Source: Niastella populi (GTDB taxonomy: Bacteria > Bacteroidota > Bacteroidia > Chitinophagales > Chitinophagaceae). Taken from it: 64,000 bases of DNA. Both the position numbers and the translations under genes were made by a program. Shown here one piece after another: positions 1 to 64,000 of this stretch; the stretch's first letter is position 1, and each line of letters opens with the position of its first letter. The DNA is taken from NCBI RefSeq assembly GCF_002078015.1, contig NZ_LWBP01000045.1:124001-188000 (forward strand), read 5' to 3'. Under the pieces are notes generated by a model, which searched no databases, was not told the origin of the DNA, and was given only the letters and a program-made list of their open reading frames with translations.

Positions 1-322
1 ATGTAGGTTTGTACAGGAAATTGATAGGAACCTCAATATAAGACAGGTTCCATTTGCCATCGCCTTCATCGGCTTTAGCTCCCTTTGTGCTGAACAATAA
101 ACCCGGCTGTAAATAAAACTCAGAAGCAACAGGAATCTCAGCATTTACACCGATATGAAAACCGGTTTTCATTTTTAAGTCGAGATCCTCGCCTCCGAAT
201 TCACCATTGAGATTTTGGAAGTTAACACCAGCGCGTACGCCAAATGTTGTTTTGTCTTGTGCTTTTGAGGCTAAAGAAAGGGCGGTAGTTGCAAGTGCAA
301 GCAACAGAACTTTTGATTTCAT
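1..322 (-). CDS. PorT-like outer-membrane beta-barrel protein, partial (3' end outside window)
   Basis: The first 107 codons are visible and the gene runs off the left edge. The ATG at 322 begins a signal peptide (MKSKVLLLALATTALSLASKAQ), followed by TTFGVRAGVNFQNLNG, the typical opening of the small PorT/outer-membrane beta-barrel family of Bacteroidota. The remaining part reads as amphipathic strands (GFHIGVNAEIPVASEFYLQPGL, LSYIEVPINFLYKP). It closely resembles the next gene at 554-1213, so the two are tandem paralogues. It probably sits in the outer membrane as an eight-strand barrel; no substrate or function can be assigned. Family call fairly sure, role unknown. Confidence 0.75.
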   Translation of the reverse strand, partial: MKSKVLLLALATTALSLASKAQDKTTFGVRAGVNFQNLNGEFGGEDLDLKMKTGFHIGVNAEIPVASEFYLQPGLLFSTKGAKADEGDGKWNLSYIEVPINFLYKPT

Positions 323-457
323 AATAGATCTTTGGTTTTTAATGTAGTTAAAACGAATTTGGGTTTTTAAAAAAACGCTTAACTATCACGCAAATAAACG
401 TAATAGTTCTTTGAAAATTGTATAGGAGTTAATACGTAAGTTGAAGATTGGCTGATA

Positions 458-486
458 AAAGGTTGTCTCATGATAAGACAACCTTT
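458..486 (-). terminator. Intrinsic terminator behind the barrel gene at 554-1213
   Basis: AAAGGTTGTCT (458-468) and AGACAACCTTT (476-486) form an 11-bp perfect stem with a 7-base loop. Read on the minus strand the stem is followed by a T-rich run, as expected for the gene ending at 554. Confidence 0.7.
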
Positions 487-553
487 ATTGTGTAGTTGTT
501 ACGTATGTGCTTGCGATTGTACTGCAGAATTAATGTCACAACCGTATGTTTTG

Positions 554-1213
554 TTAGAACCTATAACCTAACGATAAACCAAAGCCGGTGTTCTTCCACT
601 TTGATTTATCGTTGGTTAAACCATCTATGTCGGGATTGATTTTTAACATACCCAGCTGGGCATTCAATTGAGCTGAAAGCTTATTGGCAAATTCATAACC
701 TACCAGTAAATTGCCACCTGCATCGATTCTTCTGGCATATACAGTATTGAGATCTGCTGCCTGTGATGCGGATATTTCATTTTCAAACTTCAGGTCTAAT
801 TCTTTCCCATCATAATTCTTATAACTGCCGCCTATACCGAAAGCGACATAGGGGCCAACGCCAAGTAACAGTTTTCCTGCCCCTAACGCTGGCTTGTACA
901 GGAAGTTGATGGGAACTTCAATATAAGAAAGGTTCCATTTTATATCTTCATCTTCTTTATCGACCGCGCCCTTTGTTGAAAACAAAACTCCTGGTTGCAA
1001 ATAAAAATCGGTAGCCACCGGTATTTCGGCATTGGCGCCGATATGAAAGCCTGTTTTTATTTTGTTTTCCAGGTCGTCATCATTATAATCCTTTCCATTA
1101 AGGTTCTGAAAATTTACACCTGCCCGAATACCGAATGTAGTCGTTTCCTGCGCCTGCGCGCCTAATGCTAACGCAGTAGTGGTCACAGCGAGTAGCAGTG
1201 TTTTTGCTTTCAT
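554..1213 (-). CDS. PorT-like outer-membrane beta-barrel protein
   Basis: A 219-residue secreted barrel protein. A signal peptide (about residues 1-21, ending AQA-Q) precedes TTFGIRAGVNFQNLNG and a series of alternating hydrophobic/polar strands ending in aromatic FGLSLGYRF; a terminal Phe is the usual signal for barrel insertion. It is a paralogue of the partial gene at 1-322, with near-identical blocks such as KTGFHIGANAEIPVA and LSYIEVPINFLYKP. The two genes are about 230 bp apart with a terminator between them, so they are probably transcribed separately. The family contains PorT of the type IX secretion machinery but also many unrelated small barrels, so a T9SS role should not be assumed. 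Confidence 0.8.
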   Translation of the reverse strand: MKAKTLLLAVTTTALALGAQAQETTTFGIRAGVNFQNLNGKDYNDDDLENKIKTGFHIGANAEIPVATDFYLQPGVLFSTKGAVDKEDEDIKWNLSYIEVPINFLYKPALGAGKLLLGVGPYVAFGIGGSYKNYDGKELDLKFENEISASQAADLNTVYARRIDAGGNLLVGYEFANKLSAQLNAQLGMLKINPDIDGLTNDKSKWKNTGFGLSLGYRF

Positions 1214-1278
1214 GACTAAATAGTTGAAGGTTATAAATGTCGATTAACGGTGGCAATCCAGATCAAAGACGCAATTAC

Positions 1279-1953
1279 CTATTGGTTTGCTGCTTCTTTC
1301 TTCGCGTCTGCTTTCATTTTTTCGTTGGCAGTGATGAGGAAGTCGACACGGCGGTTTTGTGCGCGGCCATCTTCTGTTTCGTTTGTGGCTACAGGAGCGG
1401 TTTCGCCATAACCTTTAATTCTGATACGGCTGCTGGCAACCCCTTTACCACGTAAGAAAGCGGCTACGGAAGAAGCTCTTCTTTCAGACAGGCCCTGGTT
1501 GTATTCATCGGTACCTTTGCTATCGGTATGGCCCTGGATCTCGATATCGGTATCGGGATATGCTTTTAACACTTCAACCAGTTTGTTAAGGTTGGTTGAA
1601 GCTCCTGCTGAGAGATCGGAGCTGTTGAAACCGAACAATATTTTATCGCTGAACTCAACAACAATACCTTCGCCTACACGCTCAACTTTAGCGCCAGGTA
1701 CTTTGTTCTCGATCTCTTTGGCCTGTTTGTCCATTTTCCTTCCGATAACTGCACCGGTAACGCCACCTACAGTGGCGCCAATGATAGCACCCAATGCGGT
1801 ATTGCCCGCTGCTTTTCCTATTACCGCTCCAACGGCGCCACCGCCCGCGGTTCCGATAACTGCACCTTTTGTGGTTTTGTTCATGCTTTTGCAACCGGCC
1901 AGAATGATGGCGGCGGCGGCAACACTTGTAAGGGTTTTTTGGATTGATCTCAT
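1279..1953 (-). CDS. OmpA-family lipoprotein with glycine-zipper domain
   Basis: A 224-residue lipoprotein. The lipobox LAGC places the acylated cysteine at residue 21. Residues about 29-77 are a glycine zipper (repeated GAVIGxxxG), a membrane-associating segment found in outer-membrane lipoproteins. Residues about 98-212 are an OmpA C-terminal peptidoglycan-binding domain, with the conserved GHTDSKG and NxxLSERRA blocks that hold diaminopimelate. It should tether the outer membrane to the cell wall. A clear promoter lies upstream at 2027-2057. The gene is divergent from uvrA. Family assignment is secure. Confidence 0.9.
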   Translation of the reverse strand: MRSIQKTLTSVAAAAIILAGCKSMNKTTKGAVIGTAGGGAVGAVIGKAAGNTALGAIIGATVGGVTGAVIGRKMDKQAKEIENKVPGAKVERVGEGIVVEFSDKILFGFNSSDLSAGASTNLNKLVEVLKAYPDTDIEIQGHTDSKGTDEYNQGLSERRASSVAAFLRGKGVASSRIRIKGYGETAPVATNETEDGRAQNRRVDFLITANEKMKADAKKEAANQ

Positions 1954-2026
1954 ATTATATTGTTTTAGTAAAGACCCGGTTTATAAACAGTCCACAGCTT
2001 TCAAATTGTATACCACAATACCTCCG

Positions 2027-2057
2027 CAAAGCTATAGTATTGATTATGAGGCGCAAA
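2027..2057 (-). promoter_or_regulatory. Bacteroidota-type promoter of the OmpA lipoprotein gene
   Basis: On the minus strand a -33 TTTG (2057-2054) and a -7 TAGCTTTG (2034-2027) are 19 bp apart, matching the TTTG / TAnnTTTG consensus of the Bacteroidota primary sigma factor. The predicted start would leave a leader of about 65 bases before the ATG at 1953. Confidence 0.65.
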
Positions 2058-2099
2058 TATCTTAAAGGATTTTCAACTTTCCTACATTTTTTTTGTTGT

Positions 2100-2107
2100 T
2101 ATCTTTG
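2100..2107 (+). promoter_or_regulatory. Possible -7 element of uvrA
   Basis: TATCTTTG fits TAnnTTTG and is placed to give a leader of about 65 bases. No good -33 TTTG is present at the usual distance, so this is only a candidate. Confidence 0.35.
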
Positions 2108-2177
2108 ATAAATTATTTAGTAATATCGCACAGCGCTTAGTGTAATTTCCCACACAAATCAAAGGCGAACGTTTTAT

Positions 2178-5102
2178 ATGGCAGAAGCGAAAGTTAAAAA
2201 GCCGGAACAATCGAAACGAGAAAATGTTGCCGGTGTTGAAACAGAAGAATCAATTCATGTTTTTGGGGCGAGGGTGCATAATCTTAAGAACATCGATATA
2301 AGTATCCCGAAAAATAAACTGGTCGTTATAACAGGTATCAGTGGCAGTGGCAAATCGTCGCTGGCTTTTGATACTATTTATGCGGAGGGGCAACGCCGTT
2401 ATATGGAAAGTTTCGGCGCTTATGCCCGGCAATTCATCGGCGATATGGAACGGCCCGATGTGGATAAAATAACGGGTTTGTCGCCGGTGATCTCCATTGA
2501 ACAAAAAACCACCAACAAAAACCCCCGTTCTACCGTAGGCACCATAACGGAAGTGTACGATTTCCTGCGTTTGTTGTTTGCCCGCGTTGGGGAGGCTTAT
2601 AGTTACAATACGGGGAAAAAAATGGTCAAGTTCAGTGAAGAAGAGATCGTTGATAACATCTATAAGAAATTCAAAAACAAGAAGATCACGTTGCTTGCTC
2701 CGTTGGTGCGCGGTCGTAAAGGTCACTATCGTGAACTGTTTGAAGACATCCGTAAAAAAGGATATCTGAAGGTACGCGTCGATGGTGAAGTAAAAGACCT
2801 TGTTCCCAAAATGCAGGTTGACCGTTACAAGATACACGAGATTGAAGTGGTGATCGATCGCATGGCGGTAACGGATGATATGAAGGTACGGTTAAGTCAA
2901 AGTGTGCAGAAGACATTGCAAATGGGGAAGGAGCTGATGTTCCTGTTAGTGCATGATGCCGCTTCGAATGGGAAAAATGGCAAAACACAGGCGGAGTTGT
3001 TAGTGCAGTATTCGCGGCAGTTGATGTGTGAAGAAACAGGCATCAGCTATGAAGAGCCTTCACCCAACAGTTTTTCTTTTAACAGTCCATACGGCGCCTG
3101 CCCAACCTGTAAAGGACTGGGCAATGTGTACCAGATAAGCATGGATGCCATTATACCCGATAATTCTTTAAGCATTAATGAAGGCGGTATTGCACCATTG
3201 GGTGAAGAAAGAGATAACTATGTGTTCAGCCAGGTACAACGGCTGGCAAAAAAGAATAAGTTCAGCCTCGATGTGCCTTTGAAAGAAATGCCTCCCAAAG
3301 CACTCAACCTGGTGTTATACGGTAATGAAACCGGCTCACAGGAAGAGCACCTGGATTTTGATGCTATTAGTCCCGATGCGAACATGTATACCGAAGAGTT
3401 CGAAGGAATAGTGCCCCAGTTGAAGCGTTGGTTCGCCGCCAGCTCGAGCGACAGCGTTCGCCAGTGGACGGAACAGTTCATGGAACTAAAAACATGTACT
3501 ACCTGCGATGGGGCAAGGCTTAAAAAAGAAAGCCTGTGGTTTAAGGTAGATGAAAAAAATATTGCCGAGTTGAGCGAGTTCAATCTCGATAAACTGATGC
3601 AATGGTTCAAGGGTGTTGAAAAAAGATTATCGAACAAACAGAACACCATTGCAAAGGACGTATTGAAAGAGATCAGGGAGCGTTTGCAGTTCCTGCTCGA
3701 TGTGGGATTGACGTATCTGACGCTTAACCGCTCTTCCCGTACGCTTAGCGGCGGAGAATCGCAGCGGATCCGCCTGGCAACACAGATAGGTTCACAATTA
3801 CAAGGTATTACTTATATACTGGATGAACCCAGCATCGGGTTGCATCAACGCGATAACCATCGCCTCATTGAAGCATTGAAGAACCTGCGCAATATTGGCA
3901 ACAGCGTACTGGTGGTTGAGCATGATAAAGATATTATGCTGGCAGCCGATCACCTGGTTGATATTGGTCCCAAAGCCGGTTATCATGGCGGCAGGGTAGT
4001 GGCGCAGGGGGTGCCGAATGATCTGCTGAAACTCGATACGCTTACTTCAGCTTATTTAAATGGATTACGGGAAATAGCCATTCCGAAAGAAAGGAGAAAA
4101 GGCAACGGCAAGGTGTTGGAGCTGATAGGCGCTAACGGCAACAACCTGCAAAAAGTAACCGCGAAGTTTCCATTGGGAAAATTGATAGTGGCCACCGGGG
4201 TTAGCGGCAGCGGAAAATCAACGCTTATTATCGAAACCCTTTACCCGATATTAAGCAAACATGCCTATAATTCAAGGATGACGCCGCTTGAATATAAAAA
4301 TGTAAAAGGGCTTGAGCATATAGATAAAGTAATTGAAATAGATCAATCGCCTATTGGCCGTACGCCCCGCAGCAACCCGGCAACGTACTGCGGCTTTTTC
4401 ACCGATATAAGAACATTGTTTGCATCGGTTCCTGAAGCCAAGATCCGCGGGTATAACGCCGGCCGGTTCTCCTTCAATGTAAAAAGCGGCCGCTGCGATG
4501 TTTGTGAAGGCGGTGGTATGCGGGTGATTGAAATGAACTTCTTACCCGATGTATATGTGCATTGTGAGAAATGCCAGGGTAAACGCTATAACCGCGAAAC
4601 ACTCGAGATCAGGTACAAAGGCAAAAGCATCAGCGATGTGCTTGATATGACGGTTGAGGAAGCGGTTGAGTTCTTTCAGAACGTGCCATACATTTACCGG
4701 AAAATAAAAGTGCTGCAGGAAGTTGGGCTTGGGTACATTACCCTTGGGCAAAGCGCCGTCACATTGAGTGGGGGCGAAGCGCAACGGGTTAAGCTGGCTA
4801 CCGAACTGTCGAAAAAAGATACCGGTAAAACATTTTATATACTCGACGAACCTACTACCGGTTTGCACTTCGAAGACATCCAGCATTTGCTCGATGTGCT
4901 GAACAAACTGGTTGACCGCGGCAATACCGTGCTGGTAATAGAGCATAATATGGATGTTATTAAAGTAGCGGATCATATTATTGACCTGGGACCGGAAGGC
5001 GGCGACGGGGGCGGACAAATATTATTTGAAGGAACGCCTGAAGACCTGCTGAAAGTAAAGGCCAGCCACACCGCTAAATTTTTAAAAGAAGAACTGAAAT
5101 AA
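2178..5102 (+). CDS. uvrA: UvrABC nucleotide excision repair ATPase subunit A
   Basis: Full-length UvrA (974 residues), the damage-scanning dimer that loads UvrB in nucleotide excision repair. It has two ABC modules: Walker A GISGSGKS at residues 53-60 and GVSGSGKS from 674, with signatures LSGGESQ at about 523 and LSGGEAQ in the C-terminal half. Zinc-binding pairs are visible as CPTC and CTTC in the first half and CDVC (773-776) with CEKC (796-799) in the second, the last being the C-terminal zinc finger needed for DNA recognition. The N-terminus is about 20 residues longer than in many orthologues. The ATG at 2178 is the first in frame. A palindromic repeat starts three bases after the stop codon. 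Confidence 0.97.
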
Positions 5103-5104
5103 AA

Positions 5105-5148
5105 GTGTGCCACACTTCGCAAATGGGGTGGGAGAAAGTGTGGCACAC
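5105..5148. repeat. Dispersed palindrome, copy A (GTGTGCCACACTT family)
   Basis: Arms GTGTGCCACACTT (5105-5117) and AAGTGTGGCACAC (5136-5148) form a 13-bp perfect stem around an 18-base loop, starting three bases after the uvrA stop. Each arm is itself almost self-complementary (GTGTG.CACAC). There is no long T run on either side, so it is not a textbook intrinsic terminator. The same arms recur at 8286, 16122, 23602 and 42087. Confidence 0.85.
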
Positions 5149-5161
5149 CTTCTATACAAAT

Positions 5162-5686
5162 ATGGAAAGAATTATCATCGATATGGATGAAGTGATAGCC
5201 GATCCCATGGGGGCCATGATAACGTGGTATGAAAAGGAACATGGATTGGCTGTCGATTTCAATAAAATGAAAGGCTCGTGGCTATTAGGGTTCCCCGATA
5301 AGCACCAGGCATTGGTGCGGGAACGATTATATTCGCCGGGGTTTTTCAGAAACCTGCCTGTGATGAAAGATAGTGTTGATGTACTGAAGGAAATGAATAA
5401 GCGGTACGAGATCTTTATTGTTTCAGCAGCCACTGAATTCCCTAATTCACTAAAAGATAAACTCGACTGGTTATTGGAGCATTTTCCGTTTTTCAACTGG
5501 AAACAGCTGGTGCTTTGCGGCGAAAAGCGCATGGTTTTCGGCGATCATATGATCGACGATCACGTCCGTCATCTGCAACATTTTAATGGAAGGAAGCACC
5601 TGTTTACGGCCGCACATAACAAAGACGTCACCGGCTACGACCGGATAAACAGTTGGGAAGATGCAGCAGGCGTATTCCTGAAATAA
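5162..5686 (+). CDS. 5'(3')-deoxyribonucleotidase-like HAD hydrolase (NT5C family)
   Basis: A 174-residue HAD-superfamily phosphatase. The N-terminal IIIDMDEVIAD is the nucleophile motif DxDxV/T, with the catalytic aspartates at residues 7 and 9. IFIVSAA is motif II, and GDHMIDDHVRH is the acidic metal-binding motif. This matches the NT5C group that dephosphorylates deoxynucleoside monophosphates; substrate choice is inferred. The reading frame is open from a GTG at 5105, but that would place the start inside the palindrome, so the ATG at 5162 is preferred. A terminator follows at 5710-5735. Confidence 0.82.
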   Translation: MERIIIDMDEVIADPMGAMITWYEKEHGLAVDFNKMKGSWLLGFPDKHQALVRERLYSPGFFRNLPVMKDSVDVLKEMNKRYEIFIVSAATEFPNSLKDKLDWLLEHFPFFNWKQLVLCGEKRMVFGDHMIDDHVRHLQHFNGRKHLFTAAHNKDVTGYDRINSWEDAAGVFLK

Positions 5687-5709
5687 GAGTATTGGTATTA
5701 TTTGGATCA

Positions 5710-5735
5710 GGGCGGCTGTGAAGCGGCCCTTTTTT
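5710..5735 (+). terminator. Intrinsic terminator of the deoxyribonucleotidase gene
   Basis: GGGCgGC / GCgGCCC form a GC-rich stem (5710-5729, one internal mismatch) followed directly by six T residues. Confidence 0.65.
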
Positions 5736-5826
5736 GGCTGAAGGCTAAAGGCTAAAGGCAAAAGGCATAAGGCTGAAGGCAAAAGGCATAAGGCTAAAGG
5801 CTGAAGGCAAAAGGCTGAAGGCAAAA
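5736..5826. repeat. Thirteen tandem heptamers GGCNNAA
   Basis: Thirteen consecutive 7-bp units, all fitting GGCNNAA (GGCTGAA, GGCTAAA, GGCAAAA, GGCATAA), run without interruption from 5736 to 5826. The array begins at the end of the T run of the preceding terminator. Translations of it give a low-complexity heptad peptide that I do not regard as a gene. Confidence 0.95.
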
Positions 5827-5882
5827 TGCATTGGTGAAGCGGCGGGCTACATTTAATAAGGCTTTCGGAACGTTCGGAAAGA

Positions 5883-5910
5883 AGCGTTAAGCCTTCAGCG
5901 TTGAGCGTTC
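5883..5910. repeat. Four tandem heptamers AGCGTTN
   Basis: Units AGCGTTA, AGCCTTC, AGCGTTG and AGCGTTC follow each other at 7-bp spacing, about 55 bp after the GGCNNAA array and unrelated to it in sequence. Confidence 0.7.
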
Positions 5911-5924
5911 GGCTTAAAAACGAA

Positions 5925-5951
5925 TAGCCGGCAATTACTCATCGCCGGCTA
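5925..5951 (-). terminator. Terminator-like hairpin, minus strand
   Basis: TAGCCGGC (5925-5932) pairs with GCCGGCTA (5944-5951). Read on the minus strand it is followed by TTCGTTTTTAA. It could end the transcript of the T9SS-domain gene at 6176-6580, about 225 bp away. Between this hairpin and 6175 I see only a 26-codon ORF (5966-6046) of doubtful reality. Confidence 0.45.
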
Positions 5952-6175
5952 CTGAGGATACTGGAATGAACCAGAAAAAGTTGAAAAAAGCCAATAAGCA
6001 GGTGCAGGGAGTGATTAATAAAATCTTTGTGTTTCAGGGTACTTAATAAATAGGGAACGGATCAGGTTTTGACTCAACCGGATATATGGATTTTACTAAT
6101 TTCCCTGCAGCTTATTGGTTTATAAGTTGTGGTAGCAAAGAGCTTGTTTGTCAGCTGCCGTTGCCGGCAACCGGT

Positions 6176-6580
6176 TTATCGAATGATCACCTGGCCGTTC
6201 TCGAGCCGCTCGTCATCACTGAACACTTCGAACAGGTAATTGCCTTTTTCAATGTTGTCAATAACAGTAGTTTGCTTGTTTTTGATATTTGCCTGCCTTA
6301 TTAAATTGCCGGCAACATCGAATAAAAACAGCTGGTATTCTTTCTTCTCCGTTCCACGCACACTAAAGAACAGAACATTCTCTTCCGTAGCGGAATAAAG
6401 CTTTATTCTATGCTTTTTACTGGTAGTTTGCTTTTGAACCAGGATAGTATCTTGTGAATATGCAGGTACTGATAATGGACAACCGGCAGAAGCATTGCCT
6501 GCAAACAATATCGCTATTGCCAGCAGTGCGGGTAAAGTACGGATGTTAGAATGCTTTCTTACGGTTTCAAACGGATTCAT
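6176..6580 (-). CDS. Small secreted protein with a T9SS type A sorting-like C-terminus
   Basis: 134 residues from the ATG at 6580; a longer frame to 6616 exists but the shorter start gives a normal leader. A basic N-terminus and hydrophobic stretch (ALLAIAILFAGNASA) form a signal peptide. The last about 75 residues resemble the Por secretion-tail immunoglobulin-like fold, with FDVAGNLIRQANIKN, IEKGNYLFEVF and a final GQVIIR. Almost nothing remains between signal and tail, so this is either a minimal cargo or a protein in which the domain is the whole product. Function unknown. Confidence 0.65.
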   Translation of the reverse strand: MNPFETVRKHSNIRTLPALLAIAILFAGNASAGCPLSVPAYSQDTILVQKQTTSKKHRIKLYSATEENVLFFSVRGTEKKEYQLFLFDVAGNLIRQANIKNKQTTVIDNIEKGNYLFEVFSDDERLENGQVIIR

Positions 6581-6669
6581 GGGTTCCAAATTGGCTACCC
6601 GCCGCAGGCGGGCCAAATGTTTTCAAAAGGGTACGGATCAACAGTATCTTGAATACGGAATTGTAACAA

Positions 6670-7623
6670 TTAGAATCTTACCGGGCAACGTGTAGAGCTA
6701 TAGTCATTACCACCGCGGCCTAATCTGAAACCTAATTTCAGGTTAACAGAGAAGTATGCATCATTATTAGATGATGTACCTCTTTTCATGCCGGGAGTAT
6801 ATTGAGTAGTAGCACCATTGTTTCCGCTTTTGTTTGCCATTCTTTCAGCCAGTTGAGCCTGAGCCAAAGGCATGTTCGCATAGAAAACAGCAGGATCTAC
6901 ATAGGTAGTACTTACGTCATCGAGGTAATCGGTGAATGTAGTTCTGTGCAGCACTTCAAGCGCCAGATTTACTGTTTCGCTGAGGAAGTATTTTGCGCCA
7001 AAACCCAAAGGAATGTTCAGGCTTGTAAGTTTATATTCCTTACGGCCGGGGAACTGGGGTAAACCCTGTCCTTCGGTATGTAAAGGTCTCAGATCAACCC
7101 ATTCTTTGGTCAGCGGATCGGTACCTTGCGGATTGAATTTGAAATAGCCGATACCACCTACGAGGTATGGTCTCAGTCTTCCGATAACATCGCTGGGATC
7201 GTCTTCAAGAAAAACGGTAGGATAGATCTCTGCCAGTAACATGCCTTCGGTTATCCGCGAACGGAAGTTGGAGTTACGGTATTTGCGGGCTTCTTCAAGA
7301 CCGCCTTTACCTTTAATAACGGCATCATCACCTTCAATGGTTCCCCTGTTGATAGCTAATCTGAAACCCAGCCACTCATTCGGCTGGTAAGAAAGATAGC
7401 CACCAAAAATGAATTTGGTCATCGGGAAGTTATTGTCCTTGATGAACTTGGTACCTTTTCCGGCGTTACCACCGAGGTCGCCGAGGAAGTTGGAAGGTCC
7501 AAAAGAAACGCCAGCTTCGAAGACGGAGGAACCTTCAGTCTGGCCAAAAGAAGAAATGCAACTACTTGCACTTACCAGTAACAACAAGCTACACCTCCTT
7601 ACAGAGTGTAAAAATTGTTTCAT
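6670..7623 (-). CDS. DUF6089-like outer-membrane beta-barrel protein
   Basis: 317 residues with a signal peptide (about 1-27, ending SSFGQ). The mature part is an outer-membrane barrel of the DUF6089 type: FEAGVSFGPSNFLGDLGG near the N-terminus, then alternating strands such as RLRPYLVGGIGYFKFNP and NLALEVLHRTTFTDYLDDV, ending in a Phe. The DDVSTTY segment after DYLD is typical of this family. It lies upstream of the small T9SS-domain gene on the same strand, with about 90 bp between. Function not known beyond outer-membrane location. Confidence 0.78.
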   Translation of the reverse strand: MKQFLHSVRRCSLLLLVSASSCISSFGQTEGSSVFEAGVSFGPSNFLGDLGGNAGKGTKFIKDNNFPMTKFIFGGYLSYQPNEWLGFRLAINRGTIEGDDAVIKGKGGLEEARKYRNSNFRSRITEGMLLAEIYPTVFLEDDPSDVIGRLRPYLVGGIGYFKFNPQGTDPLTKEWVDLRPLHTEGQGLPQFPGRKEYKLTSLNIPLGFGAKYFLSETVNLALEVLHRTTFTDYLDDVSTTYVDPAVFYANMPLAQAQLAERMANKSGNNGATTQYTPGMKRGTSSNNDAYFSVNLKLGFRLGRGGNDYSSTRCPVRF

Positions 7624-7770
7624 TGAATATCAGATTTAGTTTTCAGACGGTCAGAGAATTCCGGCGCTAAAATAGTAAACGCCAGTCACACATACAATAA
7701 ACGCAGAATTGTTTGTTTCTTGTGTGCAGCATTTAAAAAATATCCAAATTAATGTTCGGATGTGGTGTTT

Positions 7771-8229
7771 TTACTTATTAAATGGTAAAAACATCTTAAT
7801 ATGTTCAATCCCATCTTCTATATAGATGTCGCTACACTGTTGAAATCCCAATGATGTGTAGAAATTACGGAGGTAAAATTGCGCACCGATAGTGATCGTA
7901 GATTTCCCCAGCACTTCGTATGTAGTACGAATGGAGTAGTTCATTAGTAGTTTTCCTATGCCTGCATGTCTTACTTTCGGCGAGGTGACCACACGGCCGA
8001 TCGACTGTTCTTCATAGGAAATTCCTGCGGGCACCAGCCTTGTATAACCGGCTAACAGCTCGTTTTGCCAGCACATTACATGAATGCATACCTGATCTTT
8101 GTCATCTGCATCGAGGAAAACACAATTTTGTTCAACTACAAATACCTCACTGCGTAGTTGTAAGATCGCGTACAGCTCATGCGGTGTGAGTTCGCTGAAT
8201 GGTTTGTGTATAAAGGTTATATGGTTCAC
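7771..8229 (-). CDS. ElaA-like GNAT family N-acetyltransferase
   Basis: A GNAT acetyltransferase of the ElaA group. After the start, FSELTPHELYAILQLRSEVFVVEQNC matches the ElaA N-terminal region, and RHAGIGKLLMN is the acetyl-CoA pyrophosphate loop (R/Q-x-x-G-x-G/A). The frame is open back to 8313, but the upstream start there is a GTG inside a palindromic repeat. The GTG at 8229 gives the length seen in the family (152 residues) and is preferred. It follows rarA on the same strand with the palindrome in the gap. The acetyl acceptor is unknown. Confidence 0.8.
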   Translation of the reverse strand: MNHITFIHKPFSELTPHELYAILQLRSEVFVVEQNCVFLDADDKDQVCIHVMCWQNELLAGYTRLVPAGISYEEQSIGRVVTSPKVRHAGIGKLLMNYSIRTTYEVLGKSTITIGAQFYLRNFYTSLGFQQCSDIYIEDGIEHIKMFLPFNK

Positions 8230-8285
8230 CTGTACTGGTAGTTGGTTTAAAGTAATATATGGTAAGTGAAAGTTTGTAAGTTGCA

Positions 8286-8316
8286 GGTGTGCCAGGTTTT
8301 CAAAACGTGGCACACC
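8286..8316. repeat. Dispersed palindrome, copy B
   Basis: GGTGTGCCA (8286-8294) pairs with TGGCACACC (8308-8316). The inner GTTTT/AAAAC also pairs around a single central base, so the element is an almost perfect 31-bp palindrome. It lies between the rarA stop and the start of the acetyltransferase gene. Confidence 0.8.
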
Positions 8317-8320
8317 TTAA

Positions 8321-9580
8321 TCAATATCCATACTTGTCCTTCCAGAAGTTTTTCAGGAATTTTCTCAGCTCATCTTCGCGGGCATTATGGCCGGGGTTGA
8401 AAAATTTACGGCCGGTAAGCGGCGGCGGCAAATATTCCTGGCTCGAAAAATTGCCTTCATAATCGTGCGAATATTTATATCCTTTACCGTAATCGAGTTT
8501 TTTCATGAGGCCGGTGGGCGCGTTGCGAATATGCAGGGGTACCGGCAGGTCGCCGTGCTGGCGAACGGCGGCAATGGCGTCGTTGATGGCAACATAGGAG
8601 GCATTGCTTTTAGGAGAAGTGGCCAGGTAAATGGCGCATTGCGATAATATAATGCGGGCTTCGGGATAACCTATTTTATTTACCGCCTCAAATGTGGCAT
8701 TGGCCATAACCAGGGCCGTGGGGTTGGCGTTGCCGATATCTTCACTGGCCAGTATCAACATACGGCGGGCGATGAATTTTACATCTTCGCCACCTTCGAT
8801 CATACGTGCCAGCCAGTATACGGCACCGTTTGGATCGCTGCCGCGCATGCTTTTTATAAATGCGGAAATGATATCGTAATGTTGTTCGCCGCTTTTATCG
8901 TATAAAGCAATGCGTTGCTGCGCAATTTCCATTACTGCGTCATCGGTGATAATGGCTGTTTGGCCCATGGTATCGACAACCAGCTCGAACAGGTTCAATA
9001 ATTTGCGTGCATCGCCGCCGGAAATGGTGATGAGGGCAGTCGTTTCTTTCAGCTCTATGTGTTTTTGTTGCAGCTGCGCATCTGCGGCCATGGCATGTTG
9101 CAGCAGGCCAACCAGGTTGTCTTCCTGTAATGGTTTCAATACATAAACCTGACAACGACTAAGCAGGGCGCTGTTCACTTCAAAGGAGGGGTTTTCGGTG
9201 GTGGCGCCTATCAGCGTAACGACACCTTTCTCTACGGCGCCCAGCAGCGCATCCTGTTGTCCTTTATTGAAACGGTGTATTTCATCGATGAACAAGATGG
9301 CGCGCTCTTTTTCTCTGGCCTCTGCAATTACCTCCCGTACTTCTTTTACCCCTGCGCTTATGGCGCTGAGCGTATAAAAGGGAACCTGTAAGGTGTGCGC
9401 TATAATATTGGCAATGGTGGTTTTTCCTGTGCCGGGCGGTCCCCATAAGATCATCGAGGGAACTTTGCCCTGCTCTATGGCTGTACGCAAAATGCTTCCT
9501 TTGCCGGTGAGGTGTTCCTGACCTGCCAGCTCATCCAATGTCGTTGGGCGTAACCGTTCTGCAAGTGGTGTTGCTTCCAT
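8321..9580 (-). CDS. rarA: Replication-associated recombination protein A (AAA+ ATPase)
   Basis: 419 residues from the ATG at 9580 (a TTG nine codons upstream is the alternative). RarA/MgsA/WRNIP1 family clamp-loader-like ATPase acting at stalled replication forks. [23 protein letters not shown] is the conserved opening. Walker A is GPPGTGKTT, Walker B is [20 protein letters not shown], and sensor 1 lies in [10 protein letters not shown]. The C-terminal tetramerisation domain has [19 protein letters not shown] and the [16 protein letters not shown] block. Identification is secure. Confidence 0.95.
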
Positions 9581-9648
9581 AATTATGGGAGGAAAAATGC
9601 TGCTCAAGTTAATGAAATTTTACCTGATGACTATTTGATCGGGCATCG

Positions 9649-10149
9649 TTACGGCTTTTGGTCGAACTGATCGTACCAGGTATTGAGCGTATTTTCATGA
9701 ATGAACCGCCGTAACCTGAACATGCCGGCCAGTGTAACAAGGTGTATTATGAAAATGAACCATGAGATCAGCAGGAGGCCCGTCATCATATACCAGGTAT
9801 AGCCTTTGCGCATTTCGGGATCAAAGACGAAGCGCACCATCCACCAGTCGTTCACCACGCGGGCAAACAGGAAGGCGACCAGTAAAAAGTTGATCAGGTA
9901 TAAAACGTTGAATATACGTTTTTGCTTATCAGATAAGGGCGTATCGGGATAATTATAGTTGAGGATCGACAAGCCGTGATAAACGAACATGAACACCGCG
10001 GTATAGGCAAGCATGTTTATGAAATACAACGCAGGGTTACTTCTGGAAAACAACATGCCTAAGGCCTGCATGCCCGAGAATGCCACCAGTATCAGCTGCA
10101 CAATGCACAACACCCTGAATACCTTCCATAAAACTGTGAATTCTTTCAT
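9649..10149 (-). CDS. Four-helix integral membrane protein of unknown function
   Basis: 166 residues with four hydrophobic segments: about 10-32, 42-60, 81-100 and 122-146. A short basic loop lies between the second and third (PDTPLSDKQKR), and the C-terminus is polar. The pattern resembles the DUF2975/DUF2871-like small membrane proteins of Bacteroidota, but I cannot name a family with confidence. It lies between aspS and rarA on the same strand, about 70 bp before the latter's start. Confidence 0.65.
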   Translation of the reverse strand: MKEFTVLWKVFRVLCIVQLILVAFSGMQALGMLFSRSNPALYFINMLAYTAVFMFVYHGLSILNYNYPDTPLSDKQKRIFNVLYLINFLLVAFLFARVVNDWWMVRFVFDPEMRKGYTWYMMTGLLLISWFIFIIHLVTLAGMFRLRRFIHENTLNTWYDQFDQKP

Positions 10150-10338
10150 CGGCTAAAATTAGCATTTTATACGAAGCTGTTTTCCTGTTGCAGACGTGCT
10201 TCGGCCCTTACTATTTTAACCAGCCGAAAACTGCCGGTTACCTGTATAGATATTGTAATTACCAGGTTTATCAGTGAAGAACGTTATAATCCCGACGGTC
10301 GCATTCGCTCTGGGATACAGAAAATTCTTCATAAAAGA

Positions 10339-10369
10339 AAAGGCCTCCTGGTTTAGTTGGGAGGCCTTT
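10339..10369 (-). terminator. Intrinsic terminator of aspS
   Basis: AAAGGCCTCC (10339-10348) and GGAGGCCTTT (10360-10369) form a 10-bp perfect stem. Read on the minus strand it is followed by TTCTTTTATG. It lies about 20 bp after the aspS stop. Confidence 0.8.
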
Positions 10370-10389
10370 AAAATTATTTAAAAAATAAT

Positions 10390-12216
10390 CTATTGCAAAT
10401 TCAACTTTATCTGTAATTCGTCGAATTGTTTTTGATCGATGGCGCTGGGGGCATCGAGCATTACATCGCGGCCGCTGTTGTTCTTGGGGAACGCAATAAA
10501 GTCGCGAATGCTTTCGCTGCCGCCTAAAATAGCGCACAAACGGTCGAACCCGAAGGCAATACCGCCGTGTGGTGGTGCGCCGTATTCAAACGCGCCCAGC
10601 AAAAAGCCGAATTTATGCAGTGCTTCTTCCTGGCTCATACCAAGGGCCGCAAACATTTTCTCCTGCAGGTCGCGCTGGAAGATCCGGATGGAACCGCCGC
10701 CGATCTCATTTCCATTCAGCACCATATCGTACGCATTTGCCTTGATGTTGGCATATGGGTGTTTCAGGTATTCGGCAGCATTGTCGATCACCGGGCTGTT
10801 TTTGATCATGATGTCGATATGATCGGGTTTCGGTGAAGTGAAAGGGTGGTGACGGGCTACCCAGCGGTTATCATCTTCGGCGTATTCGAACAGCGGGAAG
10901 TCGAGCACCCACAGTAATTTAAACTCATCTTTTTTACGCAGGCCAAGCCGTTCGCCCATTTCAAGACGCAGTTCGCTCATGGCTTTGCGGGTTCTTTCTT
11001 CTGCACCGGCCAGTATCAGCACCAGGTCGCCGGCTTTGGCGCCGGCTGCATCGGCTATGGCTTTCAGTTTATCTTCTGTAAAGAATTTATCTACGCTGCT
11101 TTTATAGGTGCCATCAGTATTGCATTTTATAAATACCAGCCCCTGCATTCCTATCTGCGGGCGTTTTACCCACTCCGTAAGTTCGTCGGTTTGTTTGCGG
11201 GTGTATTCTGAACATCCGGGCACGGCAATGGCCAGCACGGTTTCCGCTTCTTTGAAAACTTTAAAGTCGGAACCGGCGATGAGGTCACCAGTAGCCGGTA
11301 GTTTACCGTCTTTGGTAAAGGCCGATTTTATATTGAGCAACTGCATGCCGAAGCGAATGTCGGGTTTGTCGTTACCAAACTGCCACATGGCTTCTTCCCA
11401 GCTCATGCGTTGTACTTTTTCGGTAACCTCTATACCTTTCACCGCTTTGAAAATATGTTTTACCATGCCTTCGAACATGTTCAGGATGTCTTCCTGTTCA
11501 ACAAAGGCCATTTCACAATCTATCTGGGTGAATTCCGGCTGGCGGTCGGCCCGCAGGTCCTCATCGCGGAAACATTTTACAACCTGGTAGTAACGGTCGT
11601 ACCCGCTCACCATCAGCAATTGTTTAAATGTTTGCGGCGATTGCGGCAATGCATAGAACTGACCGGGGTTCATGCGGGAAGGAACTACAAAGTCGCGGGC
11701 GCCTTCGGGTGTTGATTTAATAAGGAAAGGCGTTTCGATATCCATAAAATGGTTATCGTGCAGGTAATTGCGGGCTGCGCGGTTAACGGAATACCGCAGC
11801 TCCAGGTTTTTCTTCACCAGGTTCCGGCGCAGATCGAGATAGCGGTATTTCATGCGCAGGTCATCGCCGCCATCGGTATCGTCCTGGATGGTAAAGGGCG
11901 GTGTTACCGATTTATTAAGAATGGAAAACGAGGTTATTTTGATCTCGATATCGCCGGTTGGCAGGTTGGGATTCTTATTACTGCGTTCGCTCACCACACC
12001 TGTGGCCTGCAGTACGAATTCGCGGCCCAGGGGCTGCTGATCGAGCTGACTGTTCAATTCTTCCCCCAATAACAACTGGGTAATGCCATAACGGTCTCTC
12101 AGGTCAATAAACGTAATACTGCCAAATTTTCTAATGGTTTGCACCCAGCCGGCAAGCGTTACCTGCTGCCCGGTTTGTGCTATCCGTAATTCTCCACAGG
12201 TATGAGTTCTGTACAT
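10390..12216 (-). CDS. aspS: Aspartate--tRNA ligase
   Basis: 608 residues, the bacterial type. An N-terminal OB-fold anticodon-binding domain (about 1-130; [22 protein letters not shown]) is followed by a class II catalytic core interrupted by the bacterial GAD insertion (about 300-420). Motif 2 is [18 protein letters not shown] and motif 3 is GIAFGFDRL. It charges tRNA-Asp in the cytoplasm. The ATG at 12216 starts [11 protein letters not shown] as in orthologues. A consensus promoter lies upstream at 12285-12316 and a terminator directly downstream, so the gene is probably a single transcription unit. Confidence 0.97.
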
Positions 12217-12532
12217 TCCTATAATGTTTTAATAATCTGATAAGCTAACGAGTGTTATAAGGTCCCCGCCCGCTGCGAGGGAGGCAAAGGTAATTCAAAA
12301 CGGGTATGCTTTCAAAGCAGGGGAAGGGCGGTGGAACATTTTCCAGCACATTGATAATCAGATTCCCGTTCCGCTACCTGTGCGGGCATTCTGTTTTTGG
12401 CATTTTATTTAGGTAATTTTTTTTATTTTTCTGACCAGATGTTATTGTTTTGCAGCGTCTAAGAGCGGAAAACAGGTAAAAGAACTGAACAGACGGGTAA
12501 CAAAAACAATAGCTCAAGTACCAATATCATAT
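12217..12532. other. 316-bp divergent intergenic region
   Basis: This region separates aspS (minus) from the first MtfA-like gene (plus). Apart from the aspS promoter I see no ORF, RNA-like structure or array. The right half is AT-rich and should hold the promoter of the peptidase gene, but I could not find a clean TTTG / TAnnTTTG pair. Confidence 0.5.
12285..12316 (-). promoter_or_regulatory. Bacteroidota-type promoter of aspS
   Basis: Minus strand: -33 TTTG (12316-12313) and -7 TACCTTTG (12292-12285) with a 20-bp spacer, an exact match to TTTG / TAnnTTTG. The leader would be about 60 bases. Confidence 0.65.
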
Positions 12533-13360
12533 ATGGGATCCGGAATTATTTTTTGTCTGATTGTAGCGGTAGCAGGTGGGTTTGCCTTTGCCAGATACCT
12601 GCGCGACAGGTACCTCGCCCAGCGGGTGAAGGAACTGTACGATGCCAAACATACCGCGTACGATGCCATCTTACAACAATATATTCCCTATTACCGTCAT
12701 CTCGATGCCGTACAAAAAGACCGCTTCCTGAAGCGCACCCTCATATTCAAGGCCACCAAACATTTTGAGTTTATTGAAATGAAGGAGGAAGAGCATATGT
12801 CGCTGCTGATAAGTGCCGCGGCGGTGCAGCTCACTTTTGGTTTGCGGCATTTTCTGATGGACCATTTTCACAAGATCTATGTAATGAAACGGGCCTATCA
12901 TTTTGGGTTGTTGAGTGTGCCTTTTCAGGGGCATGTGAGCGAAGACGGCATCTACCTGTCGTGGAATAATTTTTTAAATTCTTTTGCCAATTACACCGAC
13001 GGCGACAATGTGGGGTTGCACGAAATGGCGCATGCACTGGCATATGTAAATTTTCCTGAACATGAACATGACGGCGAGGATGAAGTTTTCCAATACCGCT
13101 GGTTCAAGACCTTTACCGGCATTGGCCGCGAGGTTTTCAACCGCATGCAGGCAGGAGAAATGAACTTGCTGGGAAGTTATGCTGCCACCAACTACCAGGA
13201 GTTCTGGGCGGTATGTGTGGAGAACTTTTTTGAACGGCCTGAAGCGTTTAAGCTACAACTACCTGAATTATACAATGCTATATGCAAATTGTTGAACCAG
13301 GACCTGTTAAAGCCGGGAATTTTTCTGGAAGCCGTTTTCGACGATTACAGTCAATACTAA
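12533..13360 (+). CDS. MtfA-like zinc-dependent peptidase (M90 family), copy 1
   Basis: 275 residues. One N-terminal transmembrane segment (about 3-20) is followed by a cytoplasmic or membrane-attached peptidase domain. The zinc site HEMAHALAY starts at His163. The third ligand is expected in the later NYQEFWAVCVENFFE block, where MtfA proteins carry a conserved glutamate. In Escherichia coli MtfA is an aminopeptidase that binds the repressor Mlc; no Mlc or PTS gene is seen here, so that role is not implied. A second, clearly related copy follows about 210 bp downstream. Confidence 0.82.
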   Translation: MGSGIIFCLIVAVAGGFAFARYLRDRYLAQRVKELYDAKHTAYDAILQQYIPYYRHLDAVQKDRFLKRTLIFKATKHFEFIEMKEEEHMSLLISAAAVQLTFGLRHFLMDHFHKIYVMKRAYHFGLLSVPFQGHVSEDGIYLSWNNFLNSFANYTDGDNVGLHEMAHALAYVNFPEHEHDGEDEVFQYRWFKTFTGIGREVFNRMQAGEMNLLGSYAATNYQEFWAVCVENFFERPEAFKLQLPELYNAICKLLNQDLLKPGIFLEAVFDDYSQY

Positions 13361-13568
13361 CGGAAATATAATTTTACAGGCAGGCTCTTTCTTTTTTAAA
13401 ATTTTCTTTATATTTTGTAGCCGTATTGAACTCTCTAATGATCACCACCCTTTAATTTATCTCCCCCAGGATCCCTGAAAGCCGGAAATAGATCCATCTT
13501 CTCTTTTGAAAACCATAGTTTCTGTTGATCTGATCCCGTACCAGTCAATTACGAAAAAACAGAGCATT

Positions 13569-14369
13569 ATGGAGATTTTGATCATTTTTCTGGTGGTCTT
13601 CGGCATTATCGTATTGCAGAATCCTGTGATCAAATGTTACAACTACCTGTATGAAAGAAGGCAGTACAAATTATTTCTTGGGCAGGAAACCATTTATCAC
13701 ACCATCGTTTCGCAACACCTGAGGTATTACAACAGGCTGAATACCGAAAACCAGCACAAATTCCTGTTCAGGACTTACCTTTTCAGAAAAGCAAAAAAAT
13801 TCCATTACATAGAAGTGGAAGAATCTGCCGAAAAGCCCATTCTCATCAGTGCAACTGCGGTGCAGTTGACCTTTGGCCTTGAAAAATACCAGTTCAACTT
13901 TTTTAAGGATATCTATGTGCTGAAACACGACTATCATTACGGTTTTTACTCGCGTCCTTTCGAGGGGCATGTTGATCACAGCGGTATTTATTTATCGTGG
14001 GATAAATTCATAAAGGGATTGAGCGGGCTAACGCCAAACTGCAACATGGGGCTGCATGAAATGGGGCACGCGCTGGCGTATGTAAACTTTATTACCCAAA
14101 CAGAGGAAGACAAACATTTCAAAAAAGAATGGATGAATTTTTCAAAACTGGCCCGCCCCATTTTTGAGAACATGCGTCAGGGAGCAAAAAACCTGCTCGA
14201 CAATTATGCTGCTACAAACTACCAGGAGTTCTGGGCGGTAAGTGTGGAAACCTTTTTTGAGAATTCGGTTCGTATGCGTCATGAAATGCCCGAATTATAC
14301 AGCGCCATGTGCGCCCTGTTGCGCCAGGACCCGATTGAAATTGCAAACATCAACAAACTGGCCGCCTGA
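13569..14369 (+). CDS. MtfA-like zinc-dependent peptidase (M90 family), copy 2
   Basis: 266 residues from the ATG at 13569; the frame is open to a TTG at 13506, but the ATG directly precedes the membrane segment EILIIFLVVFGIIVLQNPVI. The layout is the same as copy 1: one N-terminal helix, RxLFRxxKxFxxIEVEE, ISATAVQLTFGL, EGHVDHSGIYLSWD, zinc motif HEMGHALAYVNF and the NYQEFWAVSVETFFE block. The two are diverged tandem duplicates, conserved around the active site and free elsewhere, which suggests both are active enzymes with different partners (inference). Confidence 0.82.
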   Translation: MEILIIFLVVFGIIVLQNPVIKCYNYLYERRQYKLFLGQETIYHTIVSQHLRYYNRLNTENQHKFLFRTYLFRKAKKFHYIEVEESAEKPILISATAVQLTFGLEKYQFNFFKDIYVLKHDYHYGFYSRPFEGHVDHSGIYLSWDKFIKGLSGLTPNCNMGLHEMGHALAYVNFITQTEEDKHFKKEWMNFSKLARPIFENMRQGAKNLLDNYAATNYQEFWAVSVETFFENSVRMRHEMPELYSAMCALLRQDPIEIANINKLAA

Positions 14370-14504
14370 TGCACTATTTTACTTTTTTAGCCTGATATGA
14401 GTTTTGTGTTTTAAAGTGTCGGATGTGGACGTAAGAACTTTTGCATCCGGCATTTTTTTTTGTATTACCTTCTATTATGCATTTCATTTAAACATCCCCG
14501 ATCA

Positions 14505-14930
14505 TCAGGAGCCTTTTTCAACCGGTACCGGTTTGGCAACGGCTGTTTGTGCAGCCGCTTCTTTCTTTTTATTTAATGGCGAGTAAATAAGGTAGTAATA
14601 GATCAGCACTACCAGGCCAAGAGAAAATGGGATAAGGCAATAAGGTTTTACCTGTTCATCCACACCCAAAAATTCAGCGATCATCCACATCGAGTTGGCG
14701 CTTATCCATAGGGCGATGGCAATATTATGGGTAAGCTCGGCCACAATATGCCGGGTACGCCAGGCGATAAAAATGGCAATGGCCAGTGTTGGAAAGATCA
14801 TGGCGATGCCCAGCGTTTTATAGATCATACACCAGCAAATATCTTTCACCAGCCAGAACAGGATATGCAGATTCTCCATTTTCCGGAATTTGGCGGGTAT
14901 AACATACAGATCTTTTGATTCCTGATCCAC
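14505..14930 (-). CDS. Small multi-spanning membrane protein of unknown function
   Basis: 141 residues. There are hydrophobic segments at about 24-40, 41-57, 66-88 and 95-114, and a soluble Lys/Ala/Val-rich tail. The start used is a GTG at 14930, giving DQESKDLYVIPAKFRKMENLHILFWLVKD; an ATG at 14879 (MENLHILFW) is also possible. I have the impression of a conserved Bacteroidota membrane family but cannot name it. It lies downstream of the oxidase gene on the same strand, behind a repeat-rich spacer. Confidence 0.55.
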   Translation of the reverse strand: MDQESKDLYVIPAKFRKMENLHILFWLVKDICWCMIYKTLGIAMIFPTLAIAIFIAWRTRHIVAELTHNIAIALWISANSMWMIAEFLGVDEQVKPYCLIPFSLGLVVLIYYYLIYSPLNKKKEAAAQTAVAKPVPVEKGS

Positions 14931-14967
14931 GGGGTTTGATTTTATAATTTGAAGTTGCCCGCCTACG

Positions 14968-15015
14968 GCTTCAGCGAGCGGGCGATGCTCGCCTTCGCTA
15001 AAGCTTCAGCGAGCG
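14968..15015. repeat. Direct repeat with internal hairpin
   Basis: GCTTCAGCGAGCG occurs at 14968-14980 and 15003-15015. Between them GGCGA tgc TCGCC (14981-14993), flanked by AGCGA/TCGCT, makes a bulged hairpin. It lies directly after the stop of the oxidase gene (15029) and may act as its terminator, though no T run is visible. Confidence 0.55.
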
Positions 15016-15028
15016 ATGCAAAAATAAA

Positions 15029-16084
15029 TTATTTCGATAATACCCGTTTAAATCGCAGGATATCGGCTTCCGGCTGCAATGGCGTCTGGTGCTGAATATG
15101 TTGCACCAGTTGCGGTGCAAAAAATGGCGCCAGGGAGCAGCCCTTGGTACCCATTCCATTGAAGATGCCAATGGCCGGCTGTGCCGGGTGAAAGCCTATA
15201 AATGGCCGCCGCTCGATGGTGGCGGGGCGAACAGCCGCCGTATGTTCAAGCAAACGGATGGGCGCTTTGATCCAGTGTTTTAAAACAGCCATCGTTCTTT
15301 CACGAAAAGCCTCCGTTGGGGCATCGCTTGCAAAATCCCATTCATATGAAGAGCCCACCCAGAAAATATTATCGCGCCACGGCACCCAGTTAATGCCTTT
15401 TTTGAAGATGTTGTTTGCGGGCATATCGTTCGCTTCTATCAGCAGCACTTCGCCCTTGTTGGGTGCAAAAGGCAGATTGCTGAACCAGGGACTGCTGAAC
15501 GAAGCAATACCATCGCAAAAGATAATGCGTTGAGCAGTGATGTCTTTATATTGTACTTTACCTGGCAAAACCTGCAGTTGACTATGATCGAATCTTTCTT
15601 CAAGCAAATTGTTTGCGGCTATCAGTAAGCGGCGATAAGCAGGTAAAAGCGCCGGCAGGTTTACCAGGTAACAGGGTGTAATGGCGCCAAACCCGAAATC
15701 ATAATTGAAATGGTTTTGCCAGGCGCGGGCATCACCGGGCATGGATAAATACTGCGTGTCTTCCGAGTAACGCTTTTCAAAGGCCAGCTTCATTTGGGGC
15801 GTTGGAAAGAAGTCGATAATATCTTTTTGTTCAATGGCCGTAACCTGTAGCTGGTTACCCAGGTCGGTATATTGCTGCCAGGCAAATGGCATTACTTCAT
15901 CTATCATCCAGGTTTTTACAATACGCCTGCCGGTAACGGGGTTTATAATACCTGCCGCTACTTTCGACGCCGCGCCCGGGTTATTGTCATCGATCACAAG
16001 AAACGAAAATCCCGCCTTTTGCAACTCGCGGCTCAGGAACGTTCCGCAAATACCTTGTCCTATTAGTAAGATATCAACATGCAT
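15029..16084 (-). CDS. FAD-dependent oxidoreductase, DadA/D-amino-acid oxidase family
   Basis: 351 residues. The N-terminal Rossmann motif VDILLIGQGICGTFLSRELQKAGF followed by the acidic IDDNN end of strand two binds FAD. AASKVAAGIINPVTGRRIVKTW is the conserved DAO-family segment near the flavin. The C-terminal TIERRPFIGFHP and GIFNGMGTKGCSLAP complete the FAD site. Members oxidise glycine or D-amino acids or modify tRNA uridine; which applies here cannot be told from sequence alone. The ATG at 16084 is well supported by the Rossmann start. Confidence 0.82.
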   Translation of the reverse strand: MHVDILLIGQGICGTFLSRELQKAGFSFLVIDDNNPGAASKVAAGIINPVTGRRIVKTWMIDEVMPFAWQQYTDLGNQLQVTAIEQKDIIDFFPTPQMKLAFEKRYSEDTQYLSMPGDARAWQNHFNYDFGFGAITPCYLVNLPALLPAYRRLLIAANNLLEERFDHSQLQVLPGKVQYKDITAQRIIFCDGIASFSSPWFSNLPFAPNKGEVLLIEANDMPANNIFKKGINWVPWRDNIFWVGSSYEWDFASDAPTEAFRERTMAVLKHWIKAPIRLLEHTAAVRPATIERRPFIGFHPAQPAIGIFNGMGTKGCSLAPFFAPQLVQHIQHQTPLQPEADILRFKRVLSK

Positions 16085-16121
16085 ACTGCGAAAATACGGG
16101 GAGAAATTTTAAGAATACGCC

Positions 16122-16172
16122 AAGGTGTGCCACACTTGCTTTCAACGATACCAGGAAAGTGTGGCACACCTT
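16122..16172. repeat. Dispersed palindrome, copy C (longest stem)
   Basis: AAGGTGTGCCACACTT (16122-16137) and AAGTGTGGCACACCTT (16157-16172) form a 16-bp perfect stem with a 19-base loop. It lies between the oxidase gene and the terminator of the alpha-2-macroglobulin gene. Confidence 0.9.
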
Positions 16173-16193
16173 CCTAACCGGAAACGGCTTCTA

Positions 16194-16225
16194 AAAGAAA
16201 GGGCTGCACCAACGTGATGCAGCCC
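16194..16225 (-). terminator. Intrinsic terminator of the alpha-2-macroglobulin gene
   Basis: GGGCTGCA (16201-16208) and TGCAGCCC (16218-16225) form a perfect 8-bp stem. On the minus strand it is followed by TTTCTTTTAG. Confidence 0.8.
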
Positions 16226-16253
16226 CAGGTATAACTTTGAGTATGTAATACGA

Positions 16254-19200
16254 TCACTCCACTTTCACATTTACACCTTCACTGTGGCTGGTAAATTCAG
16301 GGGCATACATACATTGAATGGTAGTAATGCCATTGCTGAACGTACCGGTGTGTGTTACGAACAGGGGATATTCAAAAACGTATGTTCCTTTAGGTAACTG
16401 GCCAAAGAAGAAGTTGGTACTTGCATCTTTGGTTGTTTCGTAGTAACCCAGTCCGCCCTGCCATTTGTACTGGCTGATCACATTTACCGGTTCCATACAG
16501 GCGGCACGCATATCTTTCATGTGCACATACTCCATGGTGCGGTCGACCCGCAGCTCTATACGCACTTTTACTTTATCGCCCACTTTAATGGCATCGCCTT
16601 CATTGATGGGTTGTAAAACGGGACCGCGATCGGTGTTCTTTTCAATGAACAGTTTTTTCGTTAACTGTAAGGGAGTGGCGGCAGGGGTAATTTTATCGAG
16701 GTTCTCGAAATACTGCCAGTAAACGGCGCCCCATGAAGCGGAGGCATTTCCTTCAGCATTAGGAGAAGAAACGGTTACTTTGATGTTGCCCATCTCCGGC
16801 TTTATCTGTTTCTCATCGAACACTTTTTTGAAATAACCTGTGCCGGCTTCCTGTTGCTGGTCGTTGCTGCGCACAGTGGTATTGCCAAGCTCGATGGTGA
16901 TCTCAGGCGTGCTGGCCAGCAGATCAGTACCCTGTAACAGCAGGGCATAACAGGCGTCGGCCGTTGCTTTGGTGGTTCTCCAGTCCTGGGTTTGCTTTTG
17001 TTTCAGCAACCACAATTTCATGTCATTTACTGCTGCAATGTCAGCTGTTACTTCGCTAAAGGTTTCAATCAGTAATGACTGCGCTTCAATGGGATGCTGG
17101 TACCAGTAATAACCACCGGTGAATTCCTTCCAGTACATGCCCATTTCCTCATTGGTAAGGGCATTCTCTTTTATTGATCTCACTATGTTCTTTGCCGTTT
17201 GTACATCGCCGGTGCGGAACAGCGATAAAGCGATCATGCCCTGCATATAACGGCTTTGCTTCAACCAGCTTTTTTGTGATTGCGAGCGATAATAATTATA
17301 CGCTTTGAACACACCGCCCGGTACACTGTACTCGGGGAAGAAGCTGCGCATGTAAAGGTATTGAACATGCAGCGGGCTTATATAATCGTTAACAGGAAGC
17401 TTTTTATTATGCTTCAGCATTTCTTCATAATCTTCTTTTATCCGTGCATCGAGATAAGGGATCGCTTTTTTAATGAGCTCATCCTGAATGTCGTTCTTAG
17501 GCAATGCCTTTAACTTCTTCAAATGGCCGATACCGGTTAAAATGTATTGGGTTATATAGCGGTCATCGGGCCCGCCTTTGAACCATACAAAACCGCCGTT
17601 GCTGCTTTGCATTTCCTGCAGTTTCGCCATCCATTTGCTTAGTTCATTGCTCATCCGCACCAGGTCGAACAACAACGCAATATTCTTTTTTTGCTGCGCT
17701 TCATTTTTAGCCTGCAATACCCAGGGGGTTTCCTGCAGCAGCACTGATTTCAGCTCCTCGTTCTTTTGCAGGTTGCTCAGCAATGCTGAACTATCTGCAT
17801 TTTTCCAGCGTTCAAATACCTGTTTTATTTTGGGTGAAGCGTTGGCGATGGTGCTGGCCAGTGCATTGGCATAATACCGGTTGAACACCTGTTCAGCGCA
17901 GTCATAGGGGTATTCCATCAGGTATGGTAAGGCCTGTACCGCATACCAGGCCGGGTTCGAAGTGTATTCAACAGTAAGTGCGTGGTGGTTCAGGGTTTCA
18001 CTGCTGCCGCTGTTCACCAGTTTGTCGAAGGTGAAAGTTTTTGTTGTGTTACCGCGAACGGGCAGGGGCAGGCTTTCGGTCACCAACATGCGGTTGCTTA
18101 CCACCGGCAGCATGGCTTCTTCACCATCGCTGATGTTACCTGCTTTGGCAACTATGCGGTAGGTAACCGGTTTATTATACTGATAAGGAATTTCAATACT
18201 GAAGGTAACGGGAACGCTTTGTTTGGCCGGTACGGTGAAGAACTGGTTTGGCATTACGTTTTTAAACCAGCCATCAACCGGTTGATTGGTAGTAGCATCG
18301 ATCAGCAGCAATTGCACCTGGCCGGTAATTTCCTTATCGGTGAGGTTGGCAATTTTAGCGCTGAAGTTCATGCGGTCGCCTTCTCGCAAAAAGCGGGGGG
18401 CATTGGGTTGCACCATCAGGTCTTTTTGCGTAACGATCGTTTTTTCACTGTAACCAAGGGAAAGATCTTTGGTATGGGCCATGCTCATCCATTTCCATTG
18501 CGTTACCGCTTCGGGCATGGTGAAAGAGAATTCAATATTGCCATCGGCATCGGTATGCAGATGGGGGAAGAAGAAGGCGGTTTCATTGAAGTTCTTACGT
18601 ATTTGTACGGCGGCATCCTGGGTGGGCTGTTGCTTTGGAACCTTCACGCCATCAGCGTTCATTTCGCCTTGTTGGGTAAATGCTGCCTCGTCTTTCGATA
18701 GGTTTCCCTGCAATGCTGCATCAAGCTTTTTTTCGCTAACAGCGCCTGCCGCCAGCTCTTCCCTCATGGCAGCGGGTGCAGGTGCGGCTTCGGCGGCTAC
18801 AATGCCCGCAACTCTTCCTCTGGCTAATAAGTTAAACCTGGTTTGATTAGATGTAAACGGCAAACCCAGCTCATCGTACACCTTGTGCACATAGGTATAC
18901 CCGCCGTTGTTGTTGTATTTTTCCAGTGATTGCACGGCCCTGAAGTTGTAGGTGCCATTCCAATTGGGCCCGGTTGTAAGGTGCTGCCACAATGACGGCT
19001 TAGCCCATTCCTGTTTTTTGAACTGGTCGAGCGATGCATCGTACATGGCGGTGAGTAATTCGGCCGCTACCTTGTCGCCTTTCTGTCCGCTTATTTTCAC
19101 TTTCCATTTCTCTTCACTGCCGGGCAGGGTTTTGTCGCGGAAAGTTTCGTAGGCGATGTGCAGCTCTTTATTGGTATAGGGAACCGCAAAGGTGAGGTTA

Positions 19201-22200
19201 TCGGTGTACACCCGGTTGTGTTTTACAAAGGCGATCTGAATGCCTAAACCGCCGCGGTCTTTTTCGGTGACCGGAATTTCAAAAGCGCGGCTGCTTTTGT
19301 TCAGGGTGAAAAAGCTTCTGTCGGTGTTATCGCCTTTTTTCATCACTTCATGAACAATGAATGCATCTTCGAGCGTGGTGTTAACCTGGTAAACGGCTTT
19401 TTCGCCTGGTTCCAGGGTGGTGTTACCGCTTGTTATATCGCCACTTGCCAGCGGGCTAATGATCGACTGGTTAAACAGTTGTACATACTTAATGTCTTTC
19501 ACTTCTTCGCCATACCTGTCTTTGGTAATAGCCTCTATCACATACCAGCCCGGTGCGAATGGCGAAGCGGGCGCAATGGTGAATGGTTTACCGGCCGAAG
19601 TAGTGTCTGTTTTTTCAGCCACCTTTTGTTCTCTGGCCCATTTTTCCGGACTGTTCTCGTCCTTGTACACATCATATGGGAATGCGTTGTAAAATTCGGT
19701 TTGTGATAACACAAACTGATCGGGCTCCTGCCAGTACCGTTTCCTGAAAATACGATCGGGTGTTTCCAGTTTATAAATGGAAACGGTAACCGTCGTTTTT
19801 TCAAACAGGTCGTTCAGGTTGGTGCTGTTTATTGTAAGGCGCTTTAAACTGTCTGTATGCATTTTATCAGCTATGGAGACGTTCAGTTTCAAAGCCTGGT
19901 AAGCTACGGCCACCTGGGTACTGCCGCTCCTGGTTTCGCCGGCCATATCGGTAACATCGGCATACACCTTATAATAGAAAGTAGGCTGGTCTTTTTTATC
20001 TATCTTATTATCAGGTATTGCCTTGAACTGAATACGGAATTCACCTTTTTCATCGGTGGTGAGTTCGCCATGGGCAATTTCCACTTCCTGCTGGCCGTAT
20101 GGCGGCCAGATCATTTTGCTGTACCGGCCGTACCATAATGGCATGATGACCTCGCGTACAACCCGGTATTTCACTTTAGCGCCATCGATCACATTGCCTG
20201 CATAGGCTTTGGCAGTACCGTTCACCGTAATGGTTTCATTCAGCCTGTAAGTGCCGGTGGGTTTGCTGATCTCTACCAGGAATTTCGGGCGTTTATATTC
20301 TTCTACCGAAATGGGGTGGCTGCTGGAAGCTACCAGGTCGGTGAGAGAGAAGTGGCCGTTCAACAGGTTGGTGGGCAGGGTGAACTTACCTGAATAGGCG
20401 CCAAACTCGTTGGTGGTAACAGCAACGGTATCTACAGCCTGGCCATTGGGATCGGTTAAGGTAATGCTGGTTGAAAAGTTAGGAACAATACTGCTTTCGC
20501 GGGTTTTTGAATTATAGTTAAGCAGTATGCCCTTGAAGTAAACGGTTTGTCCGGGCCGGTAGATGGCGCGGTCGGTGAACAGGTATGCGCTCTTTGTCGT
20601 CCTTTCCGTTTCTTCCGGCGCCCTGCCCGGCCAGTTGTAATTATAAATGTAATCTTCCAGCATCAGACGGTCATCGGCGGTGGTTATTTCAAGTTTGAAA
20701 TTATTGTCGTTCTTATTTACGAACGGATTGAGTTTTATATACCCGTTAGCATCGGTAACACCGCTTTGTCCTTTGGTATCGGTATACTTGCGCACATTGT
20801 AATCGTAGGTATGGTTCCATACCTGTACTTTGGCATTCGCCAGCGGTTTTCCGGTTTCGCGGTTTACTACAAAATATTCGGCGCCTTTATTGATGTAAGC
20901 AATATTCGATACATGGAAGTATTGAACGGCCAGTTGATTTTCAGGTACTGAAAATTTATCGCTTACGCTTGCTATCAAAGCATAGGTGCCAACAGGCAGC
21001 GCATCGATCTTTAGTTCAACTGCATGCTTCTGGTAATCTTTCGTATCGGGTAATGGCTGGTTGAATGATCTCAGGGCCGGTAAGGCTACCAGTTTTTTCC
21101 AGTAGCTGTCGTCCCAGCTGTTGGTGCCAATGGATTCCTGTGTTTTGGCATCCAATTTTACCACGCGGAAATGCAGCCGGGTAAAATTGCGCCAGGTGAG
21201 CAGGGTGCGGAAGGCCTGGCCGGGCACATTTACTTTTTCGGTTTGCATGTTCATCTCTATACGGGTGATCTCCCGAACAAGGTTCTGGCAATTCAGCTTT
21301 CCTTCGCTGCTGTCTTTTTGCATGATCACCTTATTGCAAATACTCATGGCCTTTAAGTAGCCATCGCGGTGGGCGTCGCCCTGCTCAGGATTATATTGCG
21401 TTGCCTGGTTAACATACAATTGCGCAAGCAGATACCAGGCCTGGGTGGCCGGTGGTATAAGCCCATATTTATTGCCTGTTTGTTCCAGCGCTTTTATGTA
21501 CAATGCTTCTTTGTTTTCGAGCGTGGCATTTTCGTACACGTATTGCAGTCTTGCCAGATCCACATCGATAAAGGCATCGGGTTTTGGATCGCCTGCATGA
21601 AACTGCAACAGGCGTTGGTATAATTGCAGGGCTTTGAACTGAAGCGAAAGGCTGTCGCTGGTAACGAACCTGTGGTTCATGAATTGTTTTGCTTCTGCAA
21701 ATGCGGCTTCATCGGTTATTTCAAACGATTCTGCCGCTTTCTTTACCGTACGTTCGTTGTTTTTAAAGTAATCGAGCGCGCGATGTGCCAGCAGATCGAA
21801 CAGGGTAGGCCGTAAGTGACGTACATTCCCTTTAATGATCACCGCATCGAACGGTTCCAGTTTTGTTTGCTGTAACTGTTTTTCGTTGCTGATCGAAGCC
21901 AGGTAAAGTTCGCTGATCTTTTTATGAAAATCTTCCGTGCTCCAGGTGGCCAGGTCGTCTTTTTTGAAGTTGATTGTTTCGGTGCGGTTGTATAACAGCC
22001 AGCGGTGCTGCTGAAACCAGGTATGGTATTTTTGAGCGGTTATGCTTTGCAGTACAGCCCGTACCGGTTCTTTCGATTGGGCAATTTCGGTTTCCAGTTG
22101 CAAAATGTTCTTTTTCACCGCTTCTTCTTCTTTGTACTGCTGCAATTCAGCCTGGTATAAAAGCGCTTTTATTACCTGGGCATCGTTACCTTCTTTTTTA

Positions 22201-22376
22201 GCAAGCGAATAAATATTATTCACCGCTTTTAAGGCCGATTCGGTCAATCCGGATTTTTGAATGAGGCTGTCTACCTGTTTCCATTCTTTGTCGTACGTTT
22301 TCATCTTCTGTTGCGCTTTTGTGACCAAAAAAAATAAGGTTGCACATACCACCGATAAAATTCTCTTAAATATCAT
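16254..22376 (-). CDS. Alpha-2-macroglobulin family protein
   Basis: 2040 residues, the largest gene in the window. The signal peptide is about 1-21 (ending TKAQ) with no lipobox, unlike the lipoprotein form in Escherichia coli. A long N-terminal helical region (about 25-390) precedes macroglobulin domains; the hallmark DRAIYRPGQTVYFKG lies near residue 600. The alpha-2-macroglobulin domain contains TAFFFPHLHTDADG and MPEAVTQWKWMSMAHT (about 1260-1300). The thioester motif CAEQ starts at Cys1493 within YPYDCAEQVFNRYYA, so the thioester can form. Such proteins trap proteases or protect the envelope. No penicillin-binding protein 1C gene, the usual partner in proteobacteria, is adjacent. Confidence 0.92.
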   Translation of the reverse strand: MIFKRILSVVCATLFFLVTKAQQKMKTYDKEWKQVDSLIQKSGLTESALKAVNNIYSLAKKEGNDAQVIKALLYQAELQQYKEEEAVKKNILQLETEIAQSKEPVRAVLQSITAQKYHTWFQQHRWLLYNRTETINFKKDDLATWSTEDFHKKISELYLASISNEKQLQQTKLEPFDAVIIKGNVRHLRPTLFDLLAHRALDYFKNNERTVKKAAESFEITDEAAFAEAKQFMNHRFVTSDSLSLQFKALQLYQRLLQFHAGDPKPDAFIDVDLARLQYVYENATLENKEALYIKALEQTGNKYGLIPPATQAWYLLAQLYVNQATQYNPEQGDAHRDGYLKAMSICNKVIMQKDSSEGKLNCQNLVREITRIEMNMQTEKVNVPGQAFRTLLTWRNFTRLHFRVVKLDAKTQESIGTNSWDDSYWKKLVALPALRSFNQPLPDTKDYQKHAVELKIDALPVGTYALIASVSDKFSVPENQLAVQYFHVSNIAYINKGAEYFVVNRETGKPLANAKVQVWNHTYDYNVRKYTDTKGQSGVTDANGYIKLNPFVNKNDNNFKLEITTADDRLMLEDYIYNYNWPGRAPEETERTTKSAYLFTDRAIYRPGQTVYFKGILLNYNSKTRESSIVPNFSTSITLTDPNGQAVDTVAVTTNEFGAYSGKFTLPTNLLNGHFSLTDLVASSSHPISVEEYKRPKFLVEISKPTGTYRLNETITVNGTAKAYAGNVIDGAKVKYRVVREVIMPLWYGRYSKMIWPPYGQQEVEIAHGELTTDEKGEFRIQFKAIPDNKIDKKDQPTFYYKVYADVTDMAGETRSGSTQVAVAYQALKLNVSIADKMHTDSLKRLTINSTNLNDLFEKTTVTVSIYKLETPDRIFRKRYWQEPDQFVLSQTEFYNAFPYDVYKDENSPEKWAREQKVAEKTDTTSAGKPFTIAPASPFAPGWYVIEAITKDRYGEEVKDIKYVQLFNQSIISPLASGDITSGNTTLEPGEKAVYQVNTTLEDAFIVHEVMKKGDNTDRSFFTLNKSSRAFEIPVTEKDRGGLGIQIAFVKHNRVYTDNLTFAVPYTNKELHIAYETFRDKTLPGSEEKWKVKISGQKGDKVAAELLTAMYDASLDQFKKQEWAKPSLWQHLTTGPNWNGTYNFRAVQSLEKYNNNGGYTYVHKVYDELGLPFTSNQTRFNLLARGRVAGIVAAEAAPAPAAMREELAAGAVSEKKLDAALQGNLSKDEAAFTQQGEMNADGVKVPKQQPTQDAAVQIRKNFNETAFFFPHLHTDADGNIEFSFTMPEAVTQWKWMSMAHTKDLSLGYSEKTIVTQKDLMVQPNAPRFLREGDRMNFSAKIANLTDKEITGQVQLLLIDATTNQPVDGWFKNVMPNQFFTVPAKQSVPVTFSIEIPYQYNKPVTYRIVAKAGNISDGEEAMLPVVSNRMLVTESLPLPVRGNTTKTFTFDKLVNSGSSETLNHHALTVEYTSNPAWYAVQALPYLMEYPYDCAEQVFNRYYANALASTIANASPKIKQVFERWKNADSSALLSNLQKNEELKSVLLQETPWVLQAKNEAQQKKNIALLFDLVRMSNELSKWMAKLQEMQSSNGGFVWFKGGPDDRYITQYILTGIGHLKKLKALPKNDIQDELIKKAIPYLDARIKEDYEEMLKHNKKLPVNDYISPLHVQYLYMRSFFPEYSVPGGVFKAYNYYRSQSQKSWLKQSRYMQGMIALSLFRTGDVQTAKNIVRSIKENALTNEEMGMYWKEFTGGYYWYQHPIEAQSLLIETFSEVTADIAAVNDMKLWLLKQKQTQDWRTTKATADACYALLLQGTDLLASTPEITIELGNTTVRSNDQQQEAGTGYFKKVFDEKQIKPEMGNIKVTVSSPNAEGNASASWGAVYWQYFENLDKITPAATPLQLTKKLFIEKNTDRGPVLQPINEGDAIKVGDKVKVRIELRVDRTMEYVHMKDMRAACMEPVNVISQYKWQGGLGYYETTKDASTNFFFGQLPKGTYVFEYPLFVTHTGTFSNGITTIQCMYAPEFTSHSEGVNVKVE

Positions 22377-22820
22377 TAGGCCAAATTTTATACAAGTTAT
22401 AATAAGTTGACGAGTTAACAGGTTGACGTGTTAACAAGTTGACAAGGTCTGTTCAAAAGATCAGTATCACCGGGTTTATATAAGATACAGGGTGTAAGGA
22501 ATAAGAGGCCGGAGAAGTCCGATATTTCTGCTTTCGCTTTTGTTTTCAGCCTGGTACAGCCACGTCTTTTTCTGACTTTTCTTTTCTGAACTTCGTTCAT
22601 ACCTGTTTTGATGCCGGTACCGGATAATTTACATACATGAAAAAGTTAAAGTGCTTTACAAAAGAAGAGGGCAAAAGCAATGCCGGGTCGCTTATATATG
22701 GTAATATTAAATATAAGTTTTATTCCAAACAGTGTGCAACGTAAATACTGGCCTTTTCGTTCTATACATCAAAACCTGCCGGCAGGGCAGGTACCCTTTT
22801 ACCCGCACAAAACACCCAAC
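22377..22820. other. Intergenic region with an octamer array
   Basis: This 444-bp gap lies between the divergent alpha-2-macroglobulin and DUF4476 genes. The left end holds the NNGTTRAC array; the rest has several short frames that I judge not to be genes. I saw no clear promoter pair. Confidence 0.45.
22404..22443. repeat. Five tandem octamers NNGTTRAC
   Basis: AAGTTGAC, GAGTTAAC, AGGTTGAC, GTGTTAAC and AAGTTGAC run head to tail at exactly 8-bp spacing. The complementary unit (GTYAAC) forms the array at 55966-55996. Confidence 0.85.
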
Positions 22821-23597
22821 ATGAAAAAAACGTGTATCCTGATCCTTTTTCTGCTGCCAGCCTTTCTGGTGCGCGCTTTAGCCGGACCAGACGATGGTAT
22901 ATTAGGTATTACCAATTTAAGCCGTCAGAACATTACCATCGAAATTGATGGCCGCACTTATACCGATGTAACCAATGCGCTTATTCTCCGCAATTTCAGG
23001 CCCGGTAATCACATCGTAAAAGTGTATACGATGGTAAGATCCACACCTGTTACCAGGCTGGCCAGGCGGGTTGTATTATATAACAAGAGCATGTATGTAA
23101 AGCCAAAGTATTATGTTGATATTGTCATTAACCGCTTTGGCCGGGCATTATACGATGAACAACCCATAACCGATAACCGGTACGATGGCGATGGTGTTGA
23201 TGAGCGCGATGACCGTAACAATAACAACAACTGGCCAGGTCGCAATAACGATCGTGATAACTATAACGGTGGCAGACCGCCGAGGAATGATAATTATCCT
23301 CCGCGGCCCATGGACGATAATACCTTTAGTTCATTTATAGAGACGGTGCGCCGCGAAAGTTTCGACGATTCGCGTATGGCTATTGCCAAATCGGGCATCG
23401 ATCAAAACTACTTTACATCGGCACAGGCAAAACTACTGGTTGCTTTATTTTCTTTTGAGAACAGCAAACTGGAGGCGGCTAAATATATGTATGGCCGCAC
23501 CACCGACCAAAAGAATTATTTTGTTGTGTATAGTGTATTCAGCTTTAGTAAAACGAAAGAAGAGCTGGCCGAATACGTGAGAGCATATAAGCCTTAA
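22821..23597 (+). CDS. DUF4476-domain secreted protein
   Basis: 258 residues from the ATG at 22821, which opens a signal peptide (MKKTCILILFLLPAFLVRALAG); the frame is open further upstream without a plausible leader. After a small beta domain (about 25-110, NITIEIDGRTYTDV) comes a low-complexity linker rich in Asn, Asp, Arg and Pro (about 125-165). The C-terminal about 90 residues are a DUF4476 domain, four helices with FSSFIETVRRESFDDSRM, YFTSAQAKLLVALFSFENSK and KLEAAKYMYGRTTDQKNY. Function unknown; probably periplasmic or surface located. Confidence 0.8.
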   Translation: MKKTCILILFLLPAFLVRALAGPDDGILGITNLSRQNITIEIDGRTYTDVTNALILRNFRPGNHIVKVYTMVRSTPVTRLARRVVLYNKSMYVKPKYYVDIVINRFGRALYDEQPITDNRYDGDGVDERDDRNNNNNWPGRNNDRDNYNGGRPPRNDNYPPRPMDDNTFSSFIETVRRESFDDSRMAIAKSGIDQNYFTSAQAKLLVALFSFENSKLEAAKYMYGRTTDQKNYFVVYSVFSFSKTKEELAEYVRAYKP

Positions 23598-23601
23598 AAC
23601 A

Positions 23602-23649
23602 AGGTGTGCCACATTTGTACGCAGCAGCGAAAGCAAATGTGGCACACCT
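23602..23649. repeat. Dispersed palindrome, copy D
   Basis: AGGTGTGCCACATTTG (23602-23617) pairs with CAAATGTGGCACACCT (23634-23649), a 16-bp perfect stem starting five bases after the DUF4476 stop. The inner arm is ACATTTG instead of ACACTT on both sides, so the change was compensated. Confidence 0.88.
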
Positions 23650-23660
23650 GATTTAATAAA

Positions 23661-23713
23661 AAAACCTTGCAGATGTTGTTGGCTGTTACTGCCCTCAAAA
23701 ACTGCAAGGTTTT
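23661..23713. terminator. Bidirectional terminator between DUF4476 gene and sucD
   Basis: AAAACCTTGCAG (23661-23672) and CTGCAAGGTTTT (23702-23713) form a 12-bp perfect stem with T-rich flanks on both strands. It can end sucD on the minus strand and the DUF4476 gene on the plus strand. Confidence 0.75.
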
Positions 23714-23735
23714 ATATTTTTAACGTAAGCGAGGC

Positions 23736-24608
23736 TTACTTCTTAAGGATATTTGCGATCGTAACGCCGATATCGGCAGGGCTCGATACCACGGTGATAC
23801 CGCATTCCTGCATGATCTTCATTTTTGCAGCGGCTGTATCTTCTGCACCGCCAACGATAGCACCAGCGTGACCCATACGGCGTCCGGGAGGAGCTGTTTG
23901 ACCGGCGATAAAACCAACTACAGGTTTTTTACCATTTTCTTTATACCAGCGGGCAGCTTCGGCTTCCATTCCACCGCCAATTTCACCGATCATTACCACA
24001 GCTTCCGTTTCAGGATCGTTCATAAACATTTCCAGCGCTTCGCGGGTAGTGGTTCCAATGATGGGGTCGCCACCGATACCAACTGCTGTAGAAACACCTA
24101 AACCGGCTTTGGCAACCTGGTCAGAAGCTTCATACGTGAGGGTACCTGATTTAGATACGATGCCGATCTTACCTTTTTTGAAAACGAAACCAGGCATGAT
24201 ACCAACTTTGCATTCGCCGGCAGTGATCACACCAGGGCAGTTAGGCCCGATAAGGCGCGATTTTGTTGCCTGCAGGTACAATTTGGCTTTTACCATGTCC
24301 TGTACCGGAATACCTTCAGTGATACATACTATCAGCTCGATACCTGCATTGGCAGCTTCCATGATAGCATCGGCGGCAAAAGCCGGTGGTACAAATATGA
24401 TAGACACATTGGCCCCGGTTTCCTTTACTGCTTCCGCTACGGTATTAAATACCGGCCTGTCCAAATGCAATGTGCCTCCTTTGTTGGGTGTAACGCCACC
24501 TACTACATTGGTACCATATTCTATCATTTGGGTAGCATGAAAGGTACCTTCTGTGCCGGTAAAGCCCTGCACCAGGATCTTTGATTGTTTGTTTACTAAA
24601 ATACTCAT
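23736..24608 (-). CDS. sucD: Succinate--CoA ligase (ADP-forming) subunit alpha
   Basis: 290 residues from the ATG at 24608 ([25 protein letters not shown]). SucD is the CoA-binding and phosphohistidine subunit of the TCA-cycle succinyl-CoA synthetase. The N-terminal Rossmann domain has the [11 protein letters not shown] CoA loop; [17 protein letters not shown] carries the phosphorylated histidine; and [19 protein letters not shown] is conserved. sucC is not adjacent; the genes on both sides are unrelated. A possible -7 element TATTTTTG (24652-24645) lies upstream without a good -33. Confidence 0.96.
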
Positions 24609-24661
24609 CAGCGGAATTTTTAATACCGACATTTATCGGGTGTGCAAAAATAGGGGATAAT

Positions 24662-24701
24662 GGCTGAATATGCTAATGTGATAATTAGCTAATGTGCTAA
24701 T
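24662..24701. repeat. Five tandem octamers NNGCTAAT
   Basis: GGCTGAAT, ATGCTAAT, GTGATAAT, TAGCTAAT and GTGCTAAT at 8-bp spacing. The same unit forms the array at 56643-56682. The spacer down to 24892 also has a looser ATCAGC/CATTA pattern ending at the mlaF stop. Confidence 0.8.
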
Positions 24702-24892
24702 AACGGGATGTAAATACGCAAACGTTGCCGGGAGCAACCGGCAACATATAATGGTCTGTTTGTAGCTTTGATGAAAGCGGCAAAACCGGGTATCACCGGA
24801 AATTAATTTTTATAAAGCGGGCAAGTGTAGTCTTACGGGAGAAGGCGAAGCTGTATTCAATCAGCTCATTGGCATATTACCAAATCAGCACA

Positions 24893-25702
24893 TTATTTTA
24901 TCATTTTATCCATATCCCGGTTCTCATCAATTTTACCGGTTTGTTCAAGCATACGCATGTCTTTGGCGTCTTTTAAGAACTCTGAGGCAAAAATAAATTC
25001 ATTCAGGCGCTCATTCTTGTTAAAGATGATCTCTTTATTACTGCCTTCCCATTCTTTTTTACCCTGGTACATAAAGATGATATGATCGCCAATTTCCATT
25101 ACGCTGTTCATATCGTGGGTGTTCACCACCGTTGTGATGTTGTATTCTGTAGTAATTTCTTTAACCAGTTTATCGATAACCAGCGAGGTTTCCGGATCGA
25201 GGCCCGAGTTAGGCTCATCGACAAACAGGTATTTGGGATTTAGAACAATAGCCCGCGCAATACCCACCCGCTTTTTCATACCACCGCTCAGCTCGGCCGG
25301 GAATTTTTTATTCACGTCTTTCAACCGTACCCGCTCCAGCACTTCATTCACCCGTTTCAATTTCTGGGCGTGGGTGTCGCGGGTAAACATGTTCAGGGGG
25401 AACATAATGTTTTGCTCAACGGTAAGGCTGTCGAACAGGGCCGAACCCTGGAACAGCATGCCGATCTGCTGGCGGATCTCTTTCTTTTCTTCGGTATTCA
25501 GCTTATTGAAGTCTTTATCGTCGTAGCAGACCTCACCCTGATCGGGTACCATAAGGCCCACCATCAATTTCATAAACACGGTTTTACCGCTACCGCTGGC
25601 GCCGATAATAAGGTTACATTTACCTGCCTGCATGGTAACGCTAACTCCATTCAACACAGTTTTCTCTCCAAATCCCTTCTTTATATTTTTTACTTCGATC
25701 AT
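24893..25702 (-). CDS. mlaF: ABC transporter ATP-binding protein, MlaF type
   Basis: 269 residues. Walker A GASGSGKT (about 32-40), Q-loop MLFQGSALFDSLTV, signature LSGGMKKRVGIARAI, Walker B YLFVDEPNSGLDP and switch histidine in VVNTHDMNSVM. The FQGSALFDSLTVxxNIMFPL and EPNSGLDP blocks mark the MlaF/Ttg2A group, which powers phospholipid movement between the two membranes together with MlaE and an MCE protein. It is preceded by mlaE on the same strand with a 121-bp gap. No MCE-domain (mlaD) gene is present nearby. The C-terminal tail (about 245-269) is rich in charged residues. Confidence 0.88.
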   Translation of the reverse strand: MIEVKNIKKGFGEKTVLNGVSVTMQAGKCNLIIGASGSGKTVFMKLMVGLMVPDQGEVCYDDKDFNKLNTEEKKEIRQQIGMLFQGSALFDSLTVEQNIMFPLNMFTRDTHAQKLKRVNEVLERVRLKDVNKKFPAELSGGMKKRVGIARAIVLNPKYLFVDEPNSGLDPETSLVIDKLVKEITTEYNITTVVNTHDMNSVMEIGDHIIFMYQGKKEWEGSNKEIIFNKNERLNEFIFASEFLKDAKDMRMLEQTGKIDENRDMDKMIK

Positions 25703-25823
25703 GGTTTATGAATTCATGCTACGGATACAATACCGCTATAACTTATTAAAATTGTATGGGTTCTATTTAGTTAGACCGTTTTAGCCGCGCTTTCGCTGTT
25801 CAGTTCATAACGGTTTTACCCCA

Positions 25824-26564
25824 TTAGTGTAACAATATTGCGGCCAGCACATAATCGGCGCCTAAAATGCTCACACAACTCACCACTACCGACTTGGTGC
25901 TCGACCTGCCGATTTCCAGGGCGCCGCCTTCCACATGATACCCATAATAAGCGGGGATGCTGGAAATAAGGAATGAAAAGGTGTATGCTTTTACCAGGGC
26001 GAAGAAGACATTATATGGCTGAAAATACTGCAGTAACCCGGTTTCATATTGCGCGGGCGACAAAATACCCGCCGAGGTGGATGCCAGTTGTCCGCCATAA
26101 ATACCCAAAGCAGCCGAAATTACCACCAGCAGGGGAATTACGATGAGGGAGGCCAGAATTTTTGGCAATACCAGGTAAGCCTTGGTGTTGATGCCCATAA
26201 TTTCCAGAGCGTCAATTTGTTCGCTTACCCGCATGTTGCCCAGTTCGCTGGCAATTTTACTGCCAACCACCCCGGCAAGAACTATACACACCAGGGTAGG
26301 GGCAAATTCCAGGATCACCGTATCGCGCACGATCTGCGCAACTGTGCTCATGGGAATTACGGGGCTAACCAGCTGATAGGCTGTTTGCAGGGCAGATACC
26401 GCCCCCATAAAGAAGGAAATGATGACTACTATCCCCAAAGAGCCGATACCGATCTCATTGCATTGGTGCATCAGCTCCTTCCAATACATTTTCCAGTTCT
26501 CAGGTTTTGAAAACATTCCCTTGATCATCAACAGGTAACGGCCAAACTCGGTAAATAAAGTCAT
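25824..26564 (-). CDS. mlaE: ABC transporter permease, MlaE type
   Basis: 246 residues, five to six membrane helices. ELMHQCNEIGIGSLGIVVIISFFMGAVSALQTAYQL and the block LEFAPTLVCIVLAGVVGSKIASELGNMRVSEQIDALEIMG are hallmarks of MlaE permeases; the second contains the EQIDAL coupling helix. It is the inner-membrane core of a phospholipid transport system with the ATPase encoded just downstream. The ATG at 26564 is the natural start. Confidence 0.9.
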   Translation of the reverse strand: MTLFTEFGRYLLMIKGMFSKPENWKMYWKELMHQCNEIGIGSLGIVVIISFFMGAVSALQTAYQLVSPVIPMSTVAQIVRDTVILEFAPTLVCIVLAGVVGSKIASELGNMRVSEQIDALEIMGINTKAYLVLPKILASLIVIPLLVVISAALGIYGGQLASTSAGILSPAQYETGLLQYFQPYNVFFALVKAYTFSFLISSIPAYYGYHVEGGALEIGRSSTKSVVVSCVSILGADYVLAAILLH

Positions 26565-26798
26565 GATATTTAAGCAATAGTGTAAAAATACAGCTTAACG
26601 ATGAAAAACAATAGTTTATGATATAAGGTTCAAAAACGGCAAACGTGAAAAGCCCTGGCAACAGCTTCTGTTACGGAAACAGGCTTCAGGCTAAGGCATT
26701 GGCAATGATCGTTAATACCTGTACCCCAGCTGAGCCCGGGGCAAGCGCTGAAACCCGTAACCTGAAACAGTTAAATATAGTGCCTGAAGAATGTTCGC

Positions 26799-26847
26799 CG
26801 GAAACCGGTACCCGGCGCCTGGCAACCAGCAACCGGCACCCGGTAAC
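26799..26847. repeat. Seven tandem heptamers, CGGYAAC-like
   Basis: CGGAAAC, CGGTACC, CGGCGCC, TGGCAAC, CAGCAAC, CGGCACC and CGGTAAC run at 7-bp spacing; the last base overlaps the stop codon of maeB. The CGGYAAC unit recurs at 44398-44425 and 53586-53613. A CGGCAAA-CGTGAAA pair at 26637-26650 repeats the units of the 55625 array. Confidence 0.82.
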
Positions 26848-29168
26848 TATTTCTTCTTCCACCAGGCCGGCTTTTTCGCCGTTTCCTGGTTGTTGTTATT
26901 ACATTTCAATTGTGCGTCGATAACGGCAATTAGGGCCATATTGTAAATGCTGCGAACCGAACTGCCCAGTTGCAGCACATGCACCGGCTTTTTCAGTCCA
27001 AGCAAAATAGGGCCAACGGCATCGGCGCCGCCGATCTCTTTCATCAGGTTGTAGGCGATATTACCCGCTGCGAGGTTGGGGAAAATGAGGGTATTCACTT
27101 CCTGGTCAACCAGTTCGCTGAACGGGTAGTTCTCACGGAGAATATCCTGCCTGAAGGCGATACTTGCCTGCATTTCGCCATCTATGGTGATGGTAGGATC
27201 TTTTTGTTTAACGATGTCCTTTGCCCGCGCAACCAGTTTGGCTTCCGGCGAATCGCTGCTGCCGAAGTTGGAATAGCTCAACATGGCAATGCGGGGCACC
27301 AGGTTAAAGCTGCGCACTTCTTTGGCGGCCAGCAGGGTGATATCGGCCAGCTCTTCCGCAGTGGGGTTGAAGTTCACTGTGGTATCGGCCAGGAACAGGG
27401 GACCTCTTTTGGTAAGCAGCATGTACATACCGGCGATCTTTTTCACGCCTTCTTCCATCCCGATCACCTGCAGGGCCGGACGAATTGCTTCTGCGTAATT
27501 GCGTGTTAACCCTGAGATCACTGCATCGGCATCACCGGTTTCCACCATCATACAGCCGAAATAGGTGCGGTCTTTCATCATCTTGCAACTCTCGTAGAGG
27601 TTCACACCTTTACGCTGGCGTTTTTTGAAGAACAGTTCGCCGTATTGTTTGCGTTTCTCTTCATACTCATCATTGCGCGGGTCGATGATGGCCATTTCAT
27701 CGAGGTCGACACTGTTCTCGAGGGCCAGTTGTCTGATCTTCTTCTCATCGCCCAGCAAAATGGGTTGGCAAATGCGTTCTTCAACGGCGATCTGGGCTGC
27801 TTTCAATATTTTAACGTTATCGGCTTCGGCAAATATCAGTCGTTTGGGATTGCGGCGGGCTTTGGCGCCAAGCACCCGCATCAACTGGTTATCGAGGCCG
27901 AGGCGTTTATTCAATTCTATAGAATAAGTTTCCCAATTGGTGATCTTCGTTTGTGCAACCCCGCTTTCGATGGCTGCTTTTGCAACGGCCGGGGCAACGG
28001 TGCTCAACAACCGTGGATCGAGCGGTTTGGGAATGATATAGTTGGGGCCGAACGATAAGTTCTTTTCGTTATAGGCAATGTTCACGATATCGGGCACAGG
28101 GCTTTTGGCCAGTTCGGCCAGCGCTTTAACGGCAGCCAGCTTCATGGCCTCGTTAATTTGTGTGGCGCGAACGTCGAGCGCGCCGCGGAAGATGAACGGA
28201 AAGCCCAGTACGTTATTTACCTGGTTAGGATAATCACTGCGGCCGGTACCCATGATCACATCTTTACGGGCAGCAGTGCAGTCTTCATAAGTGATCTCGG
28301 GGTCGGGGTTGGCCATGGCCAGAACAATGGGGTTCTTTGCCATGCTCTTAATCATTTCCTGCGTTAATACGTTGCCTTTGCTGAGACCGATAAATACGTC
28401 ACAACCATCGAGCGACTGCTCCAGCGTTACGTTTTTGCCTTTGGAAATAAATTCCTTTTTCAGCACATCGAGGTCGGTGCGGCTTTCGTGAATGAGGCCT
28501 TTACTGTCGAAAACGAGAATGTTTTCGCGAACCGCGCCGAGGGCTTCATATAATTTTATACAAGCGATGGCTGCGGCGCCGGCGCCATTTACGACAAACT
28601 TACACTTCTCTATCTTTTTCTTTTGCAGTTCCAGGGCGTTCAGCAGGGCGGCTGCACTGATGATGGCGGTACCGTGCTGGTCGTCGTGCATCACCGGAAT
28701 TTTCATTTGCTTTTTCAGCTCCTGTTCTATGTAAAAACATTCCGGCGCTTTGATGTCTTCGAGGTTAATGCCGCCGAAAGTAGGTTCCAGGGCTTTAACG
28801 ATCTGAACGAATTTCTCGGGGTCTTTTTCATTGATCTCGATATCGAATACATCTATATCGGCAAATATTTTGAACAGAACGCCTTTGCCTTCCATTACGG
28901 GTTTACCGGCTTCGGGGCCAATGTCGCCAAGACCGAGCACGGCGGTACCGTTACTGATAACGGCAACCAGGTTTCCTTTGGCGGTATATTTATATACAGA
29001 TTCGGGGTTGGCATGAATTTCAAGGCAGGGCTCGGCCACACCGGGCGAGTAGGCAAGCGACAGATCGCGTTGGGTTTTTGCTTCTTTTGTTGGGATAACT
29101 TCAATTTTGCCGGGACGGCCCTTGGCATGGTACTCTAAGGCAGATTCCTTACGCAGTTCTTTTTTCAT
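26847..29168 (-). CDS. maeB: NADP-dependent malic enzyme fused to phosphotransacetylase domain
   Basis: 773 residues, the MaeB hybrid. The N-terminal half (about 1-430) is malic enzyme: [52 protein letters not shown], the [10 protein letters not shown] metal-binding block and an NAD(P)-binding [12 protein letters not shown]. The second half (about 440-760) is a phosphate acetyl/butyryltransferase-like domain ([38 protein letters not shown]), generally regarded as regulatory, with acetyl-CoA as effector. It decarboxylates malate to pyruvate with NADPH production. The Asn-rich, Lys-rich tail ([16 protein letters not shown]) is unusual but short. Confidence 0.95.
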
Positions 29169-29663
29169 CTGAAATTGATAATTTTTATTTTTAGCCAGTT
29201 GTCCGCATGACCCGAACGGGCAGGGGGACTTACAATGCCAGAATTTTCATCACAGGTAAAATGGTTAATGACAATTTGGGCATTGACCTTTCATCATTTA
29301 CTATTTAATGTTTAACCAGTTACCCCTCTATCCATCGGGGCTGAACCTGATATTACCATAAACGCATTTTCTAATCAATTAGTTACGAAGAAAATGAGTT
29401 TATGAGGCAATTCCTGGAAATTAATTCAGCACAATTGGCGCGCAATTTACGGGAAAACGGGTTACCGCATTGGGGTATGGATATATATGGCGATTACTGA
29501 ATGTGTAATGGCTGGAAGGCGAGCCAATTTTGCGGTTTCTGGATTTCGTTTAGCTATTTCTGGTTTAATACTGGATAAATCAGGCGTATTAAAGGAATTG
29601 TGAACGACTTCAGGGAATTCACTTTTCCTTGTAGGAAAACTCAATTCCCTTTAGGGGATTGGG
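29169..29663. other. AT-rich intergenic region upstream of maeB
   Basis: About 495 bp without a convincing gene. It must hold the maeB promoter on the minus strand, but I did not find a good TTTG / TAnnTTTG pair. The tandem array starts at its right end. Confidence 0.4.
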
Positions 29664-29805
29664 GAAAGCTTACGGGAAAACAGAAAAGCCTGAAGGAATG
29701 GTTAAAAGCTTTCAGGAAAACCGGAGTGCCTGCGGGAAACCTGAATAGCCTGCACGAAATCTCAAAAGCTTCAGGGAAAACATAAAAGTTGCAGGGAATC
29801 GGCTT
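29664..29805. repeat. Seven degenerate 20-bp tandem units
   Basis: An AGC-CTGCAGG-GAAAA-type unit recurs with its GC anchor at 29668, 29688, 29708, 29728, 29748, 29768 and its AG anchor at 29788, exactly 20 bp apart. Units share about half to two thirds of their bases. There is no invariant repeat plus variable spacer, so it is not a CRISPR array. Confidence 0.8.
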
Positions 29806-29849
29806 TTCCCTACAGCTTTTTGTAAACGATGATTGACAATGGCTCAAAA

Positions 29850-29999
29850 CAGGCTTACAATGACCTAAAACTGGCTAACAACGGGGTAAAGTAAGCGAGC
29901 AACGACCCGAAATAAGCGAACCATGAGTGAAAACAAGCTAACAATGGGGCAAAGTAAGCCGGCAACGATCTAAAGTAAGTAACAATTGAGGCATTGTAA
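29850..29999. repeat. Seven degenerate 21-bp tandem units
   Basis: An AAGCnnnCAACGA-type unit recurs with anchors at 29853, 29874, 29895, 29916, 29937, 29958 and 29979, exactly 21 bp apart. It follows the 20-bp array after about 45 bp but has a different consensus. On the minus strand it reads as a seven-residue peptide repeat (LLAYFTP, LLACFHS) that I do not consider a gene. From 30000 to 30231 I see only loose remnants of the same pattern. Confidence 0.85.
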
Positions 30000-30231
30000 C
30001 CCTGCAATGATATTAAAGCATTCTGCAACGGCCGGGGGTAACCATGCAATAACCCAAAGCAACGCTACAATACCTGTTAACCATTCAACAGGAGCTTTAT
30101 TTAACATAGCGGCACTTGAATAAATTCTATATCCATAACATAAAAGGTGGCTGTCGCCCAATGTATGTTTATGTGATTGTCTCAAACCGGCCCGGGGTAC
30201 AAGAATTGCGATAATACCCTAAAAATGTGCA

Positions 30232-31242
30232 ATGAGCCGGGTTAATATATTGACAGTGATAACCGTTATATTTATTATGGCGCTGTTCAATGAAAGAGCA
30301 TGGGCGCAAAATGCTTCAAACGCACAAAACAGGTTTTATGCAATGAATGTAAAAAAGATCGATTCGTTCAACCTGTTCCTGAGAACCTGGTGCGATTCGG
30401 TAAAACCGGTGACCATTACCGATGCGTCTTTTCAACAGGATAAAGAGAATATCAGGTATGTAAGCAAACTGTACAATGCAAACATGTCATATAAAGATTT
30501 TTTACGTGAAGCCGATAAGAATGACCTCGTACGATCGCAGTTCAGGCGGGTTGGCCTGGTTAATTTGTATGAATACAAGATCGATGAGCAATTAGGCTAT
30601 CTGGCTATAGACATATGGCTTACGGTTATGGATGAAAAAATAATTTATAAGAAATTTGTAATTAGGAATCTGGCGAAACGGGAATGCCTTTCCGGTAACG
30701 TAACGGTCCCGTTTTTTGATTATGTATATTTCAAAAGACTGGTAAACGAAGTTCATTTTCCTATCGAAGGCTGCGCCAATTGCGATAGCCTTGTTGTTGA
30801 CACCTTGTATGGGTCATTGTTTAATGAAGTAGCTCAAAAATATCCAAACTATAATTTTATTCCTGAAGTGGCCAATGAACGGCTGAAAGATCGAATATTT
30901 GAAGCAACTTATCTCGATGATAGTTATTATCATAATAATATAGTGCCTGAACTGTTTGTTTTATTGGTAAACCTGAAAGAGTACGAAGCCATTACCAACC
31001 TGTTGTATTCTCCCAACCACCTTATGGCTGTCAATGCGTATGAAGCGTTGGTATATTTAAGAAGCACCAGGACCCTTGAAATAAATGCACAGCAGGAAGA
31101 AAAGATGAACAGCATTGCGGCCGGTAAAACTGAAATACCTGTTTACTGTGGCCGGGATTGCAAACCGGAAAATTACCCATACAGTACTTTAAAAATAAGC
31201 GAAAGAAATATATATGATAAATATGAGGCGGCGTTGAGGTAG
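30232..31242 (+). CDS. Secreted protein of unknown function
   Basis: 336 residues with a signal peptide (about 1-25, ending ERAWAQ). The mature protein is mixed alpha/beta and charged. It contains a cysteine pair (GCANCDS) about half way and another near the C-terminus (YCGRDCKPENYPYS); possibly disulfide-linked, or a metal site. The stretch after about residue 230 (LKEYEAITNLLYSPNHLMAVNAYEALVYL) looks like helical HEAT-type repeats. I do not recognise the family. It stands alone between the tandem arrays and the GntR/ABC operon. Confidence 0.6.
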   Translation: MSRVNILTVITVIFIMALFNERAWAQNASNAQNRFYAMNVKKIDSFNLFLRTWCDSVKPVTITDASFQQDKENIRYVSKLYNANMSYKDFLREADKNDLVRSQFRRVGLVNLYEYKIDEQLGYLAIDIWLTVMDEKIIYKKFVIRNLAKRECLSGNVTVPFFDYVYFKRLVNEVHFPIEGCANCDSLVVDTLYGSLFNEVAQKYPNYNFIPEVANERLKDRIFEATYLDDSYYHNNIVPELFVLLVNLKEYEAITNLLYSPNHLMAVNAYEALVYLRSTRTLEINAQQEEKMNSIAAGKTEIPVYCGRDCKPENYPYSTLKISERNIYDKYEAALR

Positions 31243-31390
31243 GCCTTCCTTCTTTGCAGTCAATTTCCTAACCTGGCATTTTGCCGGTTTTATTTTATAT
31301 CGTATACCCATAATTCATTGAATTACAGACGAACGCTGTTGAAAGACGGCCTTGCGGCCCCTCCGCTCATCACATTTTTTAACCATTTCA

Positions 31391-31421
31391 TTTGACAATC
31401 CGGAAAAAGCCCTTATGTTTG
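31391..31421 (+). promoter_or_regulatory. Promoter of the GntR/ABC operon
   Basis: -33 TTTG (31391-31394) and -7 TATGTTTG (31414-31421) with a 19-bp spacer match the Bacteroidota consensus exactly. Transcription would start at about 31427, inside the palindrome described next. Confidence 0.75.
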
Positions 31422-31422
31422 C

Positions 31423-31444
31423 GTGTACTATTAAACTAGTACAC
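31423..31444 (+). promoter_or_regulatory. Palindromic operator, probably bound by the operon's own GntR regulator
   Basis: GTGTACTA (31423-31430) and TAGTACAC (31437-31444) are a perfect 8-bp inverted repeat with a 6-bp spacer. It directly abuts the -7 element and covers the predicted start site, an ideal position for repression. It is the only such palindrome seen near the operon, and a YtrA-type GntR protein is encoded in the operon. The pairing of site and regulator is inference. Confidence 0.7.
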
Positions 31445-31457
31445 TAAAACGCCAAAC

Positions 31458-32291
31458 ATGATACAGATCCAAAACCTGCATTTTGGGTATCGGAAGAAAA
31501 AAATATTCACCGGCCTGAGCCTTAAACTCGAAGCTGGCCATATCTATGGTTTGCTTGGTAAGAATGGTACCGGTAAATCGACCCTCCTGAGAAATATGGC
31601 CGGCCTGCTTTTTCCAAAAGAAGGTAATGTAAGCGTACTTGGCTTTAACCCCGCCAAACGCCAGCCCGCTTTTCTGCGCGATATTTTTATGGTGCCTGAA
31701 GAGTTCTTTATGCCCGACATGCCCGTTGATTACCTGGTGAAATACACCGCCCCTTTTTACCCCAAATTCAACGAAGAACAGTTCAACCGGTATGTCACCG
31801 AGTTCGATATTCCCCGTTCCAACAGTATGCAGCAGATGAGTTATGGTCAGAAAAAGAAAGTGCTCATCAGCTTTGGCCTGGCCTGTAATACCTCTGTATT
31901 GCTTATGGATGAGCCTACCAACGGGCTCGATATCATGAGCAAAAGCCAGTTCAGAAAAGTAATAGCCGGTTGCCTCGACGAGAACAAATGCATCGTCATC
32001 AGCACCCACCAGGTGAAGGATCTCGAAAGCCTTATCGACCGGGTTACCATTATCGATGAAGGCCGCATCCTGTTCGATCAAACGGTTGACAACATCACCC
32101 GCAAGTTGTCGTTCCATGTTTCTTACGACATCGACGAAATTAAACAGGCTTTATATCGGGAACCATCTTTACGCGGCAGCGCCGTCATTACCCGCAACAC
32201 GCAGGGTGATGAAAGCAAAATGGATCTTGAATTGTTGTACAAGGCCATAGTGCTGAATGGTAATGCCATTGAATCTGTCTTTAACGCTTAA
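31458..32291 (+). CDS. ABC transporter ATP-binding protein (first system of the GntR operon)
   Basis: 277 residues. Walker A GKNGTGKST (about 34-42), signature MSYGQKKKVLIS, Walker B VLLMDEPTNGLD and switch histidine ISTHQVKDLE. It belongs to the CcmA/YtrB-like ATPases that pair with ABC-2-type permeases and are often found beside YtrA regulators. The C-terminal about 70 residues are the usual variable extension. It starts 14 bp after the operator palindrome and ends 9 bp before the membrane protein that is presumably its partner. Confidence 0.85.
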   Translation: MIQIQNLHFGYRKKKIFTGLSLKLEAGHIYGLLGKNGTGKSTLLRNMAGLLFPKEGNVSVLGFNPAKRQPAFLRDIFMVPEEFFMPDMPVDYLVKYTAPFYPKFNEEQFNRYVTEFDIPRSNSMQQMSYGQKKKVLISFGLACNTSVLLMDEPTNGLDIMSKSQFRKVIAGCLDENKCIVISTHQVKDLESLIDRVTIIDEGRILFDQTVDNITRKLSFHVSYDIDEIKQALYREPSLRGSAVITRNTQGDESKMDLELLYKAIVLNGNAIESVFNA

Positions 32292-32300
32292 ACTAATGCT

Positions 32301-33131
32301 ATGAATTCCTACTTCGATCTTAACCGTTGGTTTTTATATATAAGCAAACACTGGAACGAGAATAAGAAAAAGTACCTGATCTCACTGGCCGCCATTGGAG
32401 GTTTATTGGTTCTCTGGTTCTCTTTTCTGATGATCGTAAACAGGCGTCATCCCATGCAGGAAGATATGCAGGTGGTAGCCTATTACGTGGGTCTGTATCT
32501 TACCGGTTGTTTGTATGCCAGTATGATTTTTCAGGAACTGAGCGATAGTTCCAAAGGCATTTCCTATCTGTTATTACCGGCTTCATTACTTGAAAAATTA
32601 CTGACAGCCATATTGTTTGGCGTAGTACTGTATTTCGTTTGCTATACAGTTGTTTTTTATGCCGTTGATTTTATTATGGTAAAGGCATCGAATGGTATTG
32701 TTAGCAATATATATGAAAAGGAACATTTAGGGCGTTTCACACCGCAGGAAGTGGCCAATGTTTTTGTTACCACGCGGGTGAATGGCGATAACTTTTACAT
32801 TATTATCCTGCTCATTTATTTCACGGTGCAATCGATATTTCTGTTGGGCTCCGTCTATTTTTCAAAGTACAGTTATATAAAAACCCTGGTGTGGGGACTG
32901 ATCGTTTTCCTGGTACTGGTATTTTTTCAACACAAGATCATAGCGTCATTTATGCCGCATGGTGGTTTCTTCAATTCCACGGTATACAGGGTGTTCGATC
33001 ATGAAAAGGGAGAACTGAATATTAACATACCGGCATGGATTGGTATCGTTGGTTTATACCTTATCAAATATTCCCTGCCGCCGCTGCTTTGGATCGCTAG
33101 TTATTTCAGGTTGAAAGAAAAAGAAGTTTAA
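32301..33131 (+). CDS. Integral membrane protein, probable ABC permease partner
   Basis: 276 residues with about six hydrophobic segments (near 24-44, 62-82, 103-128, 168-188, 194-214 and 238-262). There is a short cytoplasmic N-terminus, and the last residues are charged (FRLKEKEV). The sequence alone does not match a permease signature I know. The position directly behind an ATP-binding gene with a 9-bp gap, the size and the helix count support a permease role. Confidence 0.65.
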   Translation: MNSYFDLNRWFLYISKHWNENKKKYLISLAAIGGLLVLWFSFLMIVNRRHPMQEDMQVVAYYVGLYLTGCLYASMIFQELSDSSKGISYLLLPASLLEKLLTAILFGVVLYFVCYTVVFYAVDFIMVKASNGIVSNIYEKEHLGRFTPQEVANVFVTTRVNGDNFYIIILLIYFTVQSIFLLGSVYFSKYSYIKTLVWGLIVFLVLVFFQHKIIASFMPHGGFFNSTVYRVFDHEKGELNINIPAWIGIVGLYLIKYSLPPLLWIASYFRLKEKEV

Positions 33132-33148
33132 CGCCTAAATCAATAAAT

Positions 33149-33520
33149 ATGCAATTCCGAGAATCGCAAGCTATATACTTACAAATTGCCGATTATGTGT
33201 GCGAGAAGATCTTGCTAAAGGAATGGAAGGTTGAAGAGCGGATACCATCCGTACGGGAACTGGCGGTTCAACTGGAAGTGAATCCCAATACTGTAATGCG
33301 CACCTATGAATTTCTTCAGCAACAGGAGATCATTTATAATCAGCGGGGCATCGGTTATTTCGTTTCCCCTCCGGCTTTAAAGAATGCGCAAAGCTACCGC
33401 AGGAATGATTTCGTAGAGAAAGACCTGCCGCAGGTTTTCCGCACCATGTTTCTGCTGGGGATGGATCCCGAAGAACTGAAACCCCGGTTTGAAAAATACA
33501 AAAAACAAAATTTTGCTTAA
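33149..33520 (+). CDS. GntR-family transcriptional regulator, YtrA subfamily
   Basis: 123 residues. An N-terminal winged helix-turn-helix (about 8-76) has the GntR signature SVRELAVQLEVNPNTVMRTYEFLQQQEII followed by RGIGYFV in the wing. The C-terminal part is only about 45 residues and has no ligand domain, the defining feature of the YtrA subfamily. Members usually repress their own ABC-transporter operon; the palindrome at 31423-31444 fits. It lies 17 bp after the membrane protein gene, and a heptamer array fills the 61-bp gap that follows. Confidence 0.9.
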   Translation: MQFRESQAIYLQIADYVCEKILLKEWKVEERIPSVRELAVQLEVNPNTVMRTYEFLQQQEIIYNQRGIGYFVSPPALKNAQSYRRNDFVEKDLPQVFRTMFLLGMDPEELKPRFEKYKKQNFA

Positions 33521-33527
33521 GAAAACA

Positions 33528-33562
33528 GCTGCAAGCCACACGCTGCAAGCTGCAAGCAGAAC
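33528..33562. repeat. Five tandem heptamers GCTGCAA
   Basis: GCTGCAA, GCCACAC, GCTGCAA, GCTGCAA and GCAGAAC at 7-bp spacing. The array starts seven bases after the GntR stop codon and lies inside the operon, so it should be transcribed. Confidence 0.75.
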
Positions 33563-33581
33563 ATCAAAAAAGAATTAGATT

Positions 33582-34277
33582 ATGAAAACGAGCAATAAAA
33601 TATTAATAGGGATATTTTTAGCCGTGATAATACTTACCACATCCATTCACCTGTACGTGTATGCCAAATACAAACGCGGTGATTATGTGCCCTTTCAGCG
33701 GGAGTCGGCCGTTTTTATGGATAGGGTAGATGTGCCGGGGGCAAAGTTTGTATCTATAACCGGTCTCGGTGGTGTTGAGCTCATCAACAGCGATACGGCA
33801 AAATTCGAAACAGATAAAGACAATGTAGGCCGTATTTCATACAAGATGGTAAAAGATACGCTGGTGATCACTGATCCTACCTTAACAGATGAACAGCTTG
33901 AACGGGGAGGGCGCAATTACCAGCGGTTTAAATTATACCTGCCGCCTTCGGTTCCGGTGCAAACAGCCTTTTGCAGTATTAATGCGAAAGGTGCGGTTGA
34001 TTCTACCCATGCGGCATCTTATAAAATTGCTTTAACCAGGAACTCAAATTTGAGTATCAGGAATGACAATAGAGCTTCCTATTTTGATCAATTGCTTATC
34101 AAAGGAGAATCCGCAGAAATTGTGCTGGAAGACCAGGCCATTATAAATGACCTCCATGTTCAATTGGTGCACTCCTCCATAAATGACATGAAAGCGACGA
34201 TACAAAGTATAACCGTTGAGGCAGACCCCCAATCATCACTGAACCTTTCTGGTAAGAATATTAAAGCCTTAAAGTAA
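33582..34277 (+). CDS. Membrane-anchored protein with DUF2807-like beta repeats
   Basis: 231 residues. One N-terminal transmembrane segment (about 7-28) and a periplasmic part of regular short strands (VDVPGAKFVSITGLGGVELINS, NLSIRNDNRASYFDQLLIKG, SSLNLSGKNIKALK) suggest a right-handed beta-helix like DUF2807 adhesin-type proteins. The sequence is too diverged for a firm call. It lies between the regulator and the second ATPase (6-bp gap) and so belongs to the operon; it may be a substrate- or damage-sensing accessory (inference). Confidence 0.6.
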   Translation: MKTSNKILIGIFLAVIILTTSIHLYVYAKYKRGDYVPFQRESAVFMDRVDVPGAKFVSITGLGGVELINSDTAKFETDKDNVGRISYKMVKDTLVITDPTLTDEQLERGGRNYQRFKLYLPPSVPVQTAFCSINAKGAVDSTHAASYKIALTRNSNLSIRNDNRASYFDQLLIKGESAEIVLEDQAIINDLHVQLVHSSINDMKATIQSITVEADPQSSLNLSGKNIKALK

Positions 34278-34283
34278 TCAGTT

Positions 34284-35195
34284 ATGCAATCATCAATTAT
34301 TGAAACCCGGGGCCTGAACTTTGCTTTTCAAACCGGTCAAAAAATATTAAATGATCTGAACCTGCAGGTACCTGCCGGTAGCATATATGGATTTTTAGGT
34401 CCCAATGGCGCCGGCAAAACTACCACGTTGCGGTTATTGTTGGGTTTATTAAAAAAGCAGGAAGGTGATATCGCCCTGTTTGGCAAGCATCTTCGGGCGA
34501 ACCGGCTTGAAATATTACGCCGCATTGGCTCACTCATTGAACAGCCCTCATTATACCTGCATTTGACGGGTAAAGAAAACCTGGAAGTTTTTCGATTAAC
34601 CTATCAATGCAATAAAATCAGGATAAATGAAGTGCTTCAACTGGTTGGGTTGATGCAGGCAGCGAATAAAAAAGCTAAGAACTATTCGCTCGGTATGAAG
34701 CAAAGGCTGGCGATTGCCATTGCTTTGTTACATGATCCTGAAGTACTGATACTGGATGAACCAACAAATGGCTTAGATCCCAATGGCATCATTGAAACCA
34801 GGGAACTTATTAAACAACTGAACCGTGAATTTGGCAAAACCATTCTTGTTTCGAGCCACCTGTTAGCCGAAGTAGAAAAAATGGCTACGCATGTAGGGAT
34901 CATTAACAAAGGGAAGTTGTTGTTCCAGGGAAGCCTGCAAAAATTACAAAATCTCCAGTCAAAACAATCGGCCATTGAAATTGAAGTAAATGATGCAGAG
35001 CGGGCGCAACAGGTGTTACAAGAACAATTTGCTGTAAAGCAGGTAAATGGCACGCGGCTGTTGCTGAATTATGAAAGCAGGGAACGATCGGCGCAGTTGA
35101 ATAAATTACTGGTACAACAGGGCGTGGACGTATATCAGCTGGCTGTTACCCAAAACGATCTGGAAAATTTATTTCTTCAAATTACAGCTCAATAG
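34284..35195 (+). CDS. ABC transporter ATP-binding protein, BcrA-like (second system)
   Basis: 303 residues. Walker A GPNGAGKTT (about 39-47), Q-loop IEQPSLYLHLTGKENL, signature YSLGMKQRLAIAIALL, Walker B VLILDEPTNGLDPNG and switch histidine SSHLLAEVEKMA. The overall form matches BcrA/lantibiotic-immunity ATPases. The next gene, a membrane protein, starts one base after its stop. Together they look like an export or self-protection transporter; the substrate is unknown. Confidence 0.87.
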   Translation: MQSSIIETRGLNFAFQTGQKILNDLNLQVPAGSIYGFLGPNGAGKTTTLRLLLGLLKKQEGDIALFGKHLRANRLEILRRIGSLIEQPSLYLHLTGKENLEVFRLTYQCNKIRINEVLQLVGLMQAANKKAKNYSLGMKQRLAIAIALLHDPEVLILDEPTNGLDPNGIIETRELIKQLNREFGKTILVSSHLLAEVEKMATHVGIINKGKLLFQGSLQKLQNLQSKQSAIEIEVNDAERAQQVLQEQFAVKQVNGTRLLLNYESRERSAQLNKLLVQQGVDVYQLAVTQNDLENLFLQITAQ

Positions 35196-35196
35196 T

Positions 35197-35973
35197 ATGA
35201 TCGCTTCATTTGTACTTAATTCAAAAGCCGAATTTTTAAAAAGCAAGCGAACGGCTGCGTTTTGGATAACAGTTGTTGGCGCTGCCTTTGTACCTATAGT
35301 AAGTTCTATAATGCTGGTGGCGCGTCCCGGTCATTTTATTCCGGCGCTTAAAAAAGATCCCTGGCAACTGATCATTATTGATAACTGGCAGGCGGGCGCA
35401 TTTTTTCTGTTACCGATGTTTGTAATATTGGTAACCAGCCTGGTGGTGCAAACAGAATATAAAAATAACACCTGGAAGCAGGTATATGCTTCCCCCCGGA
35501 CCATTGCCGACATTTTTTTTTCGCGGTTTATTGTTATTCATACGCTGATCCTTCTTGCGTTTATCCTGTTTAACGCATTTATTATTATAACTGCCTGCGC
35601 GGCAAACCTACTGCAAAAAGGATATACTTTTTTTGATCATCCTGTACCCTGGAAAACATTATTTGCACTAACAATAAAACTTTATTTTTCTGTATTGGCC
35701 ATTACTTCCATTCAATATTGGCTAAGCCTGCGCTTTCGCAACTTTATTATTCCGGTTGGTATTGGGTTGGCATTGCTGATAACAGGTTTTATGATTAACC
35801 AGTGGGAGCAGTTGTATTGTTATCCCTACATGTACCCCATCATATTTTTTTGGCCTGATTTCCAGAAAAAAGCTGCATTTGTTAATAAAGCGCAGGTATT
35901 TGATACGATCTGGTTTGCAGTGGTATTGGGGATCGCGTATTGGGATATGGTTACCCGAAGGGAGAAGGGATAA
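35197..35973 (+). CDS. ABC-2 family permease, BcrB/lantibiotic type
   Basis: 258 residues with six hydrophobic segments (about 20-43, 62-85, 106-133, 146-170, 178-196 and 228-246). The N-terminal SKAEFLKSKRTAAFWITVVGAAFVP and VQTEYKNNTWKQVYASPRTIADIFFSRF are typical of BcrB/MutE-type ABC-2 permeases. It is the last clear gene of the operon, with one base between it and its ATPase. Confidence 0.85.
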   Translation: MIASFVLNSKAEFLKSKRTAAFWITVVGAAFVPIVSSIMLVARPGHFIPALKKDPWQLIIIDNWQAGAFFLLPMFVILVTSLVVQTEYKNNTWKQVYASPRTIADIFFSRFIVIHTLILLAFILFNAFIIITACAANLLQKGYTFFDHPVPWKTLFALTIKLYFSVLAITSIQYWLSLRFRNFIIPVGIGLALLITGFMINQWEQLYCYPYMYPIIFFWPDFQKKAAFVNKAQVFDTIWFAVVLGIAYWDMVTRREKG

Positions 35974-36016
35974 AGGATCCGGGCCCTGCCATTTATTAAT
36001 AGTAAATTTACTTTTT

Positions 36017-36220
36017 ATGCAACATCTTATGCTGGCATTAGCTATCATTTTGCTGACGGTGATCGCCCGCAATGAACATGCTGCAAACAGACGGGGCAAG
36101 GTTTCTAAAGTAATTGAAACGCCAAAATCACAGAAAGCGGTTATGGAGCCGGAGCGGGAAGAAGAAGTTGAAACCGGTTTTTCAATACGGTATTTCGTAA
36201 TTGATAAGTACGGTATTTAG
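36017..36220 (+). CDS. Small single-helix protein, hypothetical
   Basis: 67 residues from the ATG at 36017: a hydrophobic N-terminus (MQHLMLALAIILLTVIA) then a strongly charged tail with a Glu-rich stretch. It lies 43 bp after the permease gene on the same strand and could be a seventh operon member. Composition is compatible with a membrane-anchored small protein, but there is no family support; it may not be a gene. Confidence 0.35.
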   Translation: MQHLMLALAIILLTVIARNEHAANRRGKVSKVIETPKSQKAVMEPEREEEVETGFSIRYFVIDKYGI

Positions 36221-36287
36221 TTACGCAGTCATTTGTTGTGTTTTTATAGCCATGAAACGCAAATAAAAAGCGCACATAGCTTTTTAT

Positions 36288-36315
36288 GAAGTAGGAGGTA
36301 GGAAGTAAGATGTAA
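36288..36315. repeat. Four tandem heptamers GAAGTAR, left half of an inverted pair
   Basis: GAAGTAG, GAGGTAG, GAAGTAA and GATGTAA at 7-bp spacing. An array of the complementary pattern lies 52 bp to the right. Confidence 0.75.
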
Positions 36316-36367
36316 GAAGAGTCTTTTATTGCTGACTCAAGTTTATTTTTTAACCTCAAAAAATCGT

Positions 36368-36395
36368 ACCTCTTACTTCCTGCTTCTTACTTCAG
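36368..36395. repeat. Four tandem heptamers RCTTCYT, right half of an inverted pair
   Basis: ACCTCTT, ACTTCCT, GCTTCTT and ACTTCAG at 7-bp spacing. This is the inverse complement of the array at 36288, so the transcript of either strand could form a long imperfect hairpin around the 52-bp centre. Confidence 0.72.
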
Positions 36396-36436
36396 TTTTT
36401 GTAGCCTCGTAGAACCTTGTATTACTATAAACGATT

Positions 36437-37624
36437 TTAATACTCCGTACCACCACCCAACCACGCCATCATGCCCATGCCGGTTTCAATAGCGCTTTCA
36501 TCTATATTGAAAGTGGGTGTATGCACACCTGATGTAATACCTTTTGCGGCATTCATAACGCCTAAGCGATAAAAACAACCGGGAATGTGATTGGTATAAT
36601 AACCAAAGTCTTCAGCGCCCATCCGCACTTCGGTGGTTTCCACTTTTTCTTTACCCATGTATTGTTCGGCGAGGTTACGGGCAATGCCGTTAAGTTGTTC
36701 ATTATTGTATACGGCAGGATAACCTACATCGATGTGCAGATCGATCTCAGCGCCCATACTGTGCACCAGTTCGGTTGCCTGTTTACGAATGAGCTCATGC
36801 GCTTTGAACCGCCATTCTTCATCCAGAGCGCGAAAGGTACCCATCAGTTTCACTTCGCTGGGAATAACATTGGTGGTATGACCGCCCTGGATAGAACAGA
36901 TAGATAATACCGAAGGCGATAACGGGTTCCTGTTGCGGCTGATGATCTGTTGCAGGCTCACTATGAGGTGCGAAGCAATGAGAATGGTATCTGCAGTTAA
37001 ATGCGGAGCGGCCGCATGTCCGCCCTTGCCTTTGATGGTGATATAAATTTCATCGGCGCTGGCCATAACCTGTCCGCCCCGGAAACTCAGTTTGCCGATT
37101 TGCAGTTGGGGATGTACATGCAATCCGTAAATGGCCTGTGGTTTGGGATTGTCCAACACGCCTTCTTTAATGAGGATGCTGGCGCCGCCGGGATTTCTTT
37201 CTTCTCCGGGTTGAAAGATCAGTTTCACGGTGCCTTCCCATTCGTCTTTTAGTTCCTGTAATATTTTGGCAGCGCCTAATAAACAGGTAGTGTGTACGTC
37301 ATGGCCGCAGGCATGCATAACGCCTTCGTTCTTTGATTTATAGGGAACATCGTTTTGTTCGGTAATAGGAAGCGCGTCCATATCGGCGCGCAGGGCGATC
37401 ACTTTTTTGTTGGGGTTCTTTCCTTTTATCAAACCCACTACGCCGGTTTGGGCCATTACAGAAAAAGGGATGCCAAATTCATTCAGTTTATTTTGAACGA
37501 AACGGGATGTTTCGAATTCCTGGTAGCTCAGTTCGGGATGGGCATGTAAATGATGGCGAATATCTATAAACTCAGCAGCGTATGTTTTTGCCAGGTTTTG
37601 GATCTTCTTTTGTAAAGTGCTCAT
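36437..37624 (-). CDS. M20-family amidohydrolase (N-acyl amino acid / hippurate hydrolase type)
   Basis: 395 residues from the ATG at 37624. M20D metallo-aminoacylase: RHHLHAHPELSYQEFETSRFV near the N-terminus, RADMDALPI, MHACGHDVHTTCLLGAAKIL with the metal-binding Cys/His, FQPGEERNPGGASILIKEG with the catalytic Glu, and a dimerisation domain (ITIKGKGGHAAAPH). A C-terminal MGAEDFGYY/HTP block is present. It removes acyl groups from amino acids or cleaves related amides in the cytoplasm; the natural substrate is not predictable. It lies 36 bp after the SPOR gene. Confidence 0.9.
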   Translation of the reverse strand: MSTLQKKIQNLAKTYAAEFIDIRHHLHAHPELSYQEFETSRFVQNKLNEFGIPFSVMAQTGVVGLIKGKNPNKKVIALRADMDALPITEQNDVPYKSKNEGVMHACGHDVHTTCLLGAAKILQELKDEWEGTVKLIFQPGEERNPGGASILIKEGVLDNPKPQAIYGLHVHPQLQIGKLSFRGGQVMASADEIYITIKGKGGHAAAPHLTADTILIASHLIVSLQQIISRNRNPLSPSVLSICSIQGGHTTNVIPSEVKLMGTFRALDEEWRFKAHELIRKQATELVHSMGAEIDLHIDVGYPAVYNNEQLNGIARNLAEQYMGKEKVETTEVRMGAEDFGYYTNHIPGCFYRLGVMNAAKGITSGVHTPTFNIDESAIETGMGMMAWLGGGTEY

Positions 37625-37660
37625 AGCCACAAAGATAATCGGAAAGGGGCAAAAACCGCC

Positions 37661-38086
37661 CTACAACGTCCCCGACTTGTCGGGATTCACCTCAATGATA
37701 TCGCGAATGATGTATACGCCGTTGGGAAAGAAACGCTGAATGGCCGATAAATACGGTTCGGCTTCTTCGCGGTTTCTGAAGTCGCCCACCTTCAATTTCA
37801 TATTGGGCTGCTGCCACATGAGGTAGGCCTTTAATTCAGGAAACTCCTGGTAGATCTTTACCTTGGCGCTGTTGGCTTTATTGCGGTCGTTGGTGCTTAT
37901 TACAAGAATACGATAGCCCTGCACATGCCGGCGGGCATCGCGGGTGGTAAACTCATTGATCTGGATCTGCTTTTTTATCAGCATATCGATCCGCGGGTCT
38001 TTATGCACCGTAATGGAACTTGTATCTGTTTGGGCAAACAATGTGTGTGACAGGATCAATAAGGTACAACTGATAATGTATTTCAT
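37661..38086 (-). CDS. SPOR-domain protein, secreted
   Basis: 141 residues from the ATG at 38086, which opens a signal peptide (MKYIISCTLLILSHTLFAQ). A short linker precedes a SPOR domain (about 60-141), with the typical strand VQGYRILVISTNDRNKANSAKV and the repeat VGDFRNREEAEPYLSAIQRFFPNGVYII. SPOR domains bind denuded glycan strands of peptidoglycan, so the protein probably works in the periplasm at the division site. It lies between deoC and the M20 hydrolase on the same strand. Confidence 0.82.
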   Translation of the reverse strand: MKYIISCTLLILSHTLFAQTDTSSITVHKDPRIDMLIKKQIQINEFTTRDARRHVQGYRILVISTNDRNKANSAKVKIYQEFPELKAYLMWQQPNMKLKVGDFRNREEAEPYLSAIQRFFPNGVYIIRDIIEVNPDKSGTL

Positions 38087-38209
38087 GCGAATATTTAATT
38101 GTTTTAAAGGCCGCAGTGAGCTTGCCATAGCCCTAGTCGATGTTCATGCAAAATCTTCGCCAAAGATAATTCAGGGAGTTGCAGGTTGCAAGCGGCCGCC
38201 CCCCTTCTT

Positions 38210-38884
38210 CTAATATTCCGCTGTGCCATTTTGCGGCGCCCCGGTCACAATGGCAACGCTTGCACTGCATCCCAGCCTGTTGGCCCCGGCTTTTACATAT
38301 TGCTCCGCCTGCTCATAAGTGCGAATGCCGCCCGAGGCTTTTATCTGTATAGTAGACGGCAGGTGTTGCCGCATCAGTTGCACCGCTTCGATGGTAGCGC
38401 CTTTTTCGGCATAACCAGTTGAGGTTTTCAGGAAATCGACCCCAACTTTGGCATATATTTCACAACATTTAATTATTTCTTCATCGGTAAGTATCCCGCT
38501 TTCAATGATCACTTTTACCAGCCGGTTCTGCGCATGCGCGGCTTCAACAATTCCTTCCATTTCCAGCTCAAGGTATTGCCAGGCCTTGCTCCGCAGCGCC
38601 ACCAGGTTGATCACCACATCCAGTTCATCGGCCCCGTCCTGTATGGCCTGCTGCACTTCTGCCTGCTTGGCCCGCGCTACGGAATAGCCAAAAGGAAAAC
38701 CGATCACGGTTGCGGTTTTTACCGCACTGCCGCCCAGCACGGCCCGGGCATTTTTTACCAGCGGCGGCGGCACGCAAACCGCAAAAAAGTTGTATTGAAC
38801 CGCCTCCTCACATAGGTTTTTTAGCTCATGTATGGTGGTTGCAGGTTTTAGCAGGGTGTGATCGATATATTGCGCGATGTTCAT
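38210..38884 (-). CDS. deoC: Deoxyribose-phosphate aldolase
   Basis: 224 residues, a class I aldolase with TIM-barrel fold. YIDHTLLKPATT at the N-terminus, TVIGFPFGYSVARAK, the DELDVVINLVALRS strand with the catalytic Asp, VKVIIESGILTDEE, and FLKTSTGY with the Schiff-base lysine. The C-terminal IKASGGIRT and AGANRLGCSAS close the phosphate site. It splits deoxyribose 5-phosphate into glyceraldehyde 3-phosphate and acetaldehyde in deoxynucleoside catabolism. The start at 38884 is supported by the conserved N-terminus. Confidence 0.95.
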   Translation of the reverse strand: MNIAQYIDHTLLKPATTIHELKNLCEEAVQYNFFAVCVPPPLVKNARAVLGGSAVKTATVIGFPFGYSVARAKQAEVQQAIQDGADELDVVINLVALRSKAWQYLELEMEGIVEAAHAQNRLVKVIIESGILTDEEIIKCCEIYAKVGVDFLKTSTGYAEKGATIEAVQLMRQHLPSTIQIKASGGIRTYEQAEQYVKAGANRLGCSASVAIVTGAPQNGTAEY

Positions 38885-38987
38885 GTAGTGTATTGACCGG
38901 TTAAGAAGTTTTTAACCCGCCTAAATTACTTCATTTAACTAAATTCGGCTTTTGTTCCCGGTAATAAAACTAAAACCAAAAGCACAC

Positions 38988-41900
38988 ATGAGAGAGTACT
39001 GTTTCTTTCCCCCAGGAAAGTTCCTGTTCCTGCTGGGCCTGATATTTATGGTCAACACTGTTTCCATGTCGCAGGTAACTTTTCCTGTGAATGGAATAGC
39101 TGATCCCCAGGTAAAATGTTTTGCATTCACCAATGCCACCATTGTCAAAGATGGTCAAACCACGGTTCCGAATGCCACGCTGGTCATTCGCGAAGGAAAA
39201 ATTGTAAGTGTGGGCGCATCTGTAACCATTCCCAAAGAGGCCGTGGTGATCGATTGCAGCGGCAAATTCATTTATCCTTCCTTCATCGATATATACAGCG
39301 ATTATGGCGTTCCTGTTCCCCAACGGCAGGGCGCGCCTTTCGATTATCGGGCTCCTGCGCAGCTTACCTCAAATATAAAAGGGGTTTTTGGCTGGAACCA
39401 GGCAATCAAAAGCGATATCGATGCCGCCAAACTGTTCAATGCCGATGACGCCAAAGCAAAACCTCTGCGCGATCTGGGGTTCGGCGCAGTGTTAACGCAT
39501 CAGAAAGACGGTATTGCCCGCGGTACCGGCGCCCTGGTAACACTGGCTACCGAAAAAGAGAACCTCGTGATGCTGAAAGACAAAGCATCGGCGCATTATT
39601 CGCTTAGCAAGGGTACATCAACCCAAAGCTATCCCTCGTCTATGATGGGTTCCGTTGCCCTGTTACGCCAAACTTACCTCGATGCACAATGGTATAAAAC
39701 CAACCCGGCTGCGGAAGGCGTGAACCTTACACTGAAAGCCTGGAACGACATACAGTCATTACCACAGATCTTCGAAGCGAACGATAAGTGGAACGACCTG
39801 CGCGCCGATCGCATCGGTGATGAATTCGGTGTTCAATATATCATCAAAGGCGGTGGCAACGAATACCAGCGCATAAAAGAAATTGCTGCAACCAAAGCAA
39901 CTTTCATTTTGTCGGTGAACTATCCGCAAACGATGGATGTGGAAGACCCCAATGAAGCGCGTTTTGTATCGCTCAGCGATATGAAACACTGGGAACTGGC
40001 GCCAACCAACCTCGCAGCTTTTGAAAAAGCCAACATTCCTTTTTGTATAACCGCTGCCGATTTGAAGGATACAAAAACATTTTTCGCCAACCTGCGCAAG
40101 GCCATCGACAATGGCCTCAGCGAATCAAAAGCACTGGAAGCGCTTACCAAAACACCGGCCACAGCATTAGGCGTGTACGATAAAGTGGGAAGCCTCGATG
40201 CCGGTAAAATAGCCAGCTTCATTATCACGAACGGCGAAGTGTTCAAAGACAAAACGGTGATCCTACAGAACTGGATACAGGGCAATAAATATGCAGTCAA
40301 AGATGAGAACTGGTCGCCCGTAGCCGGGCAGTATACCTTACAGGTAAGATCGGCTGGTGGCAATAACAGCTACACCCTCGATGTAAAAAGCATTTCCGAT
40401 GCCAGCATTATTGCAAAAGACACCATCAAAACAAAGTTCAGCTATGATGGCAAACTGGTAACTATCAGTTTTGCTACTGAGAAAAAAACGCGCGCCGCTT
40501 CCATTCGTTTAGGCGGAACGGTGAACGGCGATGTATGGAACGGTAATGGTGTTGATGCCGATGGCAATAACGTATTGTGGACCGCCTCCTTCGCAAAAGC
40601 CGGCGCACCTGCACCCGATACCAGCAAAAAGAAACCGCAGGGCGAGCTGGGTAAAGTGGTATATCCGTTCGATGGTTATGGCTGGGATTCATTACCACAG
40701 GCCGAAACTATTTTAATAAAGAACGGCACCGTATGGACTAACGAAAAAGAAGGCCGGCTTGAAAATACCGACGTGTTGATAAAGAATGGCAAAATAGCGC
40801 AGATAGGAAAGAACCTTGCTGACGCCGGCGCCAGAGTGATTGATGCTACCGGTAAATTTGTTACACCGGGTATTATCGACGAACATTCGCATATTGCCGC
40901 CGCTTCCATAAATGAAGGCGCACAATCGGTAACATCGGAAGTGCGTATCGGCGATAACCTGAATCCCGAAGATATCAATATCTACCGCCAACTCAGCGGC
41001 GGCGTTACTTCTTCACATATCCTGCACGGATCGGCCAATACCATTGGCGGACAAACCCAGCTGATCAAGCTGCGGTGGGGCGCTGGCGATGAAGAGCTGA
41101 AGTTCAAAGGCGCCGATCCCTTCATCAAATTTGCATTGGGTGAGAACGTAAAACGCACCACCTCGCAAAATAATAACCGCTTCCCCGATACGCGTATGGG
41201 GGTGGAAGAGGTGATGATGGATGCCTTTACCCGCGCCTGTGAATATGAAAAAGGTTGTAAAGAAGCCGCGGTTCCCGCAACCACATCAAAAAAGAAAGGC
41301 GCTGCCGCTACTACGGCTGCTGCCGCTGTTCGCCGCGACCTGGAACTGGACGCCCTGGTTGAGATCATGAACAAAAAGCGTTTCATTACCTGCCACTCTT
41401 ACGTACAAAGCGAGATCACCGCTACCATGCGCGTGGCTGAAAAATTCAATTTCACGGTAAATACGTTCACGCATATTCTAGAAGGTTATAAAGTGGCCGA
41501 TAAAATGAAAACGCATGGCGCTAACGCTTCTACGTTCAGCGACTGGTGGGCATATAAGACCGAAGTACAGGATGCCATTCCGTATAACGCCACCCTTATG
41601 CAACGCGTGGGATTGAATGTTTGTATCAATTCAGATGATGCAGAAATGGCGCGGCGCCTGAACCAGGAAGCCGCCAAAAGCGTAAAATACGGCGGCATGT
41701 CGGAAGAGGAGGCGTTTAAAATGGTAACGCTGAACCCGGCTAAAGCGCTCCATGTAGATGAAAAGGTAGGCAGCCTGAAAGCAGGTAAAGATGCCGATGT
41801 GGTTATCTGGAGCGATAACCCGTTAAGCATTTATGCAAAGGCCGAAAAGACGATCGTTGATGGCATCGTTTATTTCGATCGTACCCGCGACCTGGAAATG

Positions 41901-42080
41901 CGTAAAAAGATCGCTGCCGAAAGAAACCGATTGGTGCAGAAGATGCTGGGCGAAAAAAGAAGCGGCGGACCGGTTGCGCCTGCAACGCCCAGCTTCCAGG
42001 TAGTGCTGAGCTGTGGCGATCATGATCATCATGACGGGTTGATAACCGTGGATGTCGATGAACATGATGCGACTCATTAA
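38988..42080 (+). CDS. Two-domain amidohydrolase-superfamily protein
   Basis: 1030 residues from the ATG at 38988 (a TTG 12 codons upstream is less likely). Signal peptide about 1-29 (ending VSMSQ). Two imidazolonepropionase-like amidohydrolase domains are joined. In the second (about 560-1000) the metal ligands are all present: HxH at His633/His635 (PGIIDEHSHIA), then CHSY, THILEG and NSDDAE. In the first (about 30-430) the HxH position reads DIYSD (Tyr103, Asp105), so that domain cannot bind metal in the usual way. The tail is rich in His and Asp (CGDHDHHDG, DEHDATH). Probably periplasmic, hydrolysing a cyclic amide or peptide; substrate unknown. A palindrome separates it from a second, related gene. 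Confidence 0.88.
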   Translation: MREYCFFPPGKFLFLLGLIFMVNTVSMSQVTFPVNGIADPQVKCFAFTNATIVKDGQTTVPNATLVIREGKIVSVGASVTIPKEAVVIDCSGKFIYPSFIDIYSDYGVPVPQRQGAPFDYRAPAQLTSNIKGVFGWNQAIKSDIDAAKLFNADDAKAKPLRDLGFGAVLTHQKDGIARGTGALVTLATEKENLVMLKDKASAHYSLSKGTSTQSYPSSMMGSVALLRQTYLDAQWYKTNPAAEGVNLTLKAWNDIQSLPQIFEANDKWNDLRADRIGDEFGVQYIIKGGGNEYQRIKEIAATKATFILSVNYPQTMDVEDPNEARFVSLSDMKHWELAPTNLAAFEKANIPFCITAADLKDTKTFFANLRKAIDNGLSESKALEALTKTPATALGVYDKVGSLDAGKIASFIITNGEVFKDKTVILQNWIQGNKYAVKDENWSPVAGQYTLQVRSAGGNNSYTLDVKSISDASIIAKDTIKTKFSYDGKLVTISFATEKKTRAASIRLGGTVNGDVWNGNGVDADGNNVLWTASFAKAGAPAPDTSKKKPQGELGKVVYPFDGYGWDSLPQAETILIKNGTVWTNEKEGRLENTDVLIKNGKIAQIGKNLADAGARVIDATGKFVTPGIIDEHSHIAAASINEGAQSVTSEVRIGDNLNPEDINIYRQLSGGVTSSHILHGSANTIGGQTQLIKLRWGAGDEELKFKGADPFIKFALGENVKRTTSQNNNRFPDTRMGVEEVMMDAFTRACEYEKGCKEAAVPATTSKKKGAAATTAAAAVRRDLELDALVEIMNKKRFITCHSYVQSEITATMRVAEKFNFTVNTFTHILEGYKVADKMKTHGANASTFSDWWAYKTEVQDAIPYNATLMQRVGLNVCINSDDAEMARRLNQEAAKSVKYGGMSEEEAFKMVTLNPAKALHVDEKVGSLKAGKDADVVIWSDNPLSIYAKAEKTIVDGIVYFDRTRDLEMRKKIAAERNRLVQKMLGEKRSGGPVAPATPSFQVVLSCGDHDHHDGLITVDVDEHDATH

Positions 42081-42086
42081 CGTGAA

Positions 42087-42117
42087 GGTGTGCCACACTT
42101 TCAAAGTGTGGCACACC
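42087..42117. repeat. Dispersed palindrome, copy E
   Basis: GGTGTGCCACACTTT (42087-42101) and AAAGTGTGGCACACC (42103-42117) form a 15-bp perfect stem around a single base. It starts seven bases after the stop of the two-domain amidohydrolase and ends 30 bp before the next start, so it probably lies within an operon transcript. Confidence 0.9.
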
Positions 42118-42146
42118 CTGCAACTAAAATTGATAAAAATATTACA

Positions 42147-43454
42147 ATGAAGAAACTAATCATATTCATACAACTTCTTGCTGCAGGCATTGCCTCGCAG
42201 GCGCAGGAAGATGTATACCCGGCCAAAGCATACGCCGGTAAATTGTACATTACCAACGGTACCATACATGTTGGCAACGGCCAGGTCATTGAAAACGGTA
42301 CTATTGAAGTAGAGAACGGAAAGATCGTTCAGGTAGGCGCAGGCGTTACCGTGCCTGCGGGCGGCAAGGTAGTTGATGTGAAAGGCAAACAGGTGTACCC
42401 GGGATTAATATTACCAGTAACCGATCTGGGCCTGAAGGAGATCAGCAATGGGGTAAGGGGCTCCAACGACTATTCAGAACTGGGCGAATACAATAACAGC
42501 ATCCGTTCAATAGTAGCGTACAATACTGATTCAAAGATCATCAACACGCTGAAGGCAAATGGCATTTTACTGGCAGGTGTTACACCGCAGGGCGGCACCA
42601 TCAGCGGCTCTTCTTCAGTAGTACAACTCGATGCCTGGAACTGGGAAGATGCCGCGTATAAAATGGATAACGGCATGCACCTGAATATGCCCACCTTTAT
42701 CAGCCGCCCCAGCCGGTTTGCGGCTTTTTTCGGTATTCCGCAATCGCAAACCGATCCCACAAAAGATGCGTTGAAAAAAATAGACGAGATCAAAACGCTT
42801 TTCCGCCAGGCAAAAGGTTACCTGCAGGAAACAACCCATAAAGAAACCAACCTGAAGTTCGAAGCATTGAACGCGTTGTTCAGTAAAAAGCAAAAGCTGT
42901 TCGTGCATGCCAGCCAGGTAAAACAAATGCTGATCGCCATCGACTTTGTAAAAGAGTTTGGATTCGATGTGGTGATCGTTGGCGGCAGCGAATGTTTTCA
43001 GATTGCCGATCTGCTGAAGCAATACAACATTGCCGTTATCCTTGGTGATGAGCATGCGTTGCCGGCTACGGAAGACGATGACATTGACCAGCCTTTTAAA
43101 ACGCCGGCCATGTTGCAAAAAGCGGGGGTGTTGTTTGCGCTGAATGACGAACATGGCGAAAGCCGTTATCGCAACCTGCCCTTTAATGCAGGAACGGCCG
43201 CCGCATACGGGTTAACGAAAGAACAGGCATTACAGGCCATTACACTTAATTCGGCCAAAATATTGGGTGTTGATGACAAAACAGGTTCACTTGAAGCCGG
43301 TAAAGACGCCAATATCGTAGTAAGTGAAGGCGATATCCTCGATATGCGTACAAGCATCATTGTACATGCTTTCATTCAGGGCCGCGAAGTAAGCCTCGAA
43401 AACAAACAAAAGCAGTTGTACGACCGGTATATGTACAAATATGACTTGAAATAA
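42147..43454 (+). CDS. Amidohydrolase-superfamily protein lacking the HxH metal motif
   Basis: 435 residues from the ATG at 42147, with a signal peptide (about 1-19, ending ASQAQ). The fold is recognisable: GKLYITNGTIHVGNG, AGGKVVDVKGKQVYPGL, LNSAKILGVDDKTGSLEAGKDANIVV. The HxH segment is replaced by LILPVTDLG (Val91, Asp93 at the His positions), and the later histidine ligands are not evident. It resembles the first, inactive domain of the preceding protein. It may be a non-catalytic partner of that enzyme. Both share orientation and are 66 bp apart. Confidence 0.85.
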   Translation: MKKLIIFIQLLAAGIASQAQEDVYPAKAYAGKLYITNGTIHVGNGQVIENGTIEVENGKIVQVGAGVTVPAGGKVVDVKGKQVYPGLILPVTDLGLKEISNGVRGSNDYSELGEYNNSIRSIVAYNTDSKIINTLKANGILLAGVTPQGGTISGSSSVVQLDAWNWEDAAYKMDNGMHLNMPTFISRPSRFAAFFGIPQSQTDPTKDALKKIDEIKTLFRQAKGYLQETTHKETNLKFEALNALFSKKQKLFVHASQVKQMLIAIDFVKEFGFDVVIVGGSECFQIADLLKQYNIAVILGDEHALPATEDDDIDQPFKTPAMLQKAGVLFALNDEHGESRYRNLPFNAGTAAAYGLTKEQALQAITLNSAKILGVDDKTGSLEAGKDANIVVSEGDILDMRTSIIVHAFIQGREVSLENKQKQLYDRYMYKYDLK

Positions 43455-43659
43455 GATGAAATAACCGGTAGTAAATAACGAGTGGCGGACAGGTGTTACC
43501 TGCCCGCCACTCGCTTTTAATGGCTCACCGTTTATAACTCAGAACTTATTTGATATTGATCAATAAATATGATAAAAAATAGTAAGTCATTCCGTACGGA
43601 AACAGAATGAACTATATTCAGGTAGTTCAATTCCCCTTTAACACCAAAACTGCCTGCAT

Positions 43660-44265
43660 ATGAAAAAGATACCGGTACTGGTATGTATTGCCGCTTTGTC
43701 AACTTTCCTTCTTGTTTATTGTAACACAGTAGCATCAAAAAATCCCGCTACGGCCAGTGTCGATGCAGCTACCGCATCCGCTTCTCCCGACAGCATGGTA
43801 AAACGCGGCGCCTACCTGGTGAGCATCATGGGGTGCAACGATTGTCATACACCTAAAAAAATGGGGCCGAAGGGGCCTGTTTTCGATGAGGAAAGAACCC
43901 TGTCGGGCCACCCGGCTGAAATGCCTGTAGCGCCATACGAAGCCGGCACGGCGAAGAACTGGATCCTGTTCAACCAGATGCTTACAAATTATGTGGGGCC
44001 CTGGGGCACTTCTTTTTCTGCCAATCTCACTCCCGATTCAACCGGTATCGGTGGCTGGACGGAAGCCCAGTTCCTGAAAGCGATCCGCGAAGGGAAATAC
44101 AAGGGGCTTGATAATTCGCGCCCGTTACTGCCGCCCATGCCCTGGCAGGAATACAGAAATGCGACCGATGAGGACCTCAAAGCTATTTTTGCCTACCTGA
44201 AATCTTTGAAACCGATCAGGAATGTGGTGCCTGCAGCGAAGATCAATATGCCGCCGAAATCGTGA
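43660..44265 (+). CDS. Secreted cytochrome c-like protein
   Basis: 201 residues. A signal peptide (about 1-21) ends near a cysteine (LLVYCN) but the lipobox is poor, so lipidation is uncertain. One heme site CNDCH at residues 59-63 (SIMGCNDCHTPKKMGPKGP) is followed by a C-terminal half with the likely axial methionine in LLPPMPWQEYRNATDEDLKAIFAYLKSL, a typical end for class I cytochromes of the diheme c-553 group; here I see only one CxxCH. It would carry electrons in the periplasm. No oxidase or dehydrogenase gene is adjacent. Confidence 0.82.
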   Translation: MKKIPVLVCIAALSTFLLVYCNTVASKNPATASVDAATASASPDSMVKRGAYLVSIMGCNDCHTPKKMGPKGPVFDEERTLSGHPAEMPVAPYEAGTAKNWILFNQMLTNYVGPWGTSFSANLTPDSTGIGGWTEAQFLKAIREGKYKGLDNSRPLLPPMPWQEYRNATDEDLKAIFAYLKSLKPIRNVVPAAKINMPPKS

Positions 44266-44267
44266 GT

Positions 44268-44288
44268 GGTCAATGGTCAATGGTCAAT
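44268..44288. repeat. Three tandem heptamers GGTCAAT
   Basis: Three perfect copies of GGTCAAT starting two bases after the cytochrome stop codon. Confidence 0.8.
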
Positions 44289-44397
44289 GATGAAGGTTAC
44301 AGGTTTATCGTACCAGTAACATGGTGCCGGTTACCGGTTCGTGCGTGCCAGGCTCTTAATGCAGAACACTTCAGGCTGCAGCTATAAATTTGAGGCC

Positions 44398-44425
44398 CGG
44401 CAACCGGTAACCGGCAACTGGTTAC
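44398..44425. repeat. Four tandem heptamers CGGYAAC
   Basis: CGGCAAC, CGGTAAC, CGGCAAC and TGGTTAC at 7-bp spacing; further loose CGGTAAC and GGTTACC copies lie around 44330 and 44450. Otherwise the 278-bp spacer between the cytochrome and DUF1080 genes holds no gene. Confidence 0.75.
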
Positions 44426-44543
44426 CTTAATCTTGTATTTCCGGGTAACCGGTAACAGCTTGCAGTTGAACCCTGAAACAGCAACCCGCATCCGTTAATT
44501 GACAATTATCCTGTAACTTTCAGCGATAGAAACACTATCCGCT

Positions 44544-45347
44544 ATGCTTACAGGATTTATCCGCAACTGTTTTATTTGTTTTGCTGCCATCACGATTGCC
44601 GCCTGCCACAATGCACAGAAAACGCAAACAACCGGTAAAAACGGCTGGGTATCGCTTTTCAATGGCCGCGATCTCAACGACTGGATCGTGAAGATCCATC
44701 ACCACGAAGTGGGTGTTAATTTCGGCAATACCTTCCGGGTGGAAGACGGGATGATAAAGGTGCGGTACGACCAGTATGGTGCTTATAACGACCAGTTCGG
44801 CCACCTGTATTATAAAAAGCCTTTCTCGCATTACCACCTTGTAGTGGAATACAAATTTGCCGATGAATGGAAAAAGGATGCACCTTCCTATACCTTGCTA
44901 AATAGCGGTATCATGTTCCATTCGCAGGACCCCCGAACGATGCCGAAAGAACAGAACTGGCCCATTTCAATAGAATACCAGTTGCTGGCCGGACTGGGTG
45001 ATGGCCAACCGCGTACGACAGGCAATATGTGCTCGCCCGGCACCAACATCGTTTATAACGGCGTGCTCGATACAAGGCATTGCATCAACTCTACCTCCAA
45101 AACAATTAGTAAAGATGAATGGGTGCGCGCCGAACTGATCGTGTTGGGCGATTCGCTGATAACCCATATTGTCAATGGTGATACGGTTATGCGGTACTCC
45201 AAACCGCAGATCGGCGGGGAAGTGGTTTCAGGCCACGACCCCAAAATGAAACCGGATGGTAAGATCCTTTCTTCAGGTTTCATAGCGTTGCAAAGTGAAG
45301 GACAGCCGATTGATTTCAGGAAAGTTGAAATAAAAGAATTGAAGTAA
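44544..45347 (+). CDS. DUF1080 (3-keto-disaccharide hydrolase-like) lipoprotein
   Basis: 267 residues. Lipobox ITIAAC places the lipidated cysteine at residue 21. The rest is one DUF1080 domain, a concanavalin-like jelly roll: GWVSLFNGRDLNDWIVK at the start, NTFRVEDGMIKVRYD, LVVEYKFADEW, NSGIMFHSQDP, WPISIEYQLLAG and a closing GFIALQSEGQPIDFRKVEIKEL. Members act on glycans including 3-keto-glycosides; catalytic specificity is not predictable here. Probably periplasmic or on the cell surface. Confidence 0.88.
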   Translation: MLTGFIRNCFICFAAITIAACHNAQKTQTTGKNGWVSLFNGRDLNDWIVKIHHHEVGVNFGNTFRVEDGMIKVRYDQYGAYNDQFGHLYYKKPFSHYHLVVEYKFADEWKKDAPSYTLLNSGIMFHSQDPRTMPKEQNWPISIEYQLLAGLGDGQPRTTGNMCSPGTNIVYNGVLDTRHCINSTSKTISKDEWVRAELIVLGDSLITHIVNGDTVMRYSKPQIGGEVVSGHDPKMKPDGKILSSGFIALQSEGQPIDFRKVEIKELK

Positions 45348-45495
45348 GTTGACCAGTTGACGGGGGTAATGAGTGAACGAGTGGGAAATACAGGGTTGAA
45401 AAGTTGATGGAGTTGATAATGTTGATAAAGGGAAAGGCAGCCAGCTGTATGCTTGAAGCTATCAGCCGAAGCCGATGGACATACCCTTATTCAAC

Positions 45496-45537
45496 TTCGA
45501 CATTTGAAATTCGACATTCGACATTCAATATTCGGCT
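45496..45537. repeat. Six tandem heptamers TTCGACA-like
   Basis: TTCGACA, TTTGAAA, TTCGACA, TTCGACA, TTCAATA and TTCGGCT at 7-bp spacing. Confidence 0.8.
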
Positions 45538-45569
45538 GTTCGGTATTTTCTCATTTCCCTGTATTCCAC

Positions 45570-45611
45570 TTCAACATTCAATATTGAACATTTAATATTC
45601 GATATTCCCTA
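45570..45611. repeat. Six tandem heptamers TTCAATA-like, abutting a stop codon
   Basis: TTCAACA, TTCAATA, TTGAACA, TTTAATA, TTCGATA and TTCCCTA at 7-bp spacing. The last unit overlaps the stop codon of the methyltransferase-like gene at 45609. The unit is close to that of the 45496 array. Confidence 0.8.
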
Positions 45612-46112
45612 CGAATTCAGCAACCTGAACGGCCTCAACCTCGGCAGCCACCGCGGAACATGTTTCTTGTACTTCAGGTAATCGCCGCCAAAACGCTGCA
45701 GCATGCTGCGTTCCTCAACGAAGATGAAATAGATGGTATTGATAATAAAAAATGCCACGGCCCAGGCGAGTATATTGGTTGAATACAACATCAGCCCTTC
45801 GCCCAGGATCATAAAGAACACACCCGAGATCATCGGGTTGCGGCAATACCGGTAGGGGCCTTCCACAATCAGTTTTTGGGTAGGCTCCCAGGGAGCCAGC
45901 GTTCCATGCCCCAGTGTTTTAAACAGAAAAACGGTATACACGAACAACGCTGAACCTGCCACTGCTATGAGCCAGCCAATTATTTTAATGTTCGGGTTAT
46001 GCGGTATCAGCGCGTCTTTACTGTCGTACAAGAGGTACGGTACAATGAATGTAACCGTAAAGGGCATAATTATAATGTCACGTAAATGTTTTAAGATCGA
46101 AGGCGACTCCAT
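45609..46112 (-). CDS. Isoprenylcysteine carboxyl methyltransferase-like membrane protein
   Basis: 167 residues with four to five membrane helices (about 15-35, 44-66, 96-112 and 117-137). The SAM-binding block VEGPYRYCRNPMISGVFFMILGEGL with the RNP core and the C-terminal VEERSMLQRFGGDYLKYKKHVPRWLPRL with the EExxLxxxFG(x)xYxxYxxxVPRxxP pattern are diagnostic of the ICMT/PEMT-like family. The methyl acceptor, a lipid or a small molecule, is not known. Confidence 0.83.
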   Translation of the reverse strand: MESPSILKHLRDIIIMPFTVTFIVPYLLYDSKDALIPHNPNIKIIGWLIAVAGSALFVYTVFLFKTLGHGTLAPWEPTQKLIVEGPYRYCRNPMISGVFFMILGEGLMLYSTNILAWAVAFFIINTIYFIFVEERSMLQRFGGDYLKYKKHVPRWLPRLRPFRLLNS

Positions 46113-46542
46113 TTGTCAGTTAATTTAAACTTTTGATGCAAATGCTACACGGAAAAATTCATACCCTTTTTCGGGACGATCAGGCAAGTACTTATCGCGG
46201 TAATCAGATGATCCGGAGTTTTCAGGGAGTACGTAATATATGCTGAAGCAGGGCGGATAATTGCTTTGGTTGAACCCGAAGGTTCAGCATTTACCAGGGC
46301 GTTAAGATCTTTCAAAAGTTTCGATGCACCAAAAAAGTTTTCAGGCGCTTCCAAAACTGTTGATGTACAAAGGTTCCTTTATACATTGCCATGCATTTCG
46401 AAATCTAAAATACATAGTTTCGCCAGAATTTGGCGGGGTGTGGAGGAAAAATTACCAGTAAGTGGTACTGATTCGGGCTGTTGATATTTCAAAACCAGCT
46501 GAATAATTTTGCATTTTCTGATAAGTATTTGATAAGCAATTA
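46113..46542. other. 430-bp intergenic region, no convincing gene
   Basis: Short frames exist on both strands (46145-46354 minus, 46266-46484 plus), but neither has family features, a leader or a reasonable start context. AT-rich; it should hold the promoter of the methyltransferase gene. I see no array or palindrome of the families found elsewhere. Confidence 0.4.
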
Positions 46543-46956
46543 TTACATTTTTCCTTTTGACTCTTTATAATCGAGCTGCAGTTCAATCAGGGTGCCTATG
46601 TTTAAAACAAAATAAAGAATTAACAGTAAAAGAGCGCTGAAATTCATAGGCGGGAGTGGTATTTCAATTCCAAATAAAGTGATTGACATACTTACTCCCA
46701 TGTAAATGGTAATATTTGCCAAATAAAAAGTAGCCAGAATTAAGTACACCCCCAATGCAAGCAGGGCCTTTTTACAGGTTTTGTCTTTATACAGCAAGTA
46801 TAAAACAGGAACAAATAAGATCAGGCCTAGATAATTTGTTATGTACGGATTGTTTTTTCCGGAAATAAACAAAAACCAGATATAAGCCAGCATACAACCG
46901 GTAATTATCAGTGGAATGTAGAATAAGATCTTTCGTTTACGGGTCATTATTGTCAT
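46543..46956 (-). CDS. Hypothetical four-helix membrane protein
   Basis: 137 residues with four hydrophobic segments (about 10-30, 37-56, 65-85 and 104-124), a very basic N-terminus (TRKRKI) and a charged end (YKESKGKM). I do not recognise a family. It follows the 47045-48007 gene on the same strand with about 90 bp between. Confidence 0.55.
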   Translation of the reverse strand: MTIMTRKRKILFYIPLIITGCMLAYIWFLFISGKNNPYITNYLGLILFVPVLYLLYKDKTCKKALLALGVYLILATFYLANITIYMGVSMSITLFGIEIPLPPMNFSALLLLILYFVLNIGTLIELQLDYKESKGKM

Positions 46957-47044
46957 GAAAGTGAAAATTGAATTGGGCGTTTGCCGCTACGGTTTGGCAA
47001 GCAATTGAATTAAGCTATTGAGGTTGGTAATCCGGCCTTTTAAT

Positions 47045-48007
47045 TTAATGTTTCCTGCTGATTGTTTCATTGTCCCCGGGCATATACTTCAACCGCAGTG
47101 ATACGGTAGAAAATAATCTTCCCATTTTACCGCTTTTGAATTCTACTCCTGCATACAAACTATCGTTGTGAAACAGCTTCAGCATAGGGTTGCTTTTTGA
47201 GTCCATTTCCTGAAAGTTTTCCGCTTTGAATAGTTTAGGAAAACGCTGCCAGTTCTCAAACGACCCTACTAACGTTACCGTGCCTGATTGGGGTGATATT
47301 CTTATAAACTGCGATTTTCGTTCGTTGATCCAGCCTGAATCGTGTTTCGTCCACGGATAACTGATGGTATTCAGGAAGGAATCAACATCGTTCCGTTTCA
47401 TGGTGAGCAATGCTTTCAGGTCCTTTATTTCAAACTCCCTCGATTTTACATTTGTATATTCTTCCACCTGCGAATCGGATGAAAGGATCTCTACGATATT
47501 GGGGTGTTTTTTAGAATATACGATGGTAACCCACTGTCCTTTACCGTAACGGCGGAATTCATTCTCCGATACACTTTCTTTAACTGTAAGCCAGCGCCCG
47601 TTCTCGTCTTTGAATTCTATGGTTACATCGAAAGAACCGCCGCGCCTGGTTTTAAAGCCGCTGCCATCCCTGATGATGCCTTTTGTCGTTACGCCGTATT
47701 TCTTCAGTTCGTTGCTTTCATCGTTAACGGTTCTTATAATTAAGAGTATTAACATGCCCAGCGCCGGAAGTACCATTAATGGCGTTACTTTATGCCGCCA
47801 GTCATGGCGCGATTTATCTTTTGTATTGAATTCATCCCAGGTGTGAAAGTCGCCAATCAGTTGAACCAGGAAGAAAAGGAACGATGCGGCGCCAATGATC
47901 GAAAAAAAAATGGGCGCCTGCGACCAGGTGCCTATTGGAATTAAAACATAGAAAACTAAAAAGGTAGCCACGAGACCAATGGCCCACCAGACTCTGCGTT
48001 TATTCAT
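47045..48007 (-). CDS. Membrane protein with DUF3592-like domain
   Basis: 320 residues from the ATG at 48007 (MNKRRVWWAIG); the open frame upstream to 48148 overlaps the preceding gene out of phase and is not used. Three N-terminal hydrophobic segments (about 8-25, 29-50 and 76-94) precede a soluble part. The section YGVTTKGIIRDGSG...FDVTIEFKDENGRWLTVKES...GQWVTIVYSKKHPNIVEIL resembles DUF3592, a beta domain of membrane proteins. The last about 150 residues are unassigned. It starts five bases after the stop of the preceding gene, so the two are an operon. Confidence 0.65.
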   Translation of the reverse strand: MNKRRVWWAIGLVATFLVFYVLIPIGTWSQAPIFFSIIGAASFLFFLVQLIGDFHTWDEFNTKDKSRHDWRHKVTPLMVLPALGMLILLIIRTVNDESNELKKYGVTTKGIIRDGSGFKTRRGGSFDVTIEFKDENGRWLTVKESVSENEFRRYGKGQWVTIVYSKKHPNIVEILSSDSQVEEYTNVKSREFEIKDLKALLTMKRNDVDSFLNTISYPWTKHDSGWINERKSQFIRISPQSGTVTLVGSFENWQRFPKLFKAENFQEMDSKSNPMLKLFHNDSLYAGVEFKSGKMGRLFSTVSLRLKYMPGDNETISRKH

Positions 48008-48012
48008 GGGGT

Positions 48013-48360
48013 TTAATATTTGTTGCGCTGAACAAGTCCGGAAATAAGTTGGATCAGTCCGCCGAGGATGGCGCCATAGGCAACGATATAACGGCGGCCG
48101 CCACTGCCCATAGAGATCAGCGTTACCAGCAATCCACCAACGAACCATACAGAACCCCAGAGGATGTTCTTGTTGGCTTTTTCAATAACGGCATCGGTGA
48201 ATAAACTGCGCGATTCTTCGGCGATCCTTTCGGCTTGTTCTTCGGAAAGGCCTTTTTCTTTCAGCGCTTCTTTAACCTCCCATGAGGTTTTGTTTTCTGC
48301 ATGTAATGCAGCGGCAAAGTTTACCAGGCTGGAATCGGGTATTTGTGTTTGATTTTCCAT
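48013..48360 (-). CDS. Small membrane protein, hypothetical
   Basis: 115 residues. A soluble N-terminal helical part (about 1-60) contains a UBA-like pattern (SWEVKEALKEKGLSEEQAERIAEE). Two transmembrane helices follow (about 67-85 and 91-108) with a short loop GSGGRRYI. It is followed after five bases by the DUF3592-like gene. Function unknown. Confidence 0.6.
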   Translation of the reverse strand: MENQTQIPDSSLVNFAAALHAENKTSWEVKEALKEKGLSEEQAERIAEESRSLFTDAVIEKANKNILWGSVWFVGGLLVTLISMGSGGRRYIVAYGAILGGLIQLISGLVQRNKY

Positions 48361-48440
48361 AGGGGGGAAGGGGTTTTAAGGATTCCAAAATACCATCCTT
48401 TGCGGGCATTTGCAAGCAGCAGAAACAAAATAAAATGCAA

Positions 48441-48480
48441 AAAACAAAAAGGTGGGCCACCTGTTGAGCGTGACCCACCT
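48441..48480 (-). terminator. Intrinsic terminator of secA
   Basis: GGTGGGCCAC (48451-48460) and GTGACCCACC (48470-48479) form a 10-bp stem with one wobble pair. On the minus strand it is followed by TTTTTGTTTTTTGC. The arms loosely resemble the dispersed palindrome but are GC-richer, and this one has a proper T run. Confidence 0.8.
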
Positions 48481-48505
48481 TTATATAGTGAATGAACGTT
48501 ATGTA

Positions 48506-51500
48506 TTAAACTACATCCTTACCGTGACAGTTCTTGAACTTTTTGCCACTGCCGCAGGGACAGGGATCGTTACGACCAACTTTAGGGCCTACACGAACCG
48601 GTTCCTGTTTCACCTGCTCATCGAACAGATCATTTTCGTTGGCTGCGTAATCATCGCCACGCGCATCTATTTCTTCTTTGTTGGCGCGCATCCGGCTCAT
48701 ATCGGTCTTTTGCTCATGCCCTTCGCGTATCTGGGGCTGTTGCTGGTTAGGGCCCTGTTGCTCTACCGGTATGTTTGCATGGCAAAGGAAGCTGATGATG
48801 TCTTTGTTTACGTCGCTGTCCATTTGTTTGAACTGATCGTAAGCCGTGATCTTGTATATTACCAGTGGATCTTTTTGCTCGAGGTAAGCTGTTTGTACAC
48901 TTTGTTTCAGATCGTCCATGGCGCGCAGGTGTTCTTTCCATGCGTCGTCAATAACAGCCAGGGTTATCTGACGTTCAAGCGCGCTGATCAGTTCGCGGCC
49001 GTTTGTCTCCAGCGTTTTGTTAAGGCTGGCCAGTACCTGCAGGCCTTTTTTGTTATCTGTGAACGGCACTACCACGTTCTCGATATGGCTGCCCTGGGTA
49101 GCGCGAATGTTCTGGAATACCGGTACCGCCTGTCTTTGCAGCTCGGATGTTTTATGCTGGTAGCGGTCGATCGATTCCTGGTATAGTTTCTCAGCCAGCT
49201 CGTTGGCTTTGCCTTTATCGAATTCTTCCTGGGTAATAGCGGTATCGATACCGAAGTTAACGATGGCGGCGAGTTTGAATCCTTCGTAGTCGCTTTGTTC
49301 CTGGAAAGAGTTCACCAAACCTTCGGCAACGATGTAGAACGCGTTATCGAGGTCAAGCGCCAGCCGGTCGCCAAACAAGGCGTGGTTACGTTTTTTATAA
49401 ACTACGTTACGTTGTTTGTTCATTACATCATCGTACTCGAGCAGGCGCTTACGTATGCCGAAGTTGTTTTCTTCCACTTTCTTCTGGGCGCGTTCGATGC
49501 TCTTGGTGATCATGCTGTGCTGTATCACTTCGCCTTCTTTGTAACCAAAGCGGTCCATAATGCTGGCGATACGTTCGCTGCCGAATAAACGCATCAGGTC
49601 ATCTTCGAGCGATACATAGAACTGTGTTGTACCGGGGTCGCCCTGACGGCCTGCACGGCCGCGCAACTGGCGGTCTACACGGCGGCTTTCATGGCGTTCG
49701 GTACCAATGATGGCCAAACCACCGGCTTCTTTGACCCCGGGCCCGAGTTTAATGTCGGTACCGCGACCGGCCATGTTGGTGGCAATGGTAACGGCGCCGG
49801 CCAAACCTGCTTCAGCTACAACCTGTGCTTCACGGGCGTGCTGTTTGGCGTTTAATACGTTGTGCGGAATCTTTTTACCCGTTAACATCTTGCTCAGCAA
49901 TTCGCTCACTTCCACATTGGTTGTACCAACCAGAACGGGGCGGCCTGCTGCACGCAGTTTTTCAATTTCGTCGATTACCGCTTTATATTTTTCGCGCTTC
50001 GTTTTGTACACCAGGTCTTCGTGGTCTTTACGAATAGCCGTAACGTTTGTTGGAATGGTTACTACATCCAGTTTGTAGATGTCCCAGAACTCGGCAGCTT
50101 CGGTAACCGCTGTACCGGTCATACCTGCCAGTTTATGGTACATACGGAAGTAGTTCTGTAAGGTGATGGTTGCATAGGTTTGTGTAGCCGCTTCGATCTT
50201 CACGTTCTCTTTCGCTTCAATGGCCTGGTGCAAACCATCACTATAACGGCGGCCATCGAGAATACGGCCGGTTTGTTCGTCTACGATCTTCACCTGCCCG
50301 TCCATTACCACATATTCAACGTCTTTATCGAACAACGTATATGCTTTCAGCAATTGTTGTACGGTGTGAATACGGTCGGCTTTGATGGTATATTCGTTAA
50401 GGATGGCTTCCTTGCGTTGTAATTTTTCTTCGGCAGGCGCCTCGCTTTTATCGATCTCTGCGAGGTGGATACCGATATCGGGCAGCACAAAGAACTCAGG
50501 GTCTTCACCGGAACGGGTGATGGCCTGAATACCTTTATCGGTAAGGTCAACCGAGTTGTTCTTTTCATCGATGTGGAAGAACAGTTCTTCGTCAACGACC
50601 GGCATTTGTTTTTGCTGATCGGCCAGGTAATAGTTTTCTGCTTTTTGCAGTTTTACTTTAATACCGGGTTCGCTCAGGAATTTGATAAGGGCGCCGTGTT
50701 TGGGCAAACCGCGATAAGCACGCATCAGCGACAAGCCACCCGATTTCGGATCGTCGTCGCCGCTTTCAAACATTTTCTTGGCATCGATCAGGTTCTTGCT
50801 AACTATCTGCCGCTGCATTTCAAACAGGTTGCGTACGCGATCGCGCAGGATGTGGTATTGCTGGTCTTCGCCGCGGGGAACCGGACCGGAAATGATCAGC
50901 GGTGTACGGGCATCATCGACCAACACGCTATCCACCTCATCGACCATGGCGAAGTGGTGTTTGCGTTGTACCATTTCTTCGGGTGTATGCACCATGTTAT
51001 CGCGCAGGTAATCGAAACCAAATTCGTTATTGGTACCGTAGGTGATATCGGCCTGGTAAGCTTTTCTTCTTTCGGCGCTGTTGGGCTGATGTTTGTCGAT
51101 GCAATCAACGGTAAGGCCCAGCCATTCGAAAATCGTTCCGTTCCACTCAGAGTCACGTTTTGCCAGGTAGTCGTTCACGGTTACGATGTGAACGCCTTCG
51201 CCGGCAAGGGCGTTGAGGTAAGCCGGCAGGGTAGAAACAAGGGTTTTACCTTCACCGGTTGCCATTTCTGAAATTTTACCCTGATGCAACACGCTACCAC
51301 CAATGAGCTGTACATCGTAGTGCACCATGTTCCAGGTAATAAGGCTTCCGCCGGCATTCCAGCTGTTCTTAAAGATCGACTGACTGCCTTGTATGGTAAC
51401 GTATTCTTTTTTTACGCTTAGTTCGCGGTCGAGATCGGTTGCTGTAGCCACCATTTCGGTATTCTCCTTGAAACGGCGGGCAGTTTCCTTAACTACCGCA

Positions 51501-51838
51501 AAGGCTTCGGGATGAATTTCTTTCAGGATCTCCTCAATCTGTTTATCGCGGTCTTTGATAAGGGCATCTACCTGCTGGTAAATGGCATCTTTGCCTACGA
51601 TATCGCTAAACGGCAGTTCTTCGGCCTGTTTATTCAGATCGGCGATCTCGTTGTCAATTTTCTGGAGGTGCGCTTTGATACGGGCCCTGAACTCCTGGGT
51701 CTTGTTACGCAACTGATCGTTTGAAAGCGACTGGTAAGCGGCAAAGTTCTTATTGATCTGATCTACGAACGGCTGAATCAGCTTAATATCCTTTTCCGAC
51801 TTGCTTCCTCCGAACATTTTTGAAAGAAAACCTAACAT
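48506..51838 (-). CDS. secA: Preprotein translocase ATPase SecA
   Basis: 1110 residues, longer than Escherichia coli SecA (901) as usual in Bacteroidota because of insertions in the first nucleotide-binding and preprotein-binding regions. Walker A MATGEGKT (about 191-198), DEAD-like [50 protein letters not shown] and the helical wing and scaffold ([29 protein letters not shown]). The C-terminal zinc-binding SEC-C motif [16 protein letters not shown] binds SecB or the ribosome. It drives protein export through SecYEG. Confidence 0.97.
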
Positions 51839-52336
51839 GATATAGCGGTTAATTATTTTAAAAGATTACAAATTTAAGGTCGGTCAAAAAAGATGCTACA
51901 CTTTGGCAGCGAGCCAATTTGACAGGGACGTCAAAGGTAAGAAAAAGCAGGGAGTTGGCAGCTACGGAAGTCGATGGTTTGCAGGCAATAATTAACCATT
52001 TGGTGTGAATTCGGGGTTAACACATGGAGTTTAAGAAAATGTGTTTACCGCAGAAGGTGATATTGCCAGAAGGGAGAAGGGATGCGGTTCCCCGGCTAAA
52101 AGCACCCAGATGAATGAAGTAAGGCTCTCTGATAAGCAGGCGCAGCCTGCATTGTACACCAACCTTCCCTTGGGATTGCACCGGAAAGCCGGGGCGCCGG
52201 TGCAATTCGGATGCAATTCCAGTGCTATTATAGAGCAGTTGTTACCGTATTAACCACCATATAAGTGCAGGTGGAAGCATCATGGCCTGCCATTAGTTTC
52301 CCTTCCGGGATAGCCATTTATATGATAATGTGTTGG
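51839..52336. other. 498-bp intergenic region with a stable hairpin
   Basis: Upstream of secA and downstream of dprA, both minus. A TAAATTTG element (51876-51869) fits TAnnTTTG for secA but lacks a -33 partner. ATTGCACCGG (52175-52184) and CCGGTGCAAT (52197-52206) form a perfect 10-bp stem with a 12-base loop; there is no T run, so it is not a standard terminator. Short frames over this part on both strands (52017-52253) look accidental. Confidence 0.5.
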
Positions 52337-53449
52337 TTACACTAATTGATACATTTTGCCGGGCAGGGCCTGAACAATGTTCTGTATTTCGAGATTGAGG
52401 ATGGCGGCTGCAATGGAACTGGTGCTAAGGCCGCAACGCAGGTTCAGTTCGTCGATATGCACCCGCTGTTTTTCGTTCAGTATTTCAACGATGGTCTTTT
52501 CTTCTTCATTCAGGTTCACAAAAAGTTCTTTTTGAGGCTGAATATTTTTTGCAACCGGTTGTTCCCAGCCTAAACTTTCTGCCAATTCATGTGTTTCGGT
52601 AAGCAAAATGGCTTTATTGTTCTTTATAAGGGCGTTACAACCTGCACTTTTGGCATCGGTGATCTTACCGGGGAAGGCAAAAACATCACGATCATACCCA
52701 ATTGCCAGCTCTGCCGTGATCATACTTCCGCCTTTTACGCCTGTTTCAATTACCACAACGGCATCGCTCATACCCGCAACAATGCGGTTACGCACGGGGA
52801 AATGATGTTTTTCTGCAGTTACATCGCTATGAAATTCGGTAAGCAACCCGCCGCCCTGTTTTATCATGTCTTTGGCCAAACCGGTATGTTCTGCAGGGTA
52901 CAGCGAATCGAGCCCATGCGCCAGTACGCCTACGGTTTGCAGGTTATGTTTGAGCGAGGTTTTGTGTGCAATGGCATCAATGCCGAAAGCGAGCCCGCTT
53001 ACGATCAATACTTCATACCCGGCCAGTTCCTTTACCAGTTTTTCAGTAATGTTCTTGCCGTATGTCGAATTGTTGCGGGTACCTATTACCGCTACCACCC
53101 GCGGGGCATTGAGGTTGGCTTCACCGCGGTAAAACAGCATGGTGGGCGAGTCGTAACAATGCAGCAGCCGTTGCGGGTATTGGGGCTGGTTTATGAACAG
53201 CGGTTTTATTTTGTACTTTTCAATGAACGCGATCTCTTTTTCAAGGGAAGCGAACTGGTTGAATGATTTTATTCGGCGGGCGCGTACTGTTCCTATGCCT
53301 TCGGTTTTTTCAAGTTCGGCAATGCGGGCTTTGAAAATGGCTTCTGCTGAATTGAATTGTTGTATCAGCAGTTTGGCATGTACACAGCCGATTTGTGGCA
53401 CCTGCGTTAAGGCAAGCTGGTATAGCAGATCGTTGGTTATCGTAGTCAT
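52337..53449 (-). CDS. dprA: DNA-processing protein DprA
   Basis: 370 residues. An N-terminal helix-hairpin-helix (about 10-70) is followed by a Rossmann-like DprA core (about 75-290) with RVVAVIGTRNNSTYGKNITEKL, the nucleotide-fold GLAFGIDAIAHKTSL, and the AGMSDAVVVIETGVKGGSMITAELAIGYDRDVFAFPGKITD block. A C-terminal winged helix (about 305-370) ends the protein. DprA loads RecA on incoming single-stranded DNA in natural transformation. No other competence gene is close; the downstream spacer holds the hairpin described at 51839-52336. Confidence 0.94.
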   Translation of the reverse strand: MTTITNDLLYQLALTQVPQIGCVHAKLLIQQFNSAEAIFKARIAELEKTEGIGTVRARRIKSFNQFASLEKEIAFIEKYKIKPLFINQPQYPQRLLHCYDSPTMLFYRGEANLNAPRVVAVIGTRNNSTYGKNITEKLVKELAGYEVLIVSGLAFGIDAIAHKTSLKHNLQTVGVLAHGLDSLYPAEHTGLAKDMIKQGGGLLTEFHSDVTAEKHHFPVRNRIVAGMSDAVVVIETGVKGGSMITAELAIGYDRDVFAFPGKITDAKSAGCNALIKNNKAILLTETHELAESLGWEQPVAKNIQPQKELFVNLNEEEKTIVEILNEKQRVHIDELNLRCGLSTSSIAAAILNLEIQNIVQALPGKMYQLV

Positions 53450-53541
53450 GGTTAATGGTAAATATTCTATTAATCCATAATCTAAGATAAGATGTTTCGG
53501 GGTATTAAGAAGCTGTTGCCGGTTACCACTTGCCGGGCGAT

Positions 53542-53577
53542 AATAAAAAAAGCCATCCCGCCTGAAACGAGATGGCT
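53542..53577 (-). terminator. Intrinsic terminator of the PorE-like gene
   Basis: AGCCATC (53551-53557) and GATGGCT (53571-53577) form a stem. On the minus strand it is followed by seven T residues and ATTATCG. Confidence 0.8.
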
Positions 53578-53585
53578 GTATTTAC

Positions 53586-53613
53586 CGGTAACCGGTAACT
53601 GGTAACCGGCGAC
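53586..53613. repeat. Four tandem heptamers CGGTAAC
   Basis: CGGTAAC, CGGTAAC, TGGTAAC and CGGCGAC at 7-bp spacing, between the terminator and the PorE-like gene's stop. Same unit as at 44398 and 26799. Confidence 0.8.
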
Positions 53614-53656
53614 TATTTTTGGGATGTTGTATTTTCAACAGACAGTCAATTCTGAA

Positions 53657-55567
53657 TTACTGGCTTATCACCTGCAACTCCGTTCTCCTGTTCAGCGCTT
53701 TGCCTTCTTCGGTGGCATTATCGGCAACGGGTTTGGTAGCGCCGAACCCTTTAAAGGTAAGGCGTGCCGGTTCTATGCCTTTGCCTGTAAGGTATTTTAC
53801 AACGGCTTGTGCGCGGTTGTTCGAAAGAGTGAGGTTATCGGCGGCTTTACCGATATTATCGGTATGCCCGCTGATCTGCACCTTCAGGGTTGGGTTTTCT
53901 TTCATGAGCTGGAATATATTATCCAGTTCGATGGTCGATTCAGGTTTCAGATCGAATTTACCAAGGTCGAAGAAAATATTCTTCAGCACTATGCTGGCAT
54001 TGGCTTCAATGGGTTGCAAAGGAATATCGATATTGTAAGTAGAATCGGGCGCTTTCTGGCTCAACGGGAAATTTTCTGAGAAGAACAGGTAGCCCTTTCT
54101 TTTTACATTGAACGCATAGTCTTTTCCTACCGGTAAGGTGATAAGGTAATTACCGGTGGCATCGGTTTGAACCCGGCTTATAACACCGAGCGAAGCCAGG
54201 TCGGTAAGCTCAACGGCAGAAGGCAATCCTTTCTGTGTTTTCTTATCAAACACTTTTCCTTTTACCCACAAGGTTCTGGCCGGCCGAAGATCTTCACGTA
54301 ACTGGAAAGAATACAGGTCGAGCCCGCCGCGGGTGTCGCTGCGGTCGCTGGTATAGTAAGCGGTTTTGCCGTTGGCTGCAATAACCAGGCTGCCTTCGTT
54401 TTCGATGGTATTTACCGGGTAACCGAGGTTAACGGGTTTACTCCAGCCCTTACCCTGTTTGCGGGCTAAAAAAAGATCGGTGCCGCCATAACCCAAATGA
54501 CCGCTCGATGTAAAATACAGGGTTTGGTTATCGGCATGAATAAACGGCGCATTTTCGTCACCGATAGTGTTTATTTCGGGGCCCAGGTTCTCTGGTTCGC
54601 TCCAGCGGCCATTGGGCAACTGATGGCAAACGTACAGGTCGTGGCCGCCATAACCGCCAAGGCGGCCGCTGGCAAAATACAGGTCGCGTTTATCGGGCGA
54701 AAGGCTGGGCGCCGATTCCCAGGCCTCGGTATTTATTCTGTTACCCATATTCTCGGGTTTGCTCCAGCCTTCGGGTGTGAGGTAAGAGATATACAGATCG
54801 CAACTGCCGAAGCCATAAGGGAAATTGCAACCGGTGAATATCAGCCATTGCCCATCCTGCGAAATATTCTGTGCGCCTTCGTTCTGGTTTGAGTTGATAT
54901 CGCCGGGTAAGGGTTGCGCTTTAGTCCAGTGCCCGTTCTCGAATTTCGATCCATAAAACTCTTCATTGCCGTTTACCCGGCGCGTAAAAATGAATTCCTT
55001 ATCGTCGATGGTGAGCGTTGGAAAATATTCCAGGTGTTTGCTGTTGATGCTGTCGCCCATGTTTTGCGGTTCGAAGCGGTAGCCATTCAATGGGTGCTGA
55101 TTGCTATAGTCGATCGCAAACTGGTAGGTTTTACGGCGATAGTTGCCGGCTTTAATGCTTTGTGCATTGAGGTTAGGTATGGAAAGAAATTCGTCGACGG
55201 CCTTTAACGCCTTTTCAAACTCGCCCTGGGCTGCGAGGTTGATGGAGTAGGGCAGGTTGTAATCTTTAAACCAGTTGCTGTCAATGGCCTTGCTTTTTTC
55301 ATAGTATTCAATGGCGCTCTGGTGGTTCTTTTGTTCAAAGTACAAACCTGCAATTGACAAATAGGCCTCGAGGTAACGCGGTTCTATTTTTATGGCGTCC
55401 TGCAATGTTTTAATGCTTTCGGTGTAGTCGCCGTTCATGGCAATGCCGTATGCTTTTTCGAACAGGGCCTTTGCTTTTTTGCTTATTTTGTCAGGATCGT
55501 ACTGCGCTTTCGCCGCTGAGCAAATAAGGGCGGCGCACATGGATATTGTAATTAATTTTTTGATCAT
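53657..55567 (-). CDS. PorE-like OmpA protein (TPR, beta-propeller, carboxypeptidase-regulatory and OmpA domains)
   Basis: 636 residues from the ATG at 55567 (MIKKLITISMCAALICSAAKAQ); the frame continues upstream without a leader. The domain order is tetratricopeptide repeats (about 25-130; EKAYGIAMNGDYTESIKTL, YLEAYLSIAGLYFEQKNHQSAIEYYEKSK), a PD40/WD40-like propeller (about 150-420; repeats such as GWSKPENMGNRINTEAWESAPSLSPDKRDLYFASGR), a carboxypeptidase-regulatory-like fold (about 430-510) and an OmpA domain (about 530-636; ISGHTDNIGKAADNLTLSNNRAQAV). This is the order of PorE of the type IX secretion system, which links the outer-membrane complex to peptidoglycan. Unlike PorE I see no lipobox. 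Bacteroidota have many paralogues, so the T9SS role is likely but not certain. Confidence 0.82.
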   Translation of the reverse strand: MIKKLITISMCAALICSAAKAQYDPDKISKKAKALFEKAYGIAMNGDYTESIKTLQDAIKIEPRYLEAYLSIAGLYFEQKNHQSAIEYYEKSKAIDSNWFKDYNLPYSINLAAQGEFEKALKAVDEFLSIPNLNAQSIKAGNYRRKTYQFAIDYSNQHPLNGYRFEPQNMGDSINSKHLEYFPTLTIDDKEFIFTRRVNGNEEFYGSKFENGHWTKAQPLPGDINSNQNEGAQNISQDGQWLIFTGCNFPYGFGSCDLYISYLTPEGWSKPENMGNRINTEAWESAPSLSPDKRDLYFASGRLGGYGGHDLYVCHQLPNGRWSEPENLGPEINTIGDENAPFIHADNQTLYFTSSGHLGYGGTDLFLARKQGKGWSKPVNLGYPVNTIENEGSLVIAANGKTAYYTSDRSDTRGGLDLYSFQLREDLRPARTLWVKGKVFDKKTQKGLPSAVELTDLASLGVISRVQTDATGNYLITLPVGKDYAFNVKRKGYLFFSENFPLSQKAPDSTYNIDIPLQPIEANASIVLKNIFFDLGKFDLKPESTIELDNIFQLMKENPTLKVQISGHTDNIGKAADNLTLSNNRAQAVVKYLTGKGIEPARLTFKGFGATKPVADNATEEGKALNRRTELQVISQ

Positions 55568-55965
55568 CAGATTTGCTTTTCGTGAATCGGCAATCCCCGG
55601 CTTCATCGGGGCAGGCTGTGAATTCGTGAAACGGCAAACGTGAAACGTGAAAAGCCCTATGTTCGTGCCTGATAACTTTTTTGCACTTATTATAAAGCCA
55701 ATCCTGAATCTGTAGTGCTCGCTTCGCCTGCTACATATAATTTTAACGCGTTAACCGGTAATTAGTCAACTTCCTGTCAAAATCAGTCCAACTTTAAAGC
55801 TTAAAGATAAAAAATGATTAAAGTTTTCACATAAAACTTGTTTATCGCCTTTTAAGATGCTGATTTGGGCAGAAAAGTTTATTAGAAACTGTTATAAATA
55901 ACCCAATGGTGTATTAACGCACAATAGCGCCGGGAAATTAATCTGGGTGTTAAGTGAGGGAAACC
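55568..55965. other. Intergenic region upstream of the PorE-like gene
   Basis: About 400 bp. It contains the CGTGAAA heptamer array and a small hairpin CCCCG (55595-55599) / CGGGG (55607-55611). AT-rich; no gene or clear promoter pair recognised. Confidence 0.4.
55625..55652. repeat. Four tandem heptamers CGTGAAA
   Basis: CGTGAAA, CGGCAAA, CGTGAAA and CGTGAAA at 7-bp spacing, followed by AGCCCT. The string CGGCAAACGTGAAAAGCCCT also occurs at 26637, 29 kb away. Confidence 0.82.
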
Positions 55966-55996
55966 CTGTCAACCAGTTACCTGTTAACTCGTCAAC
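55966..55996. repeat. Short octamer array GTYAAC, abutting the queE stop codon
   Basis: CTGTCAAC, CAGTTAC (one base short), CTGTTAAC and TCGTCAAC run directly into the queE stop (55997-55999). It is the complement of the 22404 array. Confidence 0.75.
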
Positions 55997-56617
55997 TCAC
56001 GGAACGTGAATGTACTTGTGCAGCTGCAGCGAAAATTCCCAACGTGGGTTGGCCTTGATATAATCGATGATCAGCGGCGTTACCGCAGCCGATTTACTCC
56101 ACTCGGGCTGCAGATACAATTTACAGGCGGGCGAAACCAGGGCGGCATATTTTTCGGCCCATTCGAAATCGCTTTTATTGTATACTACTACTTTCAGTTC
56201 ATTGGCGAGGGGAAGAATTTCGGGCAGGGGCGCCTTGAACTTTTTGGGCGAAAGGCAGATCCAGTCCCACGAACCGCTTACCGGCCAGGCGCCGGAGGTT
56301 TCAATATTGGTTTGAAAGCCGGCTGCATGCAGTGCATCGGTAAGCGCATCGAGGTTATGCATCAGCGGTTCGCCGCCGGTAATGATCGCCAAACGGCCGG
56401 GTTCGGCGCTGGCGCCGGCCACTATTGTTTCAATGGTTTGTAAGGGATGTTTCGATGCTTCCCAGCTTTCTTTTACATCGCACCACACACAGCCTACATC
56501 GCACCCGCCGAGGCGAATGAAGTAAGCGGCCCTTCCCTGATGGTAACCTTCGCCCTGCAGGGTGTAGAAGGATTCCATTACCGGATATTGAATCGTATCT
56601 ATAGAAGCTTTTGTCAT
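55997..56617 (-). CDS. queE: 7-carboxy-7-deazaguanine synthase (radical SAM)
   Basis: 206 residues. ESFYTLQGEGYHQGRAAYFIRLGGCDVGCVWCD carries the substrate-binding QGEG and the radical-SAM cluster ligands in the QueE spacing C-x3-C-x2-C. ITGGEPLMH and NIETSGAWPV follow as in the family, and SPKKFKAPLPEIL is the conserved SPK block. It makes 7-carboxy-7-deazaguanine, the precursor of queuosine and related 7-deazapurines. No other queuosine gene is in the window. Confidence 0.92.
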   Translation of the reverse strand: MTKASIDTIQYPVMESFYTLQGEGYHQGRAAYFIRLGGCDVGCVWCDVKESWEASKHPLQTIETIVAGASAEPGRLAIITGGEPLMHNLDALTDALHAAGFQTNIETSGAWPVSGSWDWICLSPKKFKAPLPEILPLANELKVVVYNKSDFEWAEKYAALVSPACKLYLQPEWSKSAAVTPLIIDYIKANPRWEFSLQLHKYIHVP

Positions 56618-56642
56618 CGATGCAAAGTTCTGGAAAATAAGA

Positions 56643-56682
56643 TAACCAATGTGCTAATTTGCCAATTAGCTAATGTGCTAAT
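56643..56682. repeat. Five tandem octamers NNGCTAAT
   Basis: TAACCAAT, GTGCTAAT, TTGCCAAT, TAGCTAAT and GTGCTAAT at exact 8-bp spacing. The unit is the same as that of the array at 24662. Confidence 0.85.
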
Positions 56683-56726
56683 GCCTTGAATTTGGAGAAG
56701 CCTGCTATTAATCGGATCTTCCGATT

Positions 56727-56766
56727 GTGCCAATTAGCCAATTAGCATATTATCACATCAACTAAT
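56727..56766. repeat. Five tandem octamers, second NNGCYAAT block
   Basis: GTGCCAAT, TAGCCAAT, TAGCATAT, TATCACAT and CAACTAAT at 8-bp spacing, ending five bases before the folD stop codon. Confidence 0.75.
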
Positions 56767-56771
56767 TATTC

Positions 56772-57647
56772 TCAGTGTTTCGCCAAACAGGCATTGTACG
56801 TATTCTTCATCAACGCCGCAATTGTCATGGGGCCTACACCACCCGGTACAGGCGTTATATATGAGCACTTTGGAGAAACCGTATCGAACTGCACATCGCC
56901 TTTTATTGAATAGCCTCTTTTCTTCGTAGCGTCAGGCACGCGGGTAATACCAACGTCAATTACAATGGCGCCATCCTTTACCATATCGGCGGTAACGAAT
57001 TCAGGTTTGCCCAATGCCGCTACGATGATATCAGCCTGCAAACACAGTTCTTTCAAATTCCTTGTGGCCGAGTGGCAGATGGTAACTGTACAGTTGCCGG
57101 GGTTGGTATTGGCGCTAAGCAAAATGCTCATGGGGCGGCCAACGATATTACTTCGGCCGATAACCACGGCATGCATGCCTTTGGTATTGATCTTATAATG
57201 TTCCAGCATAAGCATAATGCCATGCGGAGTGGCGGGGATAAAAGTGGGCAGCGACTGCACCATTTTGCCCACGCTTACGGGGTGAAACCCGTCAACGTCT
57301 TTTGAAGGGTGAATGGCGTTGATCACTTTTTCATCTGAAATATGTTTGGGCAGCGGCAATTGAACCAGAATACCGTCCACATCCATGTCGCTATTCAGTT
57401 CTTCAATGGCTTCCAGCAGTTTAAATTCACTGATGGTATCTTCAAGCCGCACAAGCGTGCTGCGGAACCCGATCTCTTCGCAGGTGCGCACCTTTGAACC
57501 AACATAGGTTTCACTGGCGCCGTTATTACCTACCAGTACGGCGGCAAGGTGCGGCACTTTTTTGCCTTCGGCTACCAGTTGAGCCACTTTAATTTTCAAT
57601 TCATCCTTTGTTGCCTGTGATACAAGCTGCCCGTCTAAAATTTTCAT
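56772..57647 (-). CDS. folD: Bifunctional methylenetetrahydrofolate dehydrogenase / methenyltetrahydrofolate cyclohydrolase
   Basis: 291 residues. [16 protein letters not shown] with the catalytic Lys, [21 protein letters not shown], the [13 protein letters not shown] block, the NADP-binding [17 protein letters not shown] and [18 protein letters not shown] are the FolD signatures. It interconverts one-carbon tetrahydrofolate derivatives in the cytoplasm. On the minus strand TACCTTTG (57659-57652) lies only four bases before the ATG; if it is the -7 element, the mRNA would be leaderless. Confidence 0.96.
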
Positions 57648-57755
57648 GGCGCAAAGGTAAAGGGCTGGGGGTTGCTGCCCTAAAGGAGAATAAAAAATTT
57701 TTTATATTAGGTATTTTGAATATGTTTAATGACTGAATTTTGAAAGCTTACTGCT

Positions 57756-58577
57756 GTGAAAAGATTGCTGTTGCCATTCTATCTTATCCATTGTCTGGCC
57801 CATGGTCAGTCAATTCATTACTCACCGGGTACTTTATACACCGGATTGGGTGCTTATAGCCATCAATTTACCCAATCGTTTTCCTTTACCGCCAACCAGG
57901 CGGCGCTGGGTACAATTTCATGCACCAGTGCGGGCTTATATTCCGAACAAAAATATGGGTTGAAAGAGCTGTCGATGTACATGGGCGCCGTGGCCATACC
58001 GGTGAACCGGGGCGGTATTGGCATTGCCATGCAATACGCCGGCAACAGCGATTTCAATGAAAGCCAGGTGGCCATAGCTTATGGCAAAAACCTGGGCAAG
58101 GTAAATGTGGGGGTGCAGTTCAATTATAATATGATGCGGGTGGCCGGCTATGGCAATGACGCGGCCATTGGGTTTGAAGTGGCCAGCCAGTGGCGCATCA
58201 GTTCAGCCCTCATAACAGGAATTCACATAGTAAACCCGGTTGGCGGGCGCTTCAAAAATCAACCTGGCGAAAAGCTGGCGGCGGTTTACCAGTTTGGCGC
58301 CGGCTACGAAGTTTCCAATCAGTTATTTGTGAGTGCAGAACTTACAAAAGAAGAGAACCGGCCGGTAAACGTACAGGCCGGTTTGCAATATATGCCTGTG
58401 CCCGACCGGTTATTTATTCGAACGGGCGTCACAACCGCAAATACATCACCGTATGCAGGCATAGGCTGGCAGTGGAAGAATTGCCGGGCCGATGTAAACG
58501 TGCGTTATCATCCGCAACTGGGGCTTTCACCCGGTGTATTGCTTTTATTTTTTGGCAAACAAAAAGAAGAACCGTGA
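57756..58577 (+). CDS. Outer-membrane beta-barrel protein
   Basis: 273 residues starting with GTG (the only sensible start before the signal peptide MKRLLLPFYLIHCLAHGQ). The mature part has a short FSFTANQAALGTI segment, as in FadL/PorV/PorQ-like barrels, then about a dozen amphipathic strands (GIGIAMQYAGNSDFNESQVAIAYGKNLGKVNVGVQFNYN). It ends in FFGKQKEEP. The stop codon overlaps the GTG start of the helix-hairpin-helix gene, so the two are translated as a pair. A T9SS-linked role is possible but not shown. Confidence 0.75.
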   Translation: MKRLLLPFYLIHCLAHGQSIHYSPGTLYTGLGAYSHQFTQSFSFTANQAALGTISCTSAGLYSEQKYGLKELSMYMGAVAIPVNRGGIGIAMQYAGNSDFNESQVAIAYGKNLGKVNVGVQFNYNMMRVAGYGNDAAIGFEVASQWRISSALITGIHIVNPVGGRFKNQPGEKLAAVYQFGAGYEVSNQLFVSAELTKEENRPVNVQAGLQYMPVPDRLFIRTGVTTANTSPYAGIGWQWKNCRADVNVRYHPQLGLSPGVLLLFFGKQKEEP

Positions 58578-60646
58578 AATGGCCGCTGGTAATATGGCTT
58601 GTGGGGCAGGGGATGGCTGTTGCAGCCCAGGAGCGACCGGTGGAACCGGTTAATGAACAACAGCTCGAAATGCAGGCCGAACGAGATGAAGGTGTACCGG
58701 AAGATGATACCCAATGGCAGCAGCTCGCCTATTTACAAAAACATCCGTTGAATTTAAATGCGGCCACTGAAAATGAGTTGAAAGGCTTGCGCCTGCTTAC
58801 CGGCCTGCAGATCAGTAATTTTTTGATGTACCGCCAGCAGTTGGGCGCACTACTACATATTTACGAGTTGCAGGCCATTCCGGGCTGGGATGTGGTAACT
58901 ATAAAACAACTGCTGCCATTTGTTACCGTGAGTGATCAAAAAACGATAACCGCCCGCCTTGGCGAACGTTTCGGTAAGGGCGAACAAACCGCTTTATTGC
59001 GGTTTGCCGCAACGGTGAGCCAGGCTGCTGAACATAAAAAGACAACCGGTACGTACCTTGGCTCTCCCGCGGCTATTTTGTTCCGGTATAAGTATAACTA
59101 CAAAAACCTTTTGCAATATGGTGTAACCGGCGATAAAGATGCCGGCGAGCAGTTCTTTGAGGGCGCGCAAAAGAATGGGTTCGATTTTTATTCATTTCAT
59201 TTCTTCGCCCGTAAACTGGGCAACATTCAATCGCTGGCTATTGGCGATTTTACCGTTGGGTTTGGACAGGGCTTAATACAATGGCAGGGGCTGGCTTTTA
59301 AAAAAAGCGCCTCCGTATTGATGATAAAACGGCAGGGGCCGGCATTGCAACCTTATAATTCAGCCGGTGACTATAATTTTCACCGCGGCATTGGCATAAC
59401 AGTACAAAGGAAATCTATTCAATGTACTTTATTCGGTTCGGTACGGAAACTAAGCGCCAACCTGGAAACCGATAGTGCATTTGCCGAAAGAGAACATATT
59501 TCTTCTCTACTTACTATGGGTTATTACCGCACAGCGGCAGAGCTTAACAACCGGTATAATGTGCAATGCATAACCGCCGGCGGGTCGGTAAAATTAACGG
59601 GTACCAGGTCACACTTTGGTATAAATGCGGTTCAGTATAATTTCTCCAATCCGCTGCAGCCGGCCGATGAACCGTACGACCGGTTTGCCATAAATGGCAG
59701 TCATTGGAGCAATTACAGTGTTGATTATGGTTATACCTTTCGAAATATGCATGTGTATGGCGAGATAGCCGTTGATAAGCTGTATAACAAAGCCCTGGTG
59801 CATGGCCTGCTGGCCAGTCTTGATCCCAAAGTTGATCTGGCTGTTGTTTACCGCAACATCAGCAGCCGTTACCAATCGTTTTTCAGCAATGCTTTTACCG
59901 AAAACCGGTTGCCCGTAAACGAAAATGGGCTGTATGCCGGTTTGTCGATACGCCCGGTGCATGGCTGGAAACTGGATGTGTATGCCGATCTTTTCCGGTT
60001 CCCGTGGTTGAAGTATCAGGTGAATGCGCCATCGGGCGGACAGGAATACCTGGTTCAGGTAACCTATACGCCTAATAAATATGTTGAAATGTATAGCCGG
60101 TTCAGGCATGAAACAAAAGGCACCGGTATCAATGATTCAGTATCGGTTATACGACCGGTAATGCCTGTACGCCGGCTAAACTGGCGAACACAGATGATTT
60201 ACCGGCTCAACCGCACCGTTGAACTGCGCAGCCGGGTGGAAACGGTTTGGTATGGCAGCAGAAAAACGCAAAAAGAAACCGGCTTTTTATTTTATACCGA
60301 TGTGTATGTAAAGCCCCCGTTGAAGCCGTTCTTTTTTAATGCCCGGTTTCAATATGTTGAAACCGGCGGCTACAATAGCCGCATCTATGCGTGGGAAAAC
60401 ACCGTTATGTATAATTATTCTATTCCGGCCCAGTTCGATAAAGCCCTGCGATATATTGTTAATATCAGTTACCGCGTAATGCCGGGGCGGGGAACGCAGC
60501 GGGTTCGAAAAACGAATTGCCTGTTCTCTTTATCGCTTGCACAATCTTTCTATCCGTTCAAACCAGCCATTGAAGCAACGGAGACTGCAGTTGAGGCGTA
60601 TAACCGATCGGATATTAAGCTGCAGATTATTTTTACAAGGAGATAA
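58574..60646 (+). CDS. Helix-hairpin-helix domain protein, secreted
   Basis: 690 residues from a GTG at 58574 that overlaps the preceding stop (GTGA). A longer open frame to 58190 overlaps the barrel gene and is rejected. A signal peptide (about 1-19, ending VAAQ) is followed by a helix-hairpin-helix region (about 57-115) with HPLNLNAATENELKGLRLLTGLQISNFLMYRQQLGALLHIYELQAIPGW, as in ComEA. The rest (about 120-690) is a long series of beta strands, many with aromatic belts, which looks like an outer-membrane barrel. Such proteins are common in Bacteroidota without known function. Its last about 70 codons are duplicated at 63166-63376. Confidence 0.8.
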   Translation: MKWPLVIWLVGQGMAVAAQERPVEPVNEQQLEMQAERDEGVPEDDTQWQQLAYLQKHPLNLNAATENELKGLRLLTGLQISNFLMYRQQLGALLHIYELQAIPGWDVVTIKQLLPFVTVSDQKTITARLGERFGKGEQTALLRFAATVSQAAEHKKTTGTYLGSPAAILFRYKYNYKNLLQYGVTGDKDAGEQFFEGAQKNGFDFYSFHFFARKLGNIQSLAIGDFTVGFGQGLIQWQGLAFKKSASVLMIKRQGPALQPYNSAGDYNFHRGIGITVQRKSIQCTLFGSVRKLSANLETDSAFAEREHISSLLTMGYYRTAAELNNRYNVQCITAGGSVKLTGTRSHFGINAVQYNFSNPLQPADEPYDRFAINGSHWSNYSVDYGYTFRNMHVYGEIAVDKLYNKALVHGLLASLDPKVDLAVVYRNISSRYQSFFSNAFTENRLPVNENGLYAGLSIRPVHGWKLDVYADLFRFPWLKYQVNAPSGGQEYLVQVTYTPNKYVEMYSRFRHETKGTGINDSVSVIRPVMPVRRLNWRTQMIYRLNRTVELRSRVETVWYGSRKTQKETGFLFYTDVYVKPPLKPFFFNARFQYVETGGYNSRIYAWENTVMYNYSIPAQFDKALRYIVNISYRVMPGRGTQRVRKTNCLFSLSLAQSFYPFKPAIEATETAVEAYNRSDIKLQIIFTRR

Positions 60647-60647
60647 A
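60437..60647. repeat. Duplicated 211-bp segment, left copy (3' end of the HHH gene)
   Basis: This stretch, the last 70 codons of the helix-hairpin-helix gene, matches 63166-63376 in direct orientation with about 17 differences by my count. More than half of these leave the protein unchanged. Confidence 0.9.
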
Positions 60648-60760
60648 ACTGTTCTTACCAACTCGGCAACATAATATCTACGAAGTATAAAACATAAGGG
60701 TACATACAGCCGAATCTGCCTTTATTATTATCCTCTTTGTTACACACTTATTGGAAAAAA

Positions 60761-60792
60761 CTGCACGGTTATTCTTAAATCTGCACAGTTAT
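60761..60792 (+). promoter_or_regulatory. Direct repeats CTGCACNGTTAT, possible activator site
   Basis: CTGCACGGTTAT (60761-60772) and CTGCACAGTTAT (60781-60792) start exactly 20 bp apart, two helical turns, and end 9 bp before the -33 element. A weaker third copy, CTGCACCGTAAC, lies at 60858-60869. The spacing and the ACxGTTAT core recall sites of LytTR-type regulators (inference). Confidence 0.5.
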
Positions 60793-60801
60793 CGAAAAGA
60801 T

Positions 60802-60831
60802 TTTGTTCATTTATATAATAACCTATATTTA
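60802..60831 (+). promoter_or_regulatory. Probable promoter of the T9SS cargo gene
   Basis: TTTG (60802-60805) and TATATTTA (60824-60831), one base off TAnnTTTG, with an 18-bp spacer. A leader of about 210 bases would precede the ATG at 61053. Confidence 0.45.
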
Positions 60832-61052
60832 TAGACGAATTACGGGTTGAACAAAAACTGCACCGTAACCTTCTTAATTTATAAACCTTTCCTTTATGTT
60901 TACCGTTTCGTTATTGAAATATAGGTATTCGCAATTTTTGCATTCCCACTTCAGGCTTTACTTTATTAATTTTTCCAGCTCATTTATCTTTTCTTTTAGT
61001 CTTGCTTGAAATCTTATAACTGATCATTTAATCATATAAAAATAAAATTCAC

Positions 61053-63001
61053 ATGAGAAAATGTATACTACTGTTTTTTCTTTTACTTTTTAAAGTGATT
61101 GCATTTGCACAAAGTATCTGGCCTGCTGAAGCTTCTGAAATATGTCCGCACCAGGATTTTTCTAATGCAACGCAAAGCGACGCCAGAACCGTACGTTTTG
61201 ATATTAACTTTGGTAATTTGCTGCCAGCTATTTTTATATTGCAGAAGATGGAGGCGCAGCTCCAAAAAGATGCAAGATTATCAGGAACCTTATACCAGAA
61301 AGTTTCACTTCTGAAAAAGCGACATTTTACGTTGCGTTTGAAGATCAGGCAACCGGCGTTGCTGAATTTACGGTAATGCATAATATTATGGGCCCGGTAA
61401 AAACATACAAATTCCCTCTTGTCAGAAGCCTTAAAGGGCAGAAAACTACATTAAGATACCCGCTATACATGGATTTTCCATTGTGTACTACCGGCATTAT
61501 TCCTTACGGTTTTGACAGCCTTGTATTTTACAGAAGACCTGATACCAAAAAGCCATTTGGAACATCTATCCCTTTATATGAATATTCTGTTCCTCAAGGA
61601 TGGAAAGTAGGTAATGTAATTTCAACCGGCCCTAATAATTTAATACTTGCCTCACCGCAGGCAAATATTACTTATGATGAATCGCATAGCGGTGAAGTAA
61701 AGATCAGGGCAACCCAGAAAGGGTACTTGTGCGATGGTACCACTTCCCTCTCCGCCGGTGATTGGATGACTATAACTTATACAAGGCCCGAATTAAAGCT
61801 GACAGTAAATGGGGCTACTGATCTCAAGCTAACCTGCGGTCAATCTGCTATTTGCAATTTCACAGTAGAAAACGGCAATGCTTCATGTATAACGTATGAC
61901 TGGAATGTCGGTAATGCAGGCAGTTGGCTATATAACGGGAGTGCCGCTCCTCAGATTATCACTACCACCAACAATACCTTAACACTACAACAGGTCCCAT
62001 GTGCAGAAATACCAGGCAACGTTTCAGTAGCTCTAAAAGTAAATAACGCGGTTGTACGTACATTATCTGTACCTGTTTCTTTACTAATGCCACAACTTTC
62101 TATAGCAGGGCCAACTGAATTATGCAATACAGGTAATTATATTCTTGAAAATGTGCCTTGTAATGCTTCCGTTACCTGGAGTACAGCAACCAATTATGTT
62201 AATATGACCCCTTCAGGGAATTCAGTAACGCTTGACAGGATAGCTCCTGGTAATATTGTCTTAAAAGCTACATTATTGAATTTGTGCGGCGGTAATATCC
62301 TAGATGTAACTAAAAATGTAAAAGTAAGCTCCCCACCTGCTGTTCCTTTGCTGGGCACCATCACATCAGATGGTTATACAAAGGGCATCGAAAAGTGTAA
62401 TGTAATAACCGGACAATTTTCACCTGGTAAATACCATTGTTTTGTAAGTTTCAATGCTCCCACTATTGACAGAGTTGCCTGGACTCATGTGGGCGGGTCA
62501 TCCAACACGGCTAATGTATTATTGCCCAGTTCAGATGGAAAGAATGCTGAGATCAGGATATATCCCGGTGGGGGAAGTGGCGTTTGGAGGGTATCGGCAT
62601 CAAATGCTTGCGGTTCTACATTAGGTAACTTCGGCTTTTATGCTAACGTCCCTTGCCCTCTTGAAAGAATAGCTACCCAGGCCGATGCTGTAAATGCGAA
62701 ATCTAATACTACTGCTAATGTTCCTTTAAATGGAATTACACTGATGCCTAATCCGGCCAGCAGCCAGATAACTATTGCAATTGATATAAACGATACAGGG
62801 GTTACTAGTACAAAAAATACCACTAAATTAATAACTGGAGTAAGAATTTACGATGTACTGGGTAGACTAAGAAAAAAACATCGGTATAATAGGTTAAGCA
62901 GTGTGAACGTGGCTATCGATGATCTGGCCAGCGGGTTATATTTTGTAGAGATCATTACTGGCACTGGAAGTAGTAAACGCAATCTTAATATCGTTCGATA
63001 A
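61053..63001 (+). pseudogene. T9SS-secreted surface protein interrupted by a frameshift in a T5 run
   Basis: The ATG at 61053 opens a good signal peptide (MRKCILLFFLLLFKVIAFAQ) but the frame ends at 61376. From 61217 a second frame is open and runs to 63001. Its upstream part, which has no start codon, reads as normal protein (IAEDGGAAPKRCKIIRNL, SEKATFYVAFEDQATGVAE), whereas the first frame there becomes basic and unlikely. One additional T in the run 61231-61235 joins both into about 649 residues (PAIFYIAEDGG). Either the gene is inactivated or phase-variable, or the base is missing through a sequencing error. Translational coupling through TAATG at 61374-61378 is a less likely way to make the second part. 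Confidence 0.75.
61376..63001 (+). CDS. Main part of the T9SS cargo protein (immunoglobulin-like repeats, type A sorting domain)
   Basis: 541 residues as an isolated ORF, but without a signal peptide it would not be exported, so it is best read as the 3' part of the frameshifted gene. About residues 130-400 hold repeated Ig/PKD-like domains with paired cysteines (LTCGQSAICNFTVENGNASCITYDWNVG, GPTELCNTGNYILENVPCNASVTWSTATN). The last about 85 residues are a T9SS type A C-terminal domain: ITLMPNPASSQITIAIDI, VRIYDVLGRLRKKHRYN, LASGLYFVEIIT and a basic end KRNLNIVR. Expected location is the cell surface. Confidence 0.8.
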   Translation: MHNIMGPVKTYKFPLVRSLKGQKTTLRYPLYMDFPLCTTGIIPYGFDSLVFYRRPDTKKPFGTSIPLYEYSVPQGWKVGNVISTGPNNLILASPQANITYDESHSGEVKIRATQKGYLCDGTTSLSAGDWMTITYTRPELKLTVNGATDLKLTCGQSAICNFTVENGNASCITYDWNVGNAGSWLYNGSAAPQIITTTNNTLTLQQVPCAEIPGNVSVALKVNNAVVRTLSVPVSLLMPQLSIAGPTELCNTGNYILENVPCNASVTWSTATNYVNMTPSGNSVTLDRIAPGNIVLKATLLNLCGGNILDVTKNVKVSSPPAVPLLGTITSDGYTKGIEKCNVITGQFSPGKYHCFVSFNAPTIDRVAWTHVGGSSNTANVLLPSSDGKNAEIRIYPGGGSGVWRVSASNACGSTLGNFGFYANVPCPLERIATQADAVNAKSNTTANVPLNGITLMPNPASSQITIAIDINDTGVTSTKNTTKLITGVRIYDVLGRLRKKHRYNRLSSVNVAIDDLASGLYFVEIITGTGSSKRNLNIVR

Positions 63002-63165
63002 TTGGGCAAAGGAAAATTACCACTCTCTCATTGAAAGTATCAATTCTGTAGGCACTTTATGATATCAAGATGTAAGCCGCCCACCGGGCGGCTTTTCCTG
63101 TATAACGATAATTCGGAATAATTCTTGAAGATATTATAGTATATGGTAATTTATTCATGTCGGGG

Positions 63166-63376
63166 GATAACGACCTGCGATATATTATTAATATCAGTTA
63201 CCGCGTAATGCCGGCGCGGGGAATGCAACAGGTTCGAAAAACGAATTGTCTGTTCTCTCTATCGCTTGCGCAATCTTTCTATCCGTTCAAACCAGCCGTT
63301 GAAGCAACGGAAACTGCAGTTGAGGCGTATAACAGATCGGATGTTAAACTGCAGATCATTTTGACAAGGAGATAAA
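63166..63376 (+). pseudogene. Remnant of a second helix-hairpin-helix gene (right copy of the 211-bp duplication)
   Basis: The 3' end of a gene nearly identical to the end of the 58574-60646 gene: DLRYIINISYRVMP, KTNCLFSLSLAQSFYPFKP, AVEATETAVEAYNRSDVKLQIILTRR, with the same stop. The frame is open from 63157 but has no upstream gene body. The differences from the left copy are mostly at third codon positions, so this looks like the end of a once-functional paralogue rather than a fresh copy. Confidence 0.8.
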
Positions 63377-63817
63377 TAAGTTGTTGTTAACGGTTGGTGA
63401 ATGGCTTCTTAACGCCGTTGGTAAAATTAAAATCAAATTAAATAGCGAAGTTCGGTTATGCCTCATACGGCAATTAAAAATTATATCAATATACCGCTGA
63501 TGTAATTTTAAGGTAATTAAGTTGTCGTGATTGCGGTAGTTTTATTCACATACTAACGGCGGGTAAGAAAAAATAAACTAACGAAAGTGGTTGTCCCAGA
63601 CGGATATAAATCAATGCTGGCCTGTATTAAGGTGTTCTGAAAAAGTATTGAAGTTTTCATGATGAATGAAGCTTTGACTTTTTTTTAGCTTGCAGCATTT
63701 GTAGAAATCGTTTTGTCTAACGGTTAGCAAAATTTATTTTATTTGCAACCTGATTTACGATTCCTGGTAAACGTAATGTTCATCGGGGTCGAGTCACAAT
63801 AAAAATTCACAAGTCTC
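63377..63817. other. AT-rich region upstream of the SusC-like gene
   Basis: About 440 bp without a gene. TTTG (63712-63715) and TTTATTTG (63738-63745) could form a weak promoter for the receptor gene (22-bp spacer, TA misplaced). Confidence 0.35.
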
Positions 63818-64000
63818 ATGAGAAAAATTCTATCACTGCTTGCAGTGCTGGTACTTTTGTCAGTATTAGCTACTGCGCAAACCCGCTTTATTACCGGACA
63901 GGTTAAAGATGAACTAGGGGAACCCGTCCCATTTGCAACGGTAACAATCAAAGGAACAAGCAAAGGAGTAACCACAGATGACAACGGCAACTTTCGTATT
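63818..64000 (+). CDS. SusC/RagA-type TonB-linked outer-membrane receptor, partial (3' end outside window)
   Basis: The first 61 codons are visible. A signal peptide (about 1-21, MRKILSLLAVLVLLSVLATAQ) is followed by ITGQVKDELGEPVPFATVTIKG and TSKGVTTDDNGNFRI, the carboxypeptidase-regulatory-like domain that opens SusC-family receptors. The family imports glycans or peptides together with a SusD lipoprotein, which would be expected next outside the window. The domain also starts some other TonB-dependent receptors, so the SusC label is probable rather than certain. Confidence 0.75.
   Translation, partial: MRKILSLLAVLVLLSVLATAQTRFITGQVKDELGEPVPFATVTIKGTSKGVTTDDNGNFRI

Follow-up and report, generated by a model that had tools for sequence, protein, structure and literature searches.

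Tandem arrays of 7- and 8-nucleotide words at gene ends in Niastella populi and related species

Arrays and inverted pairs in the window

The window, by which we mean the whole 64-kb stretch of Niastella populi DNA analysed here, contains tandem arrays of 7- and 8-nt words between its genes. Its intergenic DNA amounts to 12.6 kb, with gene limits taken from our own gene caller, without annotation. Arrays were detected with Tandem Repeats Finder (TRF), in the printed sequence and with our own period scan. In the convergent gap 5687-6175, a plus-strand 7-nt array of GGCNNAA with ~13.6 copies (5730..5830; TRF, printed sequence, scan) lies 3' of the NT5C gene and forms a first arm. Its inverted partner, a minus-strand array of AAGCGTT with 4 copies, is found at 5882..5920 (TRF, scan, inverted match), and 5730-5759 matches 5891-5920 inverted. 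Another convergent gap holds a plus-strand first arm of GAAGTAG (7 nt; 36287..36317; TRF, scan, inverted match), which is 84% complementary to its minus-strand partner at 36364..36394 (TRF, inverted match), with 46 nt between the two. Next to the cytochrome c gene, a plus-strand 7-nt array of GGTCAAT (44267..44289; TRF, scan) begins 1 nt past the stop codon. Here, an inverted pair is formed by a plus-strand first arm (GGTTACCGGTT; 44316..44339; inverted match) and a minus-strand 7-nt array of CGGYAAC (44397..44426; TRF, inverted match), 88% complementary and 62 nt apart.

In the DprA-PD40/OmpA gap, the features lie on the minus strand. The 7-nt array CCGGTAA (53584..53613; TRF, scan, inverted match) comes first on the minus-strand transcript and the other arm (53515..53536; inverted match) second. 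Between them, folding predicts an intrinsic terminator-like hairpin of 12 pairs with a T-run (53551..53577); this nested core is GC-rich, and some other cores look similar by eye. The QueE-FolD gap carries a pair of 8-nt arrays, NNGCTAAT on the plus strand (56648..56683) and GCCAATTA on the minus strand (56729..56758), both found by TRF, scan and inverted match; 56649-56674 is 85% complementary to 56733-56758, with 58 nt between. A plus-strand 8-nt array of NNGCTAAT/NNGATAAT at 24667..24701 (TRF, scan) has a weak inverted partner at 24860-24890 (score 11).

Two further 7-nt arrays are on the plus strand, GCTGCAA at 33528..33557 (TRF, printed sequence, scan) and CGTGAAA at 55625..55652 (TRF, scan). 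Others carry no strand assignment: a CCGGCAA-like 7-nt array (26799..26843; TRF, printed sequence, scan) with its end 3 nt away from the minus-strand malic-enzyme gene, on the 3' side, the 7-nt array TTCGACA between convergent genes (45496..45533; scan), TTCAATA at 45570..45607 (period 7 by scan, 14 by TRF) and, in a divergent gap, the 8-nt array GTTRACNN (22405..22446; printed sequence and scan, with period 16 by TRF). The original prediction had listed 17 arrays. Sixteen of them were recovered no more than about 10 nt from the starts it gave. The remaining one is an 8-nt stretch without strand assignment at 55966..55995, where neither TRF nor the scan calls an array; it is too degenerate to count, and a weak inverted match links it to 55743-55761.

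Period, gene-end position and polarity

In 744 kb of the same genome (the window together with C1, C209 and C242; 117.5 kb intergenic), intergenic arrays scoring at least 12 number 85 at period 7 and 36 at period 8. Two are found at period 3, nine at period 6, five at period 9, four at period 11, two at period 12, one at period 13 and none at periods 4, 5, 10 and 15. Period 14 has 74 calls, presumably for the most part period-7 arrays counted at twice their unit length, the two not being separated. One shuffle set of this intergenic DNA yields no array at any period from 3 to 15 at the same score, and 626 kb of coding DNA yields 5 at period 7 and 2 at period 8, so that arrays are rare in genes. 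In the intergenic DNA of the window, at a score of at least 9, there are 11 segments of period 7 and 4 of period 8 versus 0.1 each in 40 dinucleotide shuffles, and 2 segments in all at periods 4-6 and 9-12. The same scan of E. coli K-12 (4 x 50 kb) finds no arrays. Since related loci and blocks of orthologues are counted together, the tests are not fully independent.

The prediction of a 7-8 peak that is almost restricted to DNA between genes is therefore borne out over the 744 kb, and neither shuffled nor coding DNA reproduces it. The predicted fixed period is too strict: the peak stands, but some arrays have period 9 and there is a separate period-11 class (in the period-11 comparison, the grouping of G001, G002 and G004 was picked after the counts were seen). 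Both periods are present in eight congeners, two of which have no clear peak. G008 enters our ortholog comparisons and no density count.

Across the genus, arrays occur at 1.77 per kb in convergent, 1.36 in tandem and 0.36 in divergent gaps. Among gaps of 120-300 bp, 21 of 34 convergent ones hold arrays versus 2 of 56 divergent ones. In tandem gaps (143 arrays), 48 arrays lie within 30 nt of a stop and 17 within 30 nt of a start. Position goes together with strand composition. Within 40 nt of a stop in convergent gaps, 57 arrays are G-rich and 5 C-rich (n=63). In tandem gaps, the G-rich to C-rich ratio is 67:17 of 88 arrays in the first 60 nt and 28:84 of 125 later on; the 53 tandem arrays near the next start have a C content of 0.27 and a G content of 0.15. 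Divergent gaps have no clear polarity (13:11 of 24). With one array per gap, the one nearest a stop, the ratio is 106:21 of 132, and the polarity is equal with and without a detectable partner (partnerless arrays near stops, 70:13). The 60 nt past stops in array-free gaps give 196:185 of 411.

Other Bacteroidota have the period-7/8 peak in weaker form. In this non-genus sample, from which 10 of 80 loci were left out as shorter than 8 kb and in which L131 (titled Lachnospiraceae) was kept, densities are 0.08 per kb in convergent (2 in 24.7 kb), 0.39 in tandem and 0.12 in divergent gaps; convergent gaps are thus not enriched. Polarity near stops is also weaker (23:11).

Arms, words and their turnover between species

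An inverted partner in the same gap (score at least 12) is found for 74 of 221 arrays, compared with 13 for a complement-only control and 21 when another array gap is searched. An inverted pair overlaps the array in 91 of 214 array gaps, with a median inner length of 51. The 5' arms of these hairpins are G-rich rather than C-rich in tandem (47:4 of 56) and convergent gaps (23:3 of 26), and the ratio is 64:64 of 151 in array-free hairpins, a control picked with slightly laxer score and loop limits. We also considered that arms grow outward from a structured core and set this idea aside: there is a trend, but inner parts do not stand out clearly as more structured than outer flanks, with z below -2 in 26% of 61 inner parts and in 14% of 56 outer flanks (p 0.23).

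The words themselves are diverse, with 70 distinct 7-nt consensus units among 142 arrays and no single palindromic consensus. Palindromic units, scored by palindromic 4-mers, are not enriched over shuffled units at either period (0.346 vs 0.38 at period 7, 0.318 vs 0.473 at period 8). Nevertheless, words recur across the genus and across loci, and the description of the units as mostly unrelated does not hold: units within one mismatch occur in 6.0% of locus pairs at period 7 versus 2.2% for shuffled units, and in 9.7% versus 0.9% at period 8. A G3 quadruplex motif on either strand is present in 3 of 318 arrays only, so quadruplexes are not the common cause in the genus; a two-G motif is present in 65 of 318, and 17 units contain GGG or CCC. 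A conserved core of 5-6 nt with a free spacer of 2 nt within units is convincing by eye, but was rejected when the column test proved inconsistent: variable positions in period-7 units are slightly concentrated for all variants (z -5.6), not for variants present at least twice. The idea that periods of 7 and 8 serve to place stop codons in all frames was likewise discarded, as by eye a stop codon is missing from many words. Inverted pairing, the gene-3'-end site, G-first polarity, same-gap recurrence and a shared vocabulary all went unmentioned in the original prediction.

Orthologous gaps were compared in a synteny block over nine species. At the threshold used, 6 of the 9 species have arrays in the malic-enzyme gap, the G000 copy being below it, and 6 of 9 have arrays in the convergent gap of the 45496..45533 array. 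At the QueE-FolD gap, arrays are detected in 4 congeners, and G003 has a hairpin by eye without a detected array. Overall, arrays recur in the same gaps (sum of squares 222 versus 134, or 158 length-weighted), a value reached in 0 of 2000 permutations in a test that ignores shared ancestry. Part of this recurrence is inheritance, because units from the same gap resemble one another more than units from different gaps do (within one mismatch, 36/139 versus 141/1169 at period 7 and 14/28 versus 7/43 at period 8). Units at one gap often differ between species, and the arms change together. Such unit changes, between gaps and often between species at one gap, fit one kind of process, as had been proposed. 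With an equal loop limit for own and cross pairs, arms on average score higher against the partner from their own species than against those from other species in 11 of 12 array gaps (p 0.003) and, slightly, in 11 of 15 gaps with few or no arrays (p 0.015); with cross pairs freed of the loop limit, they do so in 6 of 12 array gaps (p 0.57) and 3 of 15 others.

Some sequences are also common to separate gaps. Copies of 144 bp at 88% and 110 bp at 75% are found, and one core is common to three gaps in both orientations. Non-array sequence is shared by 37 of 79 G000 array gaps, a figure that overstates copying because many alignments are unmasked weak array words.

Possible origin and relation to known repeats

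The pattern as observed comprises period, location, pairing, polarity, same-gap recurrence with partial unit turnover, and better arm matching within species. Tentatively, and with somewhat less than even confidence, we propose that the arrays are dispersed gene-end elements arising from DNA-level, transcription-oriented slippage and fold-back. An element consists of runs of 7- or 8-nt words, often as inverted pairs round an inner part of ~50 nt, with the G-rich strand first as transcription runs; in some cases the inner part is an ordinary intrinsic terminator. We infer that arrays arise in the DNA itself, at sites of transcription end. Here, a G-rich non-template strand could favour RNA-DNA hybrids or fork stalling, after which the replication machinery would slip by 7-8 nt, perhaps the length of duplex held by the polymerase, a hypothesis for the heptamer step that PMC4692102 credits to its reference 33. 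It would also fold back, by which the same word would be written inverted in the other arm, and some finished elements would then be copied into other gaps. Most elements are probably tolerated by-products at transcription ends and not selected terminators. A change of array length in 7-8-nt steps was looked for in indels between species. The species are too divergent to reveal such steps cleanly, indel lengths have no 7-8 peak overall, and no part of the proposed mutational process was seen directly.

Gene-3'-end sites and inverted pairing would also suit selected RNA hairpins at the mRNA 3' end, which aid termination or block exonucleases and whose pairing is kept by compensatory changes. 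Several orthologous gaps have stable predicted folds (19 folds, z +0.2 to -6.5, the lowest holding a nested terminator), the arms change together as described above, and some elements nest a terminator. However, contrary to RNA-level selection, the arms in tandem gaps show no preference for G.U over A.C mismatches (46 versus 42; 17 hairpins have more G.U and 18 more A.C), and the corresponding counts are 20:13 in convergent and 5:14 in divergent gaps. Moreover, partnerless arrays keep the polarity, the second arm sits beyond the terminator where one is nested, and in the DprA-PD40 gap G004 and G009 have a terminator but no array arms. Selection on the RNA fold is not supported, and we consider it an unlikely source of the arrays.

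Plain replication slippage, by a polymerase preferring 7-nt steps as in the hypothesis cited by PMC4692102 and with selection purging coding DNA and promoters, is in line with the period peak, the near absence of neighbouring periods and the nearly array-free coding DNA. Yet it predicts neither inverted pairs, nor polarity relative to transcription, nor a vocabulary common to loci and species, nor the gene-3'-end site or same-gap recurrence. As the whole account it is quite unlikely, although slippage may still supply the step.

REP, BIME and REPIN elements are dispersed inverted pairs placed at gene ends, and the arrays resemble them in all three respects, but are tandem 7- or 8-nt words with no fixed palindrome. 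Mobile elements of this kind, moved by a RAYT (Y1 transposase), might leave such a pattern. Each of 10 genus genomes has one strong PF01797 gene, the G000 gene has an inverted array pair just upstream, and G015 and G024, relatives outside the genus without a PF01797 match, have no arrays in their 80 kb. Against this, match strength does not track arrays among the seven non-genus relatives scored for both: G011 and G013 match strongly without any period-7/8 arrays, G012 matches weakly and has six arrays, and G010 and G019 have a match and 2 arrays each. With differing words and no common palindrome besides, RAYT mobility is not supported and appears very improbable.

Also very doubtful are sites bound, as RNA or as DNA, by a repeat-recognising protein or by Rho, which would load on the C-rich later arm: the C-rich, G-poor later arms and genus-wide recurrence of words fit, but the words are many and often differ between species at one gap, Rho spacing is ~11-13 nt and not 7-8, and Rfam assigns no family in the window at gathering score (at a relaxed threshold, 53400-56800 gives two MIR828 rows, far below gathering).

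One-word explanations such as quadruplexes are excluded as the common cause in the genus, because the pattern holds over dozens of words. Its origin and function are directly testable, because the nine-species gaps vary in presence, unit and arm matching.

Intergenic heptamer repeats are already known and unexplained; here, many words share a place, a pairing and a direction. Cyanobacterial STRR heptanucleotides are likewise heptanucleotide arrays, of few fixed words. The SPADE report ranks tandem heptamers as the commonest periodic repeats in prokaryotic intergenic DNA and sees no clear hint of what they do (PMC6344855), and satellites derived from heptamers are also described (PMC6749651). 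Our arrays agree with this intergenic class, as reported there and by Rehm 2015 (PMC4692102), in their period-7 excess between genes and rarity in coding DNA; relative to what the available parts of the SPADE and satellite papers describe, they add a position at gene ends, a shape of inverted arms and an orientation with the G-rich arm leading.

Rehm 2015 describes GGGAATC and GGGGA(C/T)T heptamers between genes of Xanthomonas and Nostoc, and mentions heptanucleotides of Calothrix. In Xanthomonas, two nearby repeats are in convergent orientation in 70 and 75 cases, the average distance is 28 nt to the 5'-side gene and 160 nt to the next, and few lie between divergent genes (PMC4692102). The anatomy is nearly the same as here, with inverted pairs, a gene-end side and the G-rich strand downstream on the coding strand, but for one G-quadruplex word, in contrast to the many 7- and 8-nt words described above. 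It is conceivable, if rather unlikely, that at least three phyla (Bacteroidota, and those of Xanthomonas and Nostoc per Rehm) share one unrecognised, word-independent class of gene-end elements, period-7/8, inverted and transcription-polar, written by slippage and fold-back primed at transcription ends with a 7-8-nt hybrid as the step. On that reading, the period would be an enzyme's footprint, and the arrays would mark in the genome the points at which transcription stops.

Within the phylum, no equivalent had been thought to be described, but MacGregor 2015 (PMC4679880) reports TAACTGA direct repeats in five Bacteroidetes, some beside other heptamer repeats. These are, like our arrays, heptamer direct repeats between genes. 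However, they are of one word, which in Beggiatoaceae lies mostly a few nt before start codons, whereas the arrays here lie more often after stops and form inverted pairs.

Intergenic arrays of period 7 and 8

The original prediction listed 17 head-to-tail arrays of 7- or 8-nt words in the window and held that their period is fixed. Sixteen of them are present; the one listed at 55966 is so degenerate that we do not count it. The predicted period peak at 7-8 was borne out in intergenic DNA, compared with both coding and shuffled DNA. Scoring each lag match +1 and each mismatch -1.5, with a segment cut-off score of at least 12, we detected 85 period-7 and 36 period-8 intergenic arrays in 744 kb of the N. 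populi genome, where 626 kb of coding DNA contained 5 and 2, respectively. On a 400-kb stretch of contig C1, intergenic segments numbered 51 at period 7, 23 at period 8 and 5 at period 9, with one at periods 4-6 and three at periods 10-13. The coding DNA of this stretch held one period-7 and one period-8 segment, and three sets of dinucleotide shuffles gave at most 0.3 segments per period. Eight congeners (1.36 Mb) contributed 129 period-7 and 52 period-8 arrays. The 200 kb of E. coli K-12 scanned yielded no arrays at periods 4-14.

Gene ends, inverted pairs and polarity

With gene limits from our own codon-usage caller, arrays were located in nine genomes of the genus, where they are gene-3'-end elements. 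Convergent gaps are the densest (1.77 arrays per kb), followed by tandem (1.36) and divergent ones (0.36); among gaps of 120-300 bp, 21 of 34 convergent and 2 of 56 divergent ones carry arrays. Tandem gaps contain 143 arrays, of which 48 are no more than 30 nt from the preceding stop and 17 are this close to the following start.

A reverse-complement partner (score at least 12) was found in the same gap for 74 of 221 arrays, compared with 13 in a complement-only control and 21 when the same arrays were tested against a different array gap; a second copy in direct orientation is likewise frequent (62). Inverted pairs overlap an array in 91 of 214 array gaps, with a median arm of 25 nt and a median inner part of 51 nt, and with a wide spread. 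In the window, such pairs lie at 5730/5891, 36287/36364, 44316/44402, 53515/53592 and 56649/56733; those at 24671/24860 and 55743/55977 are weaker. A terminator-like hairpin of 12 pairs with a T-run (53551-53577) is flanked by arms at 53515-53613. As a class, inner parts show no clear excess of structure over the outer flanks.

Followed in the direction of the gene that ends there, a gap opens with a G-rich array, and later arrays are C-rich. The ratio of G-rich to C-rich arrays is 57:5 within 40 nt of the stop in convergent gaps; in tandem gaps it is 67:17 in the first 60 nt and 28:84 later (Fisher p 1e-14 for the contrast), and in divergent gaps 13:11. When only the array closest to the stop is counted in each gap, the ratio is 106:21, with the same sense in eight of nine species and a level count (4:4) in G003. 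The 5' arms of hairpins follow suit (tandem 47:4, convergent 23:3, divergent 6:2), and arrays without a detectable partner are equally polar (70:13 near stops, 15:46 later). By comparison, array-free hairpins of the same genomes stand at 64:64, and the 60 nt past stops in array-free gaps at 196:185.

We tentatively propose that the arrays are made by a DNA-level process of slippage and fold-back that is oriented by transcription. Selection for RNA hairpins is an unlikely alternative: it should prefer G.U over A.C mismatches, yet tandem gaps show 46 of the former and 42 of the latter. We give a low probability to mobility of the arrays through a Y1/RAYT transposase, whose genes show no clear correspondence with the arrays. 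G011 and G013, relatives outside the genus, combine strong matches with an absence of arrays, and G012 has arrays with only a weak match, but the two relatives that lack any match likewise have no arrays. A process tied to replication alone would be blind to the direction of transcription, whereas the arrays are transcription-polar. G3 quadruplexes are probably not the common cause, as the required G-tracts are absent from 315 of 318 arrays.

A Y1_Tnp (PF01797) gene, present as one strong copy in 10 of 10 genus genomes, lies in N. populi at L111:1447-1902 (G000:C145:137808-138143), with an inverted pair of 7-nt arrays at its upstream end. Its neighbours, read by eye, are a DAHP synthase/chorismate mutase-like ORF and a dehydroquinate synthase-like ORF.

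Words within and between gaps

The gene order of the window is mostly conserved in eight congeners (L234-L257), and DprA, PD40-OmpA, QueE and FolD stay together in 10 of 10 genus genomes. The window spans G000:C45:124001-188000 in an assembly of 8.6 Mb; its FolD protein has its closest named matches in Chitinophagaceae and other Bacteroidota, in a comparison from which records of its own or a very near genome may be absent. Gaps 45348-45608 and 26565-26846 each hold arrays in six of nine species (score at least 11); in the former the words are TTCGACA/TTCAATA, TACGAAG, AAGTAGC, GTTGCAG, AGTTGACA and AAGTAAG. Arrays cluster in a few of 26 gaps, a concentration matched by 0 of 2,000 permutations, with or without gap-length weighting, in a test that ignores descent. 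Units from the same gap are more than one base apart in 103 of 139 period-7 and 14 of 28 period-8 comparisons. Since units from different gaps agree within one base less often (141 of 1,169 and 7 of 43), the likeness within a gap is partly inherited.

In the QueE-FolD gap the arms co-vary across species (GTGATAAT with ATTATCAC; GCTGAT with ATCAGC). Across 12 array gaps, the mean arm score was higher within than across species in 11 (10.6 vs 8.6, p 0.003), an excess that is absent (6 of 12) when cross pairs carry no loop limit; 15 gaps in which no more than one species has arrays gave a smaller excess (11 of 15; 7.9 vs 7.2, p 0.015). In the DprA-PD40 gap, G001 carries about 10 perfect tandem copies of TCAATGG (L202), G004 and G009 have a terminator only, and further congeners have different words.

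Units at different loci share a vocabulary, pairs with at most one mismatch making up 6.0% at period 7 (2.2% shuffled) and 9.7% at period 8 (0.9% shuffled); the figures are 8.3% and 12.0% within species and 5.0% and 8.7% between species. Some arrays are composites of unlike word blocks linked by AATACAG, which with its complement occurs 105 times in 117.5 kb of intergenic and 155 times in 626 kb of coding DNA. Gaps of this type resemble a mosaic with punctuation, the linker between 7/8-nt blocks often being doubled (L025, C1 gaps 177610 and 178875; L026-L027, 199629-200033; L031, 289130-289620; L032, 306098-306767). Some elements are also copied between gaps, one over 144 bp at 88% and another over 110 bp at 75%; one core is common to three gaps, in both orientations. 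Window segment 5700-5930 has 51 matches in its own genome and a GTTTRTG element 89; both counts include the self-match, and a single place may contribute several pieces.

A dispersed palindrome, AGGTGTGCCACA / TGTGGCACACCT, at window positions 16122-16172 and 23602-23649 and in C1 gap 337414-337871, resembles a REP-type element or a terminator and appears to be separate from the arrays. Words of its type account for GTGCCAC, GTGTGGC and GTGTGCC, three of the genome's four most over-represented intergenic 7-mers.

Distribution and related repeats

Within the genus the arrays are a real and strong feature, of which the phylum as a whole shows a weaker trace. Both periods occur in 9 of 9 same-genus genomes sampled, N. 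populi included, at period-7 densities of 0.8-12.6 arrays per 10 kb of intergenic DNA. In G001 (5, 4 and 4 arrays at periods 7, 8 and 11) and G004 (6, 2 and 4), however, periods 7 and 8 are not set apart from period 11. Of seven relatives scanned outside the genus, G013, G015, G011 and G024 have no period-7/8 arrays, G010 and G019 have two each and G012 six. A Bacteroidota-wide set of 70 loci (157 kb intergenic; 80 loci minus the shorter ones) gave 35 arrays at period 7, 13 at period 8, 4 at periods 4-6 and 10 at periods 9-13, with inverted partners for 17 of 49 versus 4 in the complement control. Gene-end placement is weaker beyond the genus: 47 of 55 arrays lie in tandem gaps (0.39 per kb), and convergent gaps, at 0.08 per kb (2 arrays), are not above divergent ones (6, 0.12 per kb). 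Polarity in other Bacteroidota is 23:11 near stops and 3:11 later.

The arrays belong to a known kind of repeat, of which the variant seen here is new. The accessible text of PMC4060949 describes longer tandem repeats as mostly of normal frequency, although intergenic 6-11-bp repeats are extremely abundant in a small number of genomes. The heptamers of Rehm et al. (PMC4692102), as far as the accessible text goes, follow the same grammar as our arrays but use different words, and that of MacGregor (PMC4679880) places TAACTGA in five Bacteroidetes, in some alongside other heptamers. The literature searched, largely outside subscription journals, yielded no report of many-word, polar and paired arrays in Bacteroidota.

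Intergenic arrays of period 11 form a separate class, with inverted pairs in some gaps, such as TTCTTAGGGTT with AACCCTAAGAA. They occur at G000:C209:35801 and 35845 (L259), G009:C25 ~144894 and ~144935 (L079), G004:C3 ~109558 (L069) and G001:C1 ~40574 (L059). In G004 and G001, the species poorest in period 7 and grouped post hoc once the counts had been seen, period 11 reaches 1.8-2.0 arrays per 10 kb versus 2.5-2.7 for period 7.
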